This document shows, one piece after another, positions 1-39,474 of a DNA stretch of 39,474 nt. The DNA lies in assembly GCA_017469685.1 (NCBI GenBank), contig JAFUFW010000068.1, forward strand, positions 1 to 39,474, written 5' to 3'. Under the pieces are notes generated by a model. That model did not search any database. It saw only the letters and a program-made list of their open reading frames with translations, and had not been told where the DNA came from. Numbering within the stretch: the stretch's first letter is position 1; each line of letters starts with the position of its first letter. The translations under genes were made by a program, and so were the position numbers. Origin of the DNA: Bacteroidaceae bacterium. GTDB taxonomy: Bacteria; Bacteroidota; Bacteroidia; Bacteroidales; Bacteroidaceae.

Positions 1-1978
1 CCTGAAGTAGGATGTTGAAGACGACGTGGTGAGCCTTTTCAATCTCGTCGAGCAGAACTATAGAGTAAGGTTTGCGGCGCACCCGGTCTGTTAGCTGTCC
101 GCCCTCCTCATATCCAACGTATCCCGGAGGCGCACCTACCATTCGGCTCACCGTATGCTTCTCCATGTATTCGCTCATATCGACGCGAATAAGGGCATCT
201 TCGCTGCCGAAAAGCTCGACGGCGAGCCGTTTGGTAAGATATGTCTTTCCCACGCCTGTAGGGCCGAGGAACATGAATGTTCCGATGGGCTTGTTCGGGT
301 CCTTCAGTCCTACGCGTGAGCGTTGGATGGCTCTAACGAGCTTGTCGACGGCATCGTCTTGCCCCACGACGGAGGCCTTCAGCTCGGGTCCGAGGTTGCG
401 CAGCCGTTCGTTCTCGCTTGCCCCCACCCTTTGTACGGGAATGCCTGTCATGTCAGCCACGATGTCAGCCACGTCGGCTTCAGTGATTTCCTCTCGCACT
501 TCTCGCAACTGGTGCTCCCAGTCTTTTTTCATCAGCTTTAGGCGTTCCTGCTCGTTGGCGAGCTGGTCGCGGTACTCAGCCGCAAGCTCGAAGTTCTGCT
601 CTTGGACAGCTTTGTCTTTGAGGTCCTTCAAGTGCTGGCAAAGCTCCTCCTTAAGCGTAATTTCGTTGTTGATGGGAATGTTTACAAGATGTGCCCTTGA
701 GCCGACTTCGTCCATCGCATCGATTGCTTTGTCGGGCAGGCAGCGGTCAGTCACATAGCGGTCTGTGAGCTTTACGCATGCAATGAGGGCATCGTCCGTG
801 TAGCGCACGTTGTGGTGGTCCTCATATCGGTCCTTGATATTCTTGAGGATGTCGATGGTTTCGTCGACGGTAGTAGGTTCTACCATCACTTTCTGGAATC
901 GGCGTTCAAGCGCTCCGTCCTTCTCGATGCTCTTCTTGTACTCGTCGATTGTTGTGGCTCCAATGCATTGCACTTCGCCTCGTGCGAGGGCTGGCTTAAG
1001 CATGTTGGCTGCATCCATCGTTCCTGCAGCCGAACCGGCGCCTATGATGGTGTGGATTTCGTCGATGAAGAGTATTATTTCCTTGTGAGCCTGCAGTTCG
1101 TTGATGATAGCCTTGAGGCGCTCTTCGAACTGACCGCGGTACTTGGTTCCTGCAACCACTCCTGCCAGATCGAGCACTATGACGCGCTTGTCGAAGAGCA
1201 GGCGTGCCACCTTTCGCTGCACTATTCTAAGGGCCAGGCCTTCCACTATGGCGCTTTTCCCTGCGCCAGGCAGACCGATGAGAATAGGGTTGTTCTTTTT
1301 TCGGCGGCACAGTATTTGAGCCACTCGGTTTATCTCTCGCTCACGTCCTACGACAGGATCAAGCAACCCCTGTTGTGCTGCCTTCGTAAGGTCTGTGCCG
1401 AAAGTGTCGAGAGCTGGTGTACCATTACCATTGTCCGCCTTCTTGCGCGCAGTCTGCTGTCCGGCAGACTGCTGCCCTGGTCGGCCTGTGTTGTGTAAAT
1501 CGTCGTCCTCTTCGTCGTCTTCTTCCTCATCGGTGAAGCCGAATGATGCTTGTGGATTCTGCTTTTGGGTTAAGGCGTTCTTGACGTTCTGGTAGTCTAT
1601 GCCGAATTTGTTGAGTAGCTGGCAGATACTTTCGTTGCCATCACGCAGCATAGCCAGTAGCAGGTGCTCAGTGTTAGCCTGCTCTGCTTTCATGGCCCGG
1701 GCCTCTAAAAGCATTAACTTGATGATGCGGCTTGAGGCAGCACTGAGTATCGGGTCGTGGTTGACGGCATCTCCTCCGAGCCCAGCTTCAGCACTGGCTT
1801 TCAGCATTAGCGTGTCCACGCTGAAGGCTTGAAAGAGCACCATAGCGTTAGAATCCGTCTCTCGCAGCATTGCCAGCAGCAGATGTGCAGGCTCCACGTA
1901 CGGACAGTTGAGGCGTGCGGCCTCTTCCTTTCCGAAGTGGAGGATTTGAGTTATCTGTGGTGAGAGCTTATTATCCAT
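1..1978 (-). CDS. clpC: ClpC-type ATP-dependent Clp protease ATPase, 3' end outside window
   Basis: Hsp100 unfoldase that feeds substrates to ClpP in the cytoplasm. About 659 residues are visible, starting [10 protein letters not shown] at the ATG at 1976-1978. In order they show two Clp-N repeats (about 1-145), a strongly acidic linker ([11 protein letters not shown]) followed by a Q/G-rich stretch, and the first AAA domain with Walker A GLPGAGKS and Walker B ILFIDE. Then comes a UVR-like middle segment ([14 protein letters not shown]), which favours ClpC over ClpB, and the second AAA domain with Walker A GPTGVGKT and Walker [11 protein letters not shown]. The last roughly 180 residues, expected to hold the end of the second AAA domain and the C-terminal domain, lie beyond base 1. 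It is downstream of htpG on the same strand but has its own promoter. I am confident of the family; the ClpC label rests on the UVR-like segment and overall similarity to Bacteroidales ClpC. Confidence 0.93.
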
Positions 1979-2033
1979 GAATTCTTTTGTCGGTTCGTAG
2001 TCTTACATAAATATTATTTGCAGAAAGAAGAGT

Positions 2034-2095
2034 ATCTCTCGGAACGTTTGCAAAGTTAAGCTGTTTTGCTCATCTGCGCAAACATTCCGGGAGAT
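2034..2095. repeat. 18-bp imperfect inverted repeat spanning the clpC promoter
   Basis: Left arm 2034-2051 reads ATCTCTCGGAACGTTTGC. The reverse complement of the right arm (2078-2095) reads ATCTCCCGGAATGTTTGC, so 16 of 18 positions match. The loop is 26 bases. The -33 element lies in the right arm and the -7 element begins at the inner end of the left arm. In htpG read-through RNA the repeat would form a hairpin starting about 30 bases past the htpG stop, followed by a T-rich but broken stretch, so it could serve as the htpG terminator. As DNA it could be an operator. The sequence does not settle which. Confidence 0.6.
2051..2082 (-). promoter_or_regulatory. Bacteroidetes-type promoter of clpC
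   Basis: On the minus strand TTTG (2079-2082) is followed after exactly 20 bases by TAACTTTG (2051-2058). This is a full match to the Bacteroidetes housekeeping consensus TTTG-N19-21-TAnnTTTG. Transcription should start near 2044, giving a leader of about 65 bases before the clpC ATG. The promoter lies inside an inverted repeat (2034-2095). Confidence 0.75.
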
Positions 2096-2125
2096 TTAAC
2101 AGGCGTTAAGGAGTCGTCGCACGGT

Positions 2126-4177
2126 TCAGAGCAAGTCGACAGAGCGCTTCACGAAGCGTGTGAGAGCTTCGCCCGTGAGCAATCCGTTCTGCAGTAATGC
2201 TAAGTCAATGAGCTGGTGTACGCGCTCGTTGTCCAGTGCGTAGCCAGAGAGCACGTCTCGCCGCTTCTGCTCCTCCGCTTCGATTGCCTTGCGACAGTCG
2301 TCCATGTCTTTGCGCTCTTCGTCTGTTATCTCGTCGTACTTCTTTTTGTCTTGTTCGGCCTGGAGGACGCTCTTGCGGGCATTCAGCCCTCGCAGTTCAG
2401 CCTCGATAGGCTTCAGCGCTTCGGCCGTAGCTTGTTCGCTCTGTTCGAGTACATCCTTAATGAGGCGGTTGTCTGTGTTGAGCACGAGGTTATACATGTC
2501 GGGCATCTCGCCGTAGAAGCCCATGCCCGGTTGTATGCGTGCCATATCCTTCATGCGTCGCATATATTCGCTCTGAGTGATTACAACCGGCATGCTTTCC
2601 TCGCCCATCGGTTGGGTCTCAACATGGAAAGACATTTTCTCCGTCTTTGGCAACTGAGTCTCGAAGACTGCTGACAGATTGGCAGAGCGTTCGGCTGACA
2701 ATTCTTCACCCTTCGGCTCGTCTTTCTGTATGAGGCGGTCTATGGTATCGGCATCAACGCGAGCAAATGTTGTCTTCTCAAGCTTGCGCTCCAGCATCTG
2801 CACCACGGGCGTGTCGAGCTGCCCGTCGAGGAGCAGCACATTGTAGCCCTTTGCGCGCGCGTTATCAATATATGTGTACTGTGCTTCGCGGTCGGCGGCG
2901 TAGAGGCAGACGTGTTGCCCGTCCTTGTTTGTCTGCAGATCCTTCGTTAGCGCCTGATATTCTTCCAGCGTGTAGTATTTGCCCTCTGTGTCCTTCAGCA
3001 GGTAGAAAGTCTTGGCTTTCTCGTAGAAGTCGTCTTCAGTGAGCATACCATAGGAGATGAAGATTTTCAGGTCATCCCATTTCTCCTCATAGTCCTTGCG
3101 TTCTGATTTGAATATTGAGCTCAGGCGGTCGGCTACTTTCTTTGTGATGTATCCGCTGATTTTCTTTACGTTCGAGTCGCTTTGCAGGTAGGAACGCGAG
3201 ACGTTGAGCGGTATGTCTGGCGAGTCAATAGTGCCGTGCAGCAGTGTCAGGAAGTCCGGCACAATGCCTTCAACCTGGTCGGTTACGAATACCTGGTTGC
3301 AGTAGAGCTGAATCTTGTTGCGCTGGAGGTCAAGGTTGTTCTTGATCTTAGGGAAGTATAGAATGCCTGTGAGGTTGAACGGATAATCTACATTCAGGTG
3401 AATCCAGAACAGAGGCTCGTCGGCCATGGGATAGAGTTGGCGGTAGAAAGCCTTGTAGTCCTCGTCCTTCAGTTCGGCGGGTTTGCGCGTCCACAGCGGT
3501 GTAGTGTCGTTTACCTGGTTATCCTCGTCGGTGTCCTGCATCTTGCCTTCCTTCCACTCCTGTTTTTTCCCGAACACTACTGGAACCGGCAGGAAGTGGC
3601 AGTATTTCTTCAGCAGTCCTTCAAGTTTCTCTTTCTCAAGAAACTCGCGGCAGTCATCGCTCAGGTGCATGATGATGTCAGTGCCTCGCTCATCCTTCTC
3701 AGTGCCCTCAAGAGTGTATTCTGGCGAGCCGTCGCAGCTCCACTTCACAGCCTGTGCACCTTCCTGATAGCTCTTGGTGATGATATCCACGCGGTCGCTG
3801 ACCATGAAACTCGAGTAGAAGCCGAGACCGAAATGGCCGATAATGGCGTTGGCATCATCTTTGTACTTCTCCAGGAAATCATTTGCGCCCGAGAAGGCTA
3901 TCTGGTTGATATACTTGTCGATCTCCTCGGCTGTCATGCCTATGCCGTGGTCCGATACTGTTATGGTGCCGGCATCTTTGTTCACCGTCACGTTAACCTT
4001 CAGCTCGCCGACCTCGCCCTGGAATTCTCCTTTGGCGGCCAGCGTGCGCAGCTTCTGCGTAGCATCCACGGCATTAGAGACTATCTCGCGGATGAAAATC
4101 TCGTGGTCTGAATACAAGAACTTCTTGATTACAGGGAATATGTTCTCTGTCGTTACTCCGATATTACCTTTTTGCAT
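2126..4177 (-). CDS. htpG: Molecular chaperone HtpG (Hsp90)
   Basis: ATP-dependent homodimeric cytosolic chaperone of 683 residues. It begins MQKGNIGVTTENIFP at the ATG at 4175-4177. The GHKL-type N-terminal ATPase shows EIVSNAVDAT (helix 1 with the catalytic Glu and nucleotide-binding Asn), DHGIGMT and GHFGLGFYSSFMV. The middle domain contains the conserved segment PLNVSRSYLQ. The C-terminal dimerisation region is complete and ends in SVDLL; the eukaryotic MEEVD tail is absent, as expected in bacteria. Length is usual for Bacteroidales HtpG. It is followed on the same strand by clpC, which has its own promoter, so the two chaperone genes are neighbours but probably separately controlled. I did not find a convincing consensus promoter directly upstream. 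Confidence 0.97.
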   Translation of the reverse strand: MQKGNIGVTTENIFPVIKKFLYSDHEIFIREIVSNAVDATQKLRTLAAKGEFQGEVGELKVNVTVNKDAGTITVSDHGIGMTAEEIDKYINQIAFSGANDFLEKYKDDANAIIGHFGLGFYSSFMVSDRVDIITKSYQEGAQAVKWSCDGSPEYTLEGTEKDERGTDIIMHLSDDCREFLEKEKLEGLLKKYCHFLPVPVVFGKKQEWKEGKMQDTDEDNQVNDTTPLWTRKPAELKDEDYKAFYRQLYPMADEPLFWIHLNVDYPFNLTGILYFPKIKNNLDLQRNKIQLYCNQVFVTDQVEGIVPDFLTLLHGTIDSPDIPLNVSRSYLQSDSNVKKISGYITKKVADRLSSIFKSERKDYEEKWDDLKIFISYGMLTEDDFYEKAKTFYLLKDTEGKYYTLEEYQALTKDLQTNKDGQHVCLYAADREAQYTYIDNARAKGYNVLLLDGQLDTPVVQMLERKLEKTTFARVDADTIDRLIQKDEPKGEELSAERSANLSAVFETQLPKTEKMSFHVETQPMGEESMPVVITQSEYMRRMKDMARIQPGMGFYGEMPDMYNLVLNTDNRLIKDVLEQSEQATAEALKPIEAELRGLNARKSVLQAEQDKKKYDEITDEERKDMDDCRKAIEAEEQKRRDVLSGYALDNERVHQLIDLALLQNGLLTGEALTRFVKRSVDLL

Positions 4178-4298
4178 GATATTATTTGTTTATAGAGTTA
4201 AACTTACAAACTCCGGACTTGCAAAAGGTGTGCCAAAGCATTCAGACGGCTGCTTTTTTATGAATCTGCGTGAATTTCTTTACAATCATTGGCATTTG

Positions 4299-4396
4299 GT
4301 TGGCCGTGTCAGCCAAAAAGGTCAAGGGTTTATGAAAAAACCCTTAAGGGTTATTGGCAAAACCCTTGAGGGTTCAGGCCATAACCCTTAAGGGTT
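4299..4396 (+). repeat. Palindromic 22-bp-period array, element A
   Basis: Three 14-base units start at 4339, 4361 and 4383, exactly 22 bases apart. The first and third are the perfect palindrome AACCCTTAAGGGTT; the middle one has one change (AACCCTTGAGGGTT). A degenerate unit (4317-4330, AAAGGTC then AAGGGTT) lies one further period upstream, in phase. The 8-base spacers are TATGAAAA, ATTGGCAA and CAGGCCAT. Read differently, these are tandem 7-bp stems with 8-base loops. The upstream flank includes GTTGGCCG (4299-4306) and AAAAAGG. The same layout recurs at 26197-26320 on the other strand. The rest of the 437-base spacer 4178-4614 holds no gene I can support; the only other signal is the macA -7 element. 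Confidence 0.9.
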
Positions 4397-4573
4397 CTGA
4401 CAGCCATCTGCAACGACTTGATTTTCTATGTCCGTAACTTCTATGTGAAAAGGCTTATAATTATCTATTACTCACACGCGCGCAATAATAATTAATGTGT
4501 GCCAATAGTGTTAAAGCCTCTTAAAACAATTAAACTTTTAGCTTGCCAAACAGTCCGAGAACATAATAATTGC

Positions 4574-4581
4574 TACCTTTG
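4574..4581 (+). promoter_or_regulatory. Putative -7 element upstream of macA
   Basis: TACCTTTG matches the Bacteroidetes -7 consensus TAnnTTTG and lies 33 bases before the macA ATG. I find no clear TTTG at the expected -33 spacing, so this is a partial match only. Confidence 0.45.
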
Positions 4582-4614
4582 CACAAATAAAATCAAACAG
4601 AAGCAGACTCATAT

Positions 4615-5814
4615 ATGAGAAACAAGACACTCCGGGCTCTCATGCCCGTTACCTTAGCAGTCCTGACCTTTTCGCTTGCCGGCTGCTCAAAGAAAACCAA
4701 GGTTGAATACGAAGCGACAGTAGTGGAGCGCGGCAATATCTCTACGACTGTGACCGCAACCGGCACTATCGAGCCCGTAACGAGCGTGGAGGTAGGTACG
4801 CAGGTCAGTGGCATCGTGGCGAAGATCTATGTTGACTACAACTCCGAGGTGAAGGCCGGGCAGGTGATTGCAGAGCTCGATAAGACGAATCTCACCAGTA
4901 CCCTTGCCAGCCAGAGGGCTAACCTAACCAGCATGCAGAGCGCCTTGGCTTATCAGAAAGCAAATTTCGACCGGCAGAAGACCCTCTACGACAAAGGACT
5001 CATCTCGGCCAATGACTTCGAGCAAGCTCGCCTCTCATACGTTCAGGCCCAGCAGCAGGTGACAACAGCTCGCCAGAGCGTGAAGCGCGCCGAGACCGAC
5101 CTCGGCTATGCCACTATCACATCGCCCATTAACGGCGTAGTGCTCTCTAAAGCCGTAGAGGAAGGTCAGACCGTGGCCGCATCGTTCTCCACCCCTACCC
5201 TATTCACAATTGCCCAGGATCTTACTGACATGCGCGTCATCGCCGACATCGATGAGGCCGACATAGGCGAAGTGAAGGAAGGCCAGCGCGTAAGCTTCAC
5301 AGTCGATGCCTTCCCTAACGACACTTTCGAGGGCCGCGTCACCCAAGTACGCCAGCAGGCAACGACGGAAAGCAACGTCGTCACCTATGAGGTTGTCATC
5401 AGCGCACCAAATGCCGACCTTAAGTTGAAGCCTGGTCTCACGGCCAACGTCACCATTTTCACGCTCGAGAAGAACGATGTGCTCACCGTGGCAGCCAAGG
5501 CTCTACGCTTCTCGCCCAACGAGGCCCTGATTGCAGACGACGAAACCATAGAACCCTGCGACGCCCGCCAGAAACTTTGGGTGCGTGATGGCAAGACATT
5601 CAAGGCTTTTCCTGTTGAGACAGGCGTCTCAAACGGCACTCTGACTGAAATCGTCAGTGGCATACAAGCCGGCACTGAGGTGCTTGCCGAGATGATTTTC
5701 GATGCTGCGCAGGAGAACGCTGACTCGCAGCAAAAGAGCAACCCCTTCATGCCCGGACCGCGCAACAACCGCAACAACCAAAACCAAAAGAACGGCAACA
5801 GCCAAAAGAAATGA
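4615..5814 (+). CDS. macA: MacA-type periplasmic adaptor lipoprotein of an ABC export system
   Basis: Membrane-fusion (HlyD/RND adaptor) protein of 399 residues that links an inner-membrane MacB-type ABC transporter to an outer-membrane channel. The N-terminus has a lipoprotein signal with lipobox LAGC, so it should be lipid-anchored and periplasmic. After it come a barrel-sandwich half (TGTIEPVTSVEVGTQVSG), a coiled-coil hairpin of roughly 100 residues rich in Q, A and K, the second lipoyl half (TITSPINGVVLSKAVEEGQ), a beta-barrel (ADIDEADIGEVKEGQRV) and a membrane-proximal domain. The C-terminus is an N/Q/K-rich tail. The stop overlaps the next start by 4 bases (ATGA), indicating translational coupling. 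No TolC-like partner is encoded in the window. The substrate cannot be told from sequence. Confidence 0.92.
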   Translation: MRNKTLRALMPVTLAVLTFSLAGCSKKTKVEYEATVVERGNISTTVTATGTIEPVTSVEVGTQVSGIVAKIYVDYNSEVKAGQVIAELDKTNLTSTLASQRANLTSMQSALAYQKANFDRQKTLYDKGLISANDFEQARLSYVQAQQQVTTARQSVKRAETDLGYATITSPINGVVLSKAVEEGQTVAASFSTPTLFTIAQDLTDMRVIADIDEADIGEVKEGQRVSFTVDAFPNDTFEGRVTQVRQQATTESNVVTYEVVISAPNADLKLKPGLTANVTIFTLEKNDVLTVAAKALRFSPNEALIADDETIEPCDARQKLWVRDGKTFKAFPVETGVSNGTLTEIVSGIQAGTEVLAEMIFDAAQENADSQQKSNPFMPGPRNNRNNQNQKNGNSQKK

Positions 5815-6563
5815 ACGACAAAAAAGTAGTCATCAAGTTGGACAACGTGAGGCGCCACTTTCAAGTTGGCAACGAGACCGTCAAGGCGCTTCGCGGTGTC
5901 AGCTTCGAGATCCACGAGGGCGAATTCGTGACCATCATGGGAACTTCCGGGTCAGGCAAGTCAACTCTCCTCAACCAGCTCGGATGCCTTGACACGCCCA
6001 CGAGTGGGGAGTACTACCTCGACGGTGTCAGCGTGCGCACCATGCGCCGGAGCCAGCGAGCCCGGCTTCGTAACCGCAAGATTGGTTTCGTCTTTCAAAA
6101 CTACAACCTGCTGCCTAAGACGACAGCCGTTGAGAATGTGGAATTGCCATTGATGTACAATAAGGAATACTCGGCCAAGCAGCGTCGCGAAGCTGCCGTA
6201 GCAGCGCTCCAGGCCGTGGGCCTTGGCGATCGTCTTGAGCATAAGAGCAACCAGATGTCAGGCGGACAGATGCAGCGTGTCGCCATAGCCCGTGCACTGG
6301 TAAATAACCCTGCCGTCATTCTTGCCGACGAAGCCACCGGTAACCTCGACACTCGCACCAGCTACGAAGTGCTCGTGCTCTTTCAGAAGCTTCACACTGA
6401 GGGGCGAACAATCATCTTCGTCACTCACAATCCCGAAATTGCGCAGTACAGTTCGCGCAACATAGTCTTGCGCGATGGCAAGATTCGCGAGGACACTCTG
6501 AACTCCAACATCCTCAGTGCAGCCGAAGCCCTTGCAGCGCTGCCCGCACCACAGGACGACTAA
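5811..6563 (+). CDS. macB: MacB/LolD-type ABC transporter ATP-binding protein
   Basis: ATPase subunit of 250 residues that powers the adjacent permease. It shows Walker [10 protein letters not shown] (about residues 44-52), Q-loop [10 protein letters not shown], signature [15 protein letters not shown], Walker B VILADEAT and switch histidine in FVTHNPE. In E. coli, MacB is one polypeptide; here the ATPase and the permease are separate genes, which is common in Bacteroidetes. It overlaps macA by 4 bases. A 129-bp inverted-repeat region separates it from the permease gene. The family is certain; the MacB label rests on the macA neighbour and the FtsX/MacB permease downstream. Confidence 0.93.
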
Positions 6564-6567
6564 AGTC

Positions 6568-6696
6568 AATTCATAATTGATAATCCATAATTCACAATTT
6601 CCCCCAGACAATGACAACTCATGATTCTTAATCAACTGGTCTTCTTTGCAACCCATGAACAGCCAATTATGAATTATGAATTGTGCATTGTGAATT
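6568..6696. repeat. Inverted repeat with 32-base AT-rich arms between macB ATPase and permease
   Basis: The left arm (6568-6599) and the reverse complement of the right arm (6665-6696) agree at 26 of 32 positions with no gaps. Each arm is built from degenerate copies of AATTCATAATT and AATTCACAATT. The central 65 bases are unrelated and contain no supported gene. The right arm ends 7 bases before the permease ATG, so a folded transcript would place that start at the foot of a long stem. It looks like a small non-coding element or MITE-like insertion; I see no clear target-site duplication. Confidence 0.75.
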
Positions 6697-6703
6697 AATA
6701 AAA

Positions 6704-7924
6704 ATGTCCTACATCAACCTATTCAAAATAGCCATTAAGGCCATCCTCAGTAACAAGGCACGCTCGTTCCTCTCAATGCTCGGTATCATTATCGGTGTCG
6801 GAGCTGTCATTGTCATGATGGCCATCGGCCAAGGTTCCAAACTAAGCATTCGTGAGGAACTTTCAAAGCAGGGAACCAATCTGCTCACCATACGCCCCGG
6901 CGCCGACATGCGAGGTGGCGTCCGCTTGGACCCGTCTGCCATGCAGACGCTCAAGCAGGTCGACTACGAGACCATCCTCGCCGAAGCCAAGTTCGTAACG
7001 AAGGTTAGCCCTGAAGTGACTACAAGCGGGCAGGTCATATTCGGTGCCAACAATACCACCTCAACATGCTACGGAGAATCGCCCGACTACCTCAGCATAA
7101 AGCTCTGGGACATCGTCGAAGGTACCAGCTTCACAGAAGAGGATATCAAGAAATCGGCCAAAGTGTGTATAGTCGGTGCTACCGTTGTCAAGGAACTCTT
7201 CCCAAACGGGCAAGACCCTGTTGGCAAGACCATACGTTTCAAGAGCATCCCATTCCGTATTGTTGGTGTGCTTAAGTCAAAAGGTTACAACAACTGGGGA
7301 ATGGATCAGGACAACGTCATCATTGCCCCCTACACTACCGTCATGAAGCGTCTGGCCGCCCAGACTCATTTCAACAGCATTGTTTGCTCTGCCGTAACTG
7401 AGGAACTCTCTGACGCAGCCATCGAAGACCTCACCGAAATACTACGCCGGACACATAAGCTCAAGGCCGACGAGGTTGACAACTTCACCATACGCTCTCA
7501 ACAGGAATTCATGGAGACCATGTCATCGACGATGGACACCATCACTATTATTCTTGTCGTTGCAGCTGCCTTCTCGCTGCTCGTGGCAGGCATAGGCATC
7601 ATGAACATCATGCTCGTCAGCGTCACAGAGCGAACCAAAGAGATAGGCTTGCGAATGAGCGTTGGTGCACGAGGGCTCGACATCAGCAATCAGTTCCTTA
7701 TCGAATCCATACTCATAAGCCTTACGGGGGGCGTCCTCGGCGTGCTCTTCGGAGCCGTGCTCACGTGGGGCTGCAACACTATTGTGGGCTATCCTGCCGT
7801 CATCCCTGCCTGGAGTGTCATAGTAAGCTTTGCCGTTTGCGTGGCTATTGGCGTGGGCTTCGGCTACTTCCCCGCACAGAAAGCCGCACGCCTCGATCCG
7901 ATTGAGGCTATTCGCTATGAGTGA
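6704..7924 (+). CDS. MacB-type ABC transporter permease (FtsX family)
   Basis: Inner-membrane permease of 406 residues, partner of the ATPase encoded at 5811-6563. I start it at ATG 6704 (MSYINLFKIAIKAI); a GTG seven codons upstream lies in the right arm of the AT-rich repeat and adds no conserved sequence. The first membrane helix (SMLGIIIGVGAVIVMMAIGQG region) is typical of MacB. It is followed by a periplasmic core of about 220 residues, then three C-terminal helices forming the FtsX domain: a segment containing SLLVAGIGIMNIMLVSVTERT, then one around ISLTGGVLGVLFGAVL, then one around IVSFAVCVAIGVGFGYFPA, ending in the usual ARLDPIEAIRYE. Together with MacA this should form a tripartite exporter of unknown substrate. 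Confidence 0.93.
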   Translation: MSYINLFKIAIKAILSNKARSFLSMLGIIIGVGAVIVMMAIGQGSKLSIREELSKQGTNLLTIRPGADMRGGVRLDPSAMQTLKQVDYETILAEAKFVTKVSPEVTTSGQVIFGANNTTSTCYGESPDYLSIKLWDIVEGTSFTEEDIKKSAKVCIVGATVVKELFPNGQDPVGKTIRFKSIPFRIVGVLKSKGYNNWGMDQDNVIIAPYTTVMKRLAAQTHFNSIVCSAVTEELSDAAIEDLTEILRRTHKLKADEVDNFTIRSQQEFMETMSSTMDTITIILVVAAAFSLLVAGIGIMNIMLVSVTERTKEIGLRMSVGARGLDISNQFLIESILISLTGGVLGVLFGAVLTWGCNTIVGYPAVIPAWSVIVSFAVCVAIGVGFGYFPAQKAARLDPIEAIRYE

Positions 7925-7997
7925 TGCTTGAGCTTCAAACCTTTTTTATATTAACTCCTAAACGATTAATAGCAAAACATCAATTAACAAAGATACG

Positions 7998-8564
7998 ATG
8001 AAAAGGATTATTTTAATGTTTATGATGGCTTTGCCCCTGATGGCAATAGCCCAGACCGAGAGCAAGTACCTGCGCGGAGCCGTGCCCGAAGAAGACGGCA
8101 TAGTGACCTTCACTAAAGCATTCGATGTAGCTGGCAAGAGCCAGGCCGACATCTACGCTGCCCTGCAGTCTGTAGTAAAAGAGCTCGTAGCCAACGGACG
8201 TCAGGACCTCCGTACACGCATTATTTCCGACGAAGCCAGCACTATCGTAGCCCGCGTAGAGGAAATAATGACCTTCAAGAAAAAGGTCCTCAATTGGGAC
8301 CATACTTATTTCCGCTACCTCGTCACAGCTGAAGCTATCAGTCCGACCCAGGCTAAAGTGGTAATCAAGGGCATCAGCTACTATTACGGCTTTGACCAGG
8401 AAGGCAACAACGGCGAGGAGTATAAGGCAGAGGAGTGGATCTCCGATAAGGCTGCAATCAACAAGGCTGGCACAAAACTCTTCCCCCGGAGCGGCAAGTT
8501 CCGTACGAAGACCATCGACCGCGTTGAGGAAATATTCAACAGCTTCAGCAGCGCCCTGCAATAA
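7998..8564 (+). CDS. DUF4468-like secreted protein
   Basis: A 188-residue protein with a clear signal peptide (MKRIILMFMMALPLMAIAQ, cut after AIA). The mature part begins with a segment of the type seen in Bacteroidetes DUF4468 proteins (FTKAFDVAGKSQADIYAALQSVVKEL), a family with a TATA-binding-protein-like fold and no established function. It is probably periplasmic; there is no lipobox cysteine. It lies 73 bases downstream of the permease gene on the same strand, with no promoter match that I can see between them, so co-transcription with the export system is possible. Its TAA stop directly abuts the stop of the convergent addB gene. The family call is by eye and moderately secure. Confidence 0.72.
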   Translation: MKRIILMFMMALPLMAIAQTESKYLRGAVPEEDGIVTFTKAFDVAGKSQADIYAALQSVVKELVANGRQDLRTRIISDEASTIVARVEEIMTFKKKVLNWDHTYFRYLVTAEAISPTQAKVVIKGISYYYGFDQEGNNGEEYKAEEWISDKAAINKAGTKLFPRSGKFRTKTIDRVEEIFNSFSSALQ

Positions 8565-11426
8565 CTATTGCCGCCCACAGAGCAAACGATAGTCGCAGAA
8601 GCGGCAATGCTCGGCGTCAGTACACTGTGTGAAAGGCACAGAGCGGTCGAAAATCTCGTCGACAAGCATCGCCAGCTGATCAGAAAACAATTCCGATAAA
8701 GGCTGTTCGCCATCCGACAACGGGTGGCGAACGTCGTTTATAGTGCGGCGCTGTAACTTAAGCTTGGCTGAATAGTCGCGAGCCCCTGACTTATGGACAT
8801 AGAAAAGGCAAGGCTGCACTGGCTGCTGCTCAGATTCGGCAACAATCGTTGAGTACAACAGCGTCTGAAAGAAATAGTGCTCCGTCTGGCCGGCATTGCT
8901 AAACAGCCGTCCCAACTCACTCACCGTTCCGCCAGTGCCGCCTGTCTTGTAATCGACGACGCGGATGGCTCTTCCGCCTTCAACGTTCTCATCGGCAACC
9001 TCGTCGAGGCGGTCGATGATGCCACCCGTGCGGATGAGGAGGTCGTGGCCATCGGCCTGCACGTGAAGCGTTGTTGCATACTTGGTTTCGAGACTTATGA
9101 TGCGTATGGGAGCAAGCCGCAGGTCATGGCGTAAAAGCTGGATGAGATAGGTCGTCATGACTTGACGAGCTATGGTGAGAATTCCATCATAATCTTCGAT
9201 GCGGCCTTGGAAATAAGCCTCGCGGAAAGCCTGACTCACGAACGCATCTAAGCGGAGTGCACCTTCGGCAAGCATTGATTCGATGTCCTGCTGACGGACT
9301 ACAGAACCTGCTGTAGTAAGTTCCCGGTAGAGCAGTTCGGCTGCACGGTGGAATACATTGCCGAAAGTGATGGCATCAAAGCCCTTGCTCTCATCATCGA
9401 CCTTAAGTCCTCGTACGTAGCGGTAGTAGAACTTGAGCGGACACGTGGTGTAAAGGTTTAAGGCCGAGGGCGAGAGCAAGCGCTCGCGACCATCGTGAAT
9501 ATCAGTGTTGTCAAATCGGCTTATGAGGGCAGACATGACCTCGTTGGTCTTCTCTGCAACGATTCTCTCGGGCAGGGCCGGCTGGTTCCCGACATTAAGC
9601 TGCAGGTGGCGTATTTCAAAATTGGTCTCGGCTTCAAGTTGGCGGAGGAAACGCGAAATCTCGTTCTGCCTCATGCCGGTATTGCTTTCGTTGTAGACGA
9701 ATGTCACGCGCTCAGCACGCTGTATCAGCCTGTAGAAATAATAAGCATAGACAGCAATCTTATGTCGTAGAGTCGTGAGCCCGAAAGCATCCTTTAGGTG
9801 GTATGGAATGAAACTGCTATCGGCTACGCTCTTAGGCAGGAAACCCTCACCTACGCTCAGCATCAGGATATGACGGAAGTCCAAAGCGCGAGTCTCGAGT
9901 AGGCCCATCAGCTGAAGCCCTACGGCTGGTTCGCCGTGGAATGGTACGCTCTGCTGTGAAAGGATCGAACGTACGATACGTCGAAGTGTGTTGTCGTTCA
10001 CCTCAAGTAAGGGCGTTGTACCATTCATAAGGTCATGAAGGCGGTTGAGGCAAGTGAATGCCTTGAAAACAGCTTCGGCAGCAAGCACATCGTCTGCAAC
10101 CTTCCGCCCTATGAGTGTCAGAAGTTCGCTGGCAAAAGCAAGCAGGTCGGCACCACTGCGTACTTCGCTACGCCATTCGTCACCAAGTAAGCGGGTGTAA
10201 GGATGATGCTCAAAAGCTCGCAAGAGCGATGGACGGAAGCGGTGGTGCACGCGGTCGTATCCTTCGGTGTGAAGGGCCACGAGGCTCGTAACGAAACTGA
10301 AGACAGGTGTGTCGGCGAGAGGATATCCCATCGTTACGTTTACTTCTTTCACGCTTTCGGGCAAACTGTGGAGGGCTGGCAGTAGCAGTTGCTCATTGCA
10401 GAGCACCACGGCCGTCTGACTCTCGGCATAGCTCTCGCCCTCTGGCGCCTTTTCTGATGACGTTAGGTTCTCCTCAAGCCATTGTGGTAGCAGGCGAGCC
10501 TGAATGTTCTCGCTCGAGGCGGCAGCTATTGTAAGTCGTTTCGGCTTTGTGAAATTATCGAAGCATTCGTCGCTCAGTTCGTTGCCATAGCGATTGATGT
10601 TATCGAGCACGAAGTGACCAGCTCCGTGGGTCTTGCCTACTACCTTTTGGAGGTACATCACATCGTAATCCCAGAAAAAGAGGGCCTGTCCGCGACGCTG
10701 GAGCTCATCAAACAAAGATCTCTCAACGTCGTTCAATACATTGAAACCGACGAAAACGAAAGTACGTCCTGAAGGCAGAGGCGGAATTGTCTCAGACGGA
10801 GAACCAGTCGAGGTGAAACGGGAGGCCTTAAGCCTCTCGACCACATCGCGCTGCATCGCACCTTCATAGAGCAGGCCTTCGGCGCGCATGCTTTCGTTCA
10901 GGTCGGAATAGATGTCATGCATGGCGTTCCACAACTCCAGAAATTTCTCTTTCAATGCGGTGTTGTTCTCTATCGAGAACCCAGAGAAGAACGACTTCAG
11001 AGCCTCCTCTTGTTCGGGCGTAATATAATCATTAGAGTCTAAGGCTTTTATGTCGCGAATGTTGGTGAACAGTTGACGAGCATCGACCAAATGCTTGTCA
11101 ACATCGTCGAAATCAGCTAACAGCACCTCGCCCCATCCGTAGAACTGGTCAAGAGTCTGTGGATCTCTTACGTACTTGACATACGAGCGGTACAGCCGGC
11201 ATATGGATTCAATCTGGTCGCAAAGAGCGTATGGCGACACCTCCTCAAACAATTCAGCGATGGTCCTGTAAGAAGGAGCCCATACAGGCTTTTCAGATGC
11301 GTCTGCAAGCGCCTGGTTAAGGAATAGGCTTGCACGCTTGCCAGGGAAAACAATGGTCAGAGAACTCAGATTTGAGCCATATTGGTTTATCAGCGATGAG
11401 GCTACATGCTCGAGAAAGGTTGTCAT
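8565..11426 (-). CDS. addB: AddB-like helicase-exonuclease subunit, PD-(D/E)XK nuclease
   Basis: Second subunit (953 residues) of the AddAB complex, which resects double-strand breaks for RecA loading. The C-terminal nuclease shows SALNLYTTCPLKFYYRYV, then GNVFHRAAELLY and the catalytic VVDYKTG (Asp825, Lys827). Four cysteines are placed as in the AddB iron-sulphur staple: Cys662 before the nuclease core and Cys941, Cys944 and Cys950 at the extreme C-terminus (CxxCx5C). At the N-terminus, where other AddB proteins have a GxxGxGKT-like loop, this one reads TIVFPGKRASLFLN, so nucleotide binding there is doubtful. It starts 28 bases after the addA stop, so the two genes form an operon. The stop abuts the convergent DUF4468-like gene. 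Confidence 0.85.
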   Translation of the reverse strand: MTTFLEHVASSLINQYGSNLSSLTIVFPGKRASLFLNQALADASEKPVWAPSYRTIAELFEEVSPYALCDQIESICRLYRSYVKYVRDPQTLDQFYGWGEVLLADFDDVDKHLVDARQLFTNIRDIKALDSNDYITPEQEEALKSFFSGFSIENNTALKEKFLELWNAMHDIYSDLNESMRAEGLLYEGAMQRDVVERLKASRFTSTGSPSETIPPLPSGRTFVFVGFNVLNDVERSLFDELQRRGQALFFWDYDVMYLQKVVGKTHGAGHFVLDNINRYGNELSDECFDNFTKPKRLTIAAASSENIQARLLPQWLEENLTSSEKAPEGESYAESQTAVVLCNEQLLLPALHSLPESVKEVNVTMGYPLADTPVFSFVTSLVALHTEGYDRVHHRFRPSLLRAFEHHPYTRLLGDEWRSEVRSGADLLAFASELLTLIGRKVADDVLAAEAVFKAFTCLNRLHDLMNGTTPLLEVNDNTLRRIVRSILSQQSVPFHGEPAVGLQLMGLLETRALDFRHILMLSVGEGFLPKSVADSSFIPYHLKDAFGLTTLRHKIAVYAYYFYRLIQRAERVTFVYNESNTGMRQNEISRFLRQLEAETNFEIRHLQLNVGNQPALPERIVAEKTNEVMSALISRFDNTDIHDGRERLLSPSALNLYTTCPLKFYYRYVRGLKVDDESKGFDAITFGNVFHRAAELLYRELTTAGSVVRQQDIESMLAEGALRLDAFVSQAFREAYFQGRIEDYDGILTIARQVMTTYLIQLLRHDLRLAPIRIISLETKYATTLHVQADGHDLLIRTGGIIDRLDEVADENVEGGRAIRVVDYKTGGTGGTVSELGRLFSNAGQTEHYFFQTLLYSTIVAESEQQPVQPCLFYVHKSGARDYSAKLKLQRRTINDVRHPLSDGEQPLSELFSDQLAMLVDEIFDRSVPFTQCTDAEHCRFCDYRLLCGRQ

Positions 11427-11454
11427 AATTAATGTGAGTGTAGTGTTCCAATGT

Positions 11455-14400
11455 TTAGAAATCCAATGTCATCTGCGTCGGCGTCTTAGCTGTAGCAGAA
11501 GAGGCTGTCACGGGTGTCACTCTGCCTTGATAGACAAACCAAAGATAACCTTCGACTTTTGCTTCCGGGTACATTTTATGAAGCAAAGACATATACTCGT
11601 ATACCTGTTTGTGGCACTCCGAGTGTTCTTTGCCAAACTTAAAGTCTACGATCACAACCCTGCTGTTGTCTTGCGCTAACATTACGCGGTCTGGACGCCG
11701 TTCTTCATATCTTCCTTCGCTATCGCTACGGCTTACAATGGTACATTCATTGAAGAGATTCCATCTGCCACTGAACCAATCATATACTATCTCATTATTA
11801 AAGCCTTGCTTTATCCATCTTTCCACATCCTTTCGCTGCGCGCTTACGTAAGTTCCGTCTGAGGCCGTACGAGTAATAATGCCTTCGTGTTCGAGTGCAT
11901 CAAGCACATGCTTCATGTCTGCCAGTGTAGTCATCTGCTGGAGTACGTTATGTAGCAGGCTTCCTAATTCGATATATTGTCGTTGGCGCGAGCGCTCGAC
12001 AAGCTTTTCTGTGTCAGTCTCCAGTGCATCGGCTAAGAACTGCTGCGAGCGATTGCTCTGTCGGAAGCTGGCTTTCATCTGAGTGCTGGTGAATCGGACG
12101 TCCAGTCGTTTTCGGGTAGCCTGAAGGCGGTTGTCTGATTCATTGCCTGACGCTTCAACCTCAATGACATTATGTCCAATCTCGTAGCCTTGCTCAAAAA
12201 TGGAAGCCACGAGATCACCTACAGTAGCCGAAGGCTTAGCAAGGGCCTCTGCCTGACCAGTTGCCCAAATGAACAAGTTCTTGCAAGCTCGCGTGAAAGC
12301 CACATAAAGCACATTGAGCTCGTCGAGGCGTGCAAACAGATGCTCGCGTGCGTAATCATTAGCAAACGCTGAATTGGCGGCTTGCTTTGACGGGGTTATG
12401 GGCATGAGGCCTAAGTCGGAATAGGGCTTTTCGTCAGGGCAACACCAAATGAGGTCGTCAGCCCTATCCTTTGCAAATGGCCAGCAGCAGAAGGGTATGA
12501 AGACAGTGTTGAACTCCATGCCTTTCGACTTGTGGATTGTAAGTATACGTATTCCGTCAATGTCTGCTGCAGGTATTGTTTGCCGAGAAAGTTTTTCGTC
12601 CCAATAATGGAGGAATGATAGAACATCTGACGACTCGTTGTGGACAAAGTCTTGAAGAGCATCAAAAAAGGCTGCCAGATAAGCCTCCTGCCCTTGCAGG
12701 CTGTCGAGAGCATAGAGCCGGCATAAGCTCTCCGTTAGTTCGTAAAGCGGCATTTGTAGGAGGCGCTCTTTATCCTTAGCATCGAAGGACTCAACTTCTG
12801 GGTAGTGCGTAGCGAGGAAACTTGCTGAGACGAGGTCTGCTTCGTCTGTCAGCACACGCATGGCCGTCACAATAGTCTCAATCGCAAGGCTGGATGAGAA
12901 GAAAAATGCTTCATCGCTGATGATGGCTGGAAGATCTCCTGCAGCGGCAAAGGCGTCAATAATGGGGGTGGCTTCAAAGTTCTTTCGCACAAGGATGGTC
13001 ATTGCGTTGAATGGCAAGCCGTTTTCATGTAGTGATCGCACTTGGCTTATCAAGTCGTCAATAACTTCTGCCTGCCAATCCTCTTGTTTCGGGAAGTCCT
13101 TAGTAGAGAGTGTCGTAAGCCGCACATAGCCTGTCTTTGGCCGTTCCTCTGGTATTTTTTGCTCCACGTCAGCGTAAGCTTTAGTAAACGAGAACTCTTC
13201 GCCAAGCAATCCTATGTCAGCGCTGGATATACGGTCCATTTCAGGAATGGCTTTTTCAAAAAAGGCATTATTGAAATCGATAATGTTGCGTAGGCTTCGG
13301 TAATTATAGTCGAGCCGTCGGACGTCTGGAGCTACGGACATCGCTTTCTCTATAGAGCTTAACATACGCCAGTCGCCGCCGCGGAAGCGGTAGATGCTTT
13401 GCTTGACATCGCCCACAATGAGGTTTTTACCGCCTTTGGCCAAGGTCTCAAGAAGTAGAGCCTGGAAGTTAAGCCATTGCAGGTGTGACGTATCTTGGAA
13501 TTCGTCAATTATGACGTGTCGCAGAGCTGCGCCTATCTTTTCGAAGACGAAGGGGGCATCGTTCTCGCTTATCATCCTGTTGAGCAAGACTGGCGTCCTG
13601 GCTAAGTTGAAGCGGCTATTTTCTGTGTTCAGAGCCGCCACTTCTTTGTCAATGTCGCTGAGCAGGCGGAGCTTTTTGATGTGGGCCAGAGCCAGACGTG
13701 AACTGTTGTAAGCTCGTTGTTGGTCAGCATAAACCTGAAGAGTCTCAGACAAAAGGCTCGAAACTTCGTCAGCCGCAGCCACGAGGTCTGGGCGTGTTGT
13801 CTGTTTTGTCTTGCTGACAAGTGTCAGCGGGTCGTAGGCCCAGTTCTGTATCCTGTTGCTCGGCTCTATCGTCATGTCTGCCGCTTGAAGCTTCTCGGTA
13901 AAGGTCCTTAAGTCCTTGCCATAGGCGAAGTCGGTAAAGTCTATGCCTTTATCTCGGATAAGGCTATAGAGTGCATCGCCGAGGGCTTTCACTGTGGGTT
14001 CGACAGCCTTAGAGATTGCACTCACTTCGTGTATGAATTGCTTCAAGGCATCATCGTCAGATAATAACTTTCTCAATCGTTCGCCACGCATGACGAAGTC
14101 CTCATTGAAGATAGCACTACCGAAGGCTTTTACCTTGCGTGTAACGTCCCAACGCTGATTATTGTCAATCTGATCACGCACAAGGCTCATCATCCAATCC
14201 AGCAGGATAGGATCATCCTGTAGTCGGTCTACCAGCCTGTCTACGGCTTGTGAAAGCACATCATTGTCGCTAATCTCTACTTGGAGGTTTGCAGTTAGGC
14301 CAAGTTCGTGGGCCAAGCCACGGAGTATGGTCTGAAAGAAAGAATCGATGGTCTGTACACGGAAGCGGTTGTAGTCGTGAAGAATATCGTGAAGGGCAAC

Positions 14401-14697
14401 CCTACAGCGGCGTCGCAGCTCATCGTCCGAAGGCAAATCAGAGCCTTCATCAACAATAGCCTTGCGTAATGCTTTCAAGTATTTGTCGCTTGATGCCAAG
14501 CCATTGCCAATTCCATACAGCTGACAAAGGATGCGGTCTTTCATCTCTGTCGTAGCTTTGTTGGTAAATGTAACGGCAAGGATGTGCGAGTACTCGGATG
14601 GCGACTCTGCCAGAACAAGCAGCTTGATGTAGTGAACTGCTAAGGTGAATGTCTTACCTGAGCCAGCAGATGCCTTATAAACGAGGAATGAAGTCAT
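11455..14697 (-). CDS. addA: AddA-like UvrD/RecB-family helicase-nuclease
   Basis: Superfamily 1A helicase with a C-terminal nuclease, 1080 residues from ATG 14697 (MTSFLVYKASAGSGKT). It pairs with AddB for recombinational repair. Walker A is ASAGSGKTFT at residues 9-18. Motif II is DEFQDTSHLQWLNF (near 398), motif III GDVKQSIYRFRGGD, motif V ILTIHKSKGMEFNTVFIP and motif VI LYVAFTRACKNLFI. The nuclease motif VVIVDFKFG gives Asp1018 and Lys1020, followed by the QVYEYM helix, so the nuclease appears intact. The frame stays open upstream to a TTG at 14721, but that codon overlaps the likely -7 element, so I prefer ATG 14697; ATG 14703 is an alternative. It is the first gene of the addA-addB operon and is divergent from the HU-SPOR gene. 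Confidence 0.92.
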   Translation of the reverse strand: MTSFLVYKASAGSGKTFTLAVHYIKLLVLAESPSEYSHILAVTFTNKATTEMKDRILCQLYGIGNGLASSDKYLKALRKAIVDEGSDLPSDDELRRRCRVALHDILHDYNRFRVQTIDSFFQTILRGLAHELGLTANLQVEISDNDVLSQAVDRLVDRLQDDPILLDWMMSLVRDQIDNNQRWDVTRKVKAFGSAIFNEDFVMRGERLRKLLSDDDALKQFIHEVSAISKAVEPTVKALGDALYSLIRDKGIDFTDFAYGKDLRTFTEKLQAADMTIEPSNRIQNWAYDPLTLVSKTKQTTRPDLVAAADEVSSLLSETLQVYADQQRAYNSSRLALAHIKKLRLLSDIDKEVAALNTENSRFNLARTPVLLNRMISENDAPFVFEKIGAALRHVIIDEFQDTSHLQWLNFQALLLETLAKGGKNLIVGDVKQSIYRFRGGDWRMLSSIEKAMSVAPDVRRLDYNYRSLRNIIDFNNAFFEKAIPEMDRISSADIGLLGEEFSFTKAYADVEQKIPEERPKTGYVRLTTLSTKDFPKQEDWQAEVIDDLISQVRSLHENGLPFNAMTILVRKNFEATPIIDAFAAAGDLPAIISDEAFFFSSSLAIETIVTAMRVLTDEADLVSASFLATHYPEVESFDAKDKERLLQMPLYELTESLCRLYALDSLQGQEAYLAAFFDALQDFVHNESSDVLSFLHYWDEKLSRQTIPAADIDGIRILTIHKSKGMEFNTVFIPFCCWPFAKDRADDLIWCCPDEKPYSDLGLMPITPSKQAANSAFANDYAREHLFARLDELNVLYVAFTRACKNLFIWATGQAEALAKPSATVGDLVASIFEQGYEIGHNVIEVEASGNESDNRLQATRKRLDVRFTSTQMKASFRQSNRSQQFLADALETDTEKLVERSRQRQYIELGSLLHNVLQQMTTLADMKHVLDALEHEGIITRTASDGTYVSAQRKDVERWIKQGFNNEIVYDWFSGRWNLFNECTIVSRSDSEGRYEERRPDRVMLAQDNSRVVIVDFKFGKEHSECHKQVYEYMSLLHKMYPEAKVEGYLWFVYQGRVTPVTASSATAKTPTQMTLDF

Positions 14698-14718
14698 ACA
14701 CATTATTATATTACCGTG

Positions 14719-14749
14719 CAAAAATACTTATTTTAACCGACTATGCAGA
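14719..14749 (-). promoter_or_regulatory. Putative addA-addB promoter
   Basis: The minus strand carries TATTTTTG (14719-14726), a full match to TAnnTTTG. A weak -33 (TCTG, 14746-14749) lies 19 bases upstream. The predicted start of transcription, about 14712, is just upstream of ATGs 14703 and 14697 and downstream of the TTG at 14721, which supports the later start. Confidence 0.5.
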
Positions 14750-14787
14750 ACAAAACAAAGAATAATTTGATTTTTTCAGAAAAAGTT

Positions 14788-14818
14788 ATTGTCCTTTCCC
14801 GGGAAAAGCGTAATTTTG
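14788..14818 (+). promoter_or_regulatory. Promoter of the HU-SPOR/FHA operon, nearly leaderless
   Basis: TAATTTTG (14811-14818) matches the -7 consensus. ATTG (14788-14791) lies 19 bases upstream as a 3-of-4 match to TTTG. The ATG at 14824 begins only 6 bases after the -7 element, so the transcript should have almost no leader. This decides the gene start against the in-frame ATG at 14743, which lies upstream of the promoter. Confidence 0.65.
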
Positions 14819-14823
14819 TAGCG

Positions 14824-15855
14824 ATGAATACACTTTACCAACACATTGAACATCTTCTACTGAACCACGATTGCGTTGTCGTCCCTCATTTCGGCGGCTT
14901 TATGGCTCAGGACCAAGTTGCGCGCTACGTAGAGTCGGAAGCTCTTTTCTTCCCGCCCGTGCGTCTCGTGCGTTTTAATCCAGATCTTACTCTCGGCGAC
15001 GATCTTCTTCTTCGTCACGTCTGCCGCTTCTACGACTATAGCGAAAGTGAGGGAAAGCGTGCCATACAATCAATGGTGCACCAGTTGCGAGGTCAGTTGT
15101 TGGCTGAGGGGCAGGTGGATTTCGGCTCGCTTGGAATCTTCTCGCAGGATGAAGACGGCGAAATTCAGTTTTCTGCATGTCAGGCAGGTGCCACTACCCC
15201 ATCTCTCTACGGTCTTGATGCTTTCTCCATACCTCGTCTCGCAGAGCAGAAGCGTCCTATAACCAAGGTTCGCCATAGTATGCATCCCCACGAGAGCGAC
15301 CAGCATCAGTTCGTGACATTGCGCGTAAGCCGCCGTGCCATACGTAACACCTTGGCTACAGCTGCCGTGCTGCTTGCTGCCGTCCTCTTGGCTGTGCCTG
15401 TTGATCTTGTACGTCGCCACCATCTCCAGAATGCATCGCTATTCCCCTCTGAAACTTTCGCTATCCATGGCAAGAACTCTGATCCCAATGTCGTGGAACG
15501 GAAGAGTATAGTGGCAAGTCAGGTCTCTGATACGAAAAATGAAGTCTCGCCAGTTCCACCTATTGAGAAAGTGGTCTCCGCAGATTCTGTACCCACCCCT
15601 TCTGAATCTGAGGCTTCTGCTGTTGAAAACAACTTTGCCATCGTCTTTGCAAGCAACGTGAGCCTGAAAAATGCTGAGCGCTATGCTGCAGAGTTAACGG
15701 AGAAAGGTATCGGTAGAGCGCATGTCATAACGTCTGGCAAGAACGTACGAGTCGTGGCCGATGGCATTGCCACTGAGACTGAAGCCTACAATCAGGTGCG
15801 AGAACTGAAAGCTATGGGAAATGAGTTCGCAGACGTCTGGGTGCTGAGACTATGA
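14824..15855 (+). CDS. HU-domain (CCDC81-like) transmembrane SPOR protein
   Basis: A 343-residue protein with three parts. Residues 1 to about 135 resemble the paired prokaryotic HU-CCDC81 domains of Bacteroidetes (MNTLYQHIEHLLLNHDCVVV, PHFGGF, VDFGSLGIF), an HU/IHF-fold family. A single membrane helix follows at about 173-195 (LATAAVLLAAVLLAVPVDLV). Then come a Ser/Glu/Pro-rich periplasmic linker and a C-terminal SPOR domain (about 269-343, NNFAIVFASNVSLKNAERYA to FADVWVLRL), a type that binds denuded peptidoglycan at division sites. The predicted topology puts the HU part in the cytoplasm and SPOR in the periplasm. DNA binding is inferred from the fold only. I start it at 14824 because the promoter overlaps the longer frame. 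It overlaps the FHA gene by 4 bases. Confidence 0.87.
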   Translation: MNTLYQHIEHLLLNHDCVVVPHFGGFMAQDQVARYVESEALFFPPVRLVRFNPDLTLGDDLLLRHVCRFYDYSESEGKRAIQSMVHQLRGQLLAEGQVDFGSLGIFSQDEDGEIQFSACQAGATTPSLYGLDAFSIPRLAEQKRPITKVRHSMHPHESDQHQFVTLRVSRRAIRNTLATAAVLLAAVLLAVPVDLVRRHHLQNASLFPSETFAIHGKNSDPNVVERKSIVASQVSDTKNEVSPVPPIEKVVSADSVPTPSESEASAVENNFAIVFASNVSLKNAERYAAELTEKGIGRAHVITSGKNVRVVADGIATETEAYNQVRELKAMGNEFADVWVLRL

Positions 15856-16523
15856 AGCGTATACGTTGCCCTAAATGTGATAGTTATTTAACCTTCGATG
15901 AGACTCGCTACACTGAAGGACAGACACTTGTCTTCGAGTGCAACGAATGTCATCGGCAATTTGGAATCCGCATAGGTAAGTCTAAGCTCCTGAATACACG
16001 CAAGGATGAGCGCCGTATTGCAGATGAGAAGGACTTGCGAACCAATCTCTGTGAGCACTTGTCACCAGCAGCCTCTTGCAACACAGCTGAAGAATCTTCA
16101 AGCGTCAATTCTCAATTTCCAATCTCGGATGAGCAGCCCGACTGCGGGCATTTGCTCGTCATTGAGAATGTCTTCCACTACAAGCAGATTCTCCCTTTGT
16201 GTTTAGGCGACAATGTCATAGGACGCTATGTCCGAGGCTCTGGCATTAATACACCAATTGAAACCGTAGACCCAAGTGTCGATACAAAGCACTGCATCAT
16301 TAACGTAAGTCGAAATCGTCATGGCGAATTCGTCTATACACTGCGCGATGCCAGCACCGACGGCACTGGCACTTTTGTCGGCACCACCTTCCTCAGTGTC
16401 ACAGACCGCTTACGCATCACCGACGGCACCATCATCACCATTGGCGCCACAACCATGATCCTTCGTGCCGCAGGATATGTTGATGAAGAGACTACTGCGG
16501 AGGAGAAGAAAAGAAGACGTTAA
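15852..16523 (+). CDS. Zinc-ribbon and FHA-domain protein
   Basis: A 223-residue cytoplasmic protein. Residues 1-40 form a zinc ribbon with Cys6/Cys9 (CPKC) and Cys30/Cys33 (CNEC), of the type predicted to start many MJ0042-like ribbon proteins. A variable linker follows. Residues about 110-205 form a forkhead-associated fold: a VIGR strand, DTKHCIINV, LRDASTDGTGTFVG and a final IGATTMILR. FHA domains bind phosphothreonine, so this could be an adaptor for Ser/Thr-kinase signalling, although the canonical FHA glycine-arginine and serine positions are only partly recognisable. Its ATG overlaps the stop of the HU-SPOR gene (ATGA), so the two are probably made together. It ends in a basic KKRRR tail. 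Its exact role is unknown. Confidence 0.8.
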   Translation: MKRIRCPKCDSYLTFDETRYTEGQTLVFECNECHRQFGIRIGKSKLLNTRKDERRIADEKDLRTNLCEHLSPAASCNTAEESSSVNSQFPISDEQPDCGHLLVIENVFHYKQILPLCLGDNVIGRYVRGSGINTPIETVDPSVDTKHCIINVSRNRHGEFVYTLRDASTDGTGTFVGTTFLSVTDRLRITDGTIITIGATTMILRAAGYVDEETTAEEKKRRR

Positions 16524-16615
16524 GGTTGTTCCTTTTTTGTCTGTCAACCGCCCAGATAGAGCCCACTAACAAGTCATACGTCTTTATTCCTTTTCTTCTA
16601 ATATCCTTAACTACT

Positions 16616-17647
16616 TTATTTAAATGAAACGTCCACTACCACTGGCAAGTGGTCGCTAATGCCGCCATGGTAAATGGGACCGCGATAAGTGCGATATGGC
16701 ATCATTCCGCCGTAGGTGAGATTATCCTCAAGCATCCAAGGCATGCTGAATGGGCGCGCAGGAGCAACTGGCACTACCGACGATGACAGAAACACATGGT
16801 CTATCCATTGCCAGTATCCGCGGAAACTGTAAGTACCAGGCTCTTTTGTGTCGTCTGCGAAACGTAATGAGGCGTTTTGGAAGATTTGGTCGCGAGCGGT
16901 GGCATTAAAATCGCCTATGACAACGATTCGGGGCTCTTCTTCAATGTTCTGAGCGACCTCTTCCGCTGAAACCGTGTTTCCTGAGCAGGCACGCGACAAG
17001 CGATAATTGAACTTAATACTATCCACAAGCGCCCACAAGGTTGTAGCAGCTTGGCGGCGCAGATTGTCGCCGGCACGCCCTCCTGCCTTGCTCGGCAGGT
17101 GAACTATAATCACATGCAGTGTGTCAACAACTTTGTCTACTTTCACAAGACCTTTAGCATAGAGAATGTCTCGCGTAGTTCGTGCATTCTTCCCTCGCGC
17201 GTGTACATTAATACAATTGTATTCAATCAAGCGGAAACGAGCCGGCTGGAATAGTAGGGCCACGTCAATGCCACGGGAGTCCTGTGAGTGGGTCATAACG
17301 TATTCGTAGCCCATCTGCCGCAAGGAACTTCGTCGCACTAAGGTCGTGAGGACGCTATCGTTTTCAACCTCTACAAGCCCTATCAGATCTGGCACGCCGT
17401 TACTGTCGGCCATTGCCGCTAACACGCGTGCCACGTCTGTCAGCTTATGCCAGTAACGTCCTCCTGTCCACCGTCGCTCGCCAGTGGGAAGAAACTCCTC
17501 GTCGCGGAAGCCTGCATCGTCAATCGTGTCGAACAAATTCTCCACGTTCCAGCTAACGATGCGCATCGACCTCTGCCTTGGTGTCATTGAACATAGTGCC
17601 ACGAGACAAATAACGAAGAACATAGTTCTAAGGACAAATTCCTTCAT
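16616..17647 (-). CDS. Secreted endonuclease/exonuclease/phosphatase family protein
   Basis: A 343-residue EEP-fold metal-dependent phosphodiesterase/phosphatase. An N-terminal hydrophobic segment (RTMFFVICLVALCS) indicates export or membrane anchoring. The core shows MRIVSWNVENLFDTIDD (metal-site Asn and Glu region), LIGLVEVEND, GIDVALLF, VIGDFNATARD, WIDHVFLSS and the terminal catalytic ISDHLPVVV. All key motifs of an active enzyme are present. The substrate (nucleic acid, sugar phosphate or phospholipid) cannot be assigned. It is the last gene of the minus-strand run, following the PAP2 phosphatase gene by 104 bases, and converges on the FHA gene with a 92-base spacer in which I see no strong terminator. 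Confidence 0.88.
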   Translation of the reverse strand: MKEFVLRTMFFVICLVALCSMTPRQRSMRIVSWNVENLFDTIDDAGFRDEEFLPTGERRWTGGRYWHKLTDVARVLAAMADSNGVPDLIGLVEVENDSVLTTLVRRSSLRQMGYEYVMTHSQDSRGIDVALLFQPARFRLIEYNCINVHARGKNARTTRDILYAKGLVKVDKVVDTLHVIIVHLPSKAGGRAGDNLRRQAATTLWALVDSIKFNYRLSRACSGNTVSAEEVAQNIEEEPRIVVIGDFNATARDQIFQNASLRFADDTKEPGTYSFRGYWQWIDHVFLSSSVVPVAPARPFSMPWMLEDNLTYGGMMPYRTYRGPIYHGGISDHLPVVVDVSFK

Positions 17648-17751
17648 ACCTTTATTACTCCTTTTCGTTTGTTATTTCCTCATAACATAGTCATGTGGCC
17701 CGAGATTATACCTCAAAAGATCTGGACGTGTGATGGAAGTGTGAATGGGGG

Positions 17752-18417
17752 CTACATCGTCATGGCGCGTAAAACTATCGCTACCAATGATAGGGTGAGA
17801 GCAGATAAGAGTAGCAGAGCTTGGGCGCGTGAGAAAATAAGAGCGCCAACAGAGGCGTGAAGAACATTAACCGAAGCTTTTTGGAAATAATAATAAGCGG
17901 CGTAAGCCACAGCGATGCCGAAGAGCACTCCAACAAGAATATCGCCTGGATAATGCAGGCCGAGATAGATACGGGAATAGCTGGTGAGAGCTGCCCATAC
18001 GAAAAGAGTAGCGCCGACGAGACGACGACGGAAGACGAGGGAAGAGAAGGTGGCCACGCCGAAAGAGTTTGCCGAGTGACTTGAAAAGAAACCAAAAGCA
18101 CCACCACGTCGCCCATTGACAAGGTCAACGAGACCGAGGAGCGCAGGCTCGTGGCTTGGACGCAAACGGGCAAAAAGCGGTTTGCAGATTGTACTGGCTG
18201 TCTGGTCGCAGACAATGATGACGAGCGCGAAAACTACAGCAAATAGTAGAAATAACAGGACTCCCTTTCTGATGTGACGTACGGAATTGAAAAGAACAAT
18301 GAACAAGGACAATGCGAGCAACGGCAACCATGTGGATGTCCGTGTAACAAGTAGAATACAATTGTCCAATAATACTGAGTCGCTGCCGTTGAGTAGCAGT
18401 AGAAGTTGGCTGTCCAT
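17752..18417 (-). CDS. PAP2-family membrane phosphatase
   Basis: A 221-residue integral inner-membrane phosphatase with about five or six predicted helices. The three PAP2 signature blocks are all present: KPLFARLRP (KxxxxxxRP), SSHSANSF (PSGH block, here beginning SSH) and SRIYLGLHYPGD (SRxxxxxHxxxD). The catalytic histidines and aspartate are therefore kept. Members of this size in Bacteroidetes act on undecaprenyl diphosphate or on lipid-A or phosphatidylglycerol phosphates; sequence alone does not discriminate. It lies between batE and the EEP-family gene on the same strand, with a hairpin separating it from batE. Confidence 0.9.
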   Translation of the reverse strand: MDSQLLLLLNGSDSVLLDNCILLVTRTSTWLPLLALSLFIVLFNSVRHIRKGVLLFLLFAVVFALVIIVCDQTASTICKPLFARLRPSHEPALLGLVDLVNGRRGGAFGFFSSHSANSFGVATFSSLVFRRRLVGATLFVWAALTSYSRIYLGLHYPGDILVGVLFGIAVAYAAYYYFQKASVNVLHASVGALIFSRAQALLLLSALTLSLVAIVLRAMTM

Positions 18418-18443
18418 TGTAAGTTGGGTGTTGACAAAGGCTA

Positions 18444-18469
18444 CCCCACTCTCTCTTGAAGAGGTGGGG
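18444..18469 (-). terminator. Hairpin between batE and the PAP2 gene
   Basis: CCCCAC (18444-18449) pairs with GTGGGG (18464-18469), and an inner CTCT/AGAG pair with a 3-base bulge extends the stem. It lies just past the batE stop in the direction of transcription. No long T-run follows, so it may be an imperfect terminator or an RNA-processing stem. Confidence 0.4.
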
Positions 18470-18489
18470 AGATATGTGATTACTTGGGT

Positions 18490-19278
18490 TTATATGATTT
18501 CTAACTGGTTGCGGGGAATCCAGCCTTGTTTTCCGTCGGTTAGCTGTATTTCAACATAGTCTTTCATACTATTGTCACGGATGTCGACATGGGTTCCCTG
18601 GTGAAGGATGAAGAGATCTGTGCCAGCAGCTGCGGGGGTACTTTTTACAACCACAGAGGGCGTCATTATGATAGCGCCAGTCCGGCTGTTCATGTGAGAG
18701 CGTTGTGTGAAAGCGGCGATGTTGGCAAAGAAGGTGATTAGGAACAGAATTATAGCGAGAACAAACGATGCCTTTTTGGCGGCAAGGCTTGGCAGGAAGA
18801 GGTAAAGGGCGAGGCCGAGGAGAGCGAGGATGAAGGACACGATAGCTATCTGTGCCCAACGAGTAATGCTAAGGGAGAGGACTATAGAGTGAAATATCTT
18901 GGCGAAAAACATCTCTGAAGCCGGCACAACCTTATCTATAGTCTTGGCACGAGCTATGTCGAGATTGAAGCGTGCGTCCTTGTGCGATGGGTCGTAAAGA
19001 AGTGCTCGCTCATAATAGAGAATGGCCTGAGCTATTGAGTCCTGACGATAGAAGCAGTTGCCGATGTTGTAGAAGATCTGCGGACTCGGGCCGAGTGAAT
19101 CGGTGAGCTGACGGTAAAGGGCTGCTGCCTCAGCAAAATGTTCGTTGGCGTAGGCTGAGTCAGCAAGGGCTTTGCAGACTTCGATGACAGGGGCTGTTGT
19201 TGTGCTGTCAGTATTCGTCTGTGCCTTCGCAAGACTGCTGAAGGCACAGAATATTAGGACAAAAATGTTTCTTGACAT
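18490..19278 (-). CDS. batE: BatE: TPR and SH3-like protein of the Bat cluster
   Basis: A 262-residue membrane protein. I start it at ATG 19278 (MSRNIFVLIFCAFSSLAKAQ), which gives a clean signal peptide; the open frame extends 73 codons further upstream but encodes no conserved sequence. Residues about 30-120 hold tetratricopeptide repeats (ADSAYANEHFAEAAALYRQL, FYNIGNCFYRQDSIAQAILYYERAL). Two membrane helices follow (AQIAIVSFILALLGLALYLF and SFVLAIILFLITFFANIAAF). The C-terminus is a bacterial SH3-like domain (GTHVDIRDNSMKDYVEIQ, GWIPRNQLEII). This order is typical of BatE. It is the last bat gene, 97 bases after batD. A role in envelope stress or oxygen tolerance comes from the B. fragilis bat work, not from this sequence. 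Confidence 0.88.
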   Translation of the reverse strand: MSRNIFVLIFCAFSSLAKAQTNTDSTTTAPVIEVCKALADSAYANEHFAEAAALYRQLTDSLGPSPQIFYNIGNCFYRQDSIAQAILYYERALLYDPSHKDARFNLDIARAKTIDKVVPASEMFFAKIFHSIVLSLSITRWAQIAIVSFILALLGLALYLFLPSLAAKKASFVLAIILFLITFFANIAAFTQRSHMNSRTGAIIMTPSVVVKSTPAAAGTDLFILHQGTHVDIRDNSMKDYVEIQLTDGKQGWIPRNQLEII

Positions 19279-19375
19279 TGAGAAGTGAGAATAGTGAATA
19301 GAATATTGAACTAAGAATGAATGAAGAAACGTAAACGTTACATTGAAAATGCAACGGGCTCCACAATGAAATGTA

Positions 19376-21220
19376 TTAGAATGCGTCCTGCAGGCGTGTG
19401 ATGACCTGTGCTGCTTCGTTGTATATGTTCTCCATGTTTGCTGCGGGATCACCTGGAGCGAAGCGAGCGAACTCGCATTCGTCGAGCGTTTGGACAAACA
19501 GGGATATTATTTCAGGTTGGACATTCTTCTGTTGTAGCTGCTGTGTCACGTTGTCTTTCGTGAGTTGTGCCGTAGGAATATTCAGCTTGTCTGCCACGTA
19601 TCCCCAGAGAGCTCTCATTGCCTCATCGTAGAACGCCTCGGGTTTGTTTTGCTGTAATATGCGGCGTGCTGCTTTGAGTCGGCGGTTTGCAATCTTGTTA
19701 GCCCCTTGAGTTCTGCGGCGTGCCACATCGGCATTAAGGGCAAGGCGACGACGGAAAGCAACGATGGTGGCGAAGAAGGTCAGGAATGCTGCAGCGTAAA
19801 TAGCCCAGTAGCGGCGCGAAGCAAACAACGTTGAATCGGCATTAAGATATGTGGGCTCGGAAGTCTGAATATAGCGAATGTCGGAATTGAGCAGTTGAAT
19901 ATCTTCCTTTGACAATCCTGATGAGTTGCTCGAGCGCCCAGAACCCTGTGTGACGTCAATCGTGTACGCCTCGGTCTGGAGTGTGCGGTACTGCTTGGCC
20001 TCGGGGTCGAAGTAGCAGAACTGCACAGGGGTTAAGTCATACTGCCCTTTGTGGCGCGGCACAGCGATATAGTCGAAAACAATTTTGCCAGTTGAGCCTG
20101 AAGGACCAATGCTTGTATGTTCTTCGCTCTTTGGGTCGTAGCGCTCAAAGTCCTTAGGCCAGTCGACTTGCGGAGCTTTTATGAGCTTGATATTTCCCGT
20201 GCCATTGACTGTCACGCGAAGCGTAGTGGCATCATTTGCCTTGAGACTTTGAGGCGTAAGCGTGGCGGAGATGTTGAACTTACCGACAGCTCCGGAGTAG
20301 TTTTCTGGCTTGGGTGAAGGCAGGGGTTCCACTTGAAGCGTTACTGCAGGTGCAATGACAGTCTTGCGGACTTCCTGAACCATAGAGCCGCCGCCAAAGA
20401 ATATGTCAAATGGGTCGGCCGAGCGGTTCTGCTGAACGACGGTGGCTTCGTATTTTATCTCAGGTATCGTGAGCGTGCCCGTCTGCTGTGGGAATACTAC
20501 ATATTGGCTCCAGACGACGGTGCCATAGTTCTTGCCGTTGTAATGTTCCATCTTCAACTCAGGCTGACGCTGGCGGTTTAGTTCCTGAACATGGAATCCA
20601 TCGAGTTCGGGCATCTTTCCTTCGAGGCTCGAGACGTTGACGAGCGTGTAGAGCTTGTATGTAAGCAGGACGGCTTCTTGCTCAAATACTTTCCGCTTTG
20701 AAGCAGTTACGGCTATAAACAAATCCTTACCAGTAATCTTGTCGCCAACGTTCTGGGTGTGCATCCGGTCCGCTTGTGTGCCTGAATGTGCCGCGCCTGT
20801 CTGACTTTGTTGTGAAGCGCCTTTAGATGAAGATCCTGCTGGCAGGATGGAGAACGCTGGCGAAGCTGATTTGTAGGTCTTGCCGCCCGACGTGACTGTT
20901 GCTGCTGGCACATGATAAGATCCAGCGGTATGCGCGCTTAGTGTATAGGTAAATGTTGTGCTTGACGAAGAGGTGGTCTTGCCGTTGACCATTGAATAGC
21001 TCGACGAGCGGCTTGTGGATGGACCGAAATCAACCGTCACGCCCTGGAACTCGCCGACACTGAAATCATCAATATCCTGAGTGTTCACAACATATGATAC
21101 GCGAAAGCGGTCGCCTTCAACGACCTCTGAAGGAGCTTGCACCCGCACGTTTACCTGCGCCGTGAGTGTGCGTATCACCATCAATAATGAAAAGAGAATT
21201 ACAATTCTGTTCTTTTTCAT
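19376..21220 (-). CDS. batD: BatD protein
   Basis: A 614-residue BatD-family protein. It has a signal peptide (MKKNRIVILFSLLMVIRTLTAQ), followed by repeated beta-sandwich domains facing the periplasm (VNVRVQAPSEVVEGDRFRVS, KDLFIAVTASKRKVFEQEAV, then PENYSGAVGKFNISATL). A single membrane helix follows at about residue 475-490 (YWAIYAAAFLTFFATIVAF). A cytoplasmic alpha-helical tail of roughly 120 residues ends the protein. A Ser/Gln-rich stretch (SSSKGASQQSQTG) separates the first two domains. It lies between the batB-batC fusion and batE on the same strand and is expected to act with the VWA proteins BatA and BatB in a membrane complex energised by MoxR. Confidence 0.92.
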   Translation of the reverse strand: MKKNRIVILFSLLMVIRTLTAQVNVRVQAPSEVVEGDRFRVSYVVNTQDIDDFSVGEFQGVTVDFGPSTSRSSSYSMVNGKTTSSSSTTFTYTLSAHTAGSYHVPAATVTSGGKTYKSASPAFSILPAGSSSKGASQQSQTGAAHSGTQADRMHTQNVGDKITGKDLFIAVTASKRKVFEQEAVLLTYKLYTLVNVSSLEGKMPELDGFHVQELNRQRQPELKMEHYNGKNYGTVVWSQYVVFPQQTGTLTIPEIKYEATVVQQNRSADPFDIFFGGGSMVQEVRKTVIAPAVTLQVEPLPSPKPENYSGAVGKFNISATLTPQSLKANDATTLRVTVNGTGNIKLIKAPQVDWPKDFERYDPKSEEHTSIGPSGSTGKIVFDYIAVPRHKGQYDLTPVQFCYFDPEAKQYRTLQTEAYTIDVTQGSGRSSNSSGLSKEDIQLLNSDIRYIQTSEPTYLNADSTLFASRRYWAIYAAAFLTFFATIVAFRRRLALNADVARRRTQGANKIANRRLKAARRILQQNKPEAFYDEAMRALWGYVADKLNIPTAQLTKDNVTQQLQQKNVQPEIISLFVQTLDECEFARFAPGDPAANMENIYNEAAQVITRLQDAF

Positions 21221-21359
21221 CTTTTATCTCTATCCTTTAATCATTATCTAAATTATCCATCCAACGTTCAGCTGTTAGCTGCCTATGCTGAGGAGTTCGG
21301 CTTAAGGCCGTCGCGTCACAATGACATTCAGTCATCAATAAGACGTTATTCTCCTCTCT

Positions 21360-23102
21360 TTACCATTGTTTCTCGAGCTGCCGCCGCTGCGGGCGCTGCT
21401 GAGCCTTGTTGACCTTGTCTTGTGTCTGCTTCTCTTCTTGCTGAGCAGCTTGCAAGAGCTGCTCAGCATTCTCTTTCGACATCTTTGGCTGTTCGGGCTG
21501 CTGCTGCTCTTGTTGCTGGTCTTGCTGTTGCTTCTGCTGCTGTTGTTCTTGTTTTTGTTGTTCTTGCTTCTGCTTGTCCTGGCCTTGTTGGTTGTCTTGT
21601 CCGCCTTGGTCATCCTGGCTCTGATTCTTCAGCTGATGCAGACATAGCGCGAGGTTATAGCGCGTCTCATCGTCCTTCGGATTTCGTCGAAGGGCGTTCT
21701 GGTAGCACTGAATAGCTTCTTTGAACTGCTTTTGACTCTGAAGTATTACACCCATATTGTGGTATGCCTGAGCTGCACGCAACTTTTCAGTCTGCATTCG
21801 GGCTGCTGTCTCGAAACTCTGCATCGCCTCTTTCGGCTGTCCCTGCATCAGTTGAGCATTACCAAGATTATAGTGTGCTACAGCGTTAGAGTTATCTTTC
21901 TCTATTGCTTTTTGGTAGTTGACTTGTGCTTTTGTGTATAGGCTGTCGCGGTACTGGCGGTTGCCGTGGCGTATGAAATAGCGGTCGTTTTTCTTCTGTG
22001 CAAAGGCTTTCGAGGATGAGAAAGGTATGAGTTCCGATGCTATAGGCGAGAGGAAGAATAGCATCAGCAAGGCAGCCTTTGCAGATGGGAAGATGCTGAA
22101 GCGACTGAGAACTCGGTTGCGACGAGACAGAATCAGAGTCTCAATCAGCAGCAGAACGAGAGCCGCCCAGGCAAAATCTCTGAAATGCTCGTCGAACTCG
22201 CTATAGAGCACTGATTCTATGTCGGCTTTTGCCAGTTTATCAACGTGTTTCTGTAGGGCAGATATTGCCGACGAACTGTTGTCAACATATATATATGCCC
22301 CCCCGCCAGCCTGCGAGATGTCGCGGCACATCTGTTCGTTGAGCTTCGACACGACTGTGTTTCCGGCATTATCGGTAATATAGCCATTAGAGCCGCGAAT
22401 GGGAATAGGGCTGCCTTCGGGCGTTCCGATACCAAGAACGTACACTTTCATTCCGCGCTTCTGGGCTTCTGCTGCGGCGCTCTCTGCCCCACCCTCGTTG
22501 TCCTCACCGTCGGTAATGACGAAGATTGCGCGCCCCACGCCTTCCTGTTGGGTGAAACTGTGGGATGCCAGTTCTATAGCCCGGGCGATGTCGGTGCCTT
22601 GAACATTGACCATAGCTGGTGAAATGTTGTCAAGGAACATCTTGGCAGAGACATAATCAGACGTGATAGGCAACTGCGTAAAGGCATCTCCGGCATAAAC
22701 TATGAGACCGATCTTGTCGTCGGTCATATCGTCGACGAGGCTGCTGATGAGCAGCTTCGCTTTGTCGAGACGGCTTGGCGAAACGTCGGTGGCAAGCATC
22801 GAATTTGACACGTCGAGCGCCACAATAGCCTCTATGCCCCTGCGCTTGCGGGTGTCAATTTTAGTTCCATACTGAGGACGTGCCAGGCAGACAATCATCA
22901 TGCCGAAGGCCGACAGCAGGAGCCAGAACTTCAGTTCGCGTCGCCAAAGTGATACATCAGGCATGAGAGGCTTCAAGAGTTGTGTCTCTCCAAAGGCTCG
23001 TAGGCGTCGTGCCCTCCGATAGTTTGTCAAATAGTGCAGAAGTGCCATCACTGGCAGAAGGGCCAGTGTATACAGATAGAAAGGATTTTCGAATCTAAAC
23101 AT
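21360..23102 (-). CDS. Fused BatB-BatC (VWA plus TPR protein)
   Basis: A 580-residue protein combining two usually separate Bat proteins. Residues 1-330 are BatB: two N-terminal helices (about 8-25 and 59-74), a von Willebrand A domain with metal-site motif DVSNS (97-101), Thr170 and Asp198 in ITDGED, and a C-terminal helix (310-325). Residues 336-369 form a signal-peptide-like segment ending AFAQ. Residues 370-490 are TPR repeats of the BatC type (HGNRQYRDSLYTKAQVNYQK, VAHYNLGNAQLMQGQPKEAM, AYHNMGVILQSQKQFKEAI). Residues 491-540 are nearly all Gln, Asp, Lys and Glu. No stop separates the halves. It lies 20 bases after batA. Confidence 0.9.
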   Translation of the reverse strand: MFRFENPFYLYTLALLPVMALLHYLTNYRRARRLRAFGETQLLKPLMPDVSLWRRELKFWLLLSAFGMMIVCLARPQYGTKIDTRKRRGIEAIVALDVSNSMLATDVSPSRLDKAKLLISSLVDDMTDDKIGLIVYAGDAFTQLPITSDYVSAKMFLDNISPAMVNVQGTDIARAIELASHSFTQQEGVGRAIFVITDGEDNEGGAESAAAEAQKRGMKVYVLGIGTPEGSPIPIRGSNGYITDNAGNTVVSKLNEQMCRDISQAGGGAYIYVDNSSSAISALQKHVDKLAKADIESVLYSEFDEHFRDFAWAALVLLLIETLILSRRNRVLSRFSIFPSAKAALLMLFFLSPIASELIPFSSSKAFAQKKNDRYFIRHGNRQYRDSLYTKAQVNYQKAIEKDNSNAVAHYNLGNAQLMQGQPKEAMQSFETAARMQTEKLRAAQAYHNMGVILQSQKQFKEAIQCYQNALRRNPKDDETRYNLALCLHQLKNQSQDDQGGQDNQQGQDKQKQEQQKQEQQQQKQQQDQQQEQQQPEQPKMSKENAEQLLQAAQQEEKQTQDKVNKAQQRPQRRQLEKQW

Positions 23103-23122
23103 TTTGTTTTTGCAATTAATTG

Positions 23123-24130
23123 CTAAGGTATGTTCTTAAGCAAGGTTTCGCGTAGCAACAGCTCGATCAGGAGTAAAAGGCAGGCCGCGAGTGCGAATGG
23201 TGCGAATGCCTCAAAGCGTTTGGAATACTCCTTGACATTCATCTTCGTCTTCTCAAGCTTGTCAATCTGTTGATATACCTCACGGAGTTTATTATTGTTC
23301 GTGGCCCTATAAAACTCAGCGTTGGTGGAGGCAGCTATCGACGCCAGTGTCTTGCTGTCAATCTCAACAGGGATGTTGACGTATTCTATATGCCCTCCAA
23401 CGGGATAAGGGTAACGAGCTGTACCATTAGTTCCGACACCAATGGTATAAATTCTTATACCAAAACTCTTTGCAATCTCAGCCGCTGTTAGCGGGGAAAT
23501 ATCCCCGGCATTGTTTGAACCATCGGTCAGCAAGATAATCACCTTGGATTTGGCCTTCGAATCCTTGAGTCTCGTCACGGCATTAGCCAGCCCCATGCCA
23601 ATTGCTGTGCCGTCGTCCATCAGACCTCGCTGGACCATGTCGCAGCTAAGGCTCCCCATCATGTTAAGCAACACTGCGTGGTCTGTTGTCATGGGGCATT
23701 GTGTGAACGACTCACCGGCAAATATTGTAAGGCCTATATTGTCGTTGGGACGGCCTGAAATAAACTCCGAAGCCACCTTCTTTGCCGCTTCTATTCTATT
23801 GGGCTTCAAGTCTTCGGCGAGCATTGATGTGGATATGTCGACGCAGAGCATAATGTCGATCCCCTCGACAGTGCGGTCGCTCCATGAATTACTTGTTTGT
23901 GGGCGGCACAGAACGATGACAATCATCACGTAAGCCAGCACTCGTAGTAGGAAGGGAGCGTGAACAAGATATTGGCGGAAAGTCTTCGGAGCATCCTTGT
24001 ATGCCAGGGTCGATGACATTTGCAGCGAAGGGGCATTGTCGCCGCTTTTGAGCAGATACCAAAGGATATATGGTATCAGCAGCGTAAGCAATAGAAGGTA
24101 ATATGGATTTGCTAATTGCATATTGGGCAT
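23123..24130 (-). CDS. batA: BatA: membrane-anchored von Willebrand A protein
   Basis: A 335-residue inner-membrane VWA protein. Two N-terminal helices (YYLLLLTLLIPYILWYLL and RVLAYVMIVIVLC) precede the VWA domain, which has the metal-site motif DISTS (98-102), a Thr in DDGTAIG and an Asp in LLTDGSNNAGD. A C-terminal helix (FAPFALAACLLLLIELLL) closes it. This is the usual BatA design, placing the VWA domain on one face of the membrane between helices. The metal-site residues are intact. An alternative start three codons later (MQLANPYY) is equally plausible. Spacing is 8 bases from the DUF4381-like gene before it and 20 to the batB-batC fusion after it, so these genes are clearly one operon. 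Confidence 0.93.
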   Translation of the reverse strand: MPNMQLANPYYLLLLTLLIPYILWYLLKSGDNAPSLQMSSTLAYKDAPKTFRQYLVHAPFLLRVLAYVMIVIVLCRPQTSNSWSDRTVEGIDIMLCVDISTSMLAEDLKPNRIEAAKKVASEFISGRPNDNIGLTIFAGESFTQCPMTTDHAVLLNMMGSLSCDMVQRGLMDDGTAIGMGLANAVTRLKDSKAKSKVIILLTDGSNNAGDISPLTAAEIAKSFGIRIYTIGVGTNGTARYPYPVGGHIEYVNIPVEIDSKTLASIAASTNAEFYRATNNNKLREVYQQIDKLEKTKMNVKEYSKRFEAFAPFALAACLLLLIELLLRETLLKNIP

Positions 24131-24138
24131 TTCAACAG

Positions 24139-25230
24139 TCAGTGTACTAAGTCAATTATGAAGTAGAGAGCAACCACTGCGAGGACAAAGGCCGCTACAG
24201 CACATACACCCATGATAATCTTCATGGTCAGTGATCGCGAACGGCTTTGCTTTACTTCCTCGGGAACAATGATTTCCTCCTCTGGGGCATTCGGGTCGAT
24301 CTCGAGTTTCGTCTGGTTGATAAAATCTATTGCGCAGACGAGATTTGCATCGTTCTCGTTGATCATCGTGGAGTACTTTGCGAATTTTACGAGGTCAGCC
24401 GTCTCGAAGAGTGAGCGTAGCTCGCGCAAGCCTTCTTCGTCGCGCTCCTCCAGCAAGCGTTGGATTATCTCGTTCGAGGTCATCTCCATGGCGTTGAACC
24501 CATAACGCTCGTGGATATAGTTGCGGAGCGTATCTGTCAGTTCAGTGTAGTACTCCTTGCTATTCTCTTCGGTCCATTTGCGCTCGCTCTTAATGCGCTC
24601 TATTTCCTGCATGGCAACTTCGTGTGCGGGCATTTTGCGCTTACGACGTATGAATCGAATAAGCGGACGATTTTCACGCCAATGACCGTAGAGCCAGAGC
24701 AAGAGCAATGCCAACAATTGGTTGACGGCTATGAGCCAAATAACTGGCTTCCAGTCGTCCCACGAGAATGGGTTGCGTTGTATGTCTTTGTTGGGAAAGA
24801 ACTGGTCAAGATGTAGCGTATCAACATCCATCGTCAATACTTTTAAAGCCAGGGGCTTAGATTGAATCCGTTCGCCGTCTACTTCAGCTTCAAAAGGTGG
24901 AATTAGGACGAATGCAGAGTCCCAGGCAGTGATGGCGTAGCGATCTACTATTTGCTTCCGCCTCCCTTCGTCGAGCTCAATAGTGTCTGACCCAAGTCGT
25001 TCCACGACTTCAACCACATCGGCGAGCATTAGCCCCGGTTGCAACTCTGGCATGCGAAGCTTCTGCTTGGCGTCGCACGTCAGGTCGAGCGTGAGCTCAC
25101 GCTGCTCGCCAATAAGCATCAGCAACGTGTCGATGTGGGCATCGAAGATGACTTGTGCGCCGGCTGCCGAGGGCAGAATGGCTAATATAGTAAAGAATAG
25201 TTTCTTTAACATATTTTGTTGCTTAATCAT
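24139..25230 (-). CDS. DUF4381-like membrane protein of the Bat operon
   Basis: A 363-residue protein with a signal peptide (KKLFFTILAILPSAAGAQ), a periplasmic domain of about 135 residues, a membrane helix (PVIWLIAVNQLLALLLLWLY), a cytoplasmic charged helical region (EIERIKSERKWTEENSKEYY, LRNYIHERYGFNAMEMTSNE) and a final C-terminal helix (IIMGVCAVAAFVLAVVALYFIID). The central segment matches the pattern of DUF4381 proteins that sit between the DUF58 gene and batA in many Bacteroidetes Bat clusters. No enzyme motifs are visible. It is likely a structural or assembly partner of the VWA proteins; that is inference from context. Confidence 0.8.
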   Translation of the reverse strand: MIKQQNMLKKLFFTILAILPSAAGAQVIFDAHIDTLLMLIGEQRELTLDLTCDAKQKLRMPELQPGLMLADVVEVVERLGSDTIELDEGRRKQIVDRYAITAWDSAFVLIPPFEAEVDGERIQSKPLALKVLTMDVDTLHLDQFFPNKDIQRNPFSWDDWKPVIWLIAVNQLLALLLLWLYGHWRENRPLIRFIRRKRKMPAHEVAMQEIERIKSERKWTEENSKEYYTELTDTLRNYIHERYGFNAMEMTSNEIIQRLLEERDEEGLRELRSLFETADLVKFAKYSTMINENDANLVCAIDFINQTKLEIDPNAPEEEIIVPEEVKQSRSRSLTMKIIMGVCAVAAFVLAVVALYFIIDLVH

Positions 25231-25299
25231 CAGTGAATAACTTAAACTCTATTCGGTAACAATCCTCACAGCCAGGCGGCAGGAGAATGATAGAAATAG

Positions 25300-26169
25300 T
25301 CAAGACCGCTGTGCGAACAGGCTGCGAAGCGCAACGACATAGTCCTGGTCTGTCCTCACGCTTACGTGGTCGACGTTGCTTCTCGTGAAAGTGTCAGACA
25401 GAGCATTTTGGCTGTCGTGCCACCAGCGGGCATGTGCATTGCGCACTCGAGAGCTTGAGGAATCTATCCATTGCAGGTGTCCGGTCTCGGCATCGCGGAC
25501 GCGGATGAGGCCTACGTTGGGCAACTCAGCAATACGGCGGTCGTAGACCTGAATGGCTACGACATCGTGTTTGCGGTTGGCTATCGTCAGCGCCTGTCGG
25601 AAATCTCCCTCGTCAATGAAATCGCTGAGCAAGAAGCAGGTGCAGCGTCGCTTTATAACCTGCGTGAGATATTCCACTGCCATCTTGATGTCGGTGCGTG
25701 AGCTTTCGGGCTTAAATTCAAGCAGTTCGCGAATGATGTAGAGAATGTGTTTGCGACCTTTCTTCGGAGGAATGAACTTCTCAATGCGGTCGGAGAAAAA
25801 CACTACGCCTATCTTGTCGTTGTTCTGAATAGCACTGAAAGCGAGCGTGGCAGCAATCTCGGTCACCAGCTCTCGCTTGGTCTGAACGGCTGTGCCGAAA
25901 TCGTGGCTTGCACTGACGTCGACCAAGAGCATCACCGTGAGTTCACGCTCTTCCTCAAACACCTTCACGTAGGGCTTATTGAAGCGGGCTGTGACGTTCC
26001 ATTCAATGTCGCGAATGTCATCGCCATAGGTGTATTCACGCACTTCACTGAAAGCCATTCCGCGCCCCTTGAAGGCAGAATGGTACTCGCCGGCGAAGAT
26101 ATTGCTTGAAAGGCCTCGTGTCTTTATCTCAATCCTTCGGACTCTTTTTAAGATATCTGATGTTTCCAC
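25300..26169 (-). CDS. DUF58 domain protein of the MoxR-Bat cluster
   Basis: A 289-residue soluble protein. It begins METSDILKRVRRIEIKTRGL and contains the DUF58 core FKGRGMAFSEVREYTYGDDI followed by IDW-like DIEWNVTAR. The C-terminal part has a VWA-like fold with metal-site-like DVSAS (84-88), FFSDRIEKFIPPKKG and LLSDFID. DUF58 genes are almost always paired with moxR. It is separated from moxR by element B (26197-26320), which ends only 27 bases before its start codon. The length and motif set are complete. A chaperone or scaffold role with MoxR is proposed for the family; there is no catalytic motif beyond possible metal binding. Confidence 0.92.
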   Translation of the reverse strand: METSDILKRVRRIEIKTRGLSSNIFAGEYHSAFKGRGMAFSEVREYTYGDDIRDIEWNVTARFNKPYVKVFEEERELTVMLLVDVSASHDFGTAVQTKRELVTEIAATLAFSAIQNNDKIGVVFFSDRIEKFIPPKKGRKHILYIIRELLEFKPESSRTDIKMAVEYLTQVIKRRCTCFLLSDFIDEGDFRQALTIANRKHDVVAIQVYDRRIAELPNVGLIRVRDAETGHLQWIDSSSSRVRNAHARWWHDSQNALSDTFTRSNVDHVSVRTDQDYVVALRSLFAQRS

Positions 26170-26196
26170 TGAATAATTCTAATGTATTATTTGGGG

Positions 26197-26320
26197 CCCT
26201 CTTTAGGGCTTCGCTCGAAACCCTTAAGGGTTCGGCGCATAACCCTTAAGGGTTTTGCCGATAACCCTTAAGGGTTTTGTGTAAAACCCTTGGGCCTTTT
26301 TTGCGTAGCGTTCGGGCAAC
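26197..26320 (-). repeat. Palindromic 22-bp-period array, element B, inside the moxR-bat gene run
   Basis: Three perfect AACCCTTAAGGGTT units start at 26219, 26241 and 26263, exactly 22 bases apart. Degenerate units lie one period out on both sides, in phase: 26285-26298 (AACCCTT kept) and 26197-26210 (AGGG kept). Read on the minus strand the 8-base spacers are TTACACAA, ATCGGCAA and ATGCGCCG; the middle one differs from its counterpart in element A by a single base. The upstream flank GTTGCCCG (26313-26320) and AAAAAAGG also parallels element A. It begins 6 bases after the moxR stop. It would be transcribed with the operon and could form tandem 7-bp stems with 8-base loops. Confidence 0.9.
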
Positions 26321-26326
26321 TTCTGT

Positions 26327-27322
26327 TTAGGGCACTTCGACCTTATTGAGAATCTTCGACACGATCTCCTCGGCTGTGACATTGTTGGCCTCTGCTTCGT
26401 AGGTCAATCCGATGCGGTGGCGCATAACGTCGTGAGCTACGGCGCGCACATCTTCAGGAATTACGTAACCTCGGCGTTTGATGAAGGCATAAGCGCGGGA
26501 GGCCAGGGCCAGGTTAATGCTGGCTCGTGGTGAACCGCCGAACTCAATGTAGTCCTTGATATCCTTGAGGCCATACTTCTCGGGGTAGCGTGTTGCGAAG
26601 ACGATATCTGCAATGTATTGTTCAATCTTCTCGTCAAGATAGACCTGACGCACCACTTTTCGGGCTTCGGCTATATCGCCTGTTGAGAGCACAGGCCGCA
26701 CTGTCTGGCGCTCTCCGCCTATGTTCTGGCGTATGATTCGTTTCTCCTCTTCGAGCTTTGGATAGTCGATGACCACTTTTAGCATAAAACGGTCCACCTG
26801 AGCTTCGGGCAGAGGATAGGTTCCTTCTTGTTCGATTGGGTTCTGCGTTGCCAGGACGAGGAATGGCGAGGGCAGCTTGAAAGTCTGCTTGCCGATAGTC
26901 ACCTCACGTTCCTGCATCGCCTCGAGTAGTGCACTCTGCACTTTTGCAGGAGCACGGTTAATCTCATCTGCTAACACGAAGTTGGCAAAGACCGGCCCTT
27001 GTTCCACAATGAACTTCTCGTCCTTCTGAGAGTAGATCATAGTGCCGGTGACGTCGGCCGGGAGAAGGTCGGGCGTAAATTGTATACGACTGAATTTAGC
27101 ATCTATGAGCTGAGCCAGAGTCTTAATAGCGAGTGTCTTGGCCAGGCCGGGAACACCTTCGAGCAGGACGTGCCCGTCAGAAAGTAAACCAATTAGCAGC
27201 GACTCCACGAGATGCCGCTGACCAACGATAACCTGATCCATACCAGTAATCAGATTTGTCACGAAAGCACTCTGACGCTCGATGAGCTCGTTGAGTGCGC
27301 GAATGTCAATAGATTCTGCCAT
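26327..27322 (-). CDS. MoxR-family AAA+ ATPase
   Basis: A 331-residue AAA+ ATPase of the MoxR subfamily, thought to act as a chaperone that loads or remodels VWA-protein complexes. Walker A is GVPGLAKT (56-63). Walker B is VLADEINRA (from 116). Sensor 1 lies in VLATQNPIEQEG and sensor 2 in FGGSPRASINL. The GTMIYSQKDEKF and PLPEAQVDRFML segments are typical of the AAA_3/MoxR family. It directly precedes the DUF58 and bat genes and follows the HU-LysM gene by 46 bases without a promoter match that I can see, so transcription may come from upstream. Confidence 0.95.
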   Translation of the reverse strand: MAESIDIRALNELIERQSAFVTNLITGMDQVIVGQRHLVESLLIGLLSDGHVLLEGVPGLAKTLAIKTLAQLIDAKFSRIQFTPDLLPADVTGTMIYSQKDEKFIVEQGPVFANFVLADEINRAPAKVQSALLEAMQEREVTIGKQTFKLPSPFLVLATQNPIEQEGTYPLPEAQVDRFMLKVVIDYPKLEEEKRIIRQNIGGERQTVRPVLSTGDIAEARKVVRQVYLDEKIEQYIADIVFATRYPEKYGLKDIKDYIEFGGSPRASINLALASRAYAFIKRRGYVIPEDVRAVAHDVMRHRIGLTYEAEANNVTAEEIVSKILNKVEVP

Positions 27323-27368
27323 TGTTTATATTATGTTTTTAATTATTTCTTTCGTGTTAAAGCGATAA

Positions 27369-28553
27369 TTACTTCTTCCTAAGTTCAGGAATCTGAAGTT
27401 CCTTGCCCAAAGGTACGATATCCGGATTCTCTATGCCGTTCATTGCACAGATGTATGGCACGAAATCAGTACTCTTGTAATATTTCAGTGAGATGTTGAG
27501 CAGTGTCTTTCCAGGAGACATTGTCTCTGAGCCTTTGACGCCAACAATCTCATATTCGCCGCCATCAAGCTGAGGATAATTGTTCACCTCTTCGGGCTTA
27601 TCTTCATCCGTCTCAACCGTCGTCGCGCTTGCATCAGTTTGCTCGGCTGGGGCTTTTATTTCGCCGGAGGGCGCAATCATCTCTGGGGCTTCAGCCTTGG
27701 ATGCCGGGCTGGGAGTTGGCAGCTCGAAGGGTCTGAAATAGTAGCAGACGGCATATCCGATGAACAGGCAGAGCAGAGCTGCTAAGATATTTTTTATTAT
27801 AGTGCTCATTGTGTTGTTTGCTTTTGTTGGTTCAGTGCTGATTACCTCTTTTTTGGTCTCTTCCGAAGTCTCATTCTTGACGTCCGTTGAAGCCGTTGGC
27901 TTAGTAGCTTCTACAACCTCTTCTACCGCTGTCTGTACGGCATCCGTTTCAATATCAGCATCTGATTTGTTCGCAGAAGTCAGTCTGGTATGAAGCTCTG
28001 CAAGAGCGTCAGCTTTCGTGTCAGCTGTACTTTCAGCTCCTGCTTCCGGATTCGATTTGTCCGCAACTTCTGCATTCACCTCGGAGTCATCCCTTGTAGA
28101 GGGCTCAACAGTTGTAGCCTTAGATGTTTTTTCGTTCACATATTCTTTAGTATCAGGACTTTTTGGAATTGCCTTCTGAAGAGGCTCAGACTCCTCGCTC
28201 TCGCCTGTGTCCATTAGCTCAGTGGGCGTGTCATCATTGAGGACAACAGTCTCAAAGTCGGCAAACGGGCGGTTTATTGTGTCGCGCAAGGTGTTGTCTG
28301 GAGTGAAAGTCACTTTCGCGTGCGCCGAAAGCATGATACGTTCTCCTGTGTTTACATCGACGCTCTCACGCTCATCAACGTCAACAAGCTTAAACGTTCC
28401 CAACCCTTTAACCTTCACCAGCTTGTCACGCATCAGCGCATCCTTGATAGTATCAAAGAACCCCTTGACAAAGTGTTCGGCAAAGCTCACCGGAATAGTA
28501 GCACGGTGCGCTACACCGTCAGCCAATTCCCCAATGTAAATACGCTCCTTCAT
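27369..28553 (-). CDS. HU-domain transmembrane LysM-like protein
   Basis: A 394-residue protein. Residues 1-95 form an HU/IHF-type domain (MKERIYIGELADGVAHRATI, VKVKGLGTFKLVDVDE, VNTGERIMLSAHAKVTFTP). A long acidic, Thr/Ala/Glu-rich linker follows. One membrane helix lies at about 251-272 (NILAALLCLFIGYAVCYYF). A Pro/Glu-rich periplasmic spacer leads to a C-terminal LysM-like peptidoglycan-binding motif (about 325-394, GKTLLNISLKYYKSTDFVPY, then NPDIVPLGKELQIPEL). Predicted topology is HU inside, LysM outside, the same plan as the HU-SPOR protein at 14824. Its ATG overlaps the stop of a stand-alone HU gene by 4 bases. DNA binding is inferred from the fold and not shown here. Confidence 0.85.
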   Translation of the reverse strand: MKERIYIGELADGVAHRATIPVSFAEHFVKGFFDTIKDALMRDKLVKVKGLGTFKLVDVDERESVDVNTGERIMLSAHAKVTFTPDNTLRDTINRPFADFETVVLNDDTPTELMDTGESEESEPLQKAIPKSPDTKEYVNEKTSKATTVEPSTRDDSEVNAEVADKSNPEAGAESTADTKADALAELHTRLTSANKSDADIETDAVQTAVEEVVEATKPTASTDVKNETSEETKKEVISTEPTKANNTMSTIIKNILAALLCLFIGYAVCYYFRPFELPTPSPASKAEAPEMIAPSGEIKAPAEQTDASATTVETDEDKPEEVNNYPQLDGGEYEIVGVKGSETMSPGKTLLNISLKYYKSTDFVPYICAMNGIENPDIVPLGKELQIPELRKK

Positions 28554-28837
28554 AGTGCGCCCCCTTTCTTGCCCTCGCTCTTCAGCGACGAGCTTGCCCT
28601 GAACGTCAGAGCCAGACGAGGCGGAACCAGCATACGCTGACCCGTACCAGGGTTCACCACGACCCGTTCCATTCGCTTCTTCACCTCGAAGGTTCCGAAG
28701 TTCTGTATTGTGACAACGTTCTCCTCTCCCAGCTGAGACGTCATCTCCCCTATCAGGTGCTGGATCAGCAGGCGAGTATCGCTCAGCGGAAGGCCCTCTC
28801 TGAGCGACAGTGCTGATAAGAAATCTTTGTTGTTCAT
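28550..28837 (-). CDS. HU-family DNA-binding protein
   Basis: A 95-residue histone-like protein. It begins MNNKDFLSALSLREGLPLSD and has the HU core VVTIQNFGTFEVKKRMERVV followed by NPGTGQRMLVPPRLALTFRA, with the arm proline position and the NPxTG loop kept. Length is that of a normal HU subunit. The start is 58 bases after the rimO stop, and its stop overlaps the HU-LysM gene (ATGA). Coupled translation suggests a heterodimer between this subunit and the HU domain of the membrane protein; that is inference. It is unlikely to be the main nucleoid HU, because it is more divergent than housekeeping copies. Confidence 0.88.
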   Translation of the reverse strand: MNNKDFLSALSLREGLPLSDTRLLIQHLIGEMTSQLGEENVVTIQNFGTFEVKKRMERVVVNPGTGQRMLVPPRLALTFRASSSLKSEGKKGGAL

Positions 28838-28895
28838 ATCTATCTAAAAACTTAAACTCTTAACCATTAATCACAAAAGCACCGATCCATAATCT

Positions 28896-30212
28896 CTAAT
28901 CTTTCACCCTTCCATATAGGTCGAAGTATTCCGACGAGATTATTTCAACCTCATACGAACCTCCGATCATCTCATCCGGCGAGGCTGGCAACTCCTTGAG
29001 TGCCACCAACACCTCGTTGTCCACTTCAGGTGAGTCATATTCAGTTCGACCAATCAGATAGTCGCCATCAACCCGATCGAAGATCACCTTAAGAGTCTTA
29101 CCTACGAGCTTTTCCTGTATCTCGCCAGCTATTCGTTGCTGCAGGCGCATCAAGCGTGACAGCCGCTCCTGCTTGACAGCCTCAGGGATTTCATCCTCAA
29201 AGGCTTCAGCGCTATGGGTGCCATCCTCTTCGCTATATGCGAAAGCACCCATGTGCTCGAAGCGAGCCCACCTGACGAACTCCAACAGTTCCGCAAAAGC
29301 CTCTTCTGTCTCGCCCGGGTGGCCAACCATCAGTGTCGTGCGGATACAGATACCTGGCACTTCACGTCGCAGACGCTCCACAAAAGCGTACGTTTCAGCC
29401 TTTGTAATCCTACGGCGCATAGCCGTCAGGACTGAGTCTGACACATGCTGTAGGGCTATGTCAAGATAGTTGCATACATTTTCGTGGCGGCGCATCACGT
29501 CGGCAAGCTCCCAAGGGAAATCCGTAGGATACGCATAGTGCAACCTGATCCATTCAACGCCCTCAATACCAGCCATTCGCTCAATGAGCTCAGGAAGAGC
29601 GCGGCGATGGTACAAGTCCAACCCGTAGTAAGTCAGTTCCTGAGCTATGATCTGGAATTCATGAACACCCTCATCGGCAAGTTCACGCACCTCGGCCAGA
29701 ATGTCGTCTATCGGGCGGCTCACGTGGTGACCAGTAATCAGCGGAATGGCGCAGTAAGAGCAACGGCGGTTGCAACCCTCAGAAATCTTCACGTAAGCGT
29801 AGTGCCCGGGAGTAGTAAGCGTACGGCGTGGCGAGAGTGAGCTTTCCCATGCGTGACCTAAGTCGGTCACCAGATCCTTCCAGTCAAACTTGCCGTACCA
29901 GCCGTCGACCTCAGGCAACTCGCCCTTCAGCTCCTCAAGATACCGCTCCGACAGGCATCCCATGACATACAATCGTTTCAACTCCCCGTGGGCTTTTCGC
30001 TGACCCTGCTGCAAGATCATCTCAATACTCTCTTCCTTCGCATCCCCTATGAAGCCGCATGTGTTCACGACACATATTTCGCCATCAGGCTCCTCGGAAT
30101 CATGAGTCACGTCGTAGCCAGCATGTCTCAGTTGAGCCATAAGCCGTTCAGAATCCACCAGATTCTTTGAACACCCCATCGTTATTATATCTACTCCCTT
30201 TCGACGCATCAC
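28896..30212 (-). CDS. rimO: Ribosomal protein S12 methylthiotransferase RimO
   Basis: Radical-SAM enzyme of 438 residues that methylthiolates the conserved aspartate of ribosomal protein S12. The N-terminal UPF0004 domain carries the auxiliary iron-sulphur cysteines Cys14 (MGCSKN), Cys52 (NTCGFI) and Cys86 (MGCLSER). The radical-SAM cluster is CNRRCSYC (Cys147, Cys151, Cys154). GCSKNLVDSE and the RPIDDI block distinguish RimO from MiaB. A C-terminal TRAM domain (EKLVGKTLKVIFDRVDGDYL) is present. It follows ftsY by 41 bases, so it is likely in the ftsY operon. Confidence 0.96.
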   Translation of the reverse strand: MMRRKGVDIITMGCSKNLVDSERLMAQLRHAGYDVTHDSEEPDGEICVVNTCGFIGDAKEESIEMILQQGQRKAHGELKRLYVMGCLSERYLEELKGELPEVDGWYGKFDWKDLVTDLGHAWESSLSPRRTLTTPGHYAYVKISEGCNRRCSYCAIPLITGHHVSRPIDDILAEVRELADEGVHEFQIIAQELTYYGLDLYHRRALPELIERMAGIEGVEWIRLHYAYPTDFPWELADVMRRHENVCNYLDIALQHVSDSVLTAMRRRITKAETYAFVERLRREVPGICIRTTLMVGHPGETEEAFAELLEFVRWARFEHMGAFAYSEEDGTHSAEAFEDEIPEAVKQERLSRLMRLQQRIAGEIQEKLVGKTLKVIFDRVDGDYLIGRTEYDSPEVDNEVLVALKELPASPDEMIGGSYEVEIISSEYFDLYGRVKD

Positions 30213-30253
30213 TTTCTTTCAATTATCAACAATCAATCTTCAATTGTCATGGT

Positions 30254-31216
30254 TTAATCATCGAACAGAGAGTCAACAAAAGACCTCTTGTCGAACGGCT
30301 GTAAATCCTCGATACCCTCGCCCACCCCGATGTAACGGACAGGTATCTTAAACTGGTCACTGATGCCGATCACTACGCCACCCTTCGCCGTACCATCAAG
30401 CTTCGTGATAGCCAGCGACGTCACATCTGTGGCAGCCGTAAACTGTTTCGCCTGCTCAAAAGCATTCTGACCCGTAGATCCGTCCACCACAAGCATCACA
30501 TCGTGCGGGGCCCCAGGCACCACCTTCTGCATCACCCTCCTAATCTTCGAGAGTTCATCCATCAGGCCTTTCTTCGTGTGAAGGCGACCAGCAGTATCAA
30601 TCAACACCACGTCAATATCATTAGCCACTGCGCTTGACAACGTGTCGAAAGCCACTGATGCAGGGTCGCTGCCCATCTGTTGCTTCACAACAGGCACACC
30701 CACACGTTCGCCCCAAACAGCAATCTGTTCCACCGCTGCCGCACGGAACGTGTCAGCGGCACCCAGCATCACCGTCAGGCCTGCCTTCTTAAGCTGCCAT
30801 GCAAGTTTGCCTATCGTCGTCGTCTTGCCAACACCGTTGACGCCAACGACCATGATAACGTAGGGATGCGCTCCCGCAGGTATCTCGAAGCCCTCCGAGT
30901 CATTCCCGCCCGTCTCCGTAAGCAAAGCAGCTATTTCATCACGCAGGATTCTCTTCAGCTCAGCTGTACTCACATATTTGTCGCGTGCCACCCGTCTCTC
31001 AATACGATTAATGATATTAAGAGTCGTTTCCACGCCAACGTCCGATGTCACCAGCACCTCCTCTAAGTCGTCGAGCACATCGTCATCAACAGTGCTCCGG
31101 CCAGCAACGGCACGCGTCAGCTTCCCGAAAAAACTCTCCTTCGTCTTCTCGAGTCCGCGGTCCAACTGTTCTCTGTCTTGTTCTTTATTTCGAGAGAAGA
31201 ATTTAAATAGTCCCAT
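30254..31216 (-). CDS. ftsY: Signal recognition particle receptor FtsY
   Basis: SRP-receptor GTPase of 320 residues that docks ribosome-nascent chains at the membrane. A short N-terminal segment with a phenylalanine-rich basic amphipathic stretch (MGLFKFFSRNKEQ) stands in for the long acidic A domain of E. coli, as is usual in Bacteroidetes. The N domain is helical. The G domain has G1 GVNGVGKTT (125-133), DTFRAAAVEQ, DTAGRLHTKKGLM, TKLDGTAKGG and the closing GVGEGIEDLQPFD. It is the first gene of the minus-strand run, and a promoter lies 28 bases upstream of its ATG. Confidence 0.97.
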   Translation of the reverse strand: MGLFKFFSRNKEQDREQLDRGLEKTKESFFGKLTRAVAGRSTVDDDVLDDLEEVLVTSDVGVETTLNIINRIERRVARDKYVSTAELKRILRDEIAALLTETGGNDSEGFEIPAGAHPYVIMVVGVNGVGKTTTIGKLAWQLKKAGLTVMLGAADTFRAAAVEQIAVWGERVGVPVVKQQMGSDPASVAFDTLSSAVANDIDVVLIDTAGRLHTKKGLMDELSKIRRVMQKVVPGAPHDVMLVVDGSTGQNAFEQAKQFTAATDVTSLAITKLDGTAKGGVVIGISDQFKIPVRYIGVGEGIEDLQPFDKRSFVDSLFDD

Positions 31217-31243
31217 ATAAACATATTATTGTAAAAACGACTG

Positions 31244-31275
31244 CAAAGGTATTCAATTGTTCCATAAGGAACAAG
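31244..31275 (-). promoter_or_regulatory. ftsY promoter
   Basis: On the minus strand CTTG (31272-31275, 3 of 4 to TTTG) is followed after 20 bases by TACCTTTG (31244-31251). Predicted transcription start is near 31238, about 20 bases before the ftsY ATG. Confidence 0.65.
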
Positions 31276-31376
31276 CGATTAATCAAATAAAAAGCAAGAA
31301 TTAAATATCTTTAGCAAACGCAGTTGGCGCAAAGAACTGATTTGACTGGTTGATGTGCAAAAAAATGCCAGTTTAT

Positions 31377-31407
31377 TTTGTCGAAAGGAAATAAATACAT
31401 ACCTTTG
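31377..31407 (+). promoter_or_regulatory. Promoter of the tRNA-Pro/tRNA-Arg transcript
   Basis: TTTG (31377-31380) is followed after 19 bases by TACCTTTG (31400-31407), a full consensus match. The tRNA-Pro begins 12 bases after the -7 element. Confidence 0.75.
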
Positions 31408-31418
31408 CAGCCGCTTTT

Positions 31419-31491
31419 CGGGGTGTAGCGCAGTTGGTAGCGCTCCTGGGTTGGGACCAGGCGGTCGCCCGTTCGAGGCGGGTCGCCCCGA
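31419..31491 (+). tRNA. tRNA-Pro (anticodon UGG)
   Basis: A 73-base cloverleaf. The acceptor arm CGGGGTG pairs with CGCCCCG, the D arm is GCGC/GCGC, the anticodon stem CCTGG/CCAGG encloses loop GTTGGGA with anticodon TGG, and the T loop is TTCGAGG. The discriminator base is A, and CCA is not encoded. All stems pair, with one T-G pair in the acceptor arm and one G-T at the foot of the T arm. Confidence 0.95.
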
Positions 31492-31499
31492 CACTTTGC

Positions 31500-31581
31500 G
31501 TGTCTGGCAGACTTTTCTTGTGTTGTCCATAACAGATTAAGCTCAGCTTCAAGACGCTTATCAGTTTCCTGCCAGATACAC
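31500..31581 (+). repeat. Inverted repeat in the spacer between the two tRNAs
   Basis: GTGTCTGGCAG (31500-31510) faces CTGCCAGATACAC (31569-31581), which pair through CTGGCAG/CTGCCAG and an outer GTGT/ACAC. A nested pair TAAGC/GCTTA lies inside. The 106-base spacer between the tRNAs could therefore fold back on itself and bring the two tRNAs close; a processing role is inference. Confidence 0.5.
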
Positions 31582-31597
31582 TGGTGCCTGAAAAGTT

Positions 31598-31671
31598 GGT
31601 TCCGTAGCTCAGCTGGATAGAGCAACAGCCTTCTAAGCTGTGGGTCTTGGGTTCGAATCCCAACGGAATCA
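31598..31671 (+). tRNA. tRNA-Arg (anticodon UCU)
   Basis: A 74-base cloverleaf. The acceptor arm GGTTCCG pairs with CGGAATC (one G-T pair), the D arm is GCTC/GAGC, the anticodon stem ACAGC/GCTGT encloses loop CTTCTAA with anticodon TCT, and the T arm is TTGGG/CCCAA with loop TTCGAAT. The discriminator is A, with no encoded CCA. It is 106 bases after tRNA-Pro and shares its promoter. Confidence 0.95.
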
Positions 31672-31711
31672 CTTTGTACGTAAACTTCCAGGCGAAAACT
31701 ATCAGTAGACT

Positions 31712-34066
31712 TCAAAAATCGAAATCGAGACAGAAGCGCACGCCGTGCTTCTTGACCCCCGGGTAATTTAGGTAGTTCAGGCGCCGTACATAATCTATCC
31801 TTATCACCTTGAATATATTATGTAGCCCCACGTTGAATTCCATGTAGGGCGAATTACTCATTTGGTGTACGATACTCACCCCGCCGCGCGACGGCATCTC
31901 GAACAGGACGTCAGAGCCTGCATTGCGCTGGGCAACTGGGTTGTTCCTCTCGCTCAGACTGCCATACAAAGCCTTAAATCCCACAATCTCACGGAGCTTA
32001 AGATGCTTCAGCAGAGGTATTCTGTTGAGCAGTTTCCCTGAAAGGTCCCACTCGGCCATGAAGGATGCATAGCGGTCATTCACGAACTCGAGGTTATTGA
32101 TCATCGAGAACATGTCACGTGTGATGATGTAACTATTATTTGCTACGGGCATTATCAGGAGTGGGAACGGTACACGGTTCCACTGAACACCGCCGCGAAG
32201 ACTCAGATCAATACGTCCGTATGAATTGAGCCAAACGCGCTCGTAGGCTGTGAGCTCAGTCAGATTATAGCGATATTCATTGTTGAGCACGCCTTTGAGT
32301 CCTACGGTGTGTGCGAGCGAAAAGACTGGATTGTTGTGGTTGACGACATGGCGCCGTTGTTTGGTGTTAATTATTTCCTCGCCTGGAGCCCAACGAAGAG
32401 AGGTGGTGATGTCGGTCATATCAAAGGCGAAGACATCCTCTCCGTTGAGGCGGCGGTAGAACAGGGAACCCAAAGGCTTCAGCTTTGACGACTTAAATTG
32501 AAGTCTGAAGTCAACGTGTGAATTTGTTTCGACTTCATAGCGCGCCGTCCACTGACGGTTGAGCATCAGGTGGTCAACCGTCTGAGTCTTGAACGACACC
32601 CAAACATTATCCTTGTCGCGTCCGTTCTGCCACATGAAATCCTGGGGCGAGAAGACATCTTGCTGAAACGAAGCCGTAAGCGAATGCCGCGGCCACTCAT
32701 TTGCAGAATGGCTCTTACGAAGGAACGAGTATTCCATTTCGGCCATTCCATACCACGTCTTGCTCTGGAGACCGTAGGCTGCATAGCCCTTGGCAAATAG
32801 ATGAGGACTTAGAGCCGCGGTGGTCTGCCCCCCAAGGCGCAGACGGTAGCCATCGATGAAGTTGTGGGAAACAGTGCTCATGAGCGGACCGATGTCGAAG
32901 CGGCTGCGCAAAGGATCGATGTTCGTTGGAATGAAATTCGTCACTATGCTCCGAGCCACAAACATAGGTGCGCTATGCAGCGACCGTGCTCTGAGGGCTG
33001 ACGTCGTAGTTCCCAAACGCTGTTCAGCAGTAGAGAGACTGTCAGCTCGCCACAACTGCCAAAAGCCATCGTCGGTTTTCTCTGCAACCGCTTCTCGACG
33101 GATATCGCTGGGGAGAAAATATATGTCGGCGATTGAGTCGGTGCTGAAAGCACTATACTGAGTGGCTCGGTGGAGCATCGCCAGCCGTTGGCTCTTGACA
33201 ATGCCGAGCTCTGCAAAGAGATCGTCCTTTGAAAGCACTCGCTGGCCGTTTGCGAGGTCCGTAAAGTGCTGCTCAATCACGAGGTTTGAAATGAAGTTAA
33301 CACTCGAGCGTAGAGGTAGATGAAGCGTGCATTGCTGAACGCGGAAGGTGCTGTCGGCAAGAATATTCAGATAGCCCGAAAAACCGAAATCCTGGGGATT
33401 TTGAGGCACGAAATTAAGCCGGATCACTCGCTCACGATCAACCTCACAGGTGTCGAGAACGAAGAACTGGAAGAAAGAAATTGCGGCTCTTGACGAAAGG
33501 GGGCTCGTGAACTTCCGCTCAAAGAGGGTGATCACGTCATCATAAACGTTGACATCAGCGAATATACTCTTCAGCACTGTGTTTACCATCTCTCCCTCTA
33601 CGAACATATCCATTACGCCCTCAGTGTGAGTACCAAGCACATAGTTGCGCTCGCGGCGGGGATTGCGGCTTTGCAGATGCTGGGTAGCAGTTTCGGTGTA
33701 GCCGAACGGGAGGATATACTTCCCAGTCTGTGGGCAGTACTCTATTTGCCTTTTAAGGAGTGGCCGCTGGAATAGCTTCAAGGAATCCCTCTCGCGCGTA
33801 CTTATATTATTATACGCGTAAGTTAGACGCTGATACTTGTTGTAGCGTACGTAATCATTGTGCCCAAGGTCGTGGTCTGCTTTGGCAGCAATGACCTTGC
33901 GCATCAGTTCCACAGCCGGGTTGCCCTTCCGGCGATAACGAAGACGCTTGGGCTTGACGGTAACCTCGTTCAAGTCACGTTCCTTCATGTCATACACCCT
34001 CTGACTCCAGCATAGTTCAGCCAAAATCAGACAGAGAACCATTAAAATAAAACGTTTGATGCCCAA
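31712..34066 (-). CDS. DUF5686-family outer-membrane protein
   Basis: A 784-residue protein with a signal peptide (MGIKRFILMVLCLILAELCWS). It continues into the DUF5686 pattern: NPAVELMRKVIAAKADHD, then NDYVRYNKYQRL, FVEGEMVNTVLKSIFADVNV and, near the end, NSPYMEFNVGLHNIFKVIRI followed by DYVRRLNYLNYP. The C-terminal half alternates as expected for a beta-barrel and ends in CLDFDF, an aromatic outer-membrane signature. Many family members carry an N-terminal carboxypeptidase-regulatory-like domain; here only a short segment (ERDLNEVTVKPKRLRYR) precedes the core, so that domain is missing or reduced. Function is unknown. It converges on the tRNA transcript with only 40 bases between. Confidence 0.85.
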   Translation of the reverse strand: MGIKRFILMVLCLILAELCWSQRVYDMKERDLNEVTVKPKRLRYRRKGNPAVELMRKVIAAKADHDLGHNDYVRYNKYQRLTYAYNNISTRERDSLKLFQRPLLKRQIEYCPQTGKYILPFGYTETATQHLQSRNPRRERNYVLGTHTEGVMDMFVEGEMVNTVLKSIFADVNVYDDVITLFERKFTSPLSSRAAISFFQFFVLDTCEVDRERVIRLNFVPQNPQDFGFSGYLNILADSTFRVQQCTLHLPLRSSVNFISNLVIEQHFTDLANGQRVLSKDDLFAELGIVKSQRLAMLHRATQYSAFSTDSIADIYFLPSDIRREAVAEKTDDGFWQLWRADSLSTAEQRLGTTTSALRARSLHSAPMFVARSIVTNFIPTNIDPLRSRFDIGPLMSTVSHNFIDGYRLRLGGQTTAALSPHLFAKGYAAYGLQSKTWYGMAEMEYSFLRKSHSANEWPRHSLTASFQQDVFSPQDFMWQNGRDKDNVWVSFKTQTVDHLMLNRQWTARYEVETNSHVDFRLQFKSSKLKPLGSLFYRRLNGEDVFAFDMTDITTSLRWAPGEEIINTKQRRHVVNHNNPVFSLAHTVGLKGVLNNEYRYNLTELTAYERVWLNSYGRIDLSLRGGVQWNRVPFPLLIMPVANNSYIITRDMFSMINNLEFVNDRYASFMAEWDLSGKLLNRIPLLKHLKLREIVGFKALYGSLSERNNPVAQRNAGSDVLFEMPSRGGVSIVHQMSNSPYMEFNVGLHNIFKVIRIDYVRRLNYLNYPGVKKHGVRFCLDFDF

Positions 34067-34164
34067 TCCTCAAATTACTGTTCTCAATTCTCTGCTCCGC
34101 TTGCCTCTTCTATGAGAGTCTGCGAGTCAGAAGAATATTTATTATTCAAATTCAATCTTACAGA

Positions 34165-34198
34165 CAGCTCCCACTCCTTAGAAAAAGAATGGGAGCTG
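34165..34198 (-). terminator. Hairpin terminator after nadC
   Basis: CAGCTCCCA (34165-34173) pairs perfectly with TGGGAGCTG (34190-34198), and the stem can extend past one mismatch. It begins 16 bases beyond the nadC stop codon in the direction of transcription. The following bases are AT-rich without a clean T-run. Confidence 0.6.
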
Positions 34199-34213
34199 AG
34201 GTGAATAAACTTA

Positions 34214-35062
34214 TCAGCAAGCCTTGAAACTCATGTCGAGGCCCTTGACGCTGTGCGTCAGAGCTCCTACCGAGATGAAGTCTACACCACATTCAGCATA
34301 GTCGCGAAGGTTGTCAATTGTAATGCCACCGCTAGACTCCGTCTCGAAGCGGTGGTTGATCATTTCCACCGCCTTCTTCGTGTCAGCAGGGGTGAAGTTA
34401 TCAAGCATAATCCTGTCGACGCCTCCAATCTTCAGAACTTCGTCAAGCTCTCTGAAATTCCTGACCTCAATCTCAATCTTCAAGTCCTTGCCTTTCTCTT
34501 TGAGATACTCATGGCAGCGAGTGATAGCATTTCTGATGCCGCCGGCAAAATCAACATGGTTATCCTTTAGCAGAATCATGTCGAAAAGGCCAATCCTATG
34601 GTTCACCCCTCCACCTATCTTTACAGCCTCCTTCTCAAGCATGCGCATTCCAGGTGTCGTCTTGCGAGTGTCAAGGACGCGCGTGTCTGTGCCCTCAAGG
34701 CGTTCAACGTAGCGGTGGGTCATAGTGGCAATGCCAGACATACGCTGCATAATATTCAGCATTAGGCGCTCCGTCTGTAGCAAACTCTGCACGCGACCCG
34801 TAACAATCATCGCAATGTCGCCGGGCCGTACGTGAGAGCCGTCACCCATGAGCACCTCCACCTGCATCTCTGAGTCGAAGCGCTTGAACACCTGTTTTGC
34901 AACTTCCACACCCGCAAGGATACCCTCTTCCTTTATCAAAAGCCTGCTCCTGCCCATTGCATCAGCAGGGATACAGCACAACGTCGTGTGGTCACCATCG
35001 CCGATATCCTCGGCAAAGGCCAAATCAATCAATCTTTCGTTTAATTCGTCTACTGTAAGCAT
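34214..35062 (-). CDS. nadC: Nicotinate-nucleotide pyrophosphorylase (carboxylating)
   Basis: Quinolinate phosphoribosyltransferase of 282 residues, catalysing quinolinate plus PRPP to nicotinate mononucleotide in de novo NAD synthesis. I start it at ATG 35062 (MLTVDELNERLIDLAFAEDI) because the family begins there; the frame is open ten codons further with no conserved sequence. Key blocks are EDIGDGDHTT, QTERLMLNIMQRMSGIAT, the PRPP/quinolinate site DTRKTTPGMRMLEKEAV, GGGVNHRIGLFDMILLKDNH, IEVRNFRELDEV, DRIMLDNFTP and ISVGALTHSVKGLDMS. All active-site residues appear intact. nadA and nadB are not in the window. Confidence 0.96.
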   Translation of the reverse strand: MLTVDELNERLIDLAFAEDIGDGDHTTLCCIPADAMGRSRLLIKEEGILAGVEVAKQVFKRFDSEMQVEVLMGDGSHVRPGDIAMIVTGRVQSLLQTERLMLNIMQRMSGIATMTHRYVERLEGTDTRVLDTRKTTPGMRMLEKEAVKIGGGVNHRIGLFDMILLKDNHVDFAGGIRNAITRCHEYLKEKGKDLKIEIEVRNFRELDEVLKIGGVDRIMLDNFTPADTKKAVEMINHRFETESSGGITIDNLRDYAECGVDFISVGALTHSVKGLDMSFKAC

Positions 35063-35203
35063 AAATAAAAAATAAGTTATATTTAAATTCAACTTTATAC
35101 TTCAAACAGCGGTTTCATGATGACCTATTTCCATATTCAACATCAATAACCTATCAAACATGCCCGCTTCTGCCCCCGAAGAGCAAAGCCCCTCACTCAC
35201 ATC

Positions 35204-36448
35204 TCATTCAAACCTCATTACTCGCGCCGGATGAATTCGAGAAACCAAAAACGTCGGAACAGTCAGCGTCAGCACAGAGATAAGAATCGAAGTCACCACC
35301 ACTAATGCGATGAGAGGCCACGAGAAAGCAATAGGGACAGAGTCAATATAGTAAGTCGTCGCGTCCAAGCTTATCAACTTAAAATGATACTGGACAAAAG
35401 CCAAACCTAGGCCCAGGAATGAGCCCAAGGCCACACCTCGAACTACCAGTAGCAATGCAAAATGAAGGAATATACCGCGAAGCTGCCCGTCCGTGCTACC
35501 GACCGCCTTCATCACTGCAATGAAATTCGTCCGTTCCAATATGATAATAAGCAACCCTGACACCATCGTGAACAGACTCAGCACCAGCATCAGACCGAGG
35601 ATGACATAAACGTTCGTATCAATCAAATCCAACCATGTGAACAGACCTGGGTACAAATCCCAGATTGCCACCGTCGAATACCCCACACCATAATCATCGT
35701 TTAAATGGTTCCAGCGGTCAGCCAGCGCCGAGGCTATAACCTCCGTATCCTCAAAATCATCCAGAAACACCTCAACCCCCGAGCATTGATCACTCTCCCA
35801 TCCATTTAGACGCTGAGTTGTATACAAATCAGTGTACACCAGACGCTCGTCGAACTCCCTCAGGTGCGACTCATAAACCCCCACAACTGTAAATCGACGA
35901 GCCTTCACTCCTTCAGTAAAAAAATAAGCATACAGTCTCTCTCCAACACCCACCCTTAACTGGCTGCTCAAAGCCCTCGAAATCACAATCTCATTACTCC
36001 CACTATCATCCGAGAACCGAGGCAGGCGGCCACTTACTACACTCAAACTCAAAAACGTCGTGTCGAAAGACTCATCCATACCGCGAAGCACAACGCCCTT
36101 GAAAGAATCAGCAGTCTTCAGCATCCCGTTCTTCGTGCAAAAACGCTCAACGCGAGCCACACCATCCATCCCCAATATCTCCGTCAGCATAGCATCACTA
36201 AAAGAAACCGGCGAAGCCTCCGGACTTAACAAACTCTCATAGTTCACAATTTCAACGTTGCCGCCAAAGCCAACAACCTTACTGCGAATCTCACTCTTAA
36301 AGCCAAGCACTATACACACCGACAGAATCATCACCATTACACCAACAGCAACGCCACAAACAGCTATCCAAACAGCTGGGCGCGAAATACGCTTCCCCTC
36401 ATTCCTGAGAGAAAACAATCGAGTTGCTATCAGCGATGATAATGACAT
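35204..36448 (-). CDS. ABC transporter permease, LolC/LolE-like (FtsX family)
   Basis: A 414-residue inner-membrane permease. I start it at ATG 36448 (MSLSSLIATRLFSLRNEGKR); the preceding 15 in-frame codons look non-coding. It has one N-terminal helix (VWIAVCGVAVGVMVMILSVCIVLGF), a periplasmic domain of about 210 residues (VVLRGMDESFDTTF, EIVISRALSSQLRVGVGERL) and three C-terminal helices of the FtsX type (LGLMLVLSLFTMVSGLLIII, FALLLVVRGVALGSFLGLGL, ALVVVTSILISVLTLTVPTF). The design matches lipoprotein-releasing LolC/E-like permeases of Bacteroidetes, which work with a LolD-type ATPase encoded elsewhere. It lies 104 bases after the aminotransferase gene on the same strand. Confidence 0.85.
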   Translation of the reverse strand: MSLSSLIATRLFSLRNEGKRISRPAVWIAVCGVAVGVMVMILSVCIVLGFKSEIRSKVVGFGGNVEIVNYESLLSPEASPVSFSDAMLTEILGMDGVARVERFCTKNGMLKTADSFKGVVLRGMDESFDTTFLSLSVVSGRLPRFSDDSGSNEIVISRALSSQLRVGVGERLYAYFFTEGVKARRFTVVGVYESHLREFDERLVYTDLYTTQRLNGWESDQCSGVEVFLDDFEDTEVIASALADRWNHLNDDYGVGYSTVAIWDLYPGLFTWLDLIDTNVYVILGLMLVLSLFTMVSGLLIIILERTNFIAVMKAVGSTDGQLRGIFLHFALLLVVRGVALGSFLGLGLAFVQYHFKLISLDATTYYIDSVPIAFSWPLIALVVVTSILISVLTLTVPTFLVSRIHPARVMRFE

Positions 36449-36552
36449 TATTTTTTCCAAACTAAAAGAGTTAACAAACGCCCCCACACACATCCGCCTA
36501 ATGACGCTACAGATACCTCACGCCTGAAGAACAGAACACCTTGACATTCCAA

Positions 36553-37758
36553 CTATCCATGATCACTAAGAGCATTATACGCCTCCAGAGCCTTGCCAAG
36601 CACAACTAAAGCACGAGCCAAGTCCTCCTTCTTCAGAACGTATGCCAAGCGAACCTCGTCACGACCCAGACCAGAAGAAGTGTAGAAACCAGCAGCCGGG
36701 GCCATCATCACAGTCTCCCCCTCATACTCAAAATCACTCAGGCACCACGCACAAAACCTCTCAGCATCATCAACCGGCAAACGAGCAACCGTGTAAAACG
36801 CCCCCATCGGAATAGGACTGTACACACCCGGTATCCTGTTCAGACCGTCAATAAGACATTTCCTCCGCTCCACATACTCATCGTACACCTCACGAGCATA
36901 CTCCTCACCCGCGTCCAAACTCGCCTCAGCTATAATCTGACCAATAAGCGGAGGCGAAAGCCGAGCCTGACAAAACTTCATCACAGCACGCCGAACATCA
37001 GCATTCTTCGTAATCAGACACCCTATGCGAATCCCACACTCAGAATAACGTTTCGACACCGAGTCTATCAGAACAACATTCTCCTCTATACCCTCTAAGT
37101 GGCAAGCCGAAATATAAGGCGAACCAGTATAAATAAACTCCCTGTAAACCTCGTCAGAGAACAAGTACAAATCATAACGCTTCACTAAGTCACGGATCTC
37201 GTTCATCTCCCTACGAGTGTACAAATAACCCGTCGGATTGTTCGGGTTGCAAATCAATATTGCACGAGTACGCTCATTTATCAACTCCTCAAACTTCTCA
37301 ACCTTAGGCAGCGAAAAGCCCTCCTCTATCGTCGTCGTTACCGTGCGGATCACAGCACCAGCAGAAATAGCAAACGCCATATAATTAGCATAAGCAGGCT
37401 CTGGAACAATAATCTCATCACCAGGATTCAGGCACGAAAGAAAAGCAAACAACACAGCCTCCGAACCACCGCTCGTTACGATGATATCGTCTGCCGTAAC
37501 GTTGATGTTATATCTCCCATAGTAGTCTACAAGTCTCTCGCGATAGCTCCTGTAACCTTGCGACGGAGAATACTCCAGAATCGTGCGGTCGATACTGTGA
37601 ATGGCGTCCAAAGCAGCCTTCGGAGTAGGCAAATCCGGCTGGCCGATATTCAAGTGATACACTTTCACACCACGCTCCTTAGCAGCAGCAGCCAGTGGCG
37701 CCAATTTGCGTATCGGCGAGGCCGGCATCTCCAAACCTCTGATAGAAATTTTGGGCAT
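36553..37758 (-). CDS. Aspartate aminotransferase-like class I/II PLP enzyme
   Basis: A 401-residue fold-type I aminotransferase. It shows LNIGQPDLPTP, the PLP phosphate region SGGSEAV, NPNNPTG (171-177), SDEVYREF (from 201) with the PLP-contacting Asp and Tyr, the Schiff-base lysine Lys236 in DSVSKRYSECGIRIG, and the substrate-carboxylate arginine in DEVRLAYVL. Length and motifs fit Bacteroidetes aspartate/aromatic aminotransferases. The sequence does not fix the amino donor. It has its own full-consensus promoter and is probably followed by the LolC/E-like permease in the same transcript. Confidence 0.9.
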   Translation of the reverse strand: MPKISIRGLEMPASPIRKLAPLAAAAKERGVKVYHLNIGQPDLPTPKAALDAIHSIDRTILEYSPSQGYRSYRERLVDYYGRYNINVTADDIIVTSGGSEAVLFAFLSCLNPGDEIIVPEPAYANYMAFAISAGAVIRTVTTTIEEGFSLPKVEKFEELINERTRAILICNPNNPTGYLYTRREMNEIRDLVKRYDLYLFSDEVYREFIYTGSPYISACHLEGIEENVVLIDSVSKRYSECGIRIGCLITKNADVRRAVMKFCQARLSPPLIGQIIAEASLDAGEEYAREVYDEYVERRKCLIDGLNRIPGVYSPIPMGAFYTVARLPVDDAERFCAWCLSDFEYEGETVMMAPAAGFYTSSGLGRDEVRLAYVLKKEDLARALVVLGKALEAYNALSDHG

Positions 37759-37792
37759 ATCTATTATAGATTCATTATTTTAAAAAACGCTG

Positions 37793-37824
37793 CAAATTTA
37801 CGTTTTCCGCACGAAAATAGCAAA
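37793..37824 (-). promoter_or_regulatory. Promoter of the aminotransferase gene
   Basis: On the minus strand TTTG (37821-37824) is followed after 20 bases by TAAATTTG (37793-37800), an exact consensus match. The predicted leader is about 28 bases. Confidence 0.75.
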
Positions 37825-38125
37825 GAACGGGCTCAATAATCTTTCACAAACAACATATTTAATATATTTTTACCCACACTTTTTTGTTTTTCCATGAACT
37901 TAATTCTTTTTTGGGCACGGAGGCGCAGTTATTCTCTCGTGTAGGATTAGTCGAGAAGATATGGCATGTGAACGAGGAGCACTCACTTGCAGAACTCTTC
38001 CGATAACAAATGAAACTTTATGCATTTTAAGTAATTTTCACTATTCTTTTTTCAAAAACACTTGGCGAGTTCAAACTTTTTGGTTTATTTTGCGCTATGA
38101 TTGTTTAATTATAAATCATTTACCA
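37825..38125. other. AT-rich intergenic region between the aminotransferase gene and galM
   Basis: This divergent spacer must hold the galM promoter, but I find only imperfect matches such as TATGATTG at 38096-38103, without a proper -33 partner. A small hairpin (TCTCG/CGAGA, about 37935-37956) is present. No gene or RNA is recognised. The open frame from ATG 37961 into galM encodes no conserved residues. Confidence 0.4.
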
Positions 38126-39202
38126 ATGGAAGAAAGCAAGCTTTCAGGATTGAAACGTGAAGATTTTCAGTCTACTATCCAAGGAAAGCGGACCGACTTG
38201 TTCACGCTCGTAAACAAAAGTGGCAACGAAGTCTGCATCACTAATTACGGTGGCGCAATTGTCGCCATTATGGTTCCTGACCGCGACGGACGGATTGCTA
38301 ATGTCATTCAAGGACACGACACAATCCAGGGCGTCGTCGAGAGTCCGGAACCATTTTTGTCTACACTCATTGGCCGCTATGGTAACCGCATCTGTAAAGG
38401 CCATTTCACGCTCGATGCCAAGAACTACAGCCTTGCTATTAACAATGGCCCCAATCACCTGCATGGAGGCCCAACGGGCTATCACGCTCGCGTGTGGGAT
38501 TTTGAGCCGATAGACTCTCAGACCCTCAAGCTCCATTACTTCTCACCCGACGGCGAGGAAGGCTTCCCCGGCAACCTTGACATTAACGTCGTTTACCGTT
38601 GGACAAACGACAACGAATTAGTTATTGACTACGAGGCCACAACGGACAAGAAAACAATCATTAACCTCACCAGTCACGGCTTCTTCTCACTTGCTGGCAT
38701 CGCCAACCCTACGCCAGACATCATGGACCTCCAGTGCCAGATTAATGCCGACTTCTTTATACCCATCGACGACACAAGCATCCCGACAGGTGAAGTGCGC
38801 TCAGTCAAGGGCACACCTTTTGACTTCACTACTATGCGCGCCGTGGGTGAACTTATTGATGCTGACGACGAGCAGATACGCAACGGCGCTGGCTACGACC
38901 ACTGCTTTGTACTCAACAAGCACGAGGATGGCGAGCTATCCTTCGCAGCCAAAATCTTTGAGCCCAATAGTGGGCGTACGATGGAAGTTTACACCACAGA
39001 GCCAGGCGTACAGGTCTACACTGACAACTGGGCCACAGGCTACTCTGGCCAGCACGGAGCCACCTTCCCACGCCGCTCTGCCATCTGTTTCGAGGCGCAG
39101 CACTTCCCTGATACTCCCAACCGAGGCCACTTCCCCAGCGCTGTACTGCGTCCGGGGCAGAAGTACACGCAAACGACCATATATAAGTTCGGCGTCGAAT
39201 AA
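38126..39202 (+). CDS. galM: Aldose 1-epimerase (mutarotase)
   Basis: Galactose mutarotase of 358 residues, interconverting the alpha and beta anomers of glucose and galactose. I start it at ATG 38126 (MEESKLSGLKREDFQ). It shows ITNYGGAIVAIMVPDRDG, the substrate-binding FLSTLIGRYGNRI, NHLHGGPTGYHARVWD with the first catalytic His, NLTSHGFFSLAG with the second His (usually THPYFNL), GAGYDHCFVL, and the catalytic Glu in CFEAQHFPDTPN. All catalytic residues appear kept. There is no signal peptide, so it is cytoplasmic. A sugar MFS transporter follows after 53 bases; galM-transporter-galK is a familiar Bacteroides arrangement, and galK would be expected just past the window. Confidence 0.95.
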   Translation: MEESKLSGLKREDFQSTIQGKRTDLFTLVNKSGNEVCITNYGGAIVAIMVPDRDGRIANVIQGHDTIQGVVESPEPFLSTLIGRYGNRICKGHFTLDAKNYSLAINNGPNHLHGGPTGYHARVWDFEPIDSQTLKLHYFSPDGEEGFPGNLDINVVYRWTNDNELVIDYEATTDKKTIINLTSHGFFSLAGIANPTPDIMDLQCQINADFFIPIDDTSIPTGEVRSVKGTPFDFTTMRAVGELIDADDEQIRNGAGYDHCFVLNKHEDGELSFAAKIFEPNSGRTMEVYTTEPGVQVYTDNWATGYSGQHGATFPRRSAICFEAQHFPDTPNRGHFPSAVLRPGQKYTQTTIYKFGVE

Positions 39203-39255
39203 AACAATTATCTGTTATCTATTAAACATTTAAAACATAACAATCAATTTAACTT

Positions 39256-39474
39256 ATGAGTCAAGAAAAAAAACAATGGGGCGCAATCATTGTTATGATA
39301 GCCCTCTTTGCAATGATTGCTTTCGTGACGAACCTTTGTTCGCCAATGGGTGTCATCGTAAAGAACCAGTTCGGAACATCCAACTTCCTTGCCATGATTG
39401 GCAACTACGGCAACTTCATGGCTTATCTGGTGATGGGCTTCCCGGCAGGCATGATGATCCAAAAGTACGGCTAC
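39256..39474 (+). CDS. Sugar MFS transporter (glucose/galactose type), 5' part only
   Basis: The first 73 codons of a major-facilitator permease, cut by the window end. The start ATG 39256 gives MSQEKKQWGAIIVMIALFAM; helix 1 runs to about residue 28 (IAFVTNLCSPMGVIVKN), a short loop follows, and helix 2 contains NYGNFMAYLVMGFPAGMMIQ followed by KYGY. The pattern of a polar Asn in helix 1 and the GFPAG--QKYGY end of helix 2 resembles the FHS-family glucose/galactose/fucose symporters of Bacteroides. Placement directly after galM supports hexose uptake. About 350 residues are missing, so substrate cannot be judged. Confidence 0.85.
   Translation, partial: MSQEKKQWGAIIVMIALFAMIAFVTNLCSPMGVIVKNQFGTSNFLAMIGNYGNFMAYLVMGFPAGMMIQKYGY

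Follow-up and report, generated by a model that had tools for sequence, protein, structure and literature searches.

Two short arrays in the analysed window (the whole 39,474-nucleotide contig JAFUFW010000068.1 of a Bacteroidaceae bacterium), hereafter labelled A and B, are members of an intergenic array family that occupies about 80 places in the source genome. Each array is a series of 14-bp palindromes on a 22-bp step. The best reading of the family is as phased DNA sites, with selfish repeats and RNA hairpins as serious rivals.

Table 1. Arrays A and B, their units and the neighbouring genes in the window.
Feature	Position	Strand	Description
Array A	4317..4396	.	Four 14-bp units, 22-bp step, first degenerate, 8-bp spacers
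A degenerate end unit	4317..4330	-	AAAGGTCAAGGGTT on +; AACCCTTGACCTTT on -, the T-rich end
A palindrome unit	4339..4352	.	AACCCTTAAGGGTT
A unit	4361..4374	.	AACCCTTGAGGGTT, one mismatch; variant recurrent in the family
A palindrome unit	4383..4396	.	AACCCTTAAGGGTT
Array B	26219..26298	.	Four 14-bp units, 22-bp step, last degenerate, 8-bp spacers
B palindrome unit	26219..26232	.	
B palindrome unit	26241..26254	.	
B palindrome unit	26263..26276	.	
B degenerate T-rich end unit	26285..26302	+	AACCCTTGGGCCTTTTTT; 14-nt in-register unit 26285-26298, AACCCTTGGGCCTT
HSP90 gene	2126..4177	-	Neighbour of A
MacA-like (HlyD family) membrane-fusion protein gene	4615..5814	+	Neighbour of A
MoxR-type AAA ATPase gene	26327..27322	-	Neighbour of B
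DUF58 gene	25300..26169	-	Neighbour of B

Array A is located between the divergent HSP90 and membrane-fusion genes, and B directly behind the stop codon of the MoxR-type AAA ATPase gene. Both contain three 14-bp palindromes (AACCCTTAAGGGTT) and a fourth, degenerate one, with a step of exactly 22 nt; within two mismatches, the window holds six such 14-mers against 0.06 expected. A sequence-only reading of the window had described A and B as oriented copies of one dispersed element, and part of that description stands. Both exist as described, each with an in-register degenerate fourth unit; read on the minus strand, B repeats the order of parts of A, including ATCGGCAA against ATTGGCAA; and together they belong to one dispersed intergenic family with a common end, AACCCTTGRSCYTTTTT. 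The flank GTTGSCCG, which that reading included in the element, is found no further than 70 nt away at only 2 of the 78 arrays listed, namely A and B, and its presence at both is chance. The spacer ATYGGCAA is not supported as diagnostic, being present in 20 of these 78. At the gathering threshold, Rfam reports only a tRNA in the window and no match for the arrays.

The stretches of the source genome that were read contain at least 78 arrays with 248 units. These array counts are minima because the list holds 198 of the 210 genome-wide 14-mer sites with at most one mismatch (a reversed control gives 0) and 142 of the 145 two-unit matches. Among the arrays listed, the step is exactly 22 nt in 165 of 170 cases, and 164 of the 248 units are exactly AACCCTTAAGGGTT, the remainder being mostly a few recurrent variants; the 165 spacers comprise 115 different sequences. 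An array has 1–6 semi-palindromic units, usually 4–5, and spans about 80–100 bp. Arrays often finish in a T run, with the consensus end AACCCTTGRSCYTTTTT; this T-rich end recurs in 36 of the 78 and by the same pattern is lacking in 42. In the 35 arrays in which one end is T-rich, conservation by column declines beyond the T run. Spacer orientation agrees within an array in 79–81% of cases, as opposed to 50–53% after shuffling.

With genes predicted by a simple ORF scorer, on which all neighbour counts below also depend, 76 of the 78 arrays listed overlap no gene by more than 10 nt, and three overlap a gene end by 9 nt. Matches are thus not equally common inside genes, in keeping with the sequence-only reading, yet the consistent pointing toward the next gene that it also proposed is not seen, array direction being random with respect to gene direction. 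By spacer orientation, 12 of the co-directional arrays listed run with transcription, 18 against and 11 are undecided; the corresponding numbers in the congener G012 are 12, 8 and 3. The T-rich end is downstream in 14 and upstream in 6 of the arrays listed (P=0.12), a tendency opposite to the one first described. The random direction, together with the two occurrences of GTTGSCCG, removes those parts of the earlier interpretation. Marking of the replication strand was rejected as well, with P=0.12 and 0.72 for array direction against GC skew.

The family appears to be restricted to the genus, where the letters of the arrays change while the step is kept. Arrays of congeners retain the 22-nt step with palindromes CGACCGGTCG, AACACTTAAGTGTT or GGTTAACC-cored, and pairs of CGACCGGTCG at 22 nt (at most three mismatches) number 140, 64, 57, 52 and 42 in five congeners, with 0–3 per genome for controls. 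G074, G010, G003, G016 and G145 are congeners rich in one dialect; other congeners have none. Two-unit matches to the source dialect number 145 in the source genome, 4 in the congener G016 and 0 in 59 other relatives, and the genomes with R1 matches are at most 37 of 139, source genome included, an upper bound in which some genomes rest on unconvincing loci (L146, L154, L155, L162). In a sequence-blind scan of 800 kb of G016, the best period is most often 22 (34 of 93 clusters). The same period is best in 71 of 96 clusters from the source genome and 40 of 45 from G012, in stretches chosen for their arrays, and shuffled sequence yields 0 clusters. Four other families, scanned over 400 kb, give three clusters of period 21 and none of period 22. 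Four further congeners have one period-22 cluster per 100 kb in three cases and none in the fourth, so array abundance varies within the genus. Since relatives often have arrays of different letters on the same 22-base step, spacing seems to matter more than sequence.

Individual sites were compared between the source genome and G016. For 13 source array sites, G016 has a syntenic gap, and in 12 of these a same-dialect array is absent. Three of those 12 instead contain a 22-nt array whose sequence is unrelated; in the test proper, a 22-nt array occupies 3 of 11 gaps at source array sites and 1 of 51 gaps elsewhere (P=0.016), and a 4/12 variant (P=0.0037) includes one same-dialect site added by hand post hoc. 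The genes adjacent to arrays in both the source genome and G012 are not shared above chance (3 of 13 versus 7 of 40, P=0.69). On inspection of the 240 nt behind MoxR at 29 congener loci, none of 27 showed this array, the other two (L072 and L087) having been mislocated and being uninformative; a conserved regulatory site of the MoxR–DUF58 pair was rejected.

These observations lead us to favour, tentatively, an interpretation in which the arrays may be sites on double-stranded DNA, spaced by two helical turns, for a putative, dialect-specific protein with a chromosome-level role. Each 14-bp dyad would be bound by a dimeric protein; the 22-bp step, equal to two helix turns, would place neighbouring dimers on one face of the DNA for joint binding. 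The sequence preferred by this putative protein would shift between species, giving rise to dialects; the spacing would be retained, as would some locations. Its role could be in loop, domain or segregation marks or in transcription-unit boundaries, rather than in the regulation of single genes. Arrays of iterons at plasmid origins and two-turn-phased operator arrays have this layout, with several sites spaced at about 22 bp on one DNA face and a protein-specific dialect; they are single loci, as opposed to the about 80 dispersed chromosome sites here.

Several lines of evidence count for such DNA sites: the constancy of the step despite the diversity of spacers, the uniformity of the units, the random direction with respect to genes, which indicates that the arrays are not strand-specific, the period-22 scans, the CGACCGGTCG pairs and the exchange of arrays at G016 loci. 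So does the spacing in the source genome, where 33 gaps between the arrays listed have a minimum of 8.3 kb, although 11.6 would be expected below 8 kb (0 of 20,000 simulations); a few arrays are absent from the list, so some of these gaps could be broken. Such wide spacing is not found everywhere: arrays of G012 come as close as 1.7 kb and those of G016 are clumped, both of which count against the DNA-site interpretation, as do the missing same-dialect arrays at G016 sites and the absence of gene sharing with G012. Palindromy is weaker in G016 (at least 5 of 6 pairs in 35%, versus 9% shuffled) and absent in the loci L147 and L160 of some species; this too, with the uneven occurrence in the genus, speaks against it. 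A further reading, in which intergenic places across the genus keep dyad arrays on a sequence-free 22-bp ruler while the dyad sequence is swapped wholesale between sister species, we consider rather doubtful. A restriction-site reading of the CTTAAG, GTTAAC and CCTAGG cores is put forward only as an idea.

The arrays could instead act as RNA, with two tandem 14-bp hairpins and 8-nt loops behind stop codons serving as a bidirectional terminator or as a stabiliser of mRNA 3′ ends. Their placement fits this, co-directional arrays being closer to gene 3′ ends in 31 of 41 cases among the source arrays listed and in 21 of 23 in G012, often with the T run at the array end. Median fold z-scores of -5.4, -3.0 and -2.6 in three species, with controls near 0, point the same way, and folds are strong on both array strands. 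An alignment (A2) of 26 hand-picked rows, made up of 22 chosen from the 40 loci read in other species and 4 from the source genome, leaves out repeats of one place, the ortholog L159, weak windows and CCTAGG-cored rows. For units 1:2 and 3:4, it has 39 double-change cells, where shuffling yields 17.1 (0 of 500), units 2:3 not being significant. This covariation and the folding on both strands suit RNA and count against DNA sites, but the covariation is inflated by the mixing of species dialects. Palindromes within units of A2 exceed shuffles too (27 double-change cells versus 15.3). By inspection, the orthologous group L136/L142/L145 has compensatory stems; the L136 array lies directly behind a stop codon and ahead of an alpha-amylase gene, and a SusE/F-like label for the gene before it was dropped, Pfam giving no match.

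Within the source genome, compensatory changes are lacking: 0 of 100 deviating hairpin positions have Watson–Crick compensation, and none of the 15 predicted pairs shows covariation. In 34 four-unit arrays of G012, neighbouring units are no more complementary than shuffled ones, and units 2–3 are less so, which argues against hairpin pairing and for DNA sites. Hairpins need no fixed 8 nt for both loop and linker, and arrays also occupy divergent gaps (9 of 69 source arrays listed and 8 of 40 in G012 with both neighbours known), A among them. The G012 complementarity, the counts from the source genome and the random orientation lower the RNA hairpins to an unlikely explanation.

Selfish, non-autonomous repeats with no host role, of the BOX or BrickBuilt kind, are a distinct possibility, if not the probable one. 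A module copied by some enzyme would grow and shrink by 22-nt steps, the step coming from copying or slippage and the dialects from separate expansions. Lineage specificity, with the two-unit matches concentrated in the source genome and no same-dialect array at nearly all syntenic G016 sites, supports such copying, and duplication by unit is evident from the direct-repeat orientation within arrays and from L151, L168 and L173, which are near-perfect minisatellites. Weighing on the other side, spacers have diverged whereas palindromes and step have not, and 22-nt arrays of unrelated sequence occur in G016 more often at the source array sites than in other gaps. Signatures of mobility are lacking too. 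In 71 of the 78 arrays listed, the longest inverted word in the outer 50-nt flanks is 5.27 against 5.43 for shuffled partners, with no terminal inverted repeat (TIR) signal, and the longest direct word is 5.49 against 5.37, a comparison in which target-site duplications (TSDs) of 2–4 nt are undetectable; identity as a MITE was rejected in the absence of either signal. No Y1/RAYT transposase (PF01797) was found in G000, G016 or G012, a provisional result given assemblies 86–92% complete, and this, with the end AACCCTTGRSCYTTTTT in place of a GTAG or CGTC tag, led us to reject a REP/RAYT identity. Viral spread was rejected on 0 exact matches in IMG/VR. Plain minisatellites, in which chance tandem duplication gives a 22-nt step without a role, would account for the near-perfect repeats of L151 and L168, but the step recurs at many loci of unrelated sequence and the next period in G016, 7 nt, reaches only 11 of 93 clusters, which makes this very improbable.

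No description of the family was found in the open-licence PMC literature, a weak test of its absence from print. CRISPR arrays, with repeats of 24–48 bp and regular-sized, non-repetitive spacers, were rejected in view of 14-bp units, 8-nt spacers and 78 loci listed. BOX elements are modular and number about a hundred; the arrays here vary in unit number, and by the pattern used 36 of 78 carry the T-rich end and 42 lack it. BOX, RUP and SPRITE modules are longer than the present units and are not known to follow a 22-bp palindromic step. These small interspersed repeats of Streptococcus pneumoniae are similarly lineage-limited, being near-absent from other streptococci and parasitic according to their authors, whose abstract describes no dialect exchange at one locus (PMC3049150). 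BrickBuilt, a minisatellite MITE of another Bacteroidales species, Porphyromonas gingivalis, lends the selfish explanation a precedent: it is intergenic, dispersed and limited in host range, with a short tandem repeat of variable copy number. As summarised in PMC4596501, it has a 23-nt step without spacers, TIRs, a leader and tail of up to about 300 nt and 19 copies in ATCC 33277, unlike the about 80 arrays here, which combine a 22-nt step, 14-bp palindromes, variable 8-nt spacers and several dialects with no leader, tail, TIR or TSD signal. REP, BIME and REPIN elements are likewise small, palindromic, intergenic and abundant, with species-specific sequence families; REPs, however, are outlined as 20–40 bp with a GTAG or CGTC tag, the GTAG ones often with a RAYT transposase (PMC3733652). 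The units here are 14 bp long, keep to a fixed 22-bp step and lack a tag, and the search for a Y1 transposase was negative. The 188-bp PINSR of Prevotella intermedia (177–184 copies) is also intergenic, lineage-specific, numerous and without TIRs, and is set apart by its description, which has no tandem palindromes (PMC4755523).

If the 22-bp ruler holds, the arrays would be part of a DNA-binding system in rapid evolution, which sets marks along the chromosome at intervals (no less than 8.3 kb among the source arrays listed) and alters its own sites; its logic would resemble that of centromere repeats that co-evolve with their proteins. The usual explanations for small palindromic repeats are a transposase (RAYT) and RNA hairpins. 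For these arrays no such transposase was found and hairpins lack clear support, and between species it is the spacing that persists rather than the letters. Should the 22-bp step be read by a protein, a new system of chromosome marking would have come to light in Bacteroidales; should none do so, the arrays would point to a new kind of array-building process.

The window, contig C13 of an 87% complete draft genome (2.83 Mb in 94 contigs), holds six family 14-mers against 0.06 expected, arranged in the arrays A and B. The two genes around element A, one for HSP90 and one MacA-like, diverge; B has a MoxR-type gene on one side and a DUF58 gene on the other. A dispersed family of such arrays certainly exists: the whole genome contains 210 sites with at most one mismatch, against none for a reversed control, and the 626 kb read around the listed matches contain at least 78 arrays with at least 248 units, a list that takes in 198 of the 210 sites and 142 of the 145 two-unit matches. 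Of 170 steps, 165 measure 22 nt and the other five 44 nt (three), 23 nt and 67 nt (one each). Three units (37 arrays) or four (23) are commonest; with degenerate end units included, 25 arrays have four and 29 have five. The exact palindrome is found in 164 of the 248 units and the remainder are mainly AACCCTTAAGCCTT (28) and AACCCTCAAGGGTT (25), reverse complements pooled, with 115 distinct sequences among 165 spacers. A T-rich end, AACCCTTGRSCYTTTTT, was found by pattern match in 36 of the 78 arrays, 29 of which were aligned, and column conservation drops beyond it. The flank GTTGSCCG, which the sequence-only reading had made part of the element, is present at 2 of 78 arrays, and that assignment fails.

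Coordinates of arrays and other features in the window and at individual loci (L-numbers)
Feature	Locus	Position	Description
Element A	window	4317-4396	AACCCTTAAGGGTT 14-bp palindromes, exact 22-nt step; 3 good units and a degenerate end unit
Element B	window	26219-26298	AACCCTTAAGGGTT 14-bp palindromes, exact 22-nt step; 3 good units and a degenerate end unit
tRNA gene	window	31598-31671	sole Rfam match in the window (gathering threshold)
Two-dialect neighbours	L119, own genome	C72:34992-35157	own-family array and a three-mismatch second-dialect (CGACCGGCCG-like) pair about 55 nt off
Adjacent arrays	L239, G016	8643-9283	2-3 adjacent 22-nt arrays of differing dialects (with L229)
Adjacent arrays	L229, G016	8692-8926	as L239
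Array behind F5/8 type C gene	L132	166-225	homologous large genes at L132 and L047 (RGIG2642 and own genome)
Array behind F5/8 type C gene	L047	3984-4019	as L132
(GATTAGG)n + GCAAAGRTAATAAAAG	L129	3488-3541, 5842-5901	
(GATTAGG)n + GCAAAGRTAATAAAAG	L115	6756-6822	
(GATTAGG)n + GCAAAGRTAATAAAAG	L045	3153-3211	
(GATTAGG)n + GCAAAGRTAATAAAAG	L018	16937-16996	

Two-unit matches (at most two mismatches) number 145 in the own genome, 4 in the congener G016 and none in 59 other relatives. Among 84,980 species genomes, a collection that may omit records close to the window's genome, exact pairs occur in two MAGs only, Bacteroidaceae RGIG2642 from goat omasum (three contigs) and Prevotellaceae SRR873602_bin.145 (one contig); viral contigs have none. 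A sequence profile of the family matches at most 37 of 139 genus genomes, own counted. Congener loci keep the 22-nt step with different palindromes, here called dialects: AACACTTAAGTGTT in G091, G032 and G100, AAGGCCTAGGCCTT in G102 and G139, AACGCCTAAGGGTT in G017, and, in G012, half-sites that include AAAGGTT and AACCATT. By scan, exactly four units are present in 34 of the 42 G012 arrays read. A second dialect, CGACCGGTCG pairs at 22 nt (at most three mismatches), reaches 140 pairs in G074, 64 in G010, 57 in G003, 52 in G016 and 42 in G145, with 4 in the own genome and any in 30 of 139 genomes (controls, 0-3 per genome). Triple exact CTTAAG at 22 nt occurs in 18 of 139 genomes, own counted, and in six genomes for controls (maximum 8). 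The neighbours of differing dialect at L119 are possibly a chimera. (Near-)perfect hairpins, for example AAGCCCAAGGGTT-loop-AACCCTTGGGCTT, adjoin some arrays (L027, L052, L118 and L112) and resemble ordinary terminators made of the same heptads.

The step also emerges without reference to the letters. In a sequence-blind autocorrelation scan, 22 is the commonest best period: period-22 clusters make up 34 of 93 in 800 kb of G016 (40 pieces, four of them set on known arrays), where period 7 is second commonest; in stretches selected for arrays the shares are 71 of 96 (own genome) and 40 of 45 (G012), and shuffled controls gave no clusters. Three further congeners have one such cluster each per 100 kb and G097 none; four other-family genomes (400 kb) have none, with three clusters of period 21. 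Consensus 22-mers surpass shuffled ones in palindromy, the scores out of 6 pairs being 5.5 (shuffled, 3.7) in the own genome, 5.0 (3.8) in G012 and 4.2 (3.6) in G016. That the 22-bp step is common to unrelated dialects is well supported. Also dispersed, and common to the own genome and RGIG2642, are telomere-like 7-nt repeats (GATTAGG)n that abut a GCAAAGRTAATAAAAG stretch; on the opposite strand, we take GCAAAGRTAATAAAAG to be a Bacteroidales promoter box (TTTGC motif).

The arrays in the window correspond to no Rfam family, no TIR or TSD signal is seen at own arrays, and no Y1/RAYT match occurs in the own genome, G016 or G012. Of the described elements that we found, the closest is BrickBuilt of P. 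gingivalis (PMC4596501), a minisatellite MITE that has a 23-nt unit, a leader and a tail. Others are REP (PMC3733652), BOX/RUP/SPRITE (PMC3049150), PINSR of P. intermedia (PMC4755523) and a set of palindromic candidate structured RNAs, the majority of them predicted terminators and a part of them from Bacteroidetes (PMC8040213).

Among the 78 own arrays, 76 overlap no predicted gene by more than 10 nt, and the other two overlap weak small ORFs. Their contexts are 41 co-directional, 19 convergent and 9 divergent, with 9 having an unseen neighbour; the 455 pairs of neighbouring genes in these stretches, array gaps counted too, divide into 332, 50 and 73. G012 has 23, 9, 8 and 2, against 128, 23 and 24 of 175 pairs. 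By these counts convergent gaps are over-represented in the own genome and somewhat in G012, where divergent gaps are not avoided. Most arrays in co-directional gaps, 31 of 41 in the own genome and 21 of 23 in G012, lie closer to the 3′ end of the gene upstream, a placement to which A, in its divergent gap, is an exception. The spacers of one array tend to share a direction (79% own, 81% G012; shuffled, 50-53%), and that direction is random relative to transcription, with 12 arrays with and 18 against it in the own genome and 12 with and 8 against in G012. Of the own co-directional arrays, 14 have the T-rich end on their downstream side and 6 on their upstream side (P = 0.12). The earlier proposal that the element points to the next gene therefore fails.

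Along own contigs (C44, C54, C45, C61, C68, C72 and others), the 33 within-contig gaps between found arrays have a mean of 20.2 kb and a minimum of 8.3 kb; random placement predicts 11.6 gaps below 8 kb where none is observed, and neither this minimum nor the coefficient of variation was reached in any of 20,000 simulations. Searching these stretches again with a grammar-based scan added no arrays. This wide spacing is not general, as adjacent arrays approach to 1.7 kb in G012 and clump within one gap in G016, and we report it as unexplained.

Position appears to be kept while sequence changes. For 13 own arrays, the part of G016 read includes the syntenic gap; one of these gaps holds a same-dialect array and 12 do not, but 3 of those 12 carry a 22-nt array of unrelated sequence. 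Across 62 gaps mapped by gene neighbours, a 22-nt array is present in G016 for 3 of the 11 gaps that have an own array and for 1 of the remaining 51 (Fisher P = 0.016), one modest test that supports this reading. Counting against it, array-adjacent genes common to the own genome and G012 are not above chance. Positionally kept arrays in congeners form one set at L136, L142, L145 and L149, the L136 array lying directly behind a gene without a Pfam match and ahead of an alpha-amylase gene, and a second at L157, L158 and L159, with the L157 array behind a beta-lactamase-family gene.

The arrays could act as RNA or as DNA. In a hand-picked multi-species alignment that combines several dialects, 14-bp hairpins pairing units 1:2 and 3:4 are favoured, with 39 double-change cells where shuffling gives 17.1 (0/500); pairing 2:3 instead does not reach significance, and self-palindromes give 27 cells against 15.3. 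Either strand folds well in the 34 arrays taken from each of three species. Within the own genome the Watson-Crick pair is kept at 0 of 100 deviating hairpin positions and 2 of 147 palindrome positions, 0 of 15 pairs covary within one genome, and neighbouring G012 units are no more complementary than shuffled ones. Because within-genome covariation is absent, direction is random and the linker is fixed as well as the loop, we favour reading the arrays as double-stranded DNA. Tentatively, we infer that they are phased dyads, which a putative dialect-specific protein may recognise.
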